64,000 bases of DNA from Cordylochernes scorpioides (lineage: Eukaryota; Arthropoda; Arachnida; Pseudoscorpiones; Chernetidae): positions 40,532,406-40,596,405 of the forward strand of contig CP092877.1 in NCBI GenBank assembly GCA_030710605.1, given 5' to 3'. Below, piece after piece: positions 1 to 64,000 of the stretch. Positions within the stretch are counted from its first letter, which is position 1; each line of letters starts with the position of its first letter. The notes below the pieces were generated by a model, which saw nothing but the letters and a program-made list of their open reading frames with translations, was not told the DNA's origin and did not search any database. Position numbers and translations under genes: made by a program.

Positions 1-2383
1 TTCGATGGAAAGGTCCAAGCATATCGCGTTAAATGATCCACTATTACGTGTAGATATGTCTTGGAGTGTCCATATTTCGAAAATCCAGCTATGGTATCTA
101 TAGAGATTAAGTCGATGGTTGTTGAGGTGGTGGAATTTGTCCAAGGGCACCATAGGGTTTACCTTTGGGCCTTTTAATGATTTGGCAGGTGTGACACGAC
201 TTGACAAATTTTTCTATAGATTTAGAGATACCTTTCCAGTAGTACTGGGCAGTAATTATGCGGGTCATCTGAGAGATGCCTGGGTGGTTATATTCTTGGT
301 GAACTTTATTCATTAGAGTATGTTGCAGGGTTTCGGGAATTATTATTTTAATTACACCTTTTCGGGTAATGGTATGTAAGCCGTTTGTATCAATGTTGAA
401 GGGGGATGCTGTTGGTTGATGCTGTTTGATAATATCAGCACTGACAAATCCTACAAAGGGGTTTCGCGATAACAAATCTGCTTCGTACTGTTGGCTGCCT
501 TTGAGGTAGTGAATTTCGTAATTATAGGTAGATAGTCTCAGGCTCCATCTAAAGAGTCGTCCTGACGGATTTTTTATAGTTTTAAGCCATTGTAAAGCTT
601 GGTGATCTGTGTATATGGTGAATTTTATACCGGTGAGGTATATTCGGAATTTGTCTACACTTTCGACGATGGCGAGGCACTCGAGTTCGGAAACGGTGTA
701 GTTTCTCTCATGTGCTCTAAGGGCGCGGCTGAAATATTGTACAGGATGTACTTGTCCGTCTGGATGTACCTGTTTGAGTATGCCTGCGATCCCTTGGGTG
801 GATGCGTCACAATAAAGGCGGCAGGGTAAACCGACTTGATACAAGTGTAGTACTGGTTTACTGGTTAAACTCTCTTTGAGAGTGGTGAAAGCTTGTTGAC
901 AATCTGGGTCCCAATTCCATTTCACATCTTTTTTAAGTAGTTTATTTAAAGGTGCTCGTAAGCGGGCATAATCTGGTATAAACTTATTATACACGTTCAC
1001 TGCTCCTAAAAATGATTGTAATGTCTCTTGATTGGTAGGTAGTTTGATGGCACTTATGGTATCAAGGTTGCGCGTCTGTGGTGCATAAGTACCTGCGGTA
1101 ACAGTGTATCCTAAGAAATCTATATTTGTTTTAAAAAACGAACATTTGTTATAATTGAGTTTGATGTTTTCGTGTTGACATACCGTTAGAAATTGTTGTA
1201 GGTGTTGTAGATGATCCTCTAAGGTGTCAGAAAAAATAATGAAATCATCGAAGTAATGGGTAACAAAATTTAGTTTATATTTTTGCATGACCTGGTTTAT
1301 GGCACGATGGTATATCTGTGGCGAATTTTTAAATCCGTAAGGAAGTCTACAAAATTCGTACTGACTATCCAACGTCACGAAAGCTAGTAGATTACGTGAG
1401 TTAGGTTCTACTTCCACTTGCCAATATGCGGATGCTATATCTACAGAAGAGTAGTATTTGGCTTTCGACAATTTGTCAAGAATGGTTTCTATTAAAGGTA
1501 AAGGATGTACGTCTGGAGCGATGATTTCATTAAGTTTTCTGTAATCAATACAGAAACGTTTCGTTTTGTCACGTTTTGTAACAAGAGTTATTGGACTGGC
1601 ATAAGGTGAAACTGACGGGGCAATAATTCCATGTTGGAGCATTTGATCTATTTGGGTTTGTATTTCTTGTTGGTCGTGTAGTGGCACTCTATATGGGCGT
1701 AATCCTAATATTTTATCTGTGGTGGTATTGATTTTTACCGGTGGTATGTTCAATTTGGGCACATTGTATTTATTAGTAGAGAACACTTGCGAGAATTCAT
1801 ATAGAATTAGGTGGAGTTCGTGTGGACAATGTTCTAACTGAGGTGTCGCATTAGAAGGTATAGAAATCTCAATATCATGGGTAGGAGATATAGTGGGTGA
1901 AACAATAGTGGGGGAACATATAATTGGGGTAGGGTCCGCCACGTGTAAACAGGATTGGTTCGAGGGGAAGGTGGTAAAAATATCCGTTTCTCTCGGTTGA
2001 GTGGGACATAAATCCTGTTTGCACTTGGTGAACTTATAGACATTTGTTGGGAGAGCATCATTATTTTGATAAATTTGGAGATTATTAAAATCTATAATTA
2101 ATTTAAATATTTTAAGGGTATTAATAGATAAAATACCAAAAGGTAGTGAAGCTTCTACTATAAAATATTTTAGTTTTTGGGTGAGGTTACCTATTTTAAG
2201 TTTTAAAAATATATATCCAAGGGTATTTACATTGTGGGCTATTGCGTTTATAATTAAACTGTACTGATGTATAATAATTTTATATGGTAATCTATTTTCT
2301 ATGGTTCTTAAAATATCTAAGTTAAGTAGGTTTATAGATGCTCCCGTGTCTATTAAAAAGGGCAAATTTACATTTGGTGACAA
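1..2383 (-). CDS. pol: gypsy-1 pol polyprotein (protease, RT, RNase H, integrase), frameshifted and cut by window edge
   Basis: Ty3/gypsy pol. One open frame covers 2383 down to 107 (758 codons). The aspartic protease motif DTGA lies near residue 12. The reverse transcriptase occupies about residues 225-410, with the active-site box YFDDFIIFS (Phe where most Ty3 elements have Val or Leu). RNase H starts at RLYCDAST and continues through TDHQALQWL. The integrase zinc finger (H-X3-H...C-X2-C, ending SCHTCQ) is at the C-terminal end. The frame then stops at 107-109, but integrase-like sequence (DTIAGF, YLHVIVDHLTRYAW) continues to base 1 in another frame, so a small indel near 108-115 has broken the gene. 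It lies just downstream of gag in a different frame and has no obvious ATG of its own, which suggests expression by frameshifting when intact. Family assignment is secure; the copy is not functional as read. Confidence 0.93.
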
Positions 2384-2405
2384 TTCAGTCCATATTATAA
2401 GCTGT

Positions 2406-3398
2406 TCAACGAAAATAAGTTTCAGGTTTTCCTACCGTTGAGCTGCTCGCGGGGCTTGTAGAGTCGTCTCGGCTTGCAGCTTGGACTTGGGGAACAGGGC
2501 TCCGAGATTGGACCTTGGGCCGGGTACCAGATTTTGGTATAGTGGTTGTGCGTGGTCTGGCGCTGTAGACTTGGCTTGTTCGGTCCCGTTGGAACCGTTG
2601 TTCACACTGGGAGTGCCAGTGCATAGCATTGCAATACTTGCAAGGCGAGGGTGGGGGTGCAACTTGGTACGTTACACGTGATGACCGCTGGTTGTTGTGC
2701 CGCGGTGGTGGGTTGTGGTAGGTTGGATGTGGGGCCTTGTCTACTTGGCGCTGGTACACTGCACTGGTGGCACACTGGGTTCTTCTTATTCTCGACACTA
2801 GGTCGAAACATTCTTTAATGGTGTTTGGCTGCACCGTGGCGATTAATCGCTGATCTGCGACGGGTAGTCCTTCGGTTAGAGAATCTATTAATATGTCGGC
2901 GGGTAGGTTTAATTTCATGCCCATTACCGTTTTGTTTTGGTAGTAGTCTTCTAGGGGCATTTGGGGTGTCAATTTGATGGCTAGGAAGCGTGAAAACGAC
3001 GCTTCTGTCGCTGTTGGGAATAAATCTATCAAGGTTTGGCGGACATCAATATAAAATAACCTATCTAACCGTAGGTTTCGGAAATATTGTAGGGGCTTAC
3101 CTTGCAGGTAGCAGGGTAACTTGCGTAGGCGGTCCGTGTAGGTCAGCTTAGCTCGGTCTGCTTGGGCATCGAAGTTGTCGAAAAAGCTCTGGGCTTCAAA
3201 GGTACCATCGTATGGACTCACATCTATCTCCCTCGGAGATCGGGCGACCAGCAGCTTATTCAGGGCATCGGCGATCTGTGTCAGCGGGTCTGCGGAGGTC
3301 CCTTGGGGCGGCGACGTTTCCTCCTCTTCAAATGTCGTCTCTTGTTGGGGAACAGATAGCCCGGTCGCATCGTTGGACTTTTCGGTTTGCTCTTCCAT
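2406..3398 (-). CDS. gag: gypsy-1 gag polyprotein
   Basis: Open frame of 330 codons directly upstream of pol in the same element. It starts at an ATG about 80 bp inside the putative LTR end. The N-terminal 60 residues are acidic and low-complexity. A retrotransposon Gag-like domain follows (DVSPYDGTFEAQSFFDNF, then RKLPCYLQGKPLQYF and LTPQMPLEDYYQNKTVMGMK). The C-terminal third is rich in basic residues, Pro and Ser, with one zinc-knuckle-like stretch CKYCNAMHWHSQC, which is close to but not a canonical C-X2-C-X4-H-X4-C. It ends 23 bp before the pol frame. Gag multimerises and packages element RNA into cytoplasmic particles. The frame is uninterrupted, unlike pol. Confidence 0.85.
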   Translation of the reverse strand: MEEQTEKSNDATGLSVPQQETTFEEEETSPPQGTSADPLTQIADALNKLLVARSPREIDVSPYDGTFEAQSFFDNFDAQADRAKLTYTDRLRKLPCYLQGKPLQYFRNLRLDRLFYIDVRQTLIDLFPTATEASFSRFLAIKLTPQMPLEDYYQNKTVMGMKLNLPADILIDSLTEGLPVADQRLIATVQPNTIKECFDLVSRIRRTQCATSAVYQRQVDKAPHPTYHNPPPRHNNQRSSRVTYQVAPPPSPCKYCNAMHWHSQCEQRFQRDRTSQVYSARPRTTTIPKSGTRPKVQSRSPVPQVQAASRDDSTSPASSSTVGKPETYFR

Positions 3399-3478
3399 CT
3401 TTGCACTTTCTCGCTTCTATCTGGACTATCTAGCTTTCTTCGTTTGGTATCCTTCGTTTTGGTTATCCTGTCGGCTAC

Positions 3479-4080
3479 TGAAATAATGTTGAAGTCCTGG
3501 TAGCTCTTGTTGTACTGTGTTGACCGAGAGGAACAGTCAGGATGTAGAGTTTTCCAGTACCTCTCTGCACCTTGGAAGACCTTTAAAAGTTCTCACAAAA
3601 TACAGGCAGTCGTGGTCGAGGCAGAGTGGAAAGCTGGGGATATCCACACAAAAAACGAAGACACAGTTGCACTAAGAAAGTTCCGTAACAGATAAAAGTT
3701 GAGCTAGTAGCGCAAGATGGAGATAGACGAGTTCTTCCTAACTACATGTTGGATGAGATCGACATAACATACGACCGACGCGGCTTGCACTAAGGGTGAA
3801 CTAAACTAAACTGAACTGAACTGTCAAGTCCCTGTAAAAGTGATGTATTTATAGGTTAAAAGACGGGGGGGGACCTTATGTGACAGGGGCGTTTGAGAAA
3901 GGGCGCCTTTACCTGTCCAGGTGTGAGAGGGGTCTCTGCATTCCACCACATGTGACAGTGTGGGTGGCCTGTCGTGGGAATTGTGAATCTACCTGATTTA
4001 TGACTTCCATCTTTACTCTGTTCTTTTGGCAATACTATATGTTCGATCTCTGCCCTAGCTCAACTCTTAAATCTATTACA
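3479..4080 (-). repeat. putative 5' LTR of gypsy-1
   Basis: On the minus strand this block begins TGTAATAGATTTAAGAG and ends near CATTATTTCA, just ahead of the gag leader. It is similar over most of its length to 17509-18040 in the opposite orientation. The similarity continues past 4080 to about 4250, so the outer limit is uncertain: either the LTR is longer than 602 bp or the two loci share flanking sequence. The matching 3' LTR would lie before base 1. Confidence 0.6.
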
Positions 4081-4250
4081 GATTTTATTTATTTATCCAC
4101 TTTGTACAAATTACATTACATAGGGCGATGCAATGACACAGATTAATCATGCGCATAATTATTTATAGATGTGTTTCTATATACAACATGACAATCTTAT
4201 TATAAGTTATATACACAGTATGGGGTTGTTGGTTTAAATTACCATATATA
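4081..4250. repeat. flank shared with 17345-17508 (inverted)
   Basis: The stretch from the LTR edge to the AT microsatellite at about 4240 matches the reverse complement of 17345-17508, including a matching TTTAAATTACCATATAT tract. It may be part of a longer LTR or a larger duplicated unit. Confidence 0.6.
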
Positions 4251-4706
4251 TATATAAATATGTTGTACCACAAGCTCTAGCAGTCATGGGGCCAAGTGGT
4301 TTCAGGCGTCAATGAGTAACACAAAGAACGAGGCAGGTTGGATGTCACCTAGAAGAGAGGCCAGCGCTGAAGACGCGAACATGGTCCAGGAGGGTGTGAT
4401 CTACATGAGATGGAGATATGATCTGTTGTTGACCGCCCTTTTTACGGTGTCCAGTGACGGTCGTTAAACTTATTGGAAGTTTCCCGGGAGGAAATGACAA
4501 ATTTAACGAAATTTTACCTCGGACTGTGCCCTGTCTTTTGTCGGCGGACTCTCAATAAAACGTTATTATCTTATCTGTTATTATATGATGGCCAAGCTGG
4601 CGCGTTGAATTGTATCTACATTTAGGGGCTGTAATACTATTTATAATTAAGGTATTAATGAAAATCTAGTATATATTGAAATAAATCACTATATATATAT
4701 ATATAT
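4251..4706. other. unassigned non-coding stretch
   Basis: No ORF, RNA gene or repeat relation was recognised here. The stretch ends in an AT microsatellite at about 4690-4707. Confidence 0.5.
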
Positions 4707-5017
4707 ATTAAGAAAAAGGCATCTCCTTATCGTGCAACTGAAAGTTGCTAATGGCTTGCGCCATCTATCGGAATAAATATCAACTATTCTCGTTGATTTT
4801 TAATCATTCCAGAATTGGCCAAATACCCATTCTTGATTAATCAAGAGAAGCTAACCACGGACGCGTTTCGGGCTGTTGGCCCTCATCAGCGTGGTGCAAG
4901 CTGTACCTCAACGACCAAAAAATTGGTCATTAAGGCATCCTGAAAAATCATGAAACGGGTAGATGGCGCAAGCCATTAGCAACTTTCAGTTGCACGATAG
5001 ATGCCTTTTTCTTAATT
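4707..5017. mobile_element. foldback repeat with ~60-bp terminal inverted repeats enclosing a hammerhead ribozyme
   Basis: Left arm 4709-4767 and right arm 4957-5015 are inverted copies (for example GGCTTGCGCCATCTA against TAGATGGCGCAAGCC). The 190 bp between them hold one hammerhead motif on the minus strand. There is no coding capacity. Hammerheads of this type are known from Penelope-like retroelements and retrozymes, so this may be a non-autonomous derivative; that is an inference. Confidence 0.75.
4853..4900 (-). ncRNA. hammerhead ribozyme (type I-like)
   Basis: On the minus strand: CTGATGA (4889-4883), stem II GGGC-CAACA-GCCC, then GAAA (4869-4866), a self-complementary ACGCGT helix III and the cleavage triplet GTC (4862-4860). 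Stem I is ACCACG before the core and CGTGGT after it, six perfect pairs. All core nucleotides match the known hammerhead consensus. The near loop-free helix III is typical of retroelement hammerheads thought to act as dimers. Confidence 0.88.
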
Positions 5018-5094
5018 TATGCACCTTATCCCAGTACAATATTACATTTGTACTATTTTTCACATATATATATATATATATATACTGTATATAT

Positions 5095-5530
5095 CATAAA
5101 AAAGAGGCACTTCTCCTTTTAATTATGCATCAAAACGATGCCCTTGTTCGTCACCCTAGTAAAAACCTTTACTATAGATGATGAAGAGAATCAGCCACTA
5201 CACCAGTTTTGACAAATTCAGATAAAAAGCCAACTTGTATTCTTCATCACCACTAATAAAGCTTTTTACAAGGGTGATGAACAGGTACATCGTTCTGATT
5301 CATAATTAAAGGGACAAATGCCTCTCATGGTATATGAATATCATCCTCCCGCAACTTTATGTTATATTTATACACCATGGTATGCAGGATGACCATTTGC
5401 CTGAATTTGCCAAAACTGGTGCTGTAACTCATTCATTATCACCACTAGTAAAATTTTTACTAGTGTGATAAACATAATGTGTGTGTTGTTCTACTGCCTA
5501 ATTAAAGGGAGAAGTGCTTTTTTGTACATA
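5095..5530. mobile_element. non-autonomous inverted-repeat element (GGCACTTCTCC ends)
   Basis: Ends are inverted: AGGCACTTCTCCTTTTAATTATGC near 5106 against AATTAAAGGGAGAAGTGC near 5500. Internal blocks repeat the theme (TTTGCCAAAACTGGTGCTG, ACTAGTAAAATTTTTACTAGTGTGAT). Related copies are at 39407-39895 and 42130-42310. No ORF. Confidence 0.6.
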
Positions 5531-5574
5531 TATTTATTGTTGTCTAGTTTAAAATAATTTTATTAGGTATATCA

Positions 5575-6010
5575 CACACACACAAAAGCCTTTATTAAGA
5601 CACACAGGTCTTACAGAGGATTCTCCTTGGGGTTACAAGACGGAGAAACCTATGAAAGTGGGAAATATACAAAGGGGTAAAAATGGAAAAAGATTATATA
5701 CACATGGTAAATATATACATATTATTATTTGAATAACCCTATGGAAAATAAGAAAAAATAATTTTTGGAAATATGGATGGGAGAAGTGGAGAGCGAAAAG
5801 AGGAAAGAAAACAGGTATTTACATATGGAACATTACATATAATGGAACAAGTCAATTTAAGCTCTTCTGCTCACACAGCACAGGTGGACCATGGCTTTTT
5901 CAAGAAATCTTTAAGAGATTTTCCAGGAAAATCCGAGTGTTCAGAGTTGTATTTATTAGGTATATCATTTTTGTCCATGAGTGTATATTCACTGACACTG
6001 TAGAAGGATT
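5575..6010 (-). repeat. probable LINE 3' end fragment
   Basis: The stretch ACACACAAAAGCCTTTATTA at its left end, read on the minus strand, is an AATAAAGGCTTTTGTGTGT tail like those at 15680 and 32431. No protein could be read. Weak assignment. Confidence 0.35.
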
Positions 6011-7211
6011 CCTGGTTGTGTGGTATTTAAGCGAACTATGAACATAAGTTTTGAGTAGAGTATAGTTACATGTAAATATTTCATCACAGTAGAGATAGTA
6101 AGAATTTTGTTTTATTTCTAAATGTTTATCCCCAATGAATTCAGTTCTTATATCTGAATAGAATGTCTATCCTGACTGTGTCTTTCTCTGTGGCCTCAAC
6201 CGCTTGAATTTTATTCTATCATGGCGTCCTCTGCGCAGACATGACTTGACCTGTGCACTTATATAAGCACGTTTGCAATGGTTCATTCATCCTAGAATTT
6301 GATTAATTGGAATAGAATCGTTTTTTTTCTGCGATGATTACCGTTTTGAATTGAGACCCTATGATACCCTGGCGAATAAGTCCAGGACAGCTGTGGGAAA
6401 CTAACTTTTTTGTCCCAAACACGACCTAAGACAAACGGTATTAATAGTTGAGGCTACATTTTGCTTAAAAAAAACAGGGTCCTTCAAGGCATTGTCACGG
6501 CACTATTACCACACGGCGCTTCTTTGACGAGATTCTATGTCCATTCATGTTGACTTAATATAAGGTCATTTCAGATTCATAAGGCCCGACCAAACACGGC
6601 AGTAGTTTCAAATGCTTGTATATCTTTTGCTTTCTCAACACTACCTTCGCTAGAGAGGTCGCAGTATCTTTTTAAATTTGCTGGGCAAGGCTTTCCAATT
6701 ATATATTGACGAACTATCGAGAAAAATGGTTAAGATTTGACAAGATATCCAAAAGCAAGAGGTACTTTTTTGGGGTACTTATATATTATAATAAGTATAT
6801 ATATAGAGTATTAATATATATATAAACCAAAATAAATCATTTTGCGGTAATGACTGTGATGCTATCATGAAATCATAGTTAATTTCTTCAACCTCGGGGG
6901 AGTTGTCTGAACTAGAAGATCTAAGTTCTAATAAAACAAAGGTAGATCTGATTGTGTTCAGTGATGGCATTAATCTTACTTTTATGATAAAATCATCATC
7001 GTGTTTATGAAGCTATCTAAACTCTGATAACATCCATAAGAAAACTATGTGGTAAATGATCACGTTTGTGAGTTTTCAAAAGTAATTATACCTAATATAA
7101 TCTAATCAAAGACCATCTCCTCAAATTGGTTGAGGGTATCTCTGTCTTGTGTAGTTCCTCGTGTGATATTCTAGTGTGATTATTATTGCTAACATTCTGT
7201 AATCTGTGCAG
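6011..7211. other. no gene recognised upstream of gene A exon 2
   Basis: AT-rich DNA with no signal-peptide exon that could serve as exon 1 of gene A. A TATATAAG near 6260 is not followed by a fitting exon. Nothing else is supported. Confidence 0.5.
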
Positions 7212-7267
7212 ATAATGCTTGCAGAATTGAAGCCTACAAAATTGGCTATAATGCCATCAGTCAAGGG
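7212..7267 (+). CDS. gene A exon 2
   Basis: 56 nt between CTGTGCAG and GTAAGT. With a G from exon 1 it reads [19 protein letters not shown]. The gene B counterpart is also 56 nt and reads DNPCRTAAYKVAYESAPKE; 8 of 19 residues agree, including Cys, Arg and both Tyr. Confidence 0.78.
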
Positions 7268-10200
7268 GTAAGTCCTTTTTTCCATGTCATATATATCCAT
7301 CGTCTCCTTAGATTTCTAGGTCTTCTCTAAACCCGCTCCTAATGCTATTCAGACAATCACTGTGATATTGGTAAAACAATATAAAAACTCTAGGTTGACC
7401 ATTCAGTAGAGGCATAAGCTTAAGAGAAAGATGGGTTTATATATTTCAATGTTGTCCAATGAAAAGATGTCTACGTTCATCTCTCTATCACAGCAGTCAC
7501 AATGTTCTCTAATATAGTTCAATGTTGTCGTGTCCAATGAAGAGATTCCGTGCATCTCGATTACAGCATTCGCAATGTTCTCTAATATAGTTCAATGTTG
7601 TCGTGTACAATGAAGAGATGTCTCCGTGCATCTCGATTACAGCATTCGCAATGTTCTCTAATATAGTTCAATAAACAGAAGGTAATAAGACCAAATTCAA
7701 ATAAATAAATAGTGTGTGACGTTTCGGTAATAGCGTTGTTACCATCTTCAGACAAAAGTACTGAATGAGAAATTTAACCACAGCATGTTTTAAATAGTTC
7801 CTGTTATCAAGTGTGTAAACAAGATAACAGATAAGAAGAAGATATTTTTCTGATAAACAGATGAGATAAACACATGTTGAATATTATTCTTAGAATTAAA
7901 GGTTTTTTCACATATAATTAAAAGCATATCTATAAATATAATTTATATTTCCTCTTTCTTCCATTCTGTTAACTGTAGCACATTTCTTTTGAATAAAAAA
8001 TGCTTCTCTCTCTCTTTATATAAAAATTGTCTCTCAAAATAATTTTTCTCATAATCTAGTATCTTTGTTTATTTTAGGCTAAAATTATTATGTCCTGTGA
8101 TTTTTCTATGTTCTACAAGTGCAGAATTCTCAATTTTATCCCATATCAGAGCATATTCATGGTTTTTCATTCTTTCTTTTAAAGTTCTGGATGTTTGTCC
8201 TACATAACATTGGTCACATTTTTCACATTTCACTTAATAAATTAAACCGCTCTATTTGGTATGTGAGTGTTCTTATGGTTGTTGATATATTGAGAGATAG
8301 GGTTACATGGTTTACATGCAATGTTTATTTTTTCATACTTTTTGAATACATTAGTAAAATTTCTCTCTTGCAAACTTTTGGTTTATAAATGGCAATGTGA
8401 TAAATTTGGCTTCTTTGTTTTTGCACTTTAGATTTTGAATTAAAGTATTATTATCATATTTTTGGTTCATGTCTTCTATTATTCTATTTATCAATTTGAT
8501 GAGAAAATCTTCAATGATTAGTTCTTTTTTGATGTTGTTAATCTCTATATTTCTTTTAGTTGTATCATTAATGAGTGTAAAAGCTCTATATATAAGAGCT
8601 TTTACTAATCCTACTTTTTGGCTGAAATGGTGCTGTGAGCTAAAGTTCCAATAAGTTCCTGTATGTGTTGGTTTTTTTTGTATATAGAGGTTGTAATATT
8701 GTTATTACTGTATGATAAGTTCATGTCCAGGAAATTTATTGATTTGTTATCTACTTCCATAGAGTAATTGATATCAGGCAATAGATTGTTGAAAGTATCC
8801 AAAATTTTTTGTTCACTTCCCTGATTAATAAATAAAATGGAGTCATCCACATATCTTTCAAAATAATAAACATCATTTTTAAGTGAATTTAGAGCTTTTA
8901 TTTCTAATTGGCCTATATTAATACAAGCTGTGTTTGGTGATATAGAACTACCCATTGTTGCACCTTTCATTTGGAGATATATTTGGTCTTCATAAATAGA
9001 GTATGTTGTTTTCAAACAAAATTATATTCCAATTAAAAATTCAGATTTTGGCAAATTATTTATTTTTGATTCTATAATCACCTGGTTTAATTCATCCATA
9101 ATAGTGGGTATAGGGATTGAATAAACATGGATTCAACTGTGCAGAGTATTAGGCTCATAGATTGTTGAGCTCTGGAAACCAAAAGGAATAATACTCTGCT
9201 AGTGATATCTTTTGACTTGTATATGATATAATAGGAAATAAACTAATGCTTAGTTAACCTTGCCTCGTCTTGGATAACAACACATGGTGGCAGCGGTAAA
9301 CTGAATTCATAAAGAAGGTCGTTGTTCGAAGAAAATTTGAAATTCGACATCAAGCAAGCTTTGAAGCGGTGAACTGAATTCATAAAGAAGGTCGTTGTTC
9401 GAAGAAAATTTGAAATTCGACATCAAGCAAGCTTAGAAGCGGTAAACTGAATTCATAAAGAAGGTCGTTGTTCGAAGAAAATTTGAAATTCGACATCAAG
9501 CAAGCTTAGAAGCGGTAAACTGAATTCATAAAGAAAGTCGTTGTTCGAAGAAAATTTGAAACTTGACATCAAGCAAACTTTTTGGTAAGTTATATTATAT
9601 TATAAGTAAATCTTTATAATGTCCCAAAATTATAATTGTTTAGCCCCAGAACCTTTTAATTTTTCAAATCCAGGTGATTGGCCAAAATGGATTAGGAGAT
9701 TTGAACGTTTTAGGCAGGCAAGCGGGTTAATTAATAACCCAGAAAATGAGCAAGTTAATATGCTCGTGTACTGCATGGGTGATAATGCAGATGACATTTT
9801 GTTGTCATGTAAAATAGCAAGAAACCAACTAGAAAATTATGGTAAAGTTATTGAATGCTTTGAAAGTCACTTTATTCCAAGACGTAATATAATTTATGAA
9901 AGGGCAAGATTTAATCAAAGATGTCAGCAGGAAGGGGAAAAGGTGAATGAATTTATCACAGCACTCCATAGCCTAGCTGAGCACTGCAATTTTGGGATGT
10001 TACATGATGAGTTGATTAGGGATAGGATAGTTGTTGGAGTAAGGGATAGAGCATTATCTGAAAGAATGCAACTTGATACAGACTTGACCTTAGTAAAAGC
10101 CACACTAATGGCAAAGCAATTAGAAAGTGTCAAAGAATAGCAGTCTAGCCTTTACCAACAAGATTCTGTAGATCAAATAAAGAAAATGCCTAATCATATA

Positions 10201-13200
10201 AAAGAAACAAAAAGGCACGAACCAAATATAAGACAATTCAAGTCAAACCAGTTGGGAGGGTCATCACATGGATGCACCAGGTGTGGAAATTCAAATAATC
10301 ATGATTGGAAAAATTGTCCAGCTATGAACTCGTATTGTAGTAAATGCAAGAAAAAGGGCCATTATGCCAAAGTATGTAGATCAGAAGCCATAAATGAAAT
10401 AAATTCAGAGATAGCTTTTCTGGGATCTGTAGAGGATAATTCCAAGAAATGGATAGTACCAATTAAGGTAAATAATAGACAAATTAATTTTAAAATTGAC
10501 ACCGGAGCTGATGTCAACGTGCTCCCCCTACAAAATTATTATCAAAGTTTCCAAAGAATAAAACTGTAAAAATCTGATAAAATATTACAAGGTCCAAATG
10601 GAATACCCTTGGAAACAGTTGGAATGATCCACGTAAAACTTCAAAATAAAGGCCAGCACTTAAACTCGAAAATATACATTGTCGATAAACTAAAGCAGCC
10701 ACTTCTCTCTGGGGAGACAAGTGAAAAATTAAACATTGTGAGAATGATTCAGCAATTATCATCAGGAGGCCGCGGCGGACAGCGTGGTAGACTCGGAAGT
10801 GGAGATAACAGAGGCTGCTACAACTGCGGGGAAGAAGGCCACCGCAAGTTTGAATGTACCAAACCTGCCCGTGGTGGTGGACGTGGCCGCGGACAGAGCC
10901 GTGATGGAGGCAGCAACAACACCTGCTACAACTGCGGAGAAGTTGGCCACCGTAAATATGAGTGTACCAACAACACGGCTGAAGATGGAGGACAGGAGGA
11001 GAACCAGCGCAAGTCCAAGAAGGCTTGCTACACCTGTGGGGAGTTTGGCCATAAGAAGGACGACTGCCCCAAATCTGGAACTCAAGAGTCCGGAGATGAG
11101 GAGGAGCCCTCTGACAATGAGGAGGAAGAGACTCCCCAGAAGAGGAAGCAAGCTGAGGACAGTGAGGAGGAGGAAGTAGAAGCTGAAGAACCTCCCAAGA
11201 AGAAATCTAAGAAGCCCAAGTCCAAGAAGAAAGAAGAAGATTGCTATCTGACTCTTCAAGCATATAGGACGATGCCCCTGGAAAGCGCCAGGAGCAGAGA
11301 AATGAGGAGACCCCCACTTCGACATCAACCTGGCTCTCAAGGAGATGCAAGGATGACCAGGAGCAAGAGACCGAGGAGGATTGCCCTACACCAACGGCCT
11401 CATCTACAAGAGATGGAAGGATGCAGAGGGACAACCAAGACCAGGATCCAGAGAAGAGCCTCCCTTCAATGCCAGCCGTGCATACAAGATGGAAGGGCAG
11501 TCAAGATACCTCGAAGGTCCCTGTAAAGTTAAGGGAGGAGATGTGCAGAGTATTAGCTCATAGATTGTTGAGCTCTGGAAACCAAAAGGAATAATACTCT
11601 GCTAGTGATCTCTTTTGACTTGTATATGATATAATAGGAAATAAACTAATGCTTAGTTAACCTTGCCTCGTCTTGGATAACAACACATCAACATCTAAAG
11701 ATATAATTCTTTGATTTCCATTTAGCTTCATGTCAATAATATCTTCTTTGAATTCATAGGAGTTTTAACAATTTAATTTTCATTAAAATATTGGTAGATT
11801 TTTAATTGTTGTGCTTACCATTTTGACAAGGCATATGTTGGTGAAGGTCTATTGTTTACTATTGGGCGTAATGGACAGTTAGGCTTGTGGACCTTTGGAG
11901 CACCATATATATTGGGAACATGTGCATCATAATTTTTCAACTTGGTTAAAAGCCTGTAATTGATATATTTGTTTTTTCTACAGTTTTTAAGTATGGTGTT
12001 CAATTTATTTTGAAGTTTTTTGTTGGATCATTTTGTATAGGAGAATAGGTGCCATTGTTATTCAATAAAGAAATCATTTTTTGTTTATAGTCTTCTTTTT
12101 TCATTAAAACAATTCCATTCCCTTTGTCATATTTTGTTATTACATATTTTGTTTGTAGTTGTTTAAGTTTGGAGGTCAATTTTTTGTTTATATTATTTGA
12201 TTTATAATTTTGTTTTAGGGTATTGGTAACTTCAAATCTAATATTAGCTGCCTCATTAGGGTTAAGAGTTTTGCATATTTCTTCTGTTTTTGAAATAATA
12301 TCCAATTTTTATTTTTGTTTCAGATTTCCCCCCAAAGCATATTTATAACTTTTGCTAAGCAAGTCTAGAACTTCATTTGAGATACCTTCACCTGTTAAAT
12401 TCATGATGTTATTTTTTGGTTTAATTTCAGAGTTGAATACTTCATTTTTCTTTTCAGGGAAGAGTTTTTCATAAATAAAATCAATTTCTTTATATTGGCA
12501 TAATAATTTTAGCATGTCATGTTTCTTTAAAATACTTTCTATCTTTTTAAAATGCCTTTTTGAATTTTGTTTAGCAATGTAGTTTGTTTTTATTTCAATA
12601 ATATTTTTTAATTTTTTCAAAAAGGTCACTATCCATACTGTCTGCAAGCATTTACAGCAATGCCAATATAAATAAATTGATTTTATTTATGAAAATCTCT
12701 TCCCTGAAAAGAAAAATGAAGTATTCAACTCTGAAATTAAACCAAAAATAACATCATGAATTTAACAGGTGAAGGTATCTCAAATGAAGTTCTAGACTTG
12801 CTTAGCAAAGGTTATAAATATGATTTGGGGGGGAAATCTGAAACAAAAAGAAAAATTGGATATTATTTCAAAAACAGAAGAAATATGCAAAACTCTTAAC
12901 CCTAATGAGGCAGCTAATATTAGATTTAAAGTTACCAATACCCTAAAACAAAATTATAAATCAAATAATATAAACAAAAAATTGACCTCCAAACTTAAAC
13001 AACTACAAACAAAATATGTAATAACAAAATATGACAAAGGGAATGGAATTATTTTAATGAAAAAAGAAGACTATAAACAAAAAATGATTTCTTTATTGAA
13101 TAACAATGGCACCTATTCTCCTATACAAAATGATCCAACAAAAAACTTCAAAAATAAATTGAACACCATACTTAAAAACTGTAGAAAAAACAAATATATT

Positions 13201-16200
13201 AATTACAGGCTTTTAACCAAGTTGAAAAATTATGATGCACATGTTCCCAATATATATGGTGCTCCAAAGGTCCACAAGCCTAACTGTCCATTACGCCCAA
13301 TAGTAAACAATAGACCTTCACCAACATATGCCTTGTCAAAATGGTAAGCACAACAATTAAAAATCTACCAATATTTTAATGAAAATGAAATTGTTAAAAC
13401 TCCTATGAATTCAAAGAAGATATTATTGACATGAAGCTAAATGGAAATCAAAGAATTATATCTTTAGATGTTGAATCCATGTTTATTCAATCCCTATACC
13501 CACTATTATGGATGAATTAAACCAGGTGATTATAGAATCAAAAATAAATAATTTGCCAAAATCTGAATTTTTAATTGGAATAGAATTTTGTTTGAAAACA
13601 ACATACTCTATTTATGATGACCAAATATATCTCCAAATGAAAGGTGCAACAATGGGTAGTTATATATCACCAAACACAGCTTGTATTACTATAGGCCAAT
13701 TAGAAATAAAAGCTCTAAATTCACTTAAAAATGATGTATATTATTTTAAAAGATATGTGGATGACTCCATTTTATTTATTAATCAGGGAAGTGAACAAAA
13801 GATTTTGGATACTTTCAACAATCTATTGCCTGATATCAATTACTCTATGGAAGTAGATAACAAATCAATAAATTTCCTGGACATGAACTTATCATACAGT
13901 AATAACAATATTACAACCTCTATATACAAAAAAACCAACACATACAGGAACTTATTGGAACTTTAGCTCACAGCACCATTTCAGCCAAAAAGTAGGATTA
14001 GTAAAAGCTCTTATATATAGAGCTTTTACACTCATTAATGATACAACTAAAAGAAATATAGGGATTAACAACATCAAAAAAGAACTAATCATTGAAGATT
14101 TTCCCATCAAATTGATAAATAGAATAATAGAAGACATGAACCAAAAATATGATAATAATACTTTAATTCAAAATCTAAAGTGCAAAAACAAAGAAGCCAA
14201 ATTTATCACATTGCCATTTATAAACCAAAAGTTTGCAAGAGAGAAATTTTACTAATATATTCAAAAAGTATGAAAAAATAAACATTGCATGTAAACCATG
14301 TAACCCTATCTCTCAATATATCAACAACCATAAGAACACTCACATACCAAATAGAGCGGTTTAATTTATTAAGTGAAATGTGAAAAATGTGACCAATGTT
14401 ATGTAGGACAAACATCCAGAACTTTAAAAGAAAGAATGAAAAACCATGAATATGCTCTGATATGGGATAAAATTGAGAATTCTGAACTTGTAGAACATAG
14501 AAAAATCACAGGACATAATAATTTTAGCCTAAAATAAACAAAGATACTAGATTATGAGAAAAATTATTTTAAGAGACAATTTTTATATAAAGAGAGAGAG
14601 AAGCATTTTTTATTCAAAAGAAATGTGCTACAGTTAACAGAATGGAAGAAAGAGGAAATATAAATTATATTTATAGATTTGTCGTATACAATGAAGAGAT
14701 GTATCCGTGCATCTCGAGTACAGCAGTCGCAATGATCTCTAATATAGTTCAATGTTGCCGTGTACAATGAAGAGATGTCTCCGTGCATCTCGAGTACAGC
14801 AGTCGCAATGTTCTCTAATGTAGCTCAATGTCGTCGTGTCCAATGAAGAGATGTATCCGTGCATCTCGATTACAGCAGTCGCAATGTTCTCTAATATAGT
14901 TCAATGTTGTCGTGTCCAATGAAGAGATGTCTCCGTGCATCTCGATTACAGCAGTCGAAATGTTCTCTAATTTAGTTAAATGTTGTCGTGTCCAATGAAA
15001 GGATGTATCCGTGCATTTCTATTACAACAAGAACAATTACCTCTAATAGAATTCAGTGGTAATGAAAAAATAACTATGTTCTGTATCTGGTCGACTCCCT
15101 TTATTTGTTTCACCACTCATATTGGTGCCTCCGCATATAATAGATACATTACAGTCGAATATCCAAATTCCCGTTTAATGTTCAATTAAATTTGTTACCA
15201 ACTCGATCATAACACAAAGGATTTCCCAAACCGCATTCAGAGCAGTCAAAACTTTCTTTTTAAAATTCTGCGTAGCAAGACTGGTTGAATTTGATGAGCT
15301 TAGTGGGCAGCCTCATTTGGTTGATACAATTAAAGAGTTTTGTCTATTAGACTGAGCTAATCGACCTCTGTTAAGAAGAAACCACTGTTTTAAATTGAGC
15401 TCAGTTCAGATTTATAATATTTTCATAGAAATATTTCTTAAGTAGGTTTGATGTCTTTTTTGATTCAATTTCAAACTAGTCGGGTCTCTCCGTTCTACGA
15501 ACGTAACAAGGACCGTAGTCAGTCTCAAGAGTTCTCTTATTCAGAAATTTCATCTCTTGATGATAATTTTATCATCATCATTATATTAGCATTACAGTAG
15601 AAACTCCCTATAAAGGACACCTAATTGCAGAGCCAAAGTGTCCTTTAGGGAGAGGTGACTTCTTACCGAAGAGTTTCTAAATAACAACACACACAAAAGC
15701 CTTTATTAGGGACTTGCCCCATACAGATTCTCTCAATTGGGTAATGTAATAATCATCTTGTGTTATTTACATAGGTAGTGAAATAGAAATTGAACTGGCT
15801 TTACTCTTCATCTCAAAGTCATTCACTTGTTGACTGGTCCTTACATAATGATGATCTAAAAGAATTATTGTAAGCTATTGCTTTAGATTTGTTTGCTGAT
15901 ATTTTTGAAAGCAATACGTAGGGTGAAGTGTTGGTACATTTAATTTGTTGATATAGGGCCTTCCTCTCTGCACCAAAGGCTGTAAAATTAAGCAGGTAAT
16001 GGGGGAGTTTTTCAGTAATTTCCTTGTCATACAGTGTACATATTAGGTTTTTGGCCTCAAACGTCAGAGCGTGAGTTTCTAAATAGTAAAAATGTTAATA
16101 TTGCAAATGAAAATTGTCCTTTGTAGAGAGGTGTCCGCTGAAGAGATGTTCTACTGTATTAGCATTTAGAATATATTGAAAACTTTGGTATATATAGATA

Positions 16201-17307
16201 ACGCTTCGTAGTCTCGAAGGCGATAGCTACAACTTTACAGTTGAAAACTTTGTGTATTGCATATATAAATACTCTCTCGTCCAACATTACAATATCGTCC
16301 GTGTACAAAAGAGGATGTATAGTTCCATAGTTTGGTAGGTAGATCCTATATAGACATGTTATTCTATTGACATGGAGGAATTCGAAGAAAGAGAGTAAAT
16401 AAAAGTGTGTCGACTTCAGTCATTATAATACACTCATAGACAAAAGAAAGTTGTACCTTTAGTATGTATATCGGGATTCATTCAACTCTGAAAGATATTA
16501 CAGTGACTTTCATTGAAGATACACAAGAGAACCAAGTGTGTACAAAATTGTCCGTCTCCTTCAAAAATAATAATAATAGACGCGACCCCAGAGACATCAA
16601 AATATGAATCTTCCTTAAGTTTTGTCCATGAAGGTAATTTTTCATGTGGATCTATGGAATGTAATTTGTCGACAGACCTTGATGTCATCGTGTGTCCAGC
16701 TCCGTGACATCGTGAGCAAGTGCGGGAACGGAGAGACCGACACCTTCGACAAGATCAACACCTACCTCTGTACTGACAGATCACGGGCCACCTCGGTAGT
16801 GTTTCTTCCAGACCTTATCTCCACACAGCCTTGATATGTCCCTCATTACAGATTTGAACTTATGCTTACTTCAAGAAAGAACGCTCTAAACAATTAACAA
16901 CTGTCCACTACTGCAGAATTTTTCACGCGGCAGAAATATTTTCTTGACTATAAGGTGCCACCAATATATTTATCACGATTTGATCTTTCTAAATATATAT
17001 AAAACAGCAAAACCTGATTAGGGACATTCCTCTCATACAGAATTCTCCAGGCTGAGTAAACAGTAGTAATATGTATTTACAGAAAGTAGGGAATAACATC
17101 AATCTGGGTCTTTCTTCTGTGTTACACCTTTTGACTGTGCTGTTCTCCAGAATTTGTGAAAGCCAATATATTGGTCTTGTTTTTCACTACTTTTGGTAAT
17201 AAAACATATGGAGAAATGTTTTCATAAGCAATCTTCTGGCGAAGAATTACTTTCTCATCCTCCAAAGCAGGATAGTAAAAAACGTGTAGAGTGGAAATTC
17301 TTTAAAT

Positions 17308-17340
<33 letters not shown>

Positions 17341-20300
17341 TATATGGTAATTTAAGCCAACAAACCCATATTGTAAATAACTTATAACAAGATTTTAATG
17401 TTGTATAATAGAAACGCATCTGTTAATGATTATACGTATTATTGACATGTGTCTTTACATCATCATATGTAATGCAATTTGTACAAACAGGATAAATAAA
17501 TAAACTCTGTAATTGATTAAGAGTTGAGCTAAAGCAGAGATCGAGCATATAGTATTGCCAAAACAACAAAGTCTAAAGATGGAAACGGCCACGGCGCCAG
17601 TGTACAGTTTCGCCAGACGATCCACGCCCCTCTCGCATGTGCTGAAATGCAATACCCCATTTCTCAGAAAAGGTATATAAAGGCCCCCGTCTTTAGCTAA
17701 ATATACAGTTAGTTCACCCTCAGCGCAAGCTCACGTCGGTTGTCACCAAGGTCCTCCTCATTCACCATGTAGACTTGTAAGGACGCTTCTATCTCATCTT
17801 TCGCTCCTAGCTCAACTTTTATCTGTGCACGGAACTTTCTTAGTGCAACTGTGTCTTCGTTTTTTGTGTGGACATTCCCAAGCTTTCCACTCTGCCTCGA
17901 CCACGACCCTGTACTCTGTGAGAACTTTTAAAGGACTTACAAGGTGCAGAGAGGTACTGGAAAACTCCCCATCCTGACTGTTCCTCTTAGTCGACAACAT
18001 TTTTACAAGAGTCAACAATAAATCAACTTATTACAGATAGTCGACAGGACTTTAGCTCATTACATTAGTCGACGGTATTCTCTACACAAGGCTTACCAGA
18101 TCATCAACTTATTTCATATATATATATATGTTATAAAATTTTGGAGATATATAAATTATTTGCCTGCTTTAGAATACAAGGGTAATAGACCAATGGTATG
18201 CAGTCGTGACATCTTGGAAAACATAATAAAACAACTTTAAAATCACCATTTGCTTTAATTTAGCTATTAAATAAATTGTGAAAGAAATACCTTACTTGAG
18301 ACGTGAAGAATAAAGAAAAGAAAAGATTACATATTTACAGAAAGATTTGAGCTGGCCAATGGAAACCGTTTTCACTTTGGCCGGCTCAAATCTTTCTGTA
18401 GATATGTAAATATTAATATTTTATTTTCTTTATTCTTCACGTCTCAAGTAAGGAATTTCTTTCTTAAATTATTTTAATCATCACACAATTAAATAAAATA
18501 GTTATTTAAAAGTGTTTTTATTATATTTTCTAAGATTTCTCACGACTGCATACCAATATCATTAAATACTCATGTATCCAAAAACACACACACACACACA
18601 CAAGCTAATAATCTCAATATCAACAATATTTAATTTAACAGTGAGCCAACAAATCTATTATAACATATATATATATATATATATAGGTTGGGAGCTATTA
18701 TCTTTTAATTAATTTATGCATAACCAGTTCTGTATGTATTGCTTGCATATGAGCATTTGTCTATGCAAATATATGTTATTCAACTCTCCTAGAAGCTTAT
18801 AATCATAGCTTGCTTAAATACCATAACCAAAATTCCATACTTCAGTGTCTCCGTCTAATACAGTATTAGATCTCTAAAAAGCGGTCTGGTGGATTAAATT
18901 GGTGAAACCGCTGGTAGAATTCACCATTGATAAGCCAAGCCCTCCCAATATTTTTGCATCGCAGTAAGGACAGTAGAAATTTTGTATTATTTGAGATAAA
19001 ATCTTGCTTATGAAAGTTATTTTATTCTTTTAGAGAGAGAAATAAAATTAAATTTTAATGATAGAAGGAATATTTGTAACGCCGCATCTTCAAAACAATT
19101 TCCTACAGTTTCTCCTGCGATGAGAAAATATATTGTAGGTTAGGTTCATCAGTGCTAACCAACTCCACTTACCAGACTATTGTATTCGGTTGTTGTGCAA
19201 ATTCAAAATTTGGCTTGTTGAGGAACGGAATTTCATTAATATAAAAGTAACGTATTATGAAAGGATTTGATCCTTAAATTATTGTCGCACCAAGTTGCAG
19301 CTTTGCAGGGTCATCGACCTTGGTTTCCCCCTTCTTGGTGTTATACACCTTTCCTGAGCGGGTTTCCATACTTAAAACAAATAAAGTAAATAAAAATAAA
19401 TTACCTTTAAAAGTTATTGTGTTTATTTATTGGTTGTCTTCCTTGTTGGTCGTGATCCTGAGTCTTCCTCTAGGTGCTCTCGCTTCAATAAACAATCAAT
19501 ATATATGTACAATAACAATATTTCCAAAGGAATGAAACTATAGAAAGGAATGATACCCTTGTGTGTGTGTGTGTGTGTGTGTAAATAATGTTTTAAATCT
19601 TTTAATTAAAAGGCATATATTGGATCAAAATATCATTTATTTTACCAATATTTTATTATTATATCTAGGTATTATTACCTAGATAAAGGTTGGCGTTCAG
19701 CCAACTGAAATATTGGTAAAATAAATTATATTTTGAACCAATATATGCCTTTTTATTTAAAGATTTATTTATGGATTGCTCTATTTTCAAAATGTTTTAA
19801 ATAAATATTGAATATCTTAGAATATTTTGAATAAATTTAGGGCTCATTAAAATTGATGCAACAATAAGATCGTAATTATGGTGTATTGGAATGTTATAGG
19901 GAGCAGTTTAAAGGAAGCGTTCATGGCTAATACGTCAGGCCTCCTTCTAACTTAATCTCTCCTCGCAGTGGAAGCTGTGGGAAGGCAGAGGACAGAGCTG
20001 AATGACACTTTGACATTATCATTAGTATCTAGTACTGTCCACATTGAGTACTGTGCCATCAATTCTTGTTTTAAAACCTATCTACACTTATAGACAAAAT
20101 TTAAGAAAGTTGTGTGTACCTTTTGTCATGTATTTCGGAATTCAGACAATAACTCTGAAAGATACTTGATACACAGTGACTTTTGTTTAAGACACACGAG
20201 ATAACCAAGTGTGAACAAAATTGCCTCTGTCTCCTTCAAAAAAACATAAATGGCAACAATAAAACATGAAACTTCCTTAATTTTTTAATAAGTAGAATAA

Positions 20301-23300
20301 CTTTAGCGCTTCGCCAAATGCTTTAATTTTTATTTGCTCCTGACGAGGACAAAAGTTTTTTGTCGAAACATCGAGATAATAAAAAGATATATACTGGCCG
20401 AAGTATCTTTAATTTCAAGAATCCTTAATTTTTGTCCATGAATGTACATTTAAGACAACTTTTATATAGTCCCCCCCCCCCCCCCCCCCCCCCCTAATTG
20501 AATTTTATTTCAAACTGGACGTAATTTAAGCTTCAAATGATGTTCCAAATTGTCTATATTGTTAAACACAAATACAAAGCATCTAATACTTTCAACAAGC
20601 ATTTGGTAAACAATAATAGAAAGGTATGTGCGTAAGATAAGATTCAATCATGGTGTTAAGCATATTTAGAGTATTAGATAACAATAAAAGAAAATATATT
20701 CATTGCTATGATATTTAGATAGCAAGTATATTCTTCTATCATCCTGTAGAGGGTTTTCAGGGCTTTCAGCCAGTATATTATATGGATTATGGGATTCCAT
20801 AATGTCGTTGTTGGACGACAAAATCCGCGGAGCTGGGGCACAGCGTGACCGCGTGGCCGGTTTACCTGGTAAAAAATATAGCGATTATAAATCAAATAAC
20901 GGAATTCTGGTCCCATCTCAAAATCTTAGATGGAGAATAGAATATATAAATATTTATAGAGTAGTCATATTATTTTTTGAATATATTATAATTTGAAGGA
21001 TTATCTTATCTAAGAGGTTTGTTTGTTTCAGTTTTCCGACTGTGTGGACAATGACGCTTTTGCATATTTGGTAAGTATAATTTGTTTCATGCAGGGTAGA
21101 ACTTTCCATTCTCTTCGTCTCAGGGTACTTTCAAATAAGATTCTGCCATGCCATGTTTCTTATTCTAAAAAAGATGATTATTCAGATGTGATCAATCATC
21201 CTATATATTTCTAAATTATTTCGCGTTGGGGAACATTCTCAAGCTTCTATCTATATCAAACGATATTATAAACTAGATGTATCTGTCTGTTCTATACATG
21301 GATTTAAAACGATGGTCAGTAACAGTAAGGCTTATTCAAGTTTTATCCTAATATATAATCATTGATGGAAAATTTGTCGGGAGGAAATAGATCTAAAAAA
21401 GCATAGGACACCTCCCCGTAAAATTAAACTTCAAAACTAGACACCATCTATTGACCGTCGCCGCAAATTAGCGGCCTCGGGTTGGTGAAAAAGCCTCAAC
21501 ACCAGCTTTGGCAAATTGAAAAGCGTCCTCCTAGAGACCATGGTTTCGGGCTAATGGACCTCGTCAGTTTAGGGCGGACTTTTTCCATGAGGAATCAGCG
21601 TCAGTTTGTCGAACAGCTCCTCAACCATAACCTCAGAGGTCTGAGAAATCTGCTTATTTTGGCCTTGATGGAACATTACGGAGTGCTGTTAGAGGGTGAA
21701 GTCTAAGGAGCTTTGTCGTTTTGAGCTGATGGTTATTACAGCCGAAGAATTTGCGTATTTTCGCTTAGGATTGTTTTATGACAAAATAGTTTCCTTTATC
21801 CGCCGATAACTCAGCCATTTCTTGGTCTCTTTGGGACTGACTCACACTAGTCGAAAGATATTTGATATTTTCGCGAAAATGGCATAGTGATCATCGCCAA
21901 AAAACGCGGAACTCGTACGCCGCGTGGTCGCTCGGGAGAATATTTTTGTATAGCTTTGAATGTTTCTGTGACACACAAATCCAAGTCCTAGAGTCTATAT
22001 AATGTATGCACGGATTTTTACCTCCAAGTAAAAAAACGTAGAGAGATTTTTAAAAAAGAATATTTTTGTAGTATAATATAGATAATGACGATGAGATGAA
22101 ATGGTGTATAATGTGAAAAACTTCTTTTTCCCATCTTTTTTTTTATCTCTTAATCCAATTATAATTTTTGTGTACCACAGATTCATAGAATTGCTTATAT
22201 TTACCAAAAAAAAGTTTATATTAGACGAGAAGTTGAATTAATAACTTGTAGATCTCCCTAAGTCGGAGGTCGGCAAACGTTTAAGTCGGAAGAGTCAAAA
22301 ATTAATATTTACAAAATTTTAAATTTTTTAAGAGCCACGATTTTTATATAATTGCCAACAATAAATAGCATGATACAATATAATATAATGGGGCTTATTA
22401 TTGTACAACGACATTTGAAAATTATCCCGCTTGAGTTTCTTTTGAACGAAAAATCGAAATTTATTTTAAGGAGAAAAAACGATTATTTCTAACCTTAGGG
22501 ATGAAGTATGAAAGGATGAATTGTGAAGAGTAATGATAAATGGAAAAATAAGGGATTCCCATCCCTGGTCACTTTATTTTTCCGTTTATCATTACTCTTC
22601 ACAATTCATACTTTCATACTTCATCCCTAAGGTTAGAAATAACCGTTGTTTCTCCTTAAAATAAATTTCAATTTTTCGTTTAAAAAAACACATGCGGGAT
22701 ATTTTTCAAATGTCGTTCTACAATAAATAATATATTCTCGCATAAATAATATTTACGTATGGAACTATATAAAGAGCTGCAGGTTCATATCCAAAGAGTC
22801 GCATGTGACTCGCGAGCCGCAGTTTGCCGACCCCTGGCTTAGGTTATTGTGTTGGTAAATTTTGTGAGATTTTTCCTCGTTCTCCTTGCAGCAGAAGATA
22901 GTAAGATCGGAGTATTAGTGTATTTTAATGTCTTCAGTTTGTTATTTGTAAATTACAAGAAGTATCAACATAACATGGAATGGGTAAGTAATGTTGTATG
23001 AGGATCCCAGATCTCAACTTGTGTTTGCTTGCAGGCCGAACATGGGGATGAACTCAAGCAGGTATTCACAGTCAAGGTAGGTGCAGATTGGAAACATTTG
23101 CTAAGTGTGTTTGAAAGAAGCAAAGATTGTTCTTCAGCACGACGATAAGGTGAAAATTTCTCGGCCTGACCCAGAGATGACATTCCAATTGGCAAACTAT
23201 TTCATTTCTTCCCTGATCTCGCATGTCACTATTAATTCGTAGGACTAGTTTCAACTTCTTTGACAAAGTAGTTTGTGTAAACAAGTCTTTACATTACACG

Positions 23301-24343
23301 TCTTCCGCGTGTTTCGTTAAAATGGATAAACTTGAATATCGTAAAGTTATTAAATTCTTCATTTTGGATGGATTAACCCCTAGAAAATTCATTCTAAGTT
23401 GACAAAAGTTTACGGGAATTCTGTTGCTTCAATTTCAACCGTAAAAAGGTGAGCAGCACTAAATTTAAAAGTGGTGGCACGTCGCAGTGGCAAGTAAAGT
23501 TGTCTGAGATAGCTGAGGACGTGGGAATATCGTAAGAAAAGGTTCGGAATACTTTGCACGTAGAATTAGGGATGCGACAGCTCTGCGCAAAGTAATTTCC
23601 ACATTTGCTAAATGCGGATCAAAAGCAAATGCGTAAACGACATTCGCAGCAATGTTTGGGCCTATTCAAGAGGGATCTGACCTAATTTGTGTGGCGATTT
23701 GTCACCATTGATGAGACATGAGTCCCCCACTACACACCAGAAACCAAACATCAGTCGAAGTAGTGAGTAGAAGACAAAGAAAGCGAAGTCGATCGCATCT
23801 GCCGGAAATATCAAGGTCATGGTGTTTTGGGATTCCAAAGGAATCCTGTTAATTGATTACCTTGAAAGAAAGGCATAACTATTACAGGTGACTATTTCTT
23901 AAACCTTCTTGACCAGCTGAATGTCAAAATTCGCGAGAAGAGTCCTGGCTTGAGAAAGAAAATAAATCATATTTCACCAGGACAACGCACCTGCTCACAA
24001 ATGTGTGTTGGCAATGGGAAACTGCGGGATTTTAGGTACGATTTGCTCAGCCATCCCTCCTATTCTACTGATTTGGAGTAAGGAAACATAGAACTTTTAA
24101 AAATCACTTTTACTCTTTTCCGTTGGGAAAGTTTCTTGTCCAGCTACTCTTTCTCATTAAAACTTTTAATGAATAAATTCATTAATTTAACACGTAGGTA
24201 TAGTAGAGATGAAGATGCAGTTTGAAATAGAGGCTATTCAACCAATGACTGACTAATTTCAACCCAAATATCGTTAACTATGCACATTTTGATCTAAACT
24301 GTGTGTACAGCATGATGTGGACGCCAAGCTGGCCAAATGCTGA
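7212..24343 (+). CDS. gene A: small cysteine-rich protein, paralogue of gene B, exon 1 not found
   Basis: Five exons were identified by matching gene B: 7212-7267, 16700-16795, 21032-21070, 23035-23076 and 24311-24343. Every junction has AG/GT borders and phases fit: exon 2 enters in phase 1 and leaves in phase 0, and the rest are phase 0. They encode 88 residues when the first codon's missing base comes from exon 1. Cysteines are at DNAC, VSKC, YLC, SDC and the C-terminal AKC, matching gene B one for one. An AATAAA follows the stop at 24372. Exon 1, expected to carry a signal peptide, was not found between 4 and 7.2 kb and is probably left of the window or lost. Introns are 9.4, 4.2, 2.0 and 1.2 kb and full of mobile elements. 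The family is not recognised; no function is proposed beyond likely secretion by analogy with gene B. Confidence 0.78.
7441..7676. repeat. 76-bp minisatellite, left part
   Basis: About three units of a 76-bp repeat containing CAATGAAGAGATG and GCAATGTTCTCTAATATAG. The array resumes at 14671 after the Penelope pair, showing that the elements inserted into it. Confidence 0.85.
7711..7758 (-). ncRNA. hammerhead ribozyme in the Penelope 3' end
   Basis: On the minus strand: CTGAAGA (7751-7745), stem II GGTAA-loop-TTACC, GAAAC (7725-7721), then GTC (7720-7718). Helix III is only the A-U and C-G pairs within GAAACGTC, the minimal form known for Penelope hammerheads. Stem I is short (TGT with ACA). 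The right-hand Penelope copy lacks this region. Confidence 0.87.
8068..8230 (-). pseudogene. Penelope GIY-YIG endonuclease domain (left copy)
   Basis: On the minus strand it reads [20 protein letters not shown] then [11 protein letters not shown]. The CYVGQT motif is the YIG part of the GIY-YIG fold and LKERMKNH carries the conserved basic helix. The upstream reading frame has a stop near 8235, so it is disconnected from the RT. In an intact element this domain nicks target DNA. Confidence 0.82.
8611..9015 (-). pseudogene. Penelope RT fragment with YVDD box (left copy)
   Basis: 134 codons. Residues [14 protein letters not shown] precede the catalytic YVDD (in [11 protein letters not shown]), followed by [15 protein letters not shown], the usual Penelope RT thumb-side motif. 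It is separated from the upstream RT half by the nested LTR element. Confidence 0.88.
9138..9284 (+). repeat. 5' LTR of the short element
   Basis: Begins TGTGCAGAGTATTAG and ends ACAACACA. Differences from 11542-11687 seen by eye are a one-base indel near the start and a single substitution (GATATC against GATCTC). A short AATAAACTAATG lies inside and may be the polyadenylation region. Confidence 0.93.
9285..9296 (+). other. putative primer binding site
   Basis: TGGTGGCAGCGG starts at the first base after the 5' LTR, as expected for a tRNA 3'-end complement beginning with TGG. The specific tRNA was not identified. Confidence 0.6.
9291..9582 (+). repeat. four tandem copies of a 73-bp unit in the retrotransposon leader
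   Basis: AAGCGGT (CAGCGGT in the first) recurs at 9291, 9364, 9437 and 9510, each followed by CTGAATTCATAAAGAAGG. The array fills most of the leader between primer site and gag. Confidence 0.92.
9619..10140 (+). CDS. gag: gag N-terminal part of the short element
   Basis: 173 codons, gypsy-type Gag resembling K02A2.6-like retrotransposons ([20 protein letters not shown] near the N-terminus, then a region ending [11 protein letters not shown]). The next two open stretches (10186-10569 and 10609-11526) are in exactly the same frame. They are separated from this one only by TAG at 10138 and TAA at 10567, so this was once one polyprotein. The ATG at 9619 follows the 73-bp repeat leader. Confidence 0.85.
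   Translation: MSQNYNCLAPEPFNFSNPGDWPKWIRRFERFRQASGLINNPENEQVNMLVYCMGDNADDILLSCKIARNQLENYGKVIECFESHFIPRRNIIYERARFNQRCQQEGEKVNEFITALHSLAEHCNFGMLHDELIRDRIVVGVRDRALSERMQLDTDLTLVKATLMAKQLESVKE
10141..10569 (+). pseudogene. gag zinc knuckles and protease start, in frame after a TAG
   Basis: Two zinc knuckles: [15 protein letters not shown] (one residue wider than canonical) and [14 protein letters not shown]. The aspartic protease motif [11 protein letters not shown] follows near the end. It continues the 9619 frame after a single TAG and stops at TAA (10567-10569), within the protease. It may be reached by readthrough, but simple decay is more likely given the second stop. Confidence 0.82.
10570..11526 (+). 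CDS. chimeric ORF: protease end fused to a GC-rich zinc-knuckle protein of host type
   Basis: The ATG at 10609 lies in the same frame as gag. The first ~45 residues are the rest of a gypsy protease ([20 protein letters not shown]). At about 10765 the composition jumps from AT-rich to GC-rich. The protein becomes an RGG-type segment, then three CCHC knuckles ([42 protein letters not shown]) like CNBP/GIS2-type nucleic-acid-binding proteins, then acidic and lysine-rich runs ([18 protein letters not shown]) typical of nuclear proteins. From about 11240 the best frame is unclear and the origin is not recognised. Seen: the composition shift and knuckles. Inferred: capture of a spliced host transcript by RT template switching. 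Function of the fusion is unknown. Confidence 0.82.
   Translation, partial: KSDKILQGPNGIPLETVGMIHVKLQNKGQHLNSKIYIVDKLKQPLLSGETSEKLNIVRMIQQLSSGGRGGQRGRLGSGDNRGCYNCGEEGHRKFECTKPARGGGRGRGQSRDGGSNNTCYNCGEVGHRKYECTNNTAEDGGQEENQRKSKKACYTCGEFGHKKDDCPKSGTQESGDEEEPSDNEEEETPQKRKQAEDSEEEEVEAEEPPKKKSKKPKSKKKEEDCYLTLQAYRTMPLESARSREMRRPPLRHQPGSQGDARMTRSKRPRRIALHQRPHLQEMEGCRGTTKTRIQRRASLQCQPCIQDGRAVKIPRRSL
11528..11541 (+). other. polypurine tract of the short element
   Basis: AAGGGAGGAGA ends just before the 3' LTR start at 11542, the expected site for plus-strand priming. Confidence 0.7.
11542..11687 (+). repeat. 3' LTR of the short element
   Basis: Near-identical partner of 9138-9284, followed directly by the TCAAC target duplication at 11688-11692. 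Confidence 0.93.
11815..12647 (-). pseudogene. Penelope N-terminal and RT fingers region (left copy)
   Basis: Three frames in order: 12647-12309 (basic N-terminal domain with [18 protein letters not shown]), 12305-12000 ([26 protein letters not shown] finger motif) and 12003-11815 ([19 protein letters not shown], the family's signature RT motif). Small frameshifts separate them. The first segment has no counterpart in the right copy beyond 12661, so this copy is the longer one at its 5' end. Confidence 0.88.
12820..13347 (+). pseudogene. Penelope RT, first part (right copy)
   Basis: 175 codons containing the N-terminal tail, the [20 protein letters not shown] finger motif and the [19 protein letters not shown] motif. 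It ends at ALSKW followed by TAA, the same place as the left copy, so this break predates or is shared by both copies. Confidence 0.88.
13508..13966 (+). pseudogene. Penelope RT, catalytic part with YVDD (right copy)
   Basis: 152 codons with [14 protein letters not shown], then YVDDSILF and [11 protein letters not shown]. Separated from 12820-13347 by a frame break. Differs from the left copy by a few residues (for example YVDD preceded by FKR instead of FER). Confidence 0.88.
14370..14537 (+). pseudogene. Penelope GIY-YIG endonuclease domain (right copy)
   Basis: Reads [20 protein letters not shown] and later [11 protein letters not shown], matching the left copy. It is out of frame with the RT and ends at TAA (14535). 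Confidence 0.82.
14671..15030. repeat. 76-bp minisatellite, right part
   Basis: About five units continuing the array broken at 7676. GCAATGTTCTCTAAT recurs at intervals of roughly 76 bp; the last unit is decayed. Confidence 0.85.
15031..16425. other. intronic stretch of gene A with LINE-tail-like debris
   Basis: No gene recognised. ACACACAAAAGCCTTTATTAGGG at about 15690 resembles the LINE 3' tails at 5575 and 32431. The rest is AT-rich and unassigned. Confidence 0.4.
16428..16645. mobile_element. Tc1/mariner-type MITE
   Basis: Ends ACACTCATAGACAAAA and TTAAGTTTTGTCCATGAA are inverted relatives of each other. Relatives with better ends lie at about 31968-32190, 20085-20445, and 56970 with 58018-58235. 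It ends about 55 bp before the splice acceptor of gene A exon 3. Confidence 0.7.
16700..16795 (+). CDS. gene A exon 3
   Basis: 96 nt between TGTGTCCAG and GTAGTG (a weak donor). Begins [20 protein letters not shown] and ends DRSRATS. The gene B counterpart is 93 nt, starts LRDIITKC and conserves both Cys. The exon is clearly more GC-rich than its surroundings. Confidence 0.85.
16796..17344. other. intronic stretch, LINE-tail-like and microsatellite
   Basis: A decayed relative of the 15690 tail is near 17005-17060 and an AT microsatellite is at 17310-17345. Nothing else recognised. Confidence 0.4.
17345..18110 (+). repeat. LTR-like copy of the gypsy-1 LTR (solo)
   Basis: The plus strand matches the minus strand of 3480-4250: TGTAATTGATTAAGAGTTGAG at 17509, a TATATAAAGG promoter-like box near 17675, then a stretch also present in the gypsy-1 LTR. 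No internal element sequence adjoins it, so a solo LTR is the simplest reading. The exact right edge and target duplication could not be fixed. Confidence 0.65.
18278..18470. repeat. foldback element, arms ~85 bp
   Basis: CTTGAGACGTGAAGAATAAA at the left is inverted as TTTATTCTTCACGTCTCAAG at the right. The inner arms (AGAAAGATTTGAGC against GCTCAAATCTTTCT) flank a short loop. Non-coding. Confidence 0.85.
18830..19020. repeat. fragment of the 'CTGTCCTTACTGCGATG' foldback family
   Basis: Contains CGGTCTGGTGGATTAAATT, CCAAGCCCTCCCAATA and GCAGTAAGGACAGTAG, the right half of the element seen whole at 37847-38124 and 48300-48795. Confidence 0.75.
19283..19400 (-). repeat. fragment related to the gypsy-2 LTR and gag start
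   Basis: On the minus strand it encodes [15 protein letters not shown] and later LQLGAT. This parallels gypsy-2, whose gag N-terminus (MVETRSGKM...PQPGAT) lies inside its LTR. The left end TGTCGCACCAAGTTGC parallels TGTTGCACCAGGTTGC of gypsy-2. It extends an unknown distance to the right. Confidence 0.6.
19607..19757. repeat. short foldback repeat with decayed hammerhead-like core
   Basis: GGCATATATTGGATCAAAAT at the left is inverted at the right (TTTTGAACCAATATATGCC). It shares AAAGGTTGGCGTTCAGCCAACTGAAATATTGG-type sequence with 49080-49320. Confidence 0.65.
20286..20421 (+). mobile_element. 136-bp hammerhead-bearing insertion with 12-bp target duplication
   Basis: Flanked by TCCTTAATTTTT at 20274-20285 and 20422-20433. 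Contains a hammerhead core (20340-20372). A decayed relative is at 54182-54285 (both share GCCAAATGCTTT and CTGGCCGAAGT). The long target duplication suggests retrotransposition of a short ribozyme RNA; that is an inference. Confidence 0.78.
20333..20380 (+). ncRNA. hammerhead ribozyme
   Basis: CTGACGA (20340-20346), stem II GACAAAA-GTTT-TTTTGTC, GAAA (20365-20368), then CATC with the cleavage C at 20372. Stem I contains CTC paired with GAG. Helix III has one C-A mismatch compared with the usual GAAACGTC, so activity may be reduced. Confidence 0.78.
20471..20494 (+). repeat. 24-base C homopolymer
   Basis: Uninterrupted C run in an AT-rich intron. It could form i-motif or G-quadruplex structures, or be a length-unstable or assembly-sensitive site. 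Confidence 0.95.
20495..21031. other. unassigned intronic stretch
   Basis: AT-rich, no repeat relation or coding signal recognised up to gene A exon 4. Confidence 0.4.
21032..21070 (+). CDS. gene A exon 4
   Basis: 39 nt between TTTGTTTCAG and GTAAGT, encoding [13 protein letters not shown]. The gene B exon is also 39 nt (VIDCIDHEVFEFL); the Cys, flanking Asp residues and terminal Leu are conserved. Confidence 0.85.
21354..21720. repeat. dispersed repeat containing a hammerhead ribozyme
   Basis: The left part (GGAGGAAATAGATC...AAAGCATAGG...CACCATCTATTGACC) is related to MITE-like stretches at 46370-46450 and 53129-53215. The right part carries the ribozyme on the minus strand. No protein recognised. 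Confidence 0.6.
21528..21575 (-). ncRNA. hammerhead ribozyme
   Basis: On the minus strand: CTGACGA (21567-21561), stem II near GGTCC-ATTA-GCCC with one mismatch, GAAA (21547-21544), self-complementary ACCATGGT as helix III and GTC (21538-21536). Stem I pairs CCTAAA with TCTAGG, five of six. Confidence 0.78.
21721..22263. other. unassigned intronic stretch
   Basis: No coding or repeat relation recognised. Confidence 0.4.
22264..22838. mobile_element. non-autonomous hAT-type element with an internal palindrome
   Basis: Ends GAGGTCGGCAAACGTTTAAG and AGTTTGCCGACCCCTGG are inverted and fit the CAGGGGTCGGCAAAC hAT terminal type. The centre (about 22465-22665) is a long inverted repeat around GGGATTCCCATCCC. 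Shorter relatives are at 39469-39672 and 39985-40330. Confidence 0.8.
23035..23076 (+). CDS. gene A exon 5
   Basis: 42 nt between TTGCTTGCAG and GTAGGT, encoding [14 protein letters not shown]. The gene B exon is also 42 nt (KGNGEHLKMVFTIK); 7 of 14 residues are identical. Confidence 0.85.
23322..24200 (+). pseudogene. degenerate mariner transposase
   Basis: Starts [17 protein letters not shown] and continues through several frames with many stops: a helix-turn-helix region, then DLTFVWRF-like sequence, TIDE, and later [13 protein letters not shown] and [13 protein letters not shown] where the catalytic HDNAPAH and PYSPDL motifs are expected. This resembles SETMAR-type mariners. It lies in intron 5 of gene A and is much older than the mariner at 51499. 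Confidence 0.8.
24311..24343 (+). CDS. gene A exon 6 (terminal)
   Basis: 33 nt after GTGTGTACAG, encoding [10 protein letters not shown] and TGA. The gene B exon encodes HHLDSELSKC, the same length, with the C-terminal Cys. An AATAAA is at 24372-24377, 28 bp past the stop. Confidence 0.85.
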   Translation, partial: HDVDAKLAKC

Positions 24344-25414
24344 AATACTAAAGAAGCTAATTGTACTCACGAATAAATGAATTCTTTAAAATATTGGTCT
24401 ATTCTCTCAGTGTGTTGTTTATATTTGCAACTTCTTCAAGAATCATTTGTTATTATGGTCAGGGTCCCTACTTATTCTACACCAAGTTTACTCAAGCGCG
24501 CGGACAAATAGAGACTTAATAATTAGAATCGCTTATTCCCCTCCGCTCGTCTTCTTTTAAGGGTTTCTCTATACTTCTTCTTTCTTATCTTCACTCAATC
24601 ATATTAGGTTGTCAAGCTTGAGACTTTTGATGGTGTCTGTTGACAACCATCATGATTGGGTGAAGTAGAATGCGTCTGCCTTTGTCATTAAGACTGAGAG
24701 CACTACTCAGTGGCAGGCCGACTTGGCTCTAAAATAAATGGCCGCCTCTAAAAAGAGGAACAGACGCCATGTGCAGCCGCTCCTAACATGGAGTACAAAC
24801 GCTGTTCACCCTGTATCCCTGGATTAGGAGCCCTTAAAGGGTACTATCAGCCGGGCCAGCTGAGCCCAGGTTTTTTAGTGAGCTTGTTACTGCTCCCCCT
24901 CCTCTTTTTTCATCCGGGCTTGGGACCGGCAAAGGCGGAGTTCTCTATACTTCTTAATCCCAAACACCCATATAAAAAAACTGAGGAAGTGGAAAAGACT
25001 TAAGTTTGTACTTAAGTTTTACTTGTAATTTTATATTTTCATTTTTATGAATAGAAACTTATCCTTTGAAGCCTGATGTGTTTCTCCCTTAATTATAACT
25101 TTATGAGAACTTTTACTTTATGAGTTTCAATTGGTCCATAATGCTTCTGGAGCACAAAGATACATTTGGATACAAAAGGTAAAGGTCCTTTAACTACAGT
25201 ACCACAACCGGTTGGTTAAAAATAAAACAATGGTTGCCTGTAAAGTCGGTTTTACGGGCGAAGATTTTACGTGACAACGGTAGAATATTTATTGATATGA
25301 ATATAATTAAATTGCACAATAGGGACAAGGAATTGAATGAAAATAAGAATTGCACAAATTTTAACTATAGAAATATATTTTGTTTACTAAAACATTGTAC
25401 ATGTAAACTAAAAC
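24344..25414. other. 3' flank of gene A and LINE-like debris
   Basis: Polyadenylation signal at 24372. The stretch 24590-25000 is less AT-rich and resembles a LINE 3' region (TTGGGACCGGCAAAGGCGG near 24922), with an imperfect inverted pair around AATCATATTAGGTTGTCAA and GACAACCATCATGATT. No protein recognised. Confidence 0.45.
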
Positions 25415-25936
25415 TTAACTAATTCCTATTTGAGTGATTTTGTTGAGGATAGGACGATGATAGGAGAAATATGAAATGAAAGGAAGTGTTTCTGCTGTAA
25501 TGTGTCTTGCGAAAGTCAAGTCGATAGTTTTTCCTTTTAACGTAGTTGACTTAGAAACGTTTGATACGCAATCAAGATTATACGTATTTTTCATGAATTT
25601 AAGAAACGAGTTGTCAGGCTTTACGTTTTTGTTAAAATCACCACACAGAAGAATCGGTATACTAGAATCAACTTGCACGAACGGTGGCACGTACTGGCTG
25701 TTGTGAATGTACGGACCGAGTCCTTGCCATAGTAACATTCCAATATCCTGCATACTAGCTCCTGGATGAATATATACAGCACCGAGTATAAACTTGAAGC
25801 TAGTATTAGCGGCGAAGCAAGTAACTTCAGTCATGCACATGTCACCCTTGGTTTTAATGACACGAGTTACGTCTGTAATCGCAACTTGGAACACTTCCGC
25901 CGTAGATGTCGATGATAATTTACGATAGATCGCCAC
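25415..25936 (-). CDS. endonuclease/exonuclease/phosphatase-fold domain fragment of a mobile element
   Basis: 173 codons. Recognisable are FILGAVYIHPGAS, PILLCGDFNKNVKPDN (the GDFN metal and catalytic motif), TTLKGKTIDLTFAR (motif with Asp) and SYFSYHRPIL at the C-terminus, where a conserved SDH-type catalytic His is expected (YHRPIL here). Such domains are common in Helentron-type Helitrons and non-LTR elements of arthropods. The N-terminal catalytic Asn/Glu region is missing, so it is a fragment. No helicase or RT flanks it. Confidence 0.68.
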   Translation of the reverse strand: MAIYRKLSSTSTAEVFQVAITDVTRVIKTKGDMCMTEVTCFAANTSFKFILGAVYIHPGASMQDIGMLLWQGLGPYIHNSQYVPPFVQVDSSIPILLCGDFNKNVKPDNSFLKFMKNTYNLDCVSNVSKSTTLKGKTIDLTFARHITAETLPFISYFSYHRPILNKITQIGIS

Positions 25937-26338
25937 TCAGATCGCCACTCCACCAGCCGCGTTGGTATTTGAAAATCAAAACACTTATTCAGATCGAAGG
26001 TTCAAATTTTTGCTAAATAAATTTGAAATTAAATAAAATTTGTAATTGTAAATGATGAAGTTGAAAATTAAAACATTTACTTAAATTAGATGTTAAAATT
26101 CTTGCTCAACACAGTTTAAATAAAGTTTTCTTATATCTGCCACTTTTTATTAATATTTGTAATTTTAAAGAATCAATTCGAAAATCAAAACATTTATTCA
26201 GATCGAAGGTTCAAATTTTTGCTAAATAAATTTGAAACTATTTAAAATTTGTAAAATAATAATTAATTAATTAATTAATTTTAAACTAATAATTTACTTA
26301 ACACTATCAACATTTATCAATAGTATGACATAACCTAT
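25937..26338. other. AT-rich flank with an internal duplication
   Basis: CAGATCGAAGGTTCAAATTT occurs at about 25991 and again at about 26200. An AATT microsatellite is at 26258-26281. Otherwise unassigned. Confidence 0.6.
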
Positions 26339-26676
26339 TGTTGCACCAGGTTGCGGCTTGGCAGACTCTTCAGGCATGATTCTCTCCTGTGCTGGGTCTT
26401 GCATCTTACCAGAGCGTGTTTCAACCATCCTACAAATTTATATAAGGGAATAATGAGATAAGTCTACTTTAAGTAGCCTCCAGAATCATTTATTTTTTTC
26501 CTCACATCAAAGAGAGCAGTGAAGTCACACGTGTACCTAAATACAAATGATGATAATCTAAAAAATAATCTGTTTTAAATAAATATCATAGAATATAAAA
26601 ATAAATAAATATATAATTTAAATTTCAAATATATTAAAAATGATATAAGAAATACGCCATTAATCATGATGTAACA
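26339..26676 (-). repeat. 3' LTR of gypsy-2
   Basis: The pol stop codon (26660-26662) lies 17 bp inside this LTR. It also holds the start of the gag frame (MVETRSGKM...), duplicated from the 5' LTR. Confidence 0.93.
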
Positions 26677-27823
26677 CTTCCCCCTCTCCAGAGGTCGTCA
26701 CGTCCTCGTGAGTTACCTCATCAATTCTCTCAAAATAGGGTTTGAGTCTTGAGACATGGACAATCAATGGGTCTTGGCCAGGATTATCTTTCGGCTCAAT
26801 TAAGTAATTTACGTTAGACAGCTTCTTTAATATTCGATATGGGCCAAAATATTTTCTCAATAGTTTTTCACATTTTCCGATTTTCCTGACTGGTGTCCAA
26901 ACTGCCACTAAATGTCCTGGTTCATAGATTTTCTCATTGTGTTTTTTGTCATAGTTTCTTTTCATTCTTTCCTGAGTCTTCTCTGTGTTGTTAATGACTA
27001 CCTGTCTCGTCCTTGCTATTTTATCTAAGTAGTTTTCTATATATTCGTCGTAATCGTCCATGTTACTGTCCGTTGGGATATTCTCGTCGTCTAAGAGGGA
27101 CATGGGTTCCCTTCCAAACAACAGGAAAAATGGAGAGTAGCCTGTGGTTTCTTGAATCGTGGTATTATACGCGTGGGTGATAAAAGGGAGGATTTCATCC
27201 CAGTTCTTTTGGTCTGTGTTCACATACATGCTGATCATATTGATTAAAGTTCTATTTAGCCGTTCCGTTAGTCCGTTAGTCTGGGGGTGGTAGCTCGTTG
27301 TGAAGCAGTGTTTCACTTTGCACATTTTCATTACCTCCTTCATCAAATTGCTAGTGAATTGTGAACCTCTATCGCTAATAAGAAATTTTGGGGCCCTGTG
27401 ACGTAAAATAATATGTTCGATTAAAAATGTAGAGACTTCTTTCACGGTTGCTTCTGATACTGCCTTTGTTTCAGCATACTTGGTATAATAATCAGTCAAC
27501 ACAATTATCCACTTCCTTCTTCTTTTCGTTGATGGCAAGGGGCCAACAAAGTCAATTCCGATTCTTTCAAAAGGGTAGTTAGCTGGGGGAATAGGTTGTA
27601 GAAGTCCAGAAGGCAAGTGATTTGAACCTTTCCGACTTTGGCAAAGATGGCACGTCTTTACAAATTCTGAAACATCTTTCAACATTGAAGGCCAATAGTA
27701 TTTATTCTTCAATCGGTAAGTGGTTCTGGCGACGCCCAGATGGCCATTTAGCATATGGTTGTGGTATTCACTCATGACTTCCTTCCTTCTCTTCTTTGGC
27801 ACTACCAGCAACCATGCCCTACC
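26660..27823 (-). CDS. pol: gypsy-2 integrase part of pol
   Basis: About 388 codons in the same frame as the upstream RT part, after one TAA (27826-27824). Zinc finger H-X3-H...C-X2-C (HNHMLNGHLGV then CHLCQ). The catalytic core has Asp in GIDFVGPL, Asp in ISDRGSQF and Glu in NGLTERLNR (D,D-35-E). The C-terminal GPY/F module is visible as KYFGPYRILKKL, followed by VHVSRLKPYF. There is no chromodomain. It ends GEVLHHD inside the 3' LTR. Integrase inserts element cDNA in the nucleus. Confidence 0.95.
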   Translation of the reverse strand, partial: GRAWLLVVPKKRRKEVMSEYHNHMLNGHLGVARTTYRLKNKYYWPSMLKDVSEFVKTCHLCQSRKGSNHLPSGLLQPIPPANYPFERIGIDFVGPLPSTKRRRKWIIVLTDYYTKYAETKAVSEATVKEVSTFLIEHIILRHRAPKFLISDRGSQFTSNLMKEVMKMCKVKHCFTTSYHPQTNGLTERLNRTLINMISMYVNTDQKNWDEILPFITHAYNTTIQETTGYSPFFLLFGREPMSLLDDENIPTDSNMDDYDEYIENYLDKIARTRQVVINNTEKTQERMKRNYDKKHNEKIYEPGHLVAVWTPVRKIGKCEKLLRKYFGPYRILKKLSNVNYLIEPKDNPGQDPLIVHVSRLKPYFERIDEVTHEDVTTSGEGEVLHHD

Positions 27824-30067
27824 TTAAGGATTTGGATTTTTCTTGTAGAGACACCCATTTTCTTCTTTGAAGTTCTGTGTAATTGAACGCTTGTTTCCAC
27901 TAAGGTTCTCCTTAATATTCTCAATAAAATCATCCTTTTCGTCTATTATTTGATTCAGAAATAGTCTTTCATAATCTTCGTCCCATTCGTTTTCAGGTAA
28001 GGGTCCTCTAGATAGACCATCAGCGTCCAGATGTTTTTTACCCGATTTGTGTATAATTTCGAAATTATATTCCTGAATCTTCAGTGCCCATCGTGCTAAT
28101 CGGCCGGTCGGATCTTTCAGATTCTTAAGCCAGCATAGTGCGTGATGATCAGTTACGATTTTGAAGTGCCTTCCATATAGGTAGGGTCGTAACTTGGACA
28201 TTGACCACACAACAGCTAGACATTCTTTTTCGGTAGTCGAATAATTTTGCTCAGGTTTGCTCAGTGTTCGACTTAAATATGAGATAACTTTTTCTTTATC
28301 GCCGAACTTTTGGACTAATGTTGCACCCAGGCCGATGTTAGATGCGTCAGTATGAATGTAAGTAATTGCATTCGGGTCAAAGTGCCCTAAGATTGGAGGA
28401 TTTATCAATGCTACTTTAAGGGTTTGAAATGCTTTTTCTTGATTTTCTGTCCAGGTAAAAGGTACATTCTTTTTTATAAGACTGGTTAATGGATCGGCAA
28501 TTTTTGAAAAACCTTTGATAAATTTTCTATAATATGAGCACATTCCTAAAAATGATTGAACTTCTTTTATCTTTTTGGGCCGAGGAAAATCTCTAATAGC
28601 CTTGATATTATGCTCCGCTGGTTTTATACCATGTTGATTAGTTATATGGCCAAGAATCTCCAGTTCTTCGAAAGCAAATTGGCATTTTTTGTTGTTCAAT
28701 TTTAAATTAGCCTCGCGAAAACATTTTAAAACAGCTTCTATTCTTTTGAGATGTGTTGAAAAATCCGAGCTATAAATGATTACGTCATCTAGATAACATA
28801 AGCAAATTTGCCATCTAAGATTACCAAGCATATTTTCCATGTTCCTCTCAAATGTAGCAGGGGCATTGCATAGACCAAAGGGCATTACGTTGAACTCATA
28901 TAGGCCATGTGCTGTAGTGAAGGCTGTCTTTTCTTTATCTTTCTCCTCAACCTCTACTTGCCAATATCCTGATTTAAGGTCAATTGCTGAAAGGTATTTG
29001 GATCCTTGAAGTGTATCCAATACTTCATCAATTCTGGGAATTGGGTAAACATCCTTCACTGTTACATCATTCAATTTTCTGTAGTCAACGCAAAATCTGT
29101 ACTTACCATCTCGCTTCTTGACCAAGATTACAGGGAAGGACCATGGACTCGAGGATGGTCTAATTATTCCGTCTCTGAGCATTTCATCAATTTGTTCTTT
29201 TATGATTTCTCGCTCTTTCGCGCTCACCCTATACGGCTTGTGTTTGATCGGTTTCGCGCCTTCTGTATCGATCCGATGTTTCGCTAAGTTGGATCTTCCT
29301 AATCCCGACGAAAACAAATCCTCGTACCTTTCCAAAACTTGTTTCAATTGCTCCTTTTCCTTATATGCTAAATTTTCGTTTATCTGAAATTGGGGTTCTT
29401 CATGCTCTTTTTGTTCACTTTCTTCCACAAGATTCACTTCGGCTGGCTGGCTTCCAAAGCACAATGTTTGGTTTTTTAATATTTTTAATGGTCGAGGGTA
29501 AGGGAGTGTTATCCAGATATATGTTTCCTTATTCTCAACATTTATTAAGCTTCTCGCTAGTCGAAGTCCATTTGTTTGAAACATTTTATGGTTCTCCTCG
29601 ATGATGTATTCGCCATCCTCTGCTTCTACAAATGCATTAATCAATTTAATAGAAAGTTCTGGTATAATGGCATCCTTTGCACTTTTTATTTTCTTCTGTT
29701 GATATTTGATTACGTCACGATTTTCTGTCAAGTCATATTTGATTATTTCACGCTGACAATCAATTTTTGCGTTCATTTTCTTAAGAAAATCACGTCCAAG
29801 TATAAATATTCGCAAATGTGTTCTCATTATCACAAATTGATGTGTGATTGTTTTGTCATCAAATTTTATATTTAAAATAATATTTCCTACGATATCTAAT
29901 TCTTTGCCATCGGGTCCGGAGCACATTTTATCAGGATTTATTATTTCAAGACCTGTGTTGAGAGCTGTATTAAGGTCGACCACTGAAAGATCGGCGCCTG
30001 TATCAATCAAAGCTTCGCAGATACCGATTCTATCCACGTTAATGTTCATTTTATATTTGGGGTCCAA
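27824..30067 (-). CDS. pol: gypsy-2 protease, reverse transcriptase and RNase H
   Basis: 747 codons. Aspartic protease motif DTGADLSVVD near residue 22. RT about residues 275-450, with YRKLNDVTVKDVYPIPRID and the catalytic YLDDVIIYS. RNase H begins YIHTDASNIGLGATL and includes TDHHALCWLK. It ends KKNPNP-TAA, and the same frame continues into the integrase, so a single nonsense change appears to separate them. The pol frame differs from gag, and the ATG at 30067 is probably not the native start. Confidence 0.95.
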   Translation of the reverse strand: MDPKYKMNINVDRIGICEALIDTGADLSVVDLNTALNTGLEIINPDKMCSGPDGKELDIVGNIILNIKFDDKTITHQFVIMRTHLRIFILGRDFLKKMNAKIDCQREIIKYDLTENRDVIKYQQKKIKSAKDAIIPELSIKLINAFVEAEDGEYIIEENHKMFQTNGLRLARSLINVENKETYIWITLPYPRPLKILKNQTLCFGSQPAEVNLVEESEQKEHEEPQFQINENLAYKEKEQLKQVLERYEDLFSSGLGRSNLAKHRIDTEGAKPIKHKPYRVSAKEREIIKEQIDEMLRDGIIRPSSSPWSFPVILVKKRDGKYRFCVDYRKLNDVTVKDVYPIPRIDEVLDTLQGSKYLSAIDLKSGYWQVEVEEKDKEKTAFTTAHGLYEFNVMPFGLCNAPATFERNMENMLGNLRWQICLCYLDDVIIYSSDFSTHLKRIEAVLKCFREANLKLNNKKCQFAFEELEILGHITNQHGIKPAEHNIKAIRDFPRPKKIKEVQSFLGMCSYYRKFIKGFSKIADPLTSLIKKNVPFTWTENQEKAFQTLKVALINPPILGHFDPNAITYIHTDASNIGLGATLVQKFGDKEKVISYLSRTLSKPEQNYSTTEKECLAVVWSMSKLRPYLYGRHFKIVTDHHALCWLKNLKDPTGRLARWALKIQEYNFEIIHKSGKKHLDADGLSRGPLPENEWDEDYERLFLNQIIDEKDDFIENIKENLSGNKRSITQNFKEENGCLYKKNPNP

Positions 30068-30123
30068 CTTTTTAATTCCATTTATGGTCGACTTGCTTTG
30101 ATTGACGGACTCAGGCGCGATGT

Positions 30124-31246
30124 TTAGTTTAAATCTTCTAATGCGGCATATCTATTCCTTGTAGGGATACTCGAGTACGGGCTATTACTTACGTCCGCGT
30201 AGAGCAGAGGTCTCGACTTCTGAGTTCCATTATCCATTCGGATTTCTTCTTCGACCTTGTCTTGTGTAACTATGGGGTCCTCTTCCACAATTCTTACAAA
30301 CCTGACTCTGCAATACCGCGCTACGTGTCCTGGCTTGTTACACTTGAAACATATTGGTCTCCCATCTTCTGTCCTATTCCTATTTGAATTTGGATTCTTA
30401 TTGTATGTTTTACTTGGGTAGACCGATTTTGGCTCAGGATTGGGAGTGTAAGATCGTCTAGGGGCAGATACCTGGGGCAGAGGCTTGTTCTGGTAGTACC
30501 TCGGAGCGGGGGCCTGGGGCTTGGAGGTGTTCTGATATGGTCTTCTGAACGACGTAGCATTCTTCCATTGCTCTTGATGATGGGGACGAGGAGAGCGTGG
30601 TCCATTATAAAGAGCTTTTGATTTTTCTGCACGTTCTTGGTAATTCTTTTCGAACAAATCCAGCTTTTTACAAATTTCTAGAAGTTCATTGGTATTTTTA
30701 GGAGGGTTTAGGTGAAGGGCAAAAGAGTATTCTTTCTTTAACCCTCCAATAACCCAGTTTATTTTAGTCTCTTCTTCCATTTGGGGGGTCGACCTTGTTG
30801 CACAGTACAAGGATATCCTCTGCGAACCTGATTGCAGGTTCATTCCACTGCTGCATTCTGTTTAGCCTCATCTTCATTTCTTCTTTGTTGGCGTCTGAGG
30901 CAAAATCCTGAATTAGGCGGCTCTTGAAATTTTCCCAGCTGGTGAAACTTATCTTGTGTAGGTTCAGCCAGGTTTTGGCGCTACCAATCATATTCATGGC
31001 AGCATAACGAGAGATAATGTAGTCTGCCCAATGGTACAGGAAGCCAATTTCTTCAAGAGATTCAATCCATGGGCGAGGGTCTTCCGTTCCATCAAACTTG
31101 GGGATGTCGATGTTGGGATTCAGGACAACTGGGTCGGAACTAGCATCTCTACCAATTGTTGCACCAGGTTGCGGCTTGGCAGACTCTTCAGGCATGATTC
31201 TCTCCTGTGCTGGGTCTTGCATCTTACCAGAGCGTGTTTCAACCAT
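30124..31246 (-). CDS. gag: gypsy-2 gag, split by a frameshift
   Basis: The first part runs 31246-30764 (MVETRSGKM start; DIPKFDGTEDPRPWIESLEE; WLNLHKISFTSWENF, a typical Ty3 Gag). The second part, 30843-30124, continues the domain in another frame and ends with a zinc knuckle CFKCNKPGHVARYC. The switch coincides with a G/C homopolymer near 30781-30787, where a one-base insertion would explain it. The ATG and first ~30 codons lie inside the 5' LTR. It is uncertain whether the first ORF start is used in the mRNA. Confidence 0.9.
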
Positions 31247-31494
31247 CCTACAAATTTATATAAGGGAATAATGAGATAAGTCTACTTTAAGTAGCCTCCA
31301 GAATCATTTATTTTTTTCCTCACATCAAAGAGAGCAGTGAAGTCACACGTGTACCTAAATACAAATGATGATAATCTAAAAAATAATCTGTTTTAAATAA
31401 ATATCATAGAATAGAAAAATAAATAAATATATAATTTAAATTTCAAATATATTAAAAATGATATAAGAAATACGCCATTAATCATGATGTAACA
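31157..31494 (-). repeat. 5' LTR of gypsy-2, containing the gag start
   Basis: Ends on the minus strand TGCAACA at 31157, with the gag ATG at 31246 about 90 bp before that edge. A possible splice acceptor TTTGTAG lies directly before the ATG. The base after the LTR, reading ATTGGTAGAGATGC, may be the primer site; the tRNA was not identified. Confidence 0.92.
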
Positions 31495-31860
31495 CTATAA
31501 ACTCAGTTTCTCAACTTTTGTGTCAATCTAACAATTAATCAATCAATCATAGTTTACGATAATGAAATATCAGTGTACAATTATTTACCTTTATTGTTGT
31601 AGTTGTTGTAAATGACGAATCTAAGCACTCCACATTTTCACTACAGACACAGCTGACGATACTTTAACCACACGTGTGAACTTGTATTATGACGCTTTCT
31701 TGTTTTTCCAACGCCAAGAACGTTCGAGAAAGACAAAGACAGAGACAAGCATGCGCCGATTCAATGCGCCTAATTCTCTAGCGCTGCGCGCGCAGCTGCG
31801 CGCGCAGCACTCTCGTTCGATGACTCATCGTAACGTTACCGGGCGTTACACTTTTTCATA
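31495..31860 (-). repeat. fragment of another LTR-like sequence with a GC palindrome
   Basis: On the minus strand begins TGTAACGCCCGGTAACGTTACG, has an AATAAAGG about 250 bp in, and runs to the gypsy-2 target duplication. A palindrome GCTGCGCGCGCAGC repeats around 31785-31808. It looks like an older LTR into or beside which gypsy-2 inserted. The limits are inferred. Confidence 0.5.
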
Positions 31861-31965
31861 AGTGACTCCCAGCCGCAACCTAATTTAAGACGTTGTCACG
31901 TCAAAAAAATTGCTTAGAGAAGTGATGTGAATCTTAAAGATATCCAACGACCAGTATATACATAT

Positions 31966-32182
31966 ATACACTCATGTACAAAACCTAAGGAAGTTTCATA
32001 TTTTGATGTCGCTGGTCGTCTGCTTTTTTGAAGAAGACATAGACAATTTTTTCACACTTGGTTACCTCGTGTATCTTCAATAAAGGTCACTATGTATCAA
32101 ATATATTTCAGAATTATTGTCTGTATTCTGATATACATGATGAAAGGTATACAACTTCCTTAAGTTTTGTTCATGAGTATAT
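31966..32182. mobile_element. Tc1/mariner-type MITE, best-preserved copy
   Basis: Inverted ends: ACACTCATGTACAAAACCTAAGGAAG and CTTCCTTAAGTTTTGTTCATGAGTAT, about 24 of 26 matching, with flanking TA dinucleotides. Roughly 215 bp, no ORF. Confidence 0.82.
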
Positions 32183-32424
32183 ACCGCGAAACATAGATAA
32201 TGTTGCCCTGTACCAAGCTGAGAGGGAAAATCTGTAAGCCAGCAGTTAGAAACACTATCAGTCTAGCTGAGGACATCGCAAACCGCCGTGGTTCTTCACG
32301 AACTAGGCGAGACCAACAGGAGCTGACGCTTTGTACCTCACGAATAGACACCAGTTCACGCAAACAGCCGAGTGGAAGTATAAAAAACTGCTAGCTAATC
32401 GTATGATGCACATTTCAGTAAGAG

Positions 32425-32775
32425 AATTGTTACAACAACAACAAAGCCTTTATTTAGGGCCTCTCGCCCTATACAGGATTCGACAGTTCACAAGGGATGG
32501 GGAGAATACTGTGTGGCCTTTTTCCGGGATATAATCCTGTGGAATCCAAATATTGCCACCGCTATATACCTATTCTTTGATATTTCATTAATTAGTGCCG
32601 GAAATGAAGGACAAAGTTCCCCGTTTTATCATTTAGGTTTCGTTTTTCCTCAAACAGAGCAGCACAATCAAATAAGTAGTGCAACATCTCCATTGTTATT
32701 CCTGATCCACAGAAAGTGCATTTCAGGTCTTCGCCCCTCATTAAAATGATGGTTCAAAGGTTTGTAATGAGATCT
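32425..32775 (-). pseudogene. LINE 3' end with Cys-His motif (R1/Jockey-like)
   Basis: On the minus strand, CTFCGSGITMEMLHYLFDC is the C-terminal C-X2-C-X8-H-X5-C-type motif of non-LTR retrotransposon ORF2. The 3' UTR follows, ending CAATAAAGGCTTTGTTGTTG-like sequence with a TTG simple-repeat tail at about 32430. Confidence 0.7.
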
Positions 32776-32784
32776 TAGTGTGCT

Positions 32785-32930
32785 CACCTTCTAAAATTCT
32801 ACAAGCTGCTCAGACTTATGTTCAAAGGGCCCAAGTTTGACACCAGGTTCAGGAGGTTGACCCAGGCTCAACCACTTGGGCGCTTTGAACATAAGTCTGA
32901 GCAGCTTGTAGAATTTTAGAAGGTTAGCAT
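32785..32930. repeat. foldback element, arms ~50 bp
   Basis: CTTCTAAAATTCTACAAGCT at the left is inverted as AGCTTGTAGAATTTTAGAAG at the right, with further pairing through GACTTATGTTCAAAG and CTTTGAACATAAGTC. Loop is about 45 bp. Confidence 0.88.
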
Positions 32931-33519
32931 ACTAGGATCCTATTCCAAACCATTGAACTATCGAGGCCAATCTGAATTCTGAACAGCTGGAGTGATTTAA
33001 TATTATTTTGAAGAAAGGGTATTCTGCTTTAGTGAACATAAAACGCATTATTCTATAACAGAACAATGCCGAACCAGATATTGCTCGAACTACGTAAGAA
33101 AACTCCAGTACCTTGAATAAATAGAACTATTGCCGCACCTAGCATATAGTGTTCCGGTCAATGTCCAACTTTCTTTACGGGCTGCACTTCAATGACCAGA
33201 ATGAGTTAGAAGCTGAGGTCTTCGCTTCTAAGGAACTGGTATCGTTACGGGATCAAAGAACTGTCAAAAAGATGGCTTAAGATGTTTCAAAACGAAAGCC
33301 TGTACTTTTAATGCTAGGTATAATTCGTCAGAAAGATTATGCTTTTAGGAATAAAGTGATGAGAATATTAAAAATAACTAGTTTATTCTCTTTATAATAT
33401 GAATTCTGTAATTATTATTTGTAAAAAAATAATCAATCTAGCAAAACACAAATGAGAACCAGAACACTAAGTCAATTTCAGAACTTTAGATCTTTGGAAA
33501 AATTAATGCTCCAATGGCC
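32931..33519. other. unassigned intergenic stretch
   Basis: No coding or repeat relation recognised. Confidence 0.4.
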
Positions 33520-33705
33520 CCGATTCTTGCAAAAGTCCAACCCCACCAGCGAGGGCAAGTAACCAAACGAGGCTCTGGCATTTGTAAGTGCAAAGTCGAA
33601 CTGCTTTTCACATGTGTAGACATGTGGTGCGCTTACAGTAAAAGCAGTCGCTAACTACCCACCATGATTATCATGGCCTGTACCACGTGTACTAGGGATA
33701 AGCAA
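33520..33705 (-). repeat. dispersed repeat, copy 1 of 3
   Basis: Matches the reverse of 38157-38345 and the 5' part of 51050-51165 (shared: AGTGCACCACATGTCTACA-type and ATCATGGTGGGTAG). No ORF; class unknown. Confidence 0.75.
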
Positions 33706-33799
33706 AAAAAAAGATCTTTGGAAGAATCGGATCTCTTGAATGAGGTACTACTAATTTTCGAGTCACCTATCGATCACTCATTAAATAGTTCGTTGAATC

Positions 33800-36113
33800 A
33801 GTTCGTGAGTGCATCGCATATTTCTAGAAAGGACCATTTGGTAAATGATCGCATATCTCTATAAAGGAAAAGTTCGGGAAGGGATTGCATATCTCTAGAA
33901 AGGACCAGTTTTTGAATGGATTGCATACCTCTAGAAAGGACCTTTTTGTCGAAAGATCGCATGTCTCTAGAAAGGACAAGTTAATGAACGGATTGCATAC
34001 CTCTAGAAAGGACCAGTTAGTGAACGGGTTGCATATCTCTAGAAAGAACCAGTTCGTGAAACTGATTGCATATCTCTAGAAAGGACAAGTTAGTGAACGG
34101 ATCGCATATCTCTATAAAGGACCATTCGTCAACGGATCGCATGTCTCTAGAAAGAACCAGTTCGTGAACTGATTGCATATCTCTAGAAAGGACAAGTTAG
34201 TGAACGGATCGCATATCTCTATAAAGGACTAGTTCGTCAACGGATCGCATGTCTCTAGAAAGGACAAGTTAGTGAACGGATCGCAAGTGAACTGATTGCA
34301 TATCTCTAGAAAGGACAAGTTAGTGAACGGATCGCATATCTCTATAAAGGACTAGTTCGTCAACGGATCGCATGTCTCTAGAAAGGACAAGTTAGTGAAC
34401 GGATCGCATGTCTCTAGGAAGGACCAGTTAGTGAACAGATTGCATATCTCTAGAAAGAACCAGTTTTTGAACGGATTGCATATCTCTAGAATGTAGCAGT
34501 TAGTGAACGGATTGCATATTTCTAGAAAGGACTAGTTCGTGAACGGATTGCATATTTCTAGAAATGACTAGTTCGTGAACGGATTGCATATCTCTAGAAA
34601 GGACCAGTTAATGAACGGATTGCATATCTCTAGAAAGGACCATTTGGTAAATGATCGCATATCTCTATAAAGGACAAGTTCGGGAACGGATTGCATATCT
34701 CTAGAAAGGACCAGTTCTTGAATGGATTGCATACCTCTAGAAAGGACCTGTTTGTCGAAAGATCGCATGTCTCTAGACAGGACAAGTTAATGAACGGATT
34801 GCATACCTCTAGAAAGGACCAGTTAGTGAACGGGTTGCATATCTCTAGAAAGGACAAGTTAGTGAACGGATCGCATATCTCTATAAAGGACCAGTTCGTC
34901 AACGGATCGCATGTCTCTAGAAAGAACCAGTTCGTGAACTGATTGCATATCTCTAGAAAGGACAAGTTAGTGAACGGATCGCATATCTCTATAAAGGACT
35001 AGTTCGTCAACGGATCGCATGTCTCTAGAAAGGACAAGTTAGTGAACGGATCGCATGTCTCTAGGAAGGACCAGTTAGTGAACGGATTGCATATCTCTAG
35101 AAAGAACCAGTTTTTGAACGGATTGAATATCTCTAGAATGTTGCAGTTAGTGAACGGATTGCATATTTCTAGAAAGGACTAGTTCGTGAACGGATTGCAT
35201 ATTTCTAGAAATGACTAGTTCGTGAACGGATTGCATATCTCTAGAAAGGACCAGTTAATGAACGGATTGCATATCTCTAGAAAGGACCAGTTAATGAACG
35301 GATTGCATATCTCTAGGAAGGGCCAGTTCGTGAAAGGATTGCATATCTCTAGAAAGGACCAGTTCGTTAAAGGATTGCATATCTCTATAAAGGACCAGTT
35401 CGTGAACGGATTGCATATCTCTAGAAAGGACCAGTTAATGAACGGATTGCATATCTCTAGAAAGGACCAGTTAAGGTACGGATTGCATATCTCTAGGAAG
35501 GACCAGTTAGTAAACGGATTGCATATTTCTAGAAAGGACCAGTTCGTGAACGGATTGCATATCTCTAGAAAGGACCAGTTAATGAACGGATTGCATATCT
35601 CTAGGAAGGACCAGTTAGTGAACGGATTGCATATCTCTAGAAAGGACCAGTTAGTAAACGGATTGCATATCTCTAGAAAGGACCAGTTCGTGAACGGATT
35701 GCATATCTCTAGAAAGGACCAGTTAATGAACGGATTGCATATCTCTAGGAAGGGCCAGTTCGTGAAAGGATTGCATATCTCTAGAAAGGACCAGTTCGTT
35801 AAAGGATTGCATATCTCTATAAAGGACCAGTTCGTGAACGGATTGCATATCTCTAGAAAGTACCAGTTAATGAACGGATTGCATATCTCTAGAAAGGACC
35901 AGTTAAGGTACGGATTGCATATCTCTAGGAAGGACCAGTTAGTAAACGGATTGCATATTTCTAGAAAGGACCAGTTCGTGAACGGATTGCATATCTCTAG
36001 AAAGGACCAGTTAATGAACGGATTGCATATCTCTAGGAAGGACCAGTTAGTGAACGGATTGCATATCTCTAGAAAGGACCAGTTCGTGAACGGATTGCAT
36101 GTCTCTAGAAAGC
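33800..36113. repeat. 36-bp minisatellite, ~64 units, with higher-order structure
   Basis: Unit of 36 bp containing GGATTGCATATCTCTAGAAA. Because 36 is divisible by 3 and the unit lacks stops in one frame of each strand, it yields open frames both ways: plus 35222-36166 (314 codons, unit NGLHISRKDQLM) and minus 36162-35215 (315 codons, unit FTNWSFLEICNP). In the right half a 12-unit block of 432 bp is duplicated (variant GGGCCAGTTCG at about 35316 and 35748). The left half has a separate duplication with an offset of about 806 bp. No domain, signal peptide or splice context supports a protein. Confidence 0.93.
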
Positions 36114-36179
36114 AATCTCTCTCAAATGCTTTTCTCCACTGTATATATCGATCAAATCTCATCTAGCATACTTGGAAAA

Positions 36180-36720
36180 GGCAAAAGGAGGCATATTTTA
36201 TTCACGTTCTAGACCCTCATCGGTACCCTACCCACCTCTTAGAAGATTCCTCCAATCCTCCAAGACACTATCAAAACAAACCATTATTATCTTCATAAAC
36301 AACTCTCTGTCTCCCAGCAAGGTTGGCGCAGCAGTAATGCTCCCATCTCCTTATTCCCCACTGTAACTCAAACTCCATAACATCTGTACTTCCTTCAAGA
36401 CGGAACTATTGGTCATCCTATATGCTACTGAATCTATTCAGATCATGCCGCGATAAGACTTTGTCATTGCTTCCGATTGCCAGGCAGCTCTACATGCTAT
36501 ATGTCATCCCGATATCCTAAGAACCCCAATTACTTCTGAGATTGCCAGGAACCTCAATACCTTGGACAATGTTAAACCTTTCTGCATTCGAGGTCATTGC
36601 GGTATTGAAGGAAATGAACTGGCGGATCAAGTCGACAAAGCCGCAGCTCAGTCCAACATGCCTCTACAGGTCCGCTCCCAAAGCGAGAAGTTCGCTCTCC
36701 AACTATAGACAGAACTTTAC
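36180..36720 (+). pseudogene. RNase H domain remnant of a LINE
   Basis: Reads ELLVILYATE, VIASDCQAALHAI and IRGHCGIEGNELADQ, the Glu, Asp and His-containing motifs of the RNase H found at the end of some non-LTR elements. Stops (for example near 36364) and lost catalytic Asp positions show decay. Confidence 0.8.
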
Positions 36721-37658
36721 ACTACAGACCACGCTATAAGAAGCCTCAGAAGAGTTTCTGCATCTCCTAGTCTTCTATTCTTAATTTTTCTGAAACTAAA
36801 ATATAGCGACATCACTACCACAATCCTAACAGGACACGTTCAAGCTGAGATCGCCAGAACGCCACAAACAACGTCAGCCATCATTGTCACCAAGAGAATC
36901 AAACAACCGACCATCCTACCATCTTCAGAGATTTCATACTGCAACTCTACTTAACGCATTCAACGAAGAAGCATTGAAGAACCTTCTCAAAAACAAAATA
37001 GCCTGGCGACAACTGTTAGATGTCAACAAATAGACAATAAGTCAGAAGACAAACCCGGACAGAAGAGAAATTTAGCGCAGTCAAGCGACCGAGCAAGGAA
37101 TGATATAGGCATAGATGCCCTTGCATCCCCGGACAGTTGGCAATTTTCGTACGCTTCAGAAGTCCGGGTTATACACAGAACAGATGATCAGGGGACAGTT
37201 CTCACCGAGGTTATCTCTAAGCCGGTTGTTCCCAGGGTAGTCCACGGGTCTTCTCTTTCTCCTACAATCTACTTCTCACGGGTGTTTGCTCCCGAATCCT
37301 GCCTCCTATGTACGTCCTTACAACTTACCACACAACTACCACGACTGTTCGCAAATCACCATATAGATTTTTTATTTCCGAATACAATTGATATTTGTAA
37401 AAAAAAAAATCTAACAAGCGACTAGGAAAAACTAAAGGAAAAAGTGAACAAGGTTTACAGAAAAAAATCAAGGAAAATTTTATATTTAAACAAAAGCCAT
37501 TTTACTAGGAAATTTTTATATATTTTTCTGGATCCATTGTTTCTTGATAAATCACACGAATTTCCTTATTTTATTGTTAAAATTGCTCCAAATAAAAAGA
37601 GGATGCAAGTTGTTCTCTCTTTTATTCGATTTCAAAGTGTTTGAAAGGGAGTTTCAAA
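36721..37658. other. upstream region of gene B
   Basis: 36721-37100 probably continues the LINE remnant. No clear core promoter could be fixed. CCAAATAAAAAGAGG near 37587 lies 70 bp before the gene B ATG and could be a TATA-like element; that is weak. Confidence 0.35.
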
Positions 37659-37776
37659 ATGTCGTCAGCTATCATTTCAATTTTCGCCATTTTGAGTTTA
37701 TCTTTAGTTTCTGCTACGCCTGAGCTGGACGATCAAAGACACAATGCATTCCATGAAATTCTGGAAATTTCCTGCG
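37659..37776 (+). CDS. gene B exon 1 (signal peptide)
   Basis: 118 nt from ATG to TGCG|GTAAGT. Encodes 39 residues plus one base, ending EILEISC. The ATG context TTTCAAAATG is acceptable. It is the only first exon found for this family in the window. Confidence 0.86.
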
Positions 37777-40700
37777 GTAAGTTTTAATAGGTTTATACTA
37801 TTATTATTACTATTTTACGATGCACTAGCGCGCCATCTGTTATCAAATTATAAAACTATTTAAGAGGCGTAATATTCTTTTTAAAATAAAACAATTTCTA
37901 CTGTCCTTACTGCGATGGAAAAATTAAAGGGAGGGCCTGGCTCATCAGTGGTGAACCCTCCCAGCGGTTTCGCCAGTTTAATCTACCATTAAACTGGCGA
38001 AACCGCTGGGAGGGTTCACCACTGATGAGCCAGGCCCTCCCTTTAATTTTTCCATCGCAGTAAGGACAGTAGAAATTGTTTTATTTTAAAAAGAATATTA
38101 CGCCTCTTAAATAGTTTTATAATTATTACTATTGTTTCATTATTTTCTTTTTATTATTATCCCTAGTAGACGTGGTACAAGCCATACTAATCATGGTGGG
38201 TAGTTAGCAACTCCTTTTACTGTAAGTGCACCACATGTCTACATACATGAAAAGTAGTTCGACTTTGCACTTAAAAATGTACCAGAGCCCCGTTTAATTA
38301 CTTGCACTTGCTGGTGGGGTTGAACTTCTGCAAGAATCGGAGAAATTGGAGCATTTTTCAAAATGGAAAAAGAACACAATGAGGGATTCGATCCCGGGTG
38401 GTAGCGGTCTCTTATTTTATTGATTAGAGTGGCAAAACGCTAAAATATTTATTCATTATTAATTATTTTTTAAAAACACAAAATTCAATACTTTTAATAA
38501 TATTTTATTTGAAATAAATAAGTTTACTAGAGCCGAATGTGAGTCGATTCCTCTCGGGTTCTCCCGAAGTGAATGTTTGCCTAAAGAAGATATTTTTGAC
38601 AAATTCTGATTATTATTAATTTATTATTATATTTGTACGAATAGTATTGGGTCTGTGGGCCCGCGGTATAAACCGTCTGTTTCCGACAGCCATGAACCGG
38701 GATCGAATCCCGCATTGGACACTTTTTTTTATATGTGTGTGAAGAACCTATTCATATTATCCACTATAAATAACATAAGTTAGGTTGTTCTTTTTGAGCG
38801 GTACCTAATAAAGTTATTTTCGAACTGAAACAGATTGATAGTATTGTGATGATAGGATTCCGATAATATTTTATCATCATCATTTTTCGATCGCTTTATT
38901 TAGTTATCGATCAAATATTTAAGCAGGGTTTCCATACTCAATATGTGTTAAACTAGATTGTATCTTGTAGAAAATATAAAGGGAGAGAAGAGAGAGATAT
39001 ATGTAAAGATAACAATTTATTTTTATTTTAAATTTCTCATATGTTTTAATATAACTTTATAATTACAATTATATTCTCACAATGAGTATTTTTTTTTATT
39101 TAAAAATGCTAGCTTCCAAGCGTTATTCGCTCTTCAACGGGCTTACAAAAATATCGACTTAATCCCACTAGAAATATTTAAAAAATATTGTAAATACAAA
39201 TACAAAAATATTTTTGTAAATATTTCTAGTGGGATTAAGTCGATATTTTTGTAAGCCCGTTGAAGAGCGAATAACGCTTGAAAGCTAGCATTTTTAAATA
39301 AAAAAGATACTCATTGTGAGAATATAATTGTAATTATAATACTTTTTCACAATATTTCATCATGAATAGAAATTAATATAACTTTACCTTAATATGTTCT
39401 GAACGTGGCATTTCTTCCTTTTAATTATGCATCTGAATGATGCATTATGTTCATCTTTCTAGAACAGGGGTCGGCAAACTTTTGAGTAGGAAGAGTCAAA
39501 AATTACAATTTACAAAATTTAAAAAATCACACAATAACACAATACTTTCTTTCCAACAATAAATAGTATTCGAATAAATAATATTTACGTATGGAACTAT
39601 ATAAAGAGCCGCAGATTCACATCCAAAGAGTCGCATGTGGCTTGAGAGCCGCAGTTTGCCGAACCCTGTCCTAGTAAAAAAACGTTAATAGTAATGATAA
39701 ATAATGAGTCATACAACACCAGTGTCAGTAAATTCAGAAAAAACTTTCCAGAAATTGGTATTGTGGCTCATTCTTTATCATCACTAGTAAAGTCTTTTCC
39801 TGGATGATAACATAATGCATTGTTCTAATGCATAATTAGAGAGATGCCTCTTTCGGTACATGATTATCATCCTCCCGCAACTATATGTTGTATTTCTACT
39901 GCTGTTTCGGTTCCTGATTACAAAATAACTTTACTAGGTGCCGCTCAAAAAGAGCAACCTAGATTATGATATTGACAACAATGAATAATATACAATACAA
40001 TATAATGCGGATTATGATTGTAGAACGACATTTGACAAATTTACCACAAATATTTTTTTTTTAACGAAAAATCGAAATTTATTTTAAGGAGAAATAACCA
40101 CTATTTCTATCCTTAGGGATGAAGTATGAAAGGATGAATTTTGAAGAGTAATGAGTAATTCCCATCCCTGGACACTTTTATTTTTCCGTTTAAAATTACC
40201 CTTCACAATTCATTCTATTATACTTCATCCCTAAGGATAGAAATAGTCGTTATTTCTCCTTAAAATAAATTACGAGTTTTCGTTCAAAAGAAACATTTGC
40301 GGTAAAATTGTCAAACGTCGTTCCACAACGAATAATATATGTGAAGATCATTCACATATTAAAACAAAGTGTCCAATGCAGGATTCGATCCCGGTTCATG
40401 GCTGTCGGGAATCGAGGGTTTTACTCATTCATCCAACGACTTCTTATTGTATTTTACCACTTAATGATATTTTAAATGTATCTTATTTTTGTGTGACATG
40501 ATGCGGTGGAAATTTAGATTGTTATTCTGATCTAGCGACTAACCATAATTTTAAAATCTGACACCAATTAAAAAATAAATCCTTAAATTAATTGCTAAAT
40601 ATTTTATATATATACAAGTACACAGAGTTAAACCTGTCTATAGCGCCCACTCTAAATATCGCCTTTCTCTCTATAGCGCCCGATTTTAAATACGTAGTAC

Positions 40701-43700
40701 GATGCGATTTACATTAAAAGTGACCTGTCTATAGCACTCCCTCTCTATAGCACCATATTTTGGTGAGCCCCAAGAGGGGGCGCTATAGACAGGTTTAACT
40801 GTGTATTGAAAGTACAGTACATTCAAAAAAATAAAAGTTTGTAGGAGGATGGTATCCTTGTTCTTGTTCCAAAATCACTTTATTAGGTACCGATCAAAAA
40901 GAGCAACCTAGTTTATGATATTTGCAACTTACATACAACAAAATACAGCAGCTACATTATGCAGTCCTCACTTCTTTTTTCTAGATTTAATTCATTTTGT
41001 CTCCTCTCTAATTGTAAATACGCTGCTGTATCACCTCATAAGCATAAATAAATATTTGCAACAATGAATAATATGTCAAGGTTATTCACATATTAAACAA
41101 AATGTTAACGCGGGATTCGATCCCGGTTCATGACTGTCGGGAATCGAGGGTGTTACCCACTCGTCCACCGACTCTGGTTTGTTTTATGTAAATGCGAGTA
41201 TATATTGGTTTGCGACCGCTAAGACGCGGGTTTAAATCCCTTGTTGGGCTCTTTATATATATATTTATAGTATATTTTAAACTGTATAATAATGACACTT
41301 TTAGTATATGTCACATATATTCCAATTAGTTAAAGCCTATACCTTAAAAGATCCTGCTTTTCTTTTGGAATGCACACCGTTTCTGTTTGCAGCCACCCCC
41401 ATATTTTTTATATATGCTATATCTCTATTGATAATACCTGTAAACTCCTATTTGTATGTAACACTAAAAATGTTGACGTCAAAATAAAAATCCAAAGAGC
41501 GGTCAGCTGGGGACAGCTGGGGAGAGAGGAGGAAAATGCCAAAGCCCATGTGGGGCCGGCCCCCAGAGACTCTTTATAGACGACCCCTGAAAACAGGACA
41601 GATTTTGGCAGGGGGTCAGCAGCAGATGGTTCTAGGGTGGTGATCGAGACGGCTGCTGTCTTTCTTTCACACACACACAGTCTCTCCCTCCATGTCTCGG
41701 TGATAAGCATCCAAGTTTGTGTCATGGCCTCTACCTCTGTCCCGTGGGCTGTCCCTGATCACTTTCTGTGCTAACATCTAGCCCTGCCTCTGCTTCTTGT
41801 TGTCCGCGTGTGGGAAGCACATCAACACTCGCCTCACGTACACGACTGCCAGCTTATCCATACGTCGACATTTGCAACAATATTACATAAATATATATAT
41901 TTTTATTTTATTGGATGATATTCTGTTCCAAAATCACTTTATTAGGTACCGCTCAGAAAGAGCAACCCAGTTTATGCTATTTACAATAATGAATAATTTA
42001 TGTGAAGGTTATTCACATATTAAAACAAAATGTCCAATGCGGGAAACGATCCCGGTTCATGACTGTCGAGAATCGAGGGTGTTACCCTCTCGTCAACCGA
42101 CTCTTTGGATGGTATTCATGTAGCAAAAGAGGCACCCTTTAAAAAATATTAAAACTGAATTTTATTTATTACACACAGGTATAAAATGTAATGGGTGGAT
42201 TTTGTCTGAATTTGTCAAAACTGATGCTGCGGATCATTCTTTATCATCACCATTATATTTTGTACAAGAGTGATAAGTTAAATGCTTTTTAAAGGTAGAA
42301 ATGTCTATAATTGATATTTAGATAATATAATCTATCTATATATAAAATTGAATGTCTGTCTGTCTATCTGTCTGTCTGTACTCTATAGATTCAAAAACCA
42401 TACATCCAATCGCCGTGAATTTTTGGGATATTATTAGGTATATCCCCGGGAAGGTTTTTGAAAAATAATTTCTTGAATATCCTTAGAGTTATTTGAAGAT
42501 TTGTAGATTTAACTCGAAAGCAGCGCCCTCATTGCGACGATGTTAACAAGTTTTTTTTATCTATAAGTTTTATTATCACTAAGTTTATTATCTTAAAGAT
42601 TATTTTTCAAAAGTAAGAATTTCTACCTAATAATTTCGCACAAGTCAAAGTCAGTTTTATCATTTATCTACAACATTTATATTGGGAGAATAGATAAAAT
42701 GATGATTTTGTAATGTAGAAAATTAGGAAAGACAAAATTCAGGATGACACGGCAATTTATTTGAGACAAGAATAATGTGACAATTCCAAGGCAAGATACT
42801 ATTCCTTTAACTTCCAATTACCGGGGGAACCAATTAATATTGATTTTATTCAACTTATCGAGTATTTTTCAAGGGACCGGGAAAAAGTTCACTTTATCGA
42901 GAGATTCAAATTTACGAGTTTCAAATTATCAAAATATATCTATTATTCTTTTTTTATAAGTTTATAGAGAATTGTTTTAACAAATGTTCGTTAGACAAAC
43001 CTTTACTCGGGTAAAACCCGGGCGAAGCCGGGTACATCCGCTAGTCTATATATATATATAAAAATGAATGTATGTCTGTCTGTCCTTTATGCCTGACCAA
43101 ACCACTCAATGGAACGCCATGAAACTTTGGGAAAGTTATTTAGTATAGTACTGGGAAGGTTTCTAGCAAATAAAATTTTTGAAATAACTTTTCGCCTAAA
43201 AATAATCAAGATAAATATTCAAATTTATCTGTTATAATTCAACAATCTGCTCTAAATATTATCATGATGATACGTTGATTTTGTAATGTATAAAATTAGG
43301 AAAGACAAAATTCAGGATGACACGGCAACTTATTTGAGACAAGAATAATGATACAATTCCAAGGCAAGATACTATTCCTTTAACTTCCAATTACCGAGGG
43401 AACCAATTAATATTGATTTTATTCAACTTATCGAACATTTTTCAGGGGACCGGGAAAAAATGTTCACTTTATCGAGAGATTCGTTAGACAAACCTTTACT
43501 CGGGTAAAACCCGGGCGAAGCCGGATACATCCGCTAGTTAATTATAAAAAAAAAACACTTTTTAAAAAAAGCTTTTATTTAAAATGCACTAAAAATAACA
43601 AAATAAATATTTCTGAAGTATTGCTTTTTTTTCTGAAGGTATCATTTAACAAATAAAATAATAGACTTAGAAATAAAAGCTGTGGGGGGTGATAATCATT

Positions 43701-44716
43701 TATGCAGCAAATAGGTATAAATTTAATGAAAGGCACAATCTTGCTAATCATTTGCTTCATATAAAATCACATTGATCTCAAATTTATTATTATTGTACCC
43801 CACCGCTTTTATTTCTAAGTCTATTATTTTATTTGTTAAATGGTACCTTCAGAAAAAAAATCAATACTTCAGAAATATTTATTTTGTTATTTTTAGTGCA
43901 TTTTAAATAAAGCTTTTTTTAAAAGTGTTTTTATAATTAATTATTCACGCTATTTTTAGTCGTATATATGCCAGTCCAAAAAAAAAGCCTTATCACTGAG
44001 ACGACGTTGGCCTTAAATAACTGCAAGCCTGCTCGTAGCAGATTGGTCAATTCCTCGTGGGAGGTGGGAAGTGACGCAAGCAAAATCCGTTACTAACAGA
44101 ACTGCGTCTCTTTGATTTTGGGAACCCTAAATTTATTGAATTATATTACAAAGTTAGAGACACCCAGTGGATTATTGTTAGAGGATAATTGATACATATA
44201 AAATTTGAATTATAATTAAACAACTGATTAAATAGTTAAAAGTAACAACATACTAATTGAAAAAGGGGAACTATTTAAAAAGGTGTCGTGATATGTATGG
44301 TGGTATATTGTTACACACACACCTGTATACACCTATCCCCCGATTTACACGGTATATACGTTCCTGAGAAAAACGTGTAAATCGGGGATAGGTGTACACA
44401 GAAATAAAAATAAAATGCATTGACAGGTTAAAATATGTAGTCAGCACATAAGCTCGGGATTCCTCGTGAGATGTGTACACAGCGCATGTGTTTAATCACA
44501 GTAGCATTTAGTATAGTGCGATAAAAACAAAAAAAAAACTTATTTGGAAAACCGTGTAAAAGCGAAAACGTGTAAAGCAAGTACCGTGTAAATCGGGGGA
44601 TAGGTGTATATATAATGAATCAACATATATAGTCCCGACCGTCATGGGTTCTGTCACGGATGCGCGCGCATCATCATTATGATCATTATCATTATCTAAT
44701 GATAATAATAATAATA

Positions 44717-44756
<40 letters not shown>

Positions 44757-47700
44757 TATCCATCCATTATATATATAGTCACGACCGTCATGGGCCGGCC
44801 GGTTCTGTCACGGATGCGCGCGCACAGGGAGGTCACGTGCTCGCCGGCAGCCAACGGGCGCGCGCCGCCGGCATTACGTCATAGATTATAAACACAAGGT
44901 AATACGGCCAAATAAAAAAATAGTGTGTGATAAGGCACAATTTGGATTATCTACTTATATAATTGCCTTATTCTCTCTGTGTGAAGTTCACTGTGTGAAG
45001 TTCACGGATAGATTTTGGTCAGAATGGTTAAAATAAAAAAAGTGTCAAGGGATGGGAATCGAACCCACGACCTTCCGCTTACCGGGCAGATGCCATGACC
45101 ACTAGGCTACCCTGGACATATTTTTCCGTTCACATTTTTATTTTTATATTTTCAAGACACACACAGTTTGGGGCGGGACGTTTCACAAGAGAGACATCCA
45201 CGGCGCCAATTTATAATTGTAACGAATAGTATTTTAATTAAAACATTTTAAATATATATACGCACTCGGGTAAAACCCGGGCGTTGCCCGGGCCATTCGT
45301 CTAGTATAAATATATGCGTGATGATATTGGAATAAGATGACTAAATTATAACAGATAAAATTAATATATTTGTTGGCTTTTCTCATTTATTTGCTTGTAA
45401 TTCCAAGGACGTTTTAGATAGGAATCTGAATATTTGGATTTCTAATTCCTTCCATGTCTTGAACATTTATTGAAAAATTCCTTTCGCAACCTCCAGCATT
45501 TTCCGAGTAGATATAATGCAACACATAATATTAAAAAAGAAATATAGATAATGGTTCATTTCCCGCCTTCCCGACCACCCAGAAGTCTGAAAATTAGTAC
45601 ACTTGCATTGTTAATTGGACTGAGCGAGTATTGTGAGTTTCATTATTCTCTATGGTCTGGAAGCATATTAAAATTAAATCTACAAAATTGGAAAGGAAAT
45701 TTGTCCGTTCTTGGCCAACCTGACAACCCAGAAGTCTGAAAATTGGTCAGCTAGCATTGTCATCAAGTTTGAACATGTGTACCAAATTTCATATTTCTAG
45801 GTGCCCTATAAGTATATTAAAAATTGATTACAAGATTTGGCGACAGACATCCAGACAGACAGACATGGAGGCAAGTTAAATAAGAGCTTTTAAATAAAAA
45901 AGTCGACCAATCTCAATGAAAATGGTACCATTAGAAAGAGCGTAAAAAGTATACCAAGAAAGCTTACCCCAAGAAGGAGAAATCAAGGGAAAATCGTTAA
46001 AAACGAACGGTTTGCGAGATATTGGCAAAACAAAATAAATAAAATTAAATATACAAAATTTGAAAGGAAATTTGGAAATTTGAAAACCCAGAAGTCTGAA
46101 AATTGGTCAGCTAGCATTGTCATCAGGTTTGAACATGTGTACCAAATTTCATATTTCTAGGTGCCCTATAAGTATATTAAAAATTGATTACAAGATTTGG
46201 CGACAGACATCCAGACAGACAGACATGGAGGCAAGTTAAATAAATGCTTTTAAAAAGGCATATAATGGGTTTTTAGGTTTAATAAAAATATATATTTTCC
46301 ACTTTTTCGGTTGTCTGAAAGCTAACCTTTGTCAAGGCATTACAACGTAATATCTTTAAATATATAAAAGCATAGGGCGCCTCTCCCGTCAAAATAAACG
46401 TCAAACTAGATGCCATCTATTGACCTGTTTCCCTGTGCTTTTATAGATCAATTCCCTCCATGCAAAATTTCCACACACACACACACATATTTATAATAAA
46501 AAGGGCACATCCTGTCCGCTCATTTGAGCATTTTAGATAGCAGAGCGCCATCTAGTGGAACAAAAATAAACTAAACGTTTTTTCACATATATATGCGTGC
46601 ATTGTGTGGGTATATATGTGAACATTAAATCATTTTAAAGAAAAGGTTTCCAATGCGGGATTCGAACCCGGGTTAAGTTTGTCGGCAAGAGAGGAAGAAG
46701 AAGAGAGAGAAAAGGTAGGTGGGGTTCCTCCATTATACCACCAAACCTATATGTAATATAGTAGACCAGTACATTCCTGAATTATTTAAACATTGTGGTG
46801 TGCAGATAATCCCTGCAGAACAGCGGCTTACAAAGTTGCATATGAATCCGCCCCCAAAGAGGTATATGCAAATTTTTTGCCAGCTGATTCAAATTTGCCT
46901 CCATAACAACAACCAATATTGAAGAAATCATATTTTCAATATTTGGGAAAGTATAGATTATCGTTCTCGATTTAAGACCTGCCATATTCGAGATCAAACT
47001 CAATATAACATCGATATTATTAAGTTCAGAGTTCTCAAATACAATTTCTATGAGATACATGTAGGACACATGCAGGAAAAAAGTAATAGTACCTTAATGG
47101 TAATATGATATTTATATACAGGAAAAATTATAAAAAGACAAGTTAATAAATAGATTATTCTGGGCAAATTTGAGGAAAAGAAATTTATTAAAGATGGATT
47201 TACTGCGGATCCACCGAAAATGAAGGTAAAAAACAAAAGCTAATCACAATCAATTATTCGAAACTATTATAGACACGTATGATTCTTTTGAAAATAAAAC
47301 AATTTCTACTGCCCTTACTGCAATGGAAAAATTAATGACAGGGCATGGCTCATCAGTGGTGAACCCTCCCAGCGGTTTCGCCAGTTTAATCTACCATACC
47401 GCTGTTATATTGCATTTTTGGAACTTCCTTTTATAGTGATACGGATGCAAGACTCTTGGAATGGGTATTTTAGATGAACTATGAACATTAGCTTTGAGGA
47501 CAGCAGAATTACATATAATTATACATGTAATATATGCTTCGAGCAATCCTTCGTCCGCAAACATCAATTTGTGTATTTAATTGGAACAATTATATTGCCA
47601 CGTAGAAAATTAGGGAAGACAAAAACTTCAGGAGGAGACAACAATTTATTTCAGGGAAGGACAAACTATGAATTGTAAACAAAAGATAAGCCACGAGGGA

Positions 47701-50700
47701 AATTTACAGAGTCGCAAGATATAAACATAAAAATGACCACTCTGTTAATAAAAAATAATAAAATTAATAAATACTATGTTACATAAATAAAATTAATAAA
47801 TACTATGTAACAATATTGTGATGCATTAGCGCGTCATCTGTTATCAAAATTCGAAACTATTATAGCCGCGTATGATTCTTTTAAAATAAAATAATTTCTA
47901 CTGTCCTTACTGCAATGGAAACAATCAATTATAACATATCATTATTATTATAACTCATTTCCTATCAGCAATTTATTATGTTTCTCTTGTAGAAGGACTA
48001 TCATGCCCGAAAGCTTTAGAGATTTGATTTTTTTTTAAGAAACCTATACTTGGAAGACTGATGTTTTCACCTTAAAATTCGCCTTGTATTTATTTTGTTT
48101 TATATAATCTGTAAATATCTTCATGTCCAACAACTACTGTGTTTCCAGCTGCGTGATATCATCACCAAATGTTCGGAAGGCAAAGACACATTCGAGAAGT
48201 TAAAGGACGAGTTTTGTAACAACAGAGCTTCAGCTGCCAAGGTAAACAATTACATGTTTTAGCATAAATCAATAACGCGCCATCTATATATATATAATGA
48301 AAGGATTTAAAATCACGAATGTTTTTTATACAAAATACAAACTTATACTGTCCTTACTGCGATGAGAAAATATATTGGAAGGGCTTGGCTAATCAGTGGT
48401 GAACCCTCTCAGCGGTTTCGCCAATTTAATCCACCAGATCGCTTCTCAGAGCTCTAATACTGTAATACTTCTAACATGAATCATGAAAATTTCTCTTATA
48501 GAATTGTAAATAGTTATAAAACGAAGAGAATTTTTTTTTTTTGCATTTTAATAAAAAAAATTCTCTTGGTTTTATAACTATTTACTGTAATACTTCAGTG
48601 CTGCGTATATAAGCAGAATCGTCCAATACAGTATTAGAGCTCCGAGAAGCGGTCTGGTGGATTAAATTAGCGAAACCGCTGGGAGGGTTCACCATTGATG
48701 AGCCAAGCCCTCCCAATATATTTTCCATCACAGTAAGTACCGTAGAAGTTTGTATTTTGTATAAAAGAAACATTCGTGCTTTTAAATCCTTCCATTTTAT
48801 ATAATTACATGTTTTCTCAATAAATACAAGTATCTATACTTGTATGTGCTTATATAGTAAATAGATGTACAGTTAAACCTGTCTATAGCACCCCCTCTAA
48901 ATAGCGCCTCCCTCTTTATAGCGCCCGATTTTAAATACGTAGTACGATGCGATTTACATTAAAAGTGACCTGTCTATAGTACCCCCTCTCTATAGCACCC
49001 TATTTTGGTGGCTCCCAAGAGGGGGCGCTATAGACAGGTTTAACTGTATATATTATTTTATAAATAGAGGATCCATAAATAAATCTTTAATTAAAAATTC
49101 ATATATTGGATCAAAATATCGTTTATTTTACCAATATTTCAGTTGGCTGAACGCCAACTTTTATCAAGGTATTATAACATATTAATGTGTGTCAACAATA
49201 AATTATGTGGCGCTGAGTTTGTTGTTGACACACATTAATATGTTATAATACCTTGATAAAGGTTGGCGTTCAGCCAACTGAAATATTGGTGAAATAAATG
49301 ATGCTTTGATCCAATATATGTATTTTTATTCAAATATATATACTATTGCTATATAAACAACTATCATTTAAAACGTTAAAAATATTGTAACGGTCATTTG
49401 AAGTGATATTCACTCTTGTGGTTTAGCCATTCAATTAAGCCAATTAATACTTTATCTCCTAACAGAACCCAACATAAACGAAAACGTGAAATATTATAAC
49501 TATGATGATTGATATAACTACGATGCGATTTACATTAAAAGTGACCTGTCTATAGTACCCCCTCTCTATAGCACCCTATTTTGGTGGCTCCCAAGAGGGG
49601 GCGCTATAGACAGGTTTAACTGTATATATTATTTTATAAATAGAGGATCCATAAATAAATCTTTAATTAAAAATTCATATATTGGATCAAAATATCGTTT
49701 ATTTTACCAATATTTCAGTTGGCTGAACGCCAACTTTTATCAAGGTATTATAACATATTAATGTGTGTCAACAATAAATTATGTGGCGCTGAGTTTGTTG
49801 TTGACACACATTAATATGTTATAATACCTTGATAAAGGTTGGCGTTCAGCCAACTGAAATATTGGTGAAATAAATGATGCTTTGATCCAATATATGTATT
49901 TTTATTCAAATATATATACTATTGCTATATAAACAACTATCATTTAAAACGTTAAAAATATTGTAACGGTCATTTGAAGTGATATTCACTCTTGTGGTTT
50001 AGCCATTCAATTAAGCCAATTAATACTTTATCTCCTAACAGAACCCAACATAAACGAAAACGTGAAATATTATAACTATGATGATTGATTTCCTGAGAAC
50101 TACGAACTTATTTGAATAAAGAAATTAAAATCAACAAGTGCATCTAGCTATGGACTTTCTTATTTGCAAAGAATGCATATTCATCCCTGCCTTTACAATT
50201 TAACACAAATTCAATAAGCAATCCAGGGCCAGGTTTCTTTGTTTTGTATTCCTCTAGCTATCAGGCCCAACATGACCTTCAACAGGAGAACTAGAAGTAT
50301 GACTTTCAGCCACCACATTAAACACTGTGTGTATATTGTTGCGCTGGTGACCTGATGTACTGGGATAAAACATCCGAGAAGCTTTTTAACGCTTATTCAC
50401 AAACTAATGGTTTTAGAAAGAACACCTTCTGACTAAAAATTATTGTCTTAAATAATCTTCAAGAACAAAAAGTATGCAAATTCAACAATAGGAAAGTATG
50501 GGAAATAATTATACAAAACTAAATTATGTGAAAATAAATATACATGAAAATTAATAAGAATAAATAAGTTGTGAAAAGTTACCGTTAAGTCCACGAGAAA
50601 AGATGTATTATTATTATTTATTTAAGTAACCCAGGTTCCTGGAGCGTACAGAAGTCGCCAACTACCCGGGATGTCCTTCTGACCTAAGTCTTCTTGGATT

Positions 50701-53700
50701 TATATACAATGCCAGTGGAAGTCCAATTAATGAGGTGTCGCCAGGCAGATTTCTTTCTTGGGAGATTTTCTAGGGATGCTGGACATATGTTGGTGATACC
50801 TAGGAGAGTGGCTGTCTGGAATCTTTGGTATTGGAAGGTTGGGCAAGTGAAGAGGAGGTGGTCTACGGTTTGGTCTTCATCTTGGCAGTGGGGAGAAAAG
50901 ATGTAGACAAAAAAAAGTAGGTTTAGAACAGTGGCACGTGAGCAACCGCCTCCCGCCTCTCCCCTAACAATATTTAGATGAAGGTCATACTTCTAGTTCT
51001 CCTGTTGAAGGGCATGTTGGCTCGAAAGCTATATGTTTTTTTTTTTTGCTTATCCCTAGTACACGTGTTACAGGCCAAGATAATCATGGTGGGTAGAAGT
51101 AGACGACTGCTTTTACTGTAAGTGCACCACATGTCTACAGATGTGAAAAGCAGTTCGACATATAGGAATAAAAAAATAAAGAAGCCTGGCCCTAGATTAC
51201 TTGTTACTATTGTTAAATAGAATTTTATGCTGGAGAAATATCAGAATTTTGTGTTTTTCAGGTCATCGATTGTATCGACCATGAAGTCTTTGAATTCCTG
51301 GTAAGTAGAAAATATTTGTAACTCTTCGAAAAAAGCATCAACCAAAATTTCCTTTCAAAAAAAATGTCTACTGTCCTTACTTTATTGAATAATAATTGGC
51401 AGGGCTTGGTTGATCAGTGGTGAACTCTCCCAGCGGTTTCGTTAATTTAATCCACAGGACCGCGCTTTTTAGAATTCTAATACTATATTGGACAATTACC
51501 AGGTCTATTAGTATGAAACGCGAAAATTTTCAGTGAATTCAAAAGTTCACCAATTCCATACAACAAAAGATTTTTTATTCAAAGTAACTGCCCCGATTAG
51601 CTATACACTCGGACCACTTTTCAGGCAATTTTCGAATTACTTGTCTGAAAATTTCTATTCCTTTTGAGTCGAACCAGTCAACAAGTCATTTTCGGAGTAT
51701 GTCTGAGTTCGAAAATTCCTGGTTTTTTAGGGCGTGTCCTAAAGATGTGAAAAGGTAGTAGTTCGACGGCGCTAAGTCTGGTGAGTACGGCGGGTGGGGT
51801 TAGAGTTCCCAGCCCAAGTCTTTTATGGTGTTTTTGACCACCGTAGCGTTGTGGGCTGGAGCGTTGTCATGCTGCAGTATCAGGTTGTTTGTTTTTCACG
51901 CCATTCCGGTCTTTTTTCATTCAACGCCTCTCTCAAACTGTGCATTTGTTGTTCGTAGCGACTAGTATTGACCATTTTGCCAGGTTTCAGGAGCTCGAAA
52001 TATACTACGCCGGTCTGGTCCCACCATATGCAAAGCATTGCCTTTTTTTCGAAGCGATTAGGCCTAGGCGTCTGTTTTGGAAATTGGCCGGGCAGGCCCC
52101 ACGACTTTTGGCGCGTAGGATTGCTGAAGTGGATCCATTTCTCATCAGAAGTTACGATTCGGTGCAAAAATGACTTCTTTTCATGCCTGGCGAGCAGCCC
52201 TTCGCAGGTTACCAGACGCCGTTATTGCTGCCTTTCGCTCAACTCGTGGTGGACCCATCTGGAAAGCTTTTGGGTCATTCCGAGGCTGTTTAAACGTAGA
52301 GAAGCAGCACCTTGAGACACCTGGAGCTGTTTTGCGAGTTTCTCCTGCATTTGGGTACTGTCCTCATCCAACAAAGCTTGCAGTTCAGCGTCCTCGAACT
52401 TTTGGGGCGGTTTTCCATGTGGTTCATTATCAAGTTCAAAATCGCCACTTTGGAATTTTTAAAACTGCCTGTAACACTGCGATTTGCTCAGAGCGTGGTC
52501 GCTTTAAACTTCCTCGAACATTCGGTGGGCTTCACTGGCACTTTTCTTCCAGTTGAAGGCGAACAACAAAACTTCCCGCAAATGGGCACTTTTTGGCTCG
52601 GAAATCGCCATTTTCCACGGGCTCCAGAAATTTTTCACGATTTCAATTTTTCGAAAACTGCAGGCATGCTGATGCCAAGTGAGTCAAAGAACAAAACGCC
52701 TACAACAGCGCCACCGTCGGCTCAAATAAAAATGCACAGCGGCCTCTGGCGCCCATTTTCGCGTTTCATACTAATAGACCTGGTATGTTTATATACGATA
52801 CTGAAAGGTGGAATCTTGGTATTTAAGCAAGCTATGGACATAAGATTCTAGGACAGTAGAATTATATATACATATTTGCACCTAGCAGCTGTTTTTGTAC
52901 CTAAATTTTAGACCTTCCTGAAAAAAGCCAGTAGTTTCTAACATTACTGGTGGAAGGTTGGCTAGAAACGAATGAAAATGCAGACTACAATGGCGGAATT
53001 ACCATTCATTTATTCGATTCAGCCTTAAACTATGGAAACCTAGATTATCGAAGCCTACAAGATTTTAACAAAGATTCAAACCATTTCTAAGCAAAAACTA
53101 CCAAAAATAAAAATGTAATGAGAAATGAGAATATATAAAAGTATAGGGCGCCTCTTCCATCAAAACTAGACGCGCTCTATGCTTTTATATATCAATTTCC
53201 TCCCTGCAAAATTTCAATCTATATTTTAGACATAGATTTAGCCTAGCCACTTTGACAACTAAACACCTCTTTGACAGATTGTGAAGATTCCATTAGATCC
53301 TTTGTGAATCTCATGGAATAAAGTATATACGGCCACCCCATTTTTATAACAGCACATAAGACCATCCTTAAAAATTTAGAAGTCTTTGAAAATAAAATGA
53401 TCAGAAAAATCATGTCCCAACCCTAGTTCGTTCGGAACACAATCCTCAGGAACGATCTAAATATCGAAAACATCAATGACTACATTATTAGACAATCATT
53501 TAAATTCTACGAAAAAATCCGGAAAATTAGAAAACCCCACCTTCAAGGAAGCCACAAACTACAAATGCGGAAAAGGGAAAATAAGAAATTTGAACCTAGA
53601 AAAATTCTCCATCAATTAAGCCAGAATGACGAGAAGTGGGGAAAAAAGGAAAAATAAACCCACCTTGAATATCAAACAAGCCAGACAAAACCTTCTCAAG

Positions 53701-56304
53701 AACAATATTCCCAAGGACCTGAGAATCCGGACCCAACGACATCAATATAAATTATAATTGTAAATGAACCCCTGTACATAACCATCCCCCACAGTATATT
53801 GTAAATATGATGATCTAGGTTGCTCTTTTTGAGCGGCATCTAAAAAAGTTATTTTGGAACTTGGATGGAATAAAGTGGCCGTTCATCTTGGCCAGATGTA
53901 GTATAGCCTCTATACCCCCAAACAGCTTGTCCAACCCTTGAAAGTATTGATGAAGTCCGGGGCAAAACTTCCCATAGAGGCACTGATTAAGAGAACTCGA
54001 TTGTTGTATTGCCTTGGTCTCAGCAACCCGTTGTCTCGTCGCCTGGATTTGCTGAGGTTGGGTCCTTCTGGTCGACGAAGTCTGACATGTATTTTCTAAT
54101 CATTTAGATTTAAAAACTCTCTTTAACAAATGACATAATACATAATAATCGCGTGAGAACGCCCTTGCAACCTCAGATCAATTTTAACGCCTTGCCAAAT
54201 GCTTTTATTTTTATTTCTCCGAAGACAAAAGGTTTTATTGAAACGTTGAGAAAACTTTAACTGGCCGAAGTGTCTATTTTTTAAGTAAATATAAATGCTG
54301 TCCAGGCAAACTCTATCTTCAAGATACACTATAAAGTAATGGAATATAAAAAATCATTGACGATTCAGTTCCACTCCAGAGAAGTCAATACAGAACTTAG
54401 CAGCTAATATCGGTGTATAATACATTTGTTGTCTGTGTTGCAGAAAGGAAACGGGGAACATCTGAAGATGGTATTTACCATCAAGGTAAAGTTATAGCAT
54501 ACATTTTACCCTCCGAGTTTTATACCATTAAACCAAATGTTAGAATTTATTTTAACATATGTTTCTTCATTTATATGAGATTAAACTAGATAGCGCTCTC
54601 TGCCATCTAAAATGCTCATGTGAGAAATCAGTATATGCATTATTTGTGTTTTTAATATCAACACCTGATCTTTTTTTCTCATTTTTTTTCACGTAAGATT
54701 AAATATACAACTATAAGGATTTTTTCAATATTATTTTTCTTCAATTATTTGCCGAATATTTTTCTAATGTTATCATATTTAAAAAACAAAAGACAACAAC
54801 GCACCAACTATATAACAAATAAAACTATTGAGAACAAATGTTTCTTTTAAAATCAAATGAAGAAAACTTTCTACTGTTCTAACTTTTCATCACAGTAAGG
54901 AGAGTATGTTTGTTTTATTTGATTTTTAAAAGAAACACATTCGTGCTTTATGGCTTTATTTCTCATGTTAATCATATATGATGACATCACTAATCCAATT
55001 TATGTGGTTATAGACATCTGTTGATGACTTTGAACTAATTTTTTAGATTTTTTATCCTGTTTGTTGACGTTTCTAAGCCTAGTTTTGTAGGTACGTCCAT
55101 CTGTTGAGGGAATTGAATTTGCTTTGGCGCTTATTCTATTCTTAAACTTTTCATTTGTTGGAATCTCTTGTTTTGTGAATTTAAAATCCAATCTGGTTAT
55201 GACTTTCAACATATTGCACTGATGTTGTTTCTAACTGCTATCACTGTGTGCCAAAAGTCTAGTTTTATAGTGTAATGTCCCCATCTTTTGAGGGAATTGA
55301 ATTTTCTTTGGTACTTATTCTTATTCTATACTTTTCATTTGTTTGGAATCCCTTGTTTTGTGATTTTATACTTCCATCTGGTGATGACTCTCAACATATT
55401 GCATTAATGTGTTGTTTCTAATTGTTATCATTGTGACAAAAGTATAGTTTTATAGTGTGATGTCCTCATCTGTTATGGGGAATTGAATTTGCTTTGGCAC
55501 TTATTCTATTCTATACTTTTCATTTGTTTGGAATCCCTTGTTTTGTGATTTTATACTTCCATCTGGTGATGACTCTCAACATATTGCATTAATGTGTTGT
55601 TTCTAATTGTTATCATTGTGACAAAAGTATAGTTTTATAGTGTGATGTCCCCATCTGTTGAGGGAATTGAATTTTCTTTGGTACTTATTCTATTCTATAC
55701 TTTTCATTTGTTTGGAATCCCTTGTTTTGTGATTTTATACTTTCAGCTGGTGAGATGACTCTCAACATATTGCATTAATGTGTTGTTTCTAATTGTTATC
55801 ATTGTGGCAAAAGTATAGTTTTATAGTGTGATGTCCCCATCTGTTGATGGGAATTGAATTTGCATTGGTACTTATTCTATCTTTGTCATTTGTTGGAATC
55901 CCTTGTTTTGTGATTTCATACTTCCATCTGGTAATGATCCCAAAATATTGCATTAATGTGTTGTTTCTAATTGTTATCATTGTGACAAAAGTATAGTTTT
56001 ATAGTGTGATGTCCCCATCTGTTGAGGGAATTGAATTTGCTTTGGCGCTTATATTCTATTCTATACTTTTCATTTGTTGGAATCCCTTGGTTTGTAATTT
56101 CATACTTGCATCTGGTGATGACTCTCAACATATTGCATTGATGTTGTTTCTAATTGTTATTATTGTGACAAAAGTGTCTAGTTTTGTAGGGTGATGTCCC
56201 CATCTGTTTTTTTTTTATGTAATTAACATTGTCATAGTTACATATTCAATCCAAATCTTGTGTGTTGGCAGCACCATCTCGATTCGGAGTTGAGTAAATG
56301 CTGA
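37659..56304 (+). CDS. gene B: predicted 126-residue secreted six-cysteine protein, six exons
   Basis: Exons 37659-37776, 46806-46861, 48149-48241, 51262-51300, 54444-54485 and 56272-56304. All junctions are AG/GT; intron 1 is phase 1, the others phase 0. The frame stays open to TGA. Residues 1-19 form a signal peptide (hydrophobic IISIFAILSLSLVSA, probable cleavage before TPELDD), so export is predicted. The mature part is about 107 residues, charged and probably helical, with Cys at 39, 43, 66, 81, 93 and 126, which could make three disulfides. Two AATAAA motifs follow at 56338 and 56342. Introns are 9.0, 1.3, 3.0, 3.1 and 1.8 kb. Gene A, 13 kb upstream on the same strand, matches exon by exon, arguing that both are real and arose by duplication. 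The family and function are not recognised. Confidence 0.86.
37847..38124. repeat. near-perfect 278-bp foldback element
   Basis: Arms of about 137 bp meet at AATCTACCATTAAACTGG. Outer ends are ATAAAACTATTTAAGAGGCG and its complement. The shared core CTGTCCTTACTGCGATGGAA identifies a family with copies or halves at 18830, 47288, 47870, 48300, 51353 and 54860. Confidence 0.93.
38157..38345 (+). repeat. dispersed repeat, copy 2 of 3
   Basis: Inverse of 33520-33705. It starts ATCCCTAGTAGACGTGGTAC and ends near CTGCAAGAATCGG. Confidence 0.75.
38346..38639. other. unassigned intronic stretch
   Basis: No relation recognised apart from AGGGATTCGATCCCGGGTGG at 38383, a possible tRNA B-box-like remnant. 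Confidence 0.35.
38640..38832 (+). mobile_element. tRNA-derived SINE with LINE-like tail, copy 1
   Basis: The head has the B box GGATCGAATCC (38698-38708) and its upstream tRNA-like part. The tail is GTTCTTTTTGAGCGG...CCTAATAAAGTTATTTTCG, nearly identical to the 3' end of the LINE remnant at 53340-53862, suggesting it borrowed that LINE's machinery. Confidence 0.78.
39073..39324. repeat. near-perfect foldback element, arms ~120 bp
   Basis: ATTCTCACAATGAGTATTTT at the left is inverted at the right. The inner pairing runs through GCGTTATTCGCTCTTCAACGG and AATCCCACTAGAAATATTT. Not clearly related to the other foldbacks. Confidence 0.9.
39407..39895. mobile_element. inverted-repeat element with a nested hAT-type MITE
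   Basis: Outer sequence matches the 5095-5530 family (TTTCTTCCTTTTAATTATGC; ACTAGTAAAGTC). The hAT MITE at 39469-39672 splits it. Confidence 0.65.
39469..39672. mobile_element. hAT-type MITE
   Basis: Ends CAGGGGTCGGCAAACTTTTG and CAGTTTGCCGAACCCTG are inverted. Internally like the outer parts of 22264-22838. Confidence 0.85.
39912..40442 (-). mobile_element. SINE copy 2, split by a hAT-type fragment
   Basis: The tail (AAAATAACTTTACTAGGTGCCGCTCAAAAAGAGC) is at 39920 and the tRNA-like head with B-box complement GGATTCGATCC is at 40382-40440. Between them, about 39985-40330, lies sequence with the central palindrome of the 22264-22838 element. Confidence 0.72.
40621..40805. mobile_element. pogo/Tigger-like MITE (TTAAACCTGTCTATAGCG ends)
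   Basis: Inverted ends AGTTAAACCTGTCTATAGCGC and GCGCTATAGACAGGTTTAACT. Better copies at 48870-49048 are flanked by TA, the target duplication of the Tc1/mariner/pogo superfamily. Confidence 0.8.
40865..41175 (-). mobile_element. SINE copy 3 with a 123-bp insertion
   Basis: Tail at 40869-40913, head with box A complement (CCACTCGTCCA) and box B complement (GGATTCGATCC) at 41105-41172. Split by 40929-41051, flanked by ATATTTGCAAC at 40918-40928 and 41052-41062. Confidence 0.82.
41205..41255 (+). repeat. tRNA-like 3' half (SINE remnant)
   Basis: GCGGGTTTAAATCCC contains a B-box-like GGTTTAAATCC with T-arm pairing. No full tRNA fold upstream. Confidence 0.5.
41390..41880. other. GC-richer island in intron 1 of gene B
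   Basis: 41490-41870 is noticeably less AT-rich than its surroundings. The minus strand has a 102-codon open frame (41725-41417) without recognisable motifs. It could be an imported fragment or a regulatory block; nothing identifies it. Confidence 0.4.
41927..42112 (-). mobile_element. SINE copy 4, uninterrupted
   Basis: Tail CCAAAATCACTTTATTAGG at 41930, middle ATTCACATATTAAAACAAAATG, head with CGATCCCGGTTCATGACTG to CCGACTC at 42105. It gives the uninterrupted form against which copies 2 and 3 can be compared. Confidence 0.8.
42130..42310. repeat. fragment of the 5095-5530 element family
   Basis: GAATTTGTCAAAACTGATGCTG and the following CATTCTTTATCATCACC match that family. Confidence 0.55.
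42331..43044 (+). mobile_element. non-autonomous Helitron, copy 1
   Basis: Starts TCTATCTATATATAAAATTG after an A. Ends with the hairpin CCCGG-GCGAAG-CCGGG, then 8 bases, then CTAG followed by T (43041-43045), the standard Helitron 3' end. No Rep/helicase ORF. Confidence 0.85.
43045..43537 (+). mobile_element. non-autonomous Helitron, copy 2, head-to-tail with copy 1
   Basis: Starts TCTATATATATATAAAAATG exactly where copy 1 ends. The 3' end has CCCGGGCGAAGCCGG and CTAG before T (43538). The interior shares blocks with copy 1 and with 57143-57636. Confidence 0.85.
43539..43943. repeat. foldback element, arms ~145 bp, ~110-bp loop
   Basis: TAATTATAAAAAAAAAACACTTTTT at the left is inverted at 43918-43943. 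Arms also share AATAATAGACTTAGAAATAAAAGC. It begins right after the Helitron end. Confidence 0.9.
43944..44329. other. unassigned intronic stretch
   Basis: Nothing recognised. Confidence 0.4.
44330..44606. mobile_element. pogo/Tigger-like MITE (CACCTATCCCCCGATTTACAC ends)
   Basis: Inverted ends CACCTATCCCCCGATTTACAC and GTGTAAATCGGGGGATAGGTG, flanked by TA. The interior repeats the terminal motif (AACGTGTAAATCGGGGATAGG at 44372). Confidence 0.85.
44618..44890. repeat. duplicated GC-rich block around a TTA/AAT microsatellite
   Basis: ACCGTCATGGG...GTTCTGTCACGGATGCGCGCG occurs at about 44640 and again at about 44785, with AAT/TTA triplets (44700-44752) between. The second copy continues into GCGCGCGCCGCCGGCATTACG. 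Confidence 0.75.
45044..45118 (-). pseudogene. tRNA-Thr(GGT)-like gene or SINE head
   Basis: The minus strand folds nearly into a cloverleaf. A box TAGCCTAGTGG, anticodon stem TCTGC/GCGGA with loop CCGGTAA (anticodon GGT, but C instead of U33), and B box GGTTCGATTCC. The acceptor stem has one mismatch. TTTTTTT, a Pol III stop, follows within 5 bases. The lost U33 argues against a working tRNA. Confidence 0.62.
45241..45304 (+). mobile_element. Helitron 3' end
   Basis: ACTCGGGTAAAACCCGGGCG, then TTGCCCGGGCC hairpin and CTAG before T at 45300-45304. The 5' end was not located. Confidence 0.65.
45727..46245. repeat. direct duplication of a ~160-bp block
   Basis: AACCCAGAAGTCTGAAAATTGG through GACAGACAGACATGGAGGCA occurs at 45723-45876 and 46084-46236, almost identical. 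Confidence 0.88.
46300..46450. repeat. MITE-like debris
   Basis: TAAAAGCATAGGGCGCCTCTCC and ATGCCATCTATTGACC match 53129-53215 and 21390-21450. TTTTCGGTTGTCTGAAAGC at 46303 is a decayed relative of the 49080 repeat. Confidence 0.6.
46645..46685 (-). repeat. tRNA-like B-box remnant
   Basis: The minus strand reads ACCCGGGTTCGAATCCCGCA, an intact B box with a T-arm, but no tRNA body upstream. Confidence 0.5.
46806..46861 (+). CDS. gene B exon 2
   Basis: 56 nt between GTGTGCAG and GTATAT. With the G from exon 1 it encodes DNPCRTAAYKVAYESAPKE. The match to gene A exon 2 in length, phase and residues fixed this small exon. Confidence 0.82.
47288..47400. repeat. half of a 'CTGTCCTTACTGCGATG' foldback
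   Basis: ATTTCTACTGCCCTTACTGC through GTTTCGCCAGTTTAATCTACC matches the left arm of 37847-38124. A second short piece is at 47815-47930. Confidence 0.8.
47401..48148. other. intron 2 of gene B, remainder
   Basis: A direct repeat of AAAATTAATAAATACTATGT at about 47758 and 47786, and the foldback piece near 47880. Otherwise unassigned. Confidence 0.45.
48149..48241 (+). CDS. gene B exon 3
   Basis: 93 nt between GTGTTTCCAG and GTAAAC, beginning LRDIITKCSEGKDTFEKL and ending NNRASAAK; includes Cys 66 and 81. Confidence 0.88.
48300..48795. repeat. complete ~500-bp member of the 'CTGTCCTTACTGCGATG' foldback family
   Basis: Arms 48300-48470 and 48590-48795 are inverted (GAAAGGATTTAAAATCACGAA against its complement). 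A second, inner palindrome (GTAAATAGTTATAAAACGAAG and its inverse) is in the loop. Confidence 0.85.
48868..49048. mobile_element. pogo/Tigger-like MITE, second copy
   Basis: Ends CAGTTAAACCTGTCTATAGC and GCTATAGACAGGTTTAACTG between TA dinucleotides. Confidence 0.85.
48944..50095 (+). repeat. tandem duplication of a 576-bp unit
   Basis: The unit 48944-49519 is followed directly by a near-identical 49520-50095. It takes in the right part of the pogo-like MITE and the foldback at 49080-49320, so both are duplicated. No differences were noticed by eye along most of its length. Confidence 0.93.
49080..49322. repeat. foldback element with hammerhead-like relic (duplicated at 49656-49898)
   Basis: Arms around AATTCATATATTGGATCAAA and CTTTGATCCAATATATG, inner arms TTGGCGTTCAGCCAACTGAA, and central TTGTTGACACACATTAATATG inverted. 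CTTGATAAAGGTTGG...CCAACTGAAATATTGG resembles a hammerhead with a damaged core. Confidence 0.82.
50250..51035. repeat. inverted pair flanking a LINE remnant
   Basis: CCTTCAACAGGAGAACTAGAAGTATGA at 50277 is inverted as TCATACTTCTAGTTCTCCTGTTGAAG at 50984. Between them lies the LINE piece at 50606-50905. Confidence 0.75.
50600..50905 (-). pseudogene. LINE ORF2 C-terminus (R1/LOA-like)
   Basis: On the minus strand: PHCQDEDQTVDHLLFTCPTFQ, the Cys-His motif with its first Cys replaced, then RKKSAWRHLINWTSTG, followed by a 3' UTR ending in a TAA-type simple repeat at about 50610. Stronger protein signal than 32425-32775. Confidence 0.78.
51050..51165 (+). repeat. dispersed repeat, copy 3 of 3
   Basis: TTATCCCTAGTACACGTG to GAAAAGCAGTTCGACA, matching copies at 38157 and 33520 (inverted). 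Confidence 0.75.
51262..51300 (+). CDS. gene B exon 4
   Basis: 39 nt between TGTTTTTCAG and GTAAGT, encoding VIDCIDHEVFEFL with Cys 93. Confidence 0.87.
51353..51492. repeat. fragment of the 'CTGTCCTTACTGCGATG' foldback, cut by mariner
   Basis: TGTCTACTGTCCTTACTTTATTG, GGGCTTGGTTGATCAGTGG and GCGGTTTCGTTAATTTAATCC. It continues to AATACTATATTGGACAATTA, where the mariner at 51499 inserts. Confidence 0.75.
51499..52783 (-). mobile_element. complete mariner element (1285 bp), inactive
   Basis: Terminal inverted repeats of about 30 bp (CCAGGTCTATTAGTATGAAA) flanked by TA at 51497-51498 and 52784-52785. Length fits a full mariner of about 1.3 kb. The transposase frame has several stops and shifts. 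Confidence 0.94.
51560..52611 (-). pseudogene. mariner transposase
   Basis: Start codon at 52611 (MAISEPKSAHLREVLLFAFN). The helix-turn-helix N-terminal domain follows, with FNWKKSASEAHRMFEEV and later KLAKQLQVSQGAAS. The DDE domain has TSDEKWIHF (first Asp), HDNAPAH (second Asp, in a shifted frame) and PHPPYSPDLAPSNYYLF (third Asp, the DD34D type). In-frame stops interrupt it at least three times before the first Asp. The enzyme cuts and pastes DNA at the terminal repeats; this copy cannot encode it. Confidence 0.9.
52784..53339. other. intron 4 of gene B, MITE-like debris
   Basis: 53129-53215 (AAAAGTATAGGGCGCCTCTTCC...TATGCTTTTATATATCAAT) is a short inverted-end MITE related to 46370. The rest is unassigned. 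Confidence 0.5.
53340..53865 (+). pseudogene. Jockey-like LINE 3' end
   Basis: Reads KNLEVFENKMIRKIMSQP, a stop, then FVRNTILRNDLNIENINDYI and KFYEKIRKIRKPHLQGSH, the C-terminal region of Jockey-type ORF2. The 3' UTR ends GGTTGCTCTTTTTGAGCGG...TTATTTTGGAAC, the tail that the SINEs here share. Confidence 0.75.
54182..54285 (+). repeat. decayed relative of the 20286 ribozyme insertion
   Basis: GCCTTGCCAAATGCTTTTATT, CCGAAGACAAAAGGTTTTATTGAAACGTTGAG and CTGGCCGAAGTGTC parallel 20300-20400. The hammerhead core is damaged (CTCCGAAGA for CTGACGA). Confidence 0.65.
54444..54485 (+). CDS. gene B exon 5
   Basis: 42 nt between TGTGTTGCAG and GTAAAG, encoding KGNGEHLKMVFTIK. Confidence 0.86.
54830..54965. 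repeat. fragment of a foldback family
   Basis: AAATGTTTCTTTTAAAATCAAATG...TTTCTACTG against CACAGTAAGGAGAGTATG...TTTTAAAAGAAACACATTC, inverted halves around TTTTCATC. Confidence 0.7.
55081..56212. repeat. ~182-bp satellite, six units plus a partial
   Basis: AGTTTT(A/G)TAG recurs at 55081, 55261, 55445, 55631, 55817, 55995 and 56180, spacing 178-186 bp. Each unit has GATGTCCCCATCTGTTGAGG, GGAATCCCTTGTTTTGTGAT and CAACATATTGCATTAATG. It ends 60 bp before the last exon of gene B. Confidence 0.93.
56272..56304 (+). CDS. gene B exon 6 (terminal)
   Basis: 33 nt after TGTGTTGGCAG, encoding HHLDSELSKC and TGA. AATAAA at 56338 and 56342. Confidence 0.87.
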   Translation, partial: HHLDSELSKC

Positions 56305-56434
56305 ATTGGAACTGATGAAAAATGTACGAATTATAATAATAAATAAAGATGAATGAAACTAATTATTAATGCCTTATTATAAAACAATGATTTGTCAAAC
56401 ACTACTTTCCCGAAAATTATATATTTATTTTGTT

Positions 56435-56580
56435 CAGTTCCAAAATAACTTCACTAGGTGCCGATCAAAAAGTGCAAACCTAGTTTATGTTATTTATAAC
56501 ATTGAATAATATATGTGAAGGTTATCCCGGTTCATGTCTGTCAGGAGTCGAAGGTTTTAACCACTTGTCTACCTTCTTCG
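56435..56580 (-). mobile_element. SINE copy 5, decayed
   Basis: Tail CAAAATAACTTCACTAGGTGCCGATCAAAAAGTGC at 56441. The head is reduced to CCGGTTCATGTCTGTCAGG with the B box mostly lost. Confidence 0.65.
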
Positions 56581-56965
56581 TATCTTATTTTGTATATTTG
56601 CTTTAATATTGACACGTATTTGGTTACTACAGGGTTTGTTCCAAATATATATAGAATGATTTTTATGCCGAAGAAGACTGTCTGAATGGAGGTGATATGT
56701 GAGATGACACCGCGACATTTATATTCGGGTTGTCACAGTGTGAAGACCAGGTTGAATATATCTGTTAGAGATTCGCGTCTCAATGCCACGTTCCATGAAG
56801 CAACGATAAACCTGTTATAGTGTTTAACAAACCGTTGTATCAAAGTCTCAAAACCTTCCTAAAAAGCATATTCATATATTTAAATTCTATCATATTTACC
56901 CTCTAATATATGATACAAAAAAATAGTAATTTTGAAAACATTCATTCTAGAAAATCAATTCTTAG
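56581..56965. other. unassigned stretch 3' of gene B
   Basis: Nothing recognised. Confidence 0.4.
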
Positions 56966-57142
56966 ATTATACACTCATGGACAAAACTTAAAAGAAGGTA
57001 TACCTTTTAGCATGTATATTGGGATTCAAACACAATAACTCTGAAAGATATTTGATACAGGACCTTTCAGATATTGGATAAACTGCGATTTACTATTATA
57101 AAATATAGAAAATTATTGTGAAAGTTTTTTTTTTATATTTTA

Positions 57143-57636
57143 CTAGCGGATGTACCAGGCTTCGCCCGGGTTTTACCCGAGTAAAGGTTTGTCTAACGAA
57201 TCTCTCAATAAAGTGAACATTTTTTCCCGGTCCCTTGAAAAATACTCGATAAGTTGAATAAAATCAATATTAATTGCTTCCCTCGGTAATTGGAAGTTAA
57301 AGGAATAGTATCTTGCCTTGGAATTGTATCATTATTCTTGTCTCAAATAAATTGCCGTGTCATCCTGAATTTTGTTTTTTCTAATTTTCTACATTACAAA
57401 ATCATCGTATCATCATGATAATATTTAGAGCAGATTGTTGAATTATAAAAGATAAATTAGAATATTTATCTTGATTATTTTTAGGCGAAAAGTTATTTCA
57501 AAAATTTTATTTGCTAGAAACCTTCCCAGTACTATACTAAATAACTTCCCAAAGTTTCATGGCGTTCCAATGAGTGGTTTGGTCAGGCATAAAGGACAGA
57601 CAGACACACACACATTCATTTCTATATATAGAGAGA
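57143..57636 (-). mobile_element. non-autonomous Helitron, copy 3
   Basis: On the minus strand starts TCTCTCTATATATAGAAATG and ends with CCCGGGCGAAGCC and CTAG at 57146-57143. Interior closely matches 43045-43537. It inserted between A and T (57142 and 57637). Confidence 0.83.
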
Positions 57637-58017
57637 TAATAAATGACTGTCGGAAAAGAATTTCGATGCAGCCAATGGGAGGCCGACGGAGGGGGCTACG
57701 GGGATGCAGCGGCTGGAATGAGGAAAACAAAAACAGAAGAACTTGGAAACAACTTTCGAACGAGGGGATTTGCCCTGATTCCCCGATTCTCATAGGGTAA
57801 ATACATTTAATTCATTAAATATATAATCCTTATTTTCTTAATTGATAATGAATATAATTTTCCCTCCTGTTTTCGTCGTATATTTTAAAAAGTGGTACAA
57901 GCAGCGACACCTCAGCTTTAAACCTTCAACCCCGCCGACCAAGATTAGAGGCGAGTCACACCCTCTATAGAATTTAGATCGTCGTCACACCACAGAGTGG
58001 CGGTGAAATCACAATAA
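57637..58017. other. short GC-richer unassigned stretch
   Basis: 57650-57790 is GC-rich (GGGAGGCCGACGGAGGGGGC) and open in two frames, but no motif was recognised. Confidence 0.4.
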
Positions 58018-58240
58018 AGACCTTTATTGAAAATACGAGATAACTAAGTGTGAACAAAATCACCTGTTGCGAGAGATACTCATTATGAGAAAATAATTTT
58101 TATTTTTAAACGTTTTTCACAATTTTATCATGACTAGAAAATCGCCTGTCTCCAAAAAAAAAAAAAGACGATCAGTTACAAAGTTACACGAGTCACACAT
58201 CAAAAGTTACTACAACTTCCTTAAGTTTTTCCCATGCGGG

Positions 58241-59118
58241 TAGATTTAGCGCGCATTAGAGACTCCCAAAAAAAAATGGATATCACCGGTCTTTTCTGGG
58301 GAGGAGTCCTTTAATTGAAGGTTGAATGAAAAGATAGGGACAAGACATTTACAATGTTAGAAATTTTCGTTCAAGCATATGGTCCACCATCAGGTGAGGT
58401 TATGGGAGATGTACAAAATTTCAGTCGAAACAACGCTAATAAAACAATTTCAAATTGACAAACTCAATAGCATAGCTAATGAATCATAGTAAATGGGTAT
58501 ATATGCAAATTTTGATTACCATATTACATCGTATAACACTTTAGTGCTTCTGAAACTTGTAAAGAAAATTTTTATAATTCAAAATAGGATTTTTAAAAAA
58601 TGCTTACCAATTTGTTAAGATTTTGGCTTAATTTAATCTGTTACTTATGCAAAGTTTGTATGAACTTGTGAAAATAATGACATCTGTTAATTTAACAGAT
58701 CTCAATATAAAGCGTTTGAGATAAAATATCTTTTGATCGGTAGAAAAGAAGCACAAATTTCGAACAAGTTGCACTTCTACTGGTCATCCTGATAAGGCTG
58801 CCAGAACAGAACCATAATTGAAAGCTTAATATTTTACGCCAATAAAAAAAATAATAAACATTTTCTCCAAAAAAAAAAAAACTAAGAAATACCCTCCGGG
58901 CGATTCTTCTCCGAATAAAAGAGATTTCCATAAGCAATAACATCAGTTAGGCTGAGTATATCCCAATTTCATACACGCCATTTTAATAAAAATAAAATTT
59001 TAAAAAATGTATATATACCTGAAGATGTTTTTAATATTTCTGAGATACTTCGAGCGTATATAATAACTTTTATTGAATTCCAAAATGCTTAAAATTACTA
59101 ATTCTATCAAGTGGGGAT
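58241..59118. other. unassigned AT-rich stretch
   Basis: No coding or repeat relation recognised. It is the 3' flank of the ORF at 59119. Confidence 0.45.
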
Positions 59119-59739
59119 TCATTTACTAGTGGAGAATATAGCGAATCCAAAATTTTCAGATAAATTGCAATCAATGAAATGCATACAGTAAGGTGGAATG
59201 TATGTGCGATATTTTTTACCAGCTTTACACCACCAAGCCTCACTAGGGTATTCCTTCTCTAAAGTCTCAACCATTTCTTTAGCAAATTCATTCGGCTCCT
59301 TTTCCAATCTATCTTGAGCTTCTTTCATCACATAACCTTCCATTTTATCATCCATATTGCTGGCGTTTATTCCTTTTTCTTTTTTGGGGTTTGGTATATT
59401 ACCGTGTACCAATTCCAACAATATATCATCCATAATATTCTGAGATTTCTCAATTTCTTCTGTCTGTATATTCACTTCAGGTTCTGCTCTCCTTATCTTT
59501 TCTTCTATATGTTGTAAATCACCGACATTATCTCTTCCACCGTTTTCTGGTTCTTCCAGATTCAGCTTGATTTTAATATTCTGAGATTCATCAATTTCTT
59601 CTGTCTGTATATTCACTTCAGGTTCTGCTCTCCTTATCACTTCTTCTAGATGTAGTAAATCACCGACATTATCTCTTCCACCGTTTTCTGGTTCTTCCAG
59701 ATTCAGCTTGATTTTTTTTGAAGCAGGTTCCTCACTCAT
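59119..59739 (-). CDS. unrecognised intact 206-codon ORF with an internal 47-residue duplication
   Basis: Uninterrupted from ATG (59739) to stop (59119). The N-terminal half is acidic and holds two near-identical copies of a 47-residue unit (IKLNLEEPENGGRDNVGDL and IRRAEPEVNIQTEEI in each), about 141 bp apart. The next part is charged and probably helical (KEAQDRLEKEPNEFAKEMVE). The C-terminal 45 residues (EAWWCKAGKKYRTYIPP...HFIDCNL) look like a compact, aromatic-rich domain. No signal peptide or membrane segment; a KKIKLN-type basic patch near residue 9 could be a nuclear signal. I do not recognise the family. No splice sites are needed. It could be a single-exon host gene, a retrocopy or a domesticated element gene. 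Confidence 0.6.
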   Translation of the reverse strand: MSEEPASKKIKLNLEEPENGGRDNVGDLLHLEEVIRRAEPEVNIQTEEIDESQNIKIKLNLEEPENGGRDNVGDLQHIEEKIRRAEPEVNIQTEEIEKSQNIMDDILLELVHGNIPNPKKEKGINASNMDDKMEGYVMKEAQDRLEKEPNEFAKEMVETLEKEYPSEAWWCKAGKKYRTYIPPYCMHFIDCNLSENFGFAIFSTSK

Positions 59740-60207
59740 GATAACTAGATTTCATATAAAAAAAACTTCAGATAATCGAATTAAATACTTTGAAGTATTT
59801 TAAAAAAAAAACGCTTAGCTAAATAATTGATCGCTTTTCTAACTATCTGAATATCTCAGCTATTAATAGACGCCAAATTATTTTACATAACAGTTTTTTC
59901 TTCTTAAAGTTGATATTATTTGCATACTAATATTTTGCAAAAAGTAATTTTTACTATATCTGAAAAAATTTAAATAGGTTTTTACTTTTTAAATGAACAA
60001 TTTGTGTAAATTCGTTTTTTATCTTAATAAAATATTAGATTTTTAGTCGTCCAAAAATACATCTTTTTGGAATCGCTTTCTTTCTATATCTCAAAACATA
60101 ACTTTAGCCAGTTTACATATTCGATTCTTAAAACGCATTTAAGACCAAAATTATTTTGGTCCCCAGCTCCGAATACAGTGTAATACAGTAGGACCTACGC
60201 AAACATA
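59740..60207. other. 5' flank of the 206-codon ORF
   Basis: Very AT-rich, no promoter motif that can be trusted, no repeat recognised. Confidence 0.4.
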
Positions 60208-60520
60208 TACAGTCGACTCTTGATAATTTAAAACTCAAGGGACCAAAGAAATATTTCAATTTATCAAAGTTCAAATAACAGGAGTTTAAACAACCAAGAG
60301 GAAGGGAGGGGGAAAAAATCAAGTAAACAAGAGTTTTATCTCAAAATTCGCGATTTATTATTTTAAACATTTGTACAATTATTCACAAATGTTCATTTGT
60401 GGTAAGATACTATTCCTTCAAATTCAAATTACCGAGGGGACCAATTATTATCGATTTTATTCTACTTATCGAGTATTTTTCAAGGGACGGGAAAAAATTT
60501 CAAATTATCGAGAGTATAGA
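60208..60520. mobile_element. pogo/Tigger-like MITE, decayed
   Basis: Starts TACAGTCGACTCTTGATAATTT, the pogo-type end. Near the other end TTTCAAATTATCGAGAGT is the inverted partner. The interior ACCGAGGGGACCAATTATTATCG is shared with blocks inside the Helitrons at 42331, 43045 and 57143. Confidence 0.72.
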
Positions 60521-61047
60521 CATGTGTAGATTCAGTAGGGATGGATGCTTGCTAGAATCGTTATAACAAATGTTCGTTAGGCAAACTTTTACTCGGGTAA
60601 AAACCGGGGGAAGCCGGGAACATATATATATATATATATATATTAAAAATGGCCTATCCTGACCAGGAGCACATGTGCTTTACAGAAGGCAGAGCGCCAT
60701 CTATATATATCATATATATATATGTTTGTCGACTATGCACACCCTCAATAGGTAACTAATCTCGCTGAAATTTGAAGAGGACAGAGATTTTGTCGCACTT
60801 TTAACCAAGAAATTATAATTAAAACCAAGTACTGAGCAACAATATTTTTTCAGTCAGAAATGATGATGACAATATTGCTGTATCATGCTTGATTGACATA
60901 AGCAAATTTCTTTAGGGGAATATTCACTGAAGCAGACCACGGGCGAAGCCAGATAATAATTTTTAGTAGGCAGGAACAAAATTCTAGCAGCGAAACATTC
61001 ACTCGAGCAGAAGACACACTAAGTCAGGTCATCTCTATATATAAAAT
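60521..61047. other. Helitron 3'-end-like debris and AT microsatellite
   Basis: TTTTACTCGGGTAAAAACCGGGGGAAGCC at 60588 resembles Helitron 3' ends without the CTAG. AT repeat at 60625-60645. A second AT-rich MITE-like piece near 60690. Confidence 0.5.
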
Positions 61048-61084
61048 ATCGTTTCTCGGCCTTTTGGTTAAGATCATGTAGTAC
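61048..61084 (+). pseudogene. U2 snRNA 5' fragment
   Basis: ATCGTTTCTCGGCCTTTTGG then TTAAGATCATGTAGTA. This follows the conserved 5' end of U2 snRNA with a few differences (T for C twice, and two bases missing before TGTAGTA). It lacks the branch-recognition loop, so it is a fragment, not a gene. Confidence 0.82.
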
Positions 61085-64000
61085 AAGCATGTCAAACTCG
61101 CGGCCCACAACGAATAAATTTGCGGTCCACCAGACAATATATTTTAATAATTTTTTTTTATAAATTAAAAAAATAATAATAAAAATTTGTAGCCTAATTT
61201 TTAAAATTTGTAATTATACATAATTTATTTATTAATAACGAACCACTGGTCGCCATACATAAGTCGTAAGTTTTGATAATATTATACCTACATACATAAC
61301 GTATGTACATCGCCATAAGTATTGTGTGCCTTAAAGTTTAAAGAAAATATTCTTTCGGAGTACTAGAAAAAAAAAATTTTTTAAAGTTACGTTCAATAAT
61401 TTGTGCAGTTATTCTGTGTCTGGTAAGTTAAAAATATTAATTTAAAAAAAATTAAAATATTAATTAAAACGCTTTATTATTTTGTGTTAGCGATTACTAA
61501 TTTTTTTCAGACCTTTGTATTCAATATGTCTTCATCAAAACCAAGTGGCAGTAAAACTAAACGAAAAATTGCTGACGAACATAGGAATTTTCAAGAAAAG
61601 TGGGAATTAGAGTATTTTTGCTCTGAAGTAAAAGATAAAATCATCTGCTTGATATGTAATAATGCTATTAGTGTACCAAAATTATATAACATTAAACGTC
61701 ATTATGAACAACATAAATCAAAATATGATACCTACGAAGGTTTAATGAGACAAGAAAAGTTAAAAGAATTAAAGTTGGGAATGAAAAAACAACAGTTTAT
61801 GTTTACTAAAGTATCACAAGAGAGTGAAGCGGCGGTGCATGCAAGCTACGTTTTATCGGAGATGATAGCTAAACACTCAATACTTTTACTGAAGGTGATT
61901 TCATCAAGGAATGTTTAATTAAAGCTGCAGAAATTGTTTGTCCTGGAAGTGTGAAGACGTTTCAAGCAATATCTTTGTCTCGAAATACCGTTGTAGAAAG
62001 AGTTACTGATATGGCCAGAAATTTAAATGATCAGATAAAAGAAAAATCATCTTGTTTCGAAGCATTTTCCATTGCCTGTGATGAGAGTACGGACATTGGG
62101 GGCGTAGCTCAGTTAGCTGTTTTTTTTTTTTTCGAGCTTGCGACACGGATTTCAACATTTTTGAGGAATTATTGGAACTAGTACCGATGCATGGCACTAC
62201 TACAGGAGAAGATATATTTAATTGCCTTTATGATCTTCTGCAAAAATACAATTTACCTCAATCAAAATTGACTTCTGTAGCAACAGATGGAGCTCCTTCA
62301 ATGACTGGAAAAACCAACGGTTTCGTAGCATTACTGCGAAAAAAACTAAGTGAAATTTCTGATGGTGATTTTGCTCTGAAGTAAAAGATAAAATCATCTG
62401 CTTGATATGTAATAATGCTATTAGTGTACCAAAATTATATAACATTAAACGTCATTATGAACAACATAAATCAAAATATGATACCTACGAAGGTTTAATG
62501 AGACAAGAAAAGTTAAAAGAATTAAAGTTGGGAATGAAAAAACAACAGTTTATGTTTACTAAAGTATCACAAGAGAGTGAAGCGGCGGTGCATGCAAGCT
62601 ACGTTTTATCGGAGATGATAGCTAAACACTCAATACTTTTACTGAAGGTGATTTCATCAAGGAATGTTTAATTAAAGCTGCAGAAATTGTTTGTCCTGGA
62701 AGTGTGAAGACGTTTCAAGCAATATCTTTGTCTCGAAATACCGTTGTAGAAAGAGTTACTGATATGGCCAGAAATTTAAATGATCAGATAAAAGAAAAAT
62801 CATCTTGTTTCGAAGCATTTTCCATTGCCTGTGATGAGAGTACGGACATTGGGGGCGTAGCTCAGTTAGCTGTTTTTTTTTCGAGCTTGCGACACGGATT
62901 TCAACATTTTTGAGGAATTATTGGAACTAGTACCGATGCATGGCACTACTACAGGAGAAGATATATTTAATTGCCTTTATGATCTTCTGCAAAAATACAA
63001 TTTACCTCAATCAAAATTGACTTCTGTAGCAACAGATGGAGCTCCTTCAATGACTGGAAAAACCAACGGTTTCGTAGCATTACTGCGAAAAAAACTAAGT
63101 GAAATTTCTGATGGTTCCAATATTCATCATACGCATTGCATTATACATCAGGAAGTATTATGTACGAAGGTAATAAAAACGAAAAATGTGTTGACACCTA
63201 TCAAAAAATTCATCAATTTCATAAGATCTCGAGGTTTAAATCAGCGACAGTTCTCTCTGTTCTTAACTGAATTAGAAAACGAATATTCAGGTTCATCATA
63301 CTATACCGAGGTACGTTGGCTATCATGCTCCAAGGTTCTCAAACAATTTTGGGACTTGAAAGAAGAAATATGTCAGTTTTTAATAACCAAGAATCAAGAC
63401 ATCACTTTGTTTTCTGATCAAGTATGGTTGCAAGATTTTTCCTTCATGGTTGACATAACAAAACACTTGTCGGATTTAAATTTGAAACTGCAAGGAAAGG
63501 ATCAGATCATTACCAACATGTGTGACCAAGTTAATGAATTCAAATGTAAGCTAGTTCTTTGGGAAAAGCAGTTGAAAAACGAAGATTTAATGCACTTTCC
63601 GACATGCAACATGTACAAATCAAGTTTAGGTGAAACTGCATCGTATCAAAAATATGCGGAAAAAATTTTAAGTCTTAGAAATGAATTTGAAACAAGGTTT
63701 TCTGATTTCAAATCTTTGGAAGGCAAGTTTACTTTGTTTTCTTCGATTTTCTCGATAAATATAGAATCAGTACCTAATCATATGCAAATGGAGGTAATAG
63801 ATATCCAGTGCGATTCAGATTTAAAGGCAAAATTCATTGAAGTTGGCGTTTCTGAATTTTACAAATATTTGCCAGCCAGATTTGAAAACACTCGGAAATT
63901 AGCATATGAAATTATGTCCATGTTTGGAAGTACTTATCGGTGAGAGCAGTTATTTTCACTTATGAAAGGAAATAAGGCTCCAATCAGATCGAGAATTACT
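61085..64000 (+). mobile_element. hAT-family transposon (GTF2IRD2/ZBED-like), runs off the window
   Basis: A probable 5' end CAAGCATGTCAAACTCGCGG follows the U2 fragment. The transposase begins at 61526 and continues to base 64000. The 3' end is outside. Confidence 0.82.
61526..64000 (+). pseudogene. hAT transposase (GTF2IRD2-like) broken by a 0.75-kb internal tandem duplication
   Basis: The start at 61526 (MSSSKPSGSKTKRKIADEHR) is preferred over the ATG at 61484. A BED-type zinc finger is at residues ~40-65 (ICLICNN...KRHYEQH). The RNase H-like core has IACDESTD (first Asp) and TDGAPSMTGK (second). The C-terminal hAT dimerisation region EQLFSLMKGNK lies past 63944. Bases 61621-62367 recur at 62374-63116, so finger and first core part occur twice. 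T-runs of 13 (62120) and 9 (62873) shift the frame in both copies. A TGA at 63941 sits where a Cys codon is expected, and homology continues beyond it. Domains after 63110 are single copy. Dead as read. Confidence 0.9.

Follow-up and report, generated by a model that had tools for sequence, protein, structure and literature searches.

A clustered family of mini-exon genes encoding probably secreted six-cysteine proteins in a pseudoscorpion genome

Do two chains of very short exons, strung along the genome of the pseudoscorpion Cordylochernes scorpioides, represent functional genes, and to what family would their products belong? The stretch of DNA analysed (hereafter the window; C15:40532406-40596405, 64,000 nt, of a genome of 2.62 Gb in 24 contigs) holds all of gene B and all but the first exon of gene A, each gene consisting of six coding pieces over roughly 19,000 to 28,000 bases. 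The question reaches beyond this locus, since a small secreted protein family can hide when exons of 33-121 nt are spread over the ~12-28 kb per gene found here (coding spans of G1, B, C and A); standard annotation may, if this is true, overlook genes made of mini-exons in long, transposon-bearing introns. Most likely, A and B belong to a new family of a familiar kind, that of small secreted Cys-rich proteins. Tentatively, and with rather less than even confidence, we regard them as functional members of a clustered arthropod family of secreted, acidic six-Cys proteins, for which a role as carriers is proposed.

Matching exon chains in genes A and B

An earlier note on this DNA had described A and B as matching exon by exon, and that description stands (Table 1). 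All five exon pairs (56/56, 96/93, 39/39, 42/42 and 33/33 nt) lie at the places it implied, with identical phases and AG/GT at every internal border; the conserved Cys positions, the LRDI start and the C-terminal KC agree exon by exon; and for the approximately 88 and 126 codons claimed we read 87 residues of A within the window and 126 of B. The same amino acid occupies 38 of the 86 aligned codons.

Table 1. Coding exons of genes A and B and further family members. Plain numbers are window positions; those with a contig name are contig positions.
Feature	Position	Strand	Description
Gene A exon 1	C15:40528488-40528608	+	121 nt; signal-like start, conserved final Cys; outside window
Gene A exon 2	7212..7267	+	56 nt; Cys 2
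Gene A exon 3	16700..16795	+	96 nt; LRDI..., Cys 3 and 4; weak donor GTAGTG
Gene A exon 4	21032..21070	+	39 nt; Cys 5
Gene A exon 5	23035..23076	+	42 nt
Gene A exon 6	24311..24343	+	33 nt with TGA; ..KC* end, Cys 6
Gene B exon 1	37659..37776	+	118 nt; ATG, predicted signal peptide, Cys 1
Gene B exon 2	46806..46861	+	56 nt; Cys 2
Gene B exon 3	48149..48241	+	93 nt; LRDI..., Cys 3 and 4
Gene B exon 4	51262..51300	+	39 nt; Cys 5
Gene B exon 5	54444..54485	+	42 nt
Gene B exon 6	56272..56304	+	33 nt with TGA; ..KC*, Cys 6
G1	C15; exon 1 at C15:40432404-40432524		complete, six exons
C	C15		six exons; putative exon 6 without stop, 55 nt after exon 5
E	C15		exons 1-5 read
D	C8		exons 1-3 read; exon 3 of 90 nt
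F	C8		exon 1 only
Intronless pair	C2:62618272-62618616, 62678451-62678795	-	115 aa, one exon; Cys framework present

A search for open stretches between AG and GT, of equal length and phase, ranked the real 56-, 39- and 42-nt pairs each among its two best rows (scores 41, 36 and 38) and gave the 96/93 pair a score of 78, the runner-up among 53 x 34 candidates reaching 11. A random-sequence control, which the earlier note had named as a possible refutation, fell below these values: across 200 pairs of Markov-1 sequences, a null covering the 56-, 39- and 42-nt pairs, the top-scoring AG..GT open pair matched in length and phase reached 31, 24 and 28, respectively, and nine comparisons of the real sequence with strands swapped scored 18 at most. 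The 33-nt pair scored 46-47 in a profile scan against a null maximum of 27.5, the profile having been built from that same pair; more generally, exon profiles made from A and B place both genes far above the null by construction, as self-matches, and detected nothing else clearly above it within the window. Several lesser matches were discarded. A 56-nt match (21015/51245) is exon 4 read back through its own pyrimidine tract and a 39-nt match (22783/39615) lies inside a repeat, while the profile-scan places at 59445/59586 (exon 1 profile, 36 against a null maximum of 30) and at 62246/62995 and 63193 (exon 3 profile, 23.5 and 23 against 22) fall in other ORFs or repeats.

Conservation between A and B is confined to the exons: in ten comparisons of 60-nt intron flanks, none exceeded the 95% null score of 19, which two upstream flanks equalled. 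Within the coding sequence, mismatches number 36, 20 and 43 at codon positions 1, 2 and 3 (87 of each), and dN and dS are 0.40 and 1.58, or 0.38 and 1.61 with exon 1 included (dN/dS ~0.24-0.26); among A, B and the paralogues G1 and C, whole-length dS was not estimable in four of six pairs. The distribution of mismatches over codon positions, together with this ratio, argues that selection acts on a protein. A and B are confirmed as real paralogues on the same strand.

It could be objected that the copy of gene A is a decaying pseudogene, or that the exon chain matches by chance or derives from a transposon, and two features lend themselves to that reading: exon 1 of gene A was not found inside the window upstream of exons 2-6, and the donor of exon 3 (TCG/GTAGTG) is the weakest splice border. 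However, exon 1 was located 3.9 kb upstream of the window, on the side where the earlier note had suggested looking, and it completes a 128-residue protein with six Cys; all six exons are intact, and a near-identical copy, A', repeats exons 1-3 with identical protein sequence. Furthermore, the real exon pairs exceed the null tests, and none of the 11 window exons overlaps the 20 ORFs (of 45 listed) that were scanned for transposon domains. We therefore consider decay or coincidence extremely improbable, and regard A and B as probably functional paralogues.

Judged from the window scan alone, exon 1 of gene B was plausible, not proven: no other candidate in the window, whichever the strand, combined a good donor with a hydropathy peak of 3.0 or more, and a first exon as good arises in 15 of 300 random 22.4-kb sequences. 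It is now supported by the paralogous first exons. The AATAAA that starts 29 nt past the stop in gene A and 34 nt past it in gene B lends mild support only, because, of the window's 1185 TGA triplets, 84 have an AATAAA no more than 42 nt away.

The preproteins of A and B comprise 126-128 residues, with a signal-like N-terminus followed by an acidic six-Cys domain. In the 126-residue product of gene B, Cys residues stand at 39, 43, 66, 81, 93 and 126 (gaps 3-22-14-11-32). The claim of a secreted, Cys-rich product, with a signal peptide in gene B, is supported. Net charge past residue 20 is -5 to -6 in all four members for which it was calculated, unlike that of typical antimicrobial peptides, which are cationic. 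A residue propensity table indicates helix over much of B and little in the first half of A. Secretion, three disulphides and a mainly helical fold are suggested for both proteins, the helical reading on that table only.

The introns and intergenic space also hold other sequences. Between exons 2 and 3 of gene A lies a 73/76-bp tandem repeat (7453-7672, 14679-15026), weaker relatives of which form arrays elsewhere, e.g. at C15:67.235-67.243 Mb. An ORF at 10609-11526 (+), with three CCHC zinc knuckles and a charged tail, directly follows gag-like and protease-like ORFs, both of them below Pfam cut-offs. Between genes A and B, ~2.3 kb (33799-36112) is occupied by a 36-bp satellite in adjoining arrays of 13.6 and 50.8 copies, which is open on both strands and hence appears among the listed ORFs (314-315 aa).

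Family members, alleles and the assembly

The earlier description of a tandem pair was right as to tandem paralogy and too small as to number, at least five distinct paralogues being present on contig C15. The distinct types are E, C, G1, A and B on C15, D and F on C8, and one intronless type on C2. Further copies do occur on both sides of the window, where a search had been advised, with distinct paralogues on the left only; those on the right, where the 100 kb read holds copies termed A'' and B', are probably alleles. A, B, G1 and C share the exon scheme 118/121-56-93/96-39-42-33, which E follows as far as exon 5 and D as far as exon 3; A, B and G1 are complete for the scheme, for intron phases 1,0,0,0,0 and for six Cys. 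Five sequences extend to Cys 6 (A, B, G1, C and the C2 protein), and none of them departs from the others at any of the six Cys; in an alignment of seven members, E and D being partial, the first four Cys columns are likewise invariant. Cys framework and exon scheme offer two search keys usable in other arthropods.

In searches with B, A and C, first exons were matched at 13 places on C15 (40.187 to 40.635 Mb) and at two on C8. Some of these rows have E values near or above 1 (E type; C8) and were counted only where a gene could be read out; rows with E >0.1 on C21, C3, at C2:40060797 and elsewhere were likewise left out unless read out. Such searches detect only close relatives, exon by exon, so that the family may be larger. 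The two intronless C2 sequences are 98% identical to one another, share 29% identity with B (E 3e-6 and 8e-6) and 26% with A, and carry two extra Cys in the mature part; they are candidates for retrocopies, for an older intronless lineage, or for alleles of one gene.

Near-identical copies of G1, A and B (G1', A', A'' and B') flank the window's own genes. Across 381 coding bases B and B' show three differences, all silent, and encode identical proteins; the aligned blocks around the copies are 91-98% identical (~2-9% different; eight blocks of at least 300 bp and >90% identity). The contig holding the window lies between two gaps, each of exactly 100 N (C15:40497376-40497475 and 40610428-40610527). 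The sequence before the first gap (40492672-40497375) matches that after the second (40613760-40618456) at 96.5%, and a G1-like block begins at the first base past the first gap. Probably, the copies represent the other haplotype, retained and scaffolded alongside, a kind of assembly error treated in PMC9516828; distinct types, rather than copies, have been counted for this reason. A', whose exons 1-3 lead into G1-type exons, and A'', which has exons 4-6, would then be contig-broken halves of one gene A allele. Exon shuffling as the origin of A' (A-type exons 1-3 joined to G1-type exons 3-6), and recent segmental duplication as that of A'' and B', were both rejected, since the junctions coincide with the 100-N gaps and the flanking contig ends match at 96.5%. 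Near-identical neighbours in this assembly may be alleles. The order E (minus strand), C (plus), G1 (plus) occurs three times, once inverted, and three copies exceed two alleles.

Elsewhere in the window, an intronless 206-aa ORF at 59119-59739 (-) carries a doubled 47-aa segment (a 141-bp tandem repeat) followed by a dynein light chain domain (PF01221, E 2.9e-7), and the block holding it recurs at C15:40661501-40670388. Two partial copies of a Spin-doc zinc finger ORF, at 61484-61918 and 62402-62671 (+; the second below cut-off), precede a 340-aa ORF, an arrangement which we take to be probably a hAT-like transposon with internal duplication.

Comparison with known families

The family had been called unplaced in the earlier note, and it appears so here with respect to insect odorant-binding proteins (OBP), chemosensory proteins (CSP), Varroa OBP-like proteins, aphid bicycle proteins and schistosome micro-exon genes (MEG); spider candidate carrier proteins (CCP) are named in PMC8693713 and PMC8222343 in passages that give no Cys pattern. 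No Pfam, NCBIfam or PDB family convincingly explains the members, singly or as a profile; no carrier in Pfam or PDB gave a convincing match, and the viral and prokaryote collections contained no relative. The best PDB match (E = 0.16, 'Odorant-binding protein 1d') aligns residues 11-66 with 68-124, out of register. Stray family hits vary from member to member; the strongest, PF10523 BEN (E 0.00025), occurs in one of seven members and is taken as chance because the other six lack it. Searches of the genome for PBP_GOBP, 7tm_6 and Spidroin_N gave no match; this hints, weakly since their control searches were silent too, at a host that is neither insect nor spider. Chitin_bind_4, a domain that marks arthropods, had at least 150 matches in the genome. 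The open-licence literature, searched by gene-structure wording and Cys spacing, yielded nothing fitting.

Insect OBPs resemble the family in being secreted, with a mature part of ~110 residues, six Cys and genes in tandem arrays, and aphid OBP genes are reported to have many and long introns (PMC7380018). However, the motif given there, C1-X15-39-C2-X3-C3-X21-44-C4-X7-12-C5-X8-C6, is absent from B when applied as a regular expression, and Pfam searches of family members gave no match to PF01395. The OBP fold and C1-C3, C2-C5, C4-C6 pairing are further criteria of insect OBPs. The CSP pattern (C1-X6-8-C2-X16-21-C3-X2-C4) is likewise absent from B by regular expression. VdesOBP1 of Varroa (7NYJ) is a secreted six-Cys protein of a non-insect arthropod, with Cys at 21, 41, 68, 111, 132 and 141 (PMC8222343); compared by hand, its gaps of 19-26-42-20-8 differ from the 3-22-14-11-32 of B, and the PDB searches returned no such chain.

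Aphid bicycle proteins offer a different likeness, in their signal peptide, small exons, domain with Cys and Tyr, and elusiveness to sequence search. The stretch C43..Y48/Y52..C66 of B could be likened to a C-Y-C motif. A classifier using the coefficients of PMC9168663, and trained on one aphid, gave B p values of 1.5e-8 to 1.5e-7 against a cut-off of 0.72. It rewards phase-2 and penalises phase-0 internal exons (PMC9168663), whereas three of the four internal exons of B are in phase 0. Schistosome MEGs, too, encode secreted proteins by short exons, mostly multiples of three, between long introns, and are described in PMC10526429 as having 10-20 exons of 6-81 bp, mostly 15 bp; here there are six exons of 33-121 nt, in an arthropod.

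Possible functions and exon exchange

What the sequence itself carries is the gene structure, the family, the Cys framework, purifying selection between A and B, and a signal-like N-terminus. Among functions that could be built on these, extracellular binding or carriage fits best, owing to the signal peptide, the small Cys-rich domain, the acidic charge, purifying selection and the divergence of paralogues. The likeliest use, proposed at less than even odds, would be to carry or scavenge small ligands as a soluble protein outside the cell. Each preprotein would be secreted via its signal peptide to yield an acidic domain held by three disulphides, which would work like insect OBPs without being one, and the paralogues would diverge to suit different ligands or tissues.

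Two other uses of a secreted protein of this kind must be weighed. Reproductive or haemolymph proteins (seminal, egg or haemolymph), structural or immune and without a ligand-carrier role, commonly form tandem families that are secreted and Cys-stabilised. Nothing in the sequence is specific for such a role, which we regard as somewhat unlikely. A lineage-specific, gland-secreted interaction protein (salivary, venom, defensive, or plant- or host-directed), with a life style like that of the aphid bicycle proteins, would also suit the small secreted products, small exons and want of a recognised homologue, all of which are known in that setting (PMC9168663 and PMC13041983). However, the bicycle classifier rejects gene B, the proteins are acidic, and purifying selection is evident in A/B and B/B', so that we judge this use unlikely.

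A more specific version of the preferred carrier reading proposes a convergent class of soluble carriers, absent from the open-licence papers searched, in a non-insect arthropod without detectable insect OBPs, with mini-exons 3-5, set in long transposon-bearing introns, being skippable or exchangeable in frame; we consider this quite improbable. Internal exons 3-5 are all in phase 0, and their skipping or exchange would consequently preserve the reading frame. The assembly accounts for the apparent exon exchange between A' and G1'. A lesser sign of exchange remains in exon 1 of A and G1: over its first 63 nt, which encode the signal peptide, the two genes agree at 60 of 63 positions, whereas the remainder of the exon agrees at 40 of 58 and exons 2, 4, 5 and 6 at 34/56, 26/39, 22/42 and 22/33. 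At this stretch of exon 1 blastn joins A and G1 over 141 bp, and nowhere else in the flanks compared; either a short gene-conversion tract or constraint could account for the likeness.
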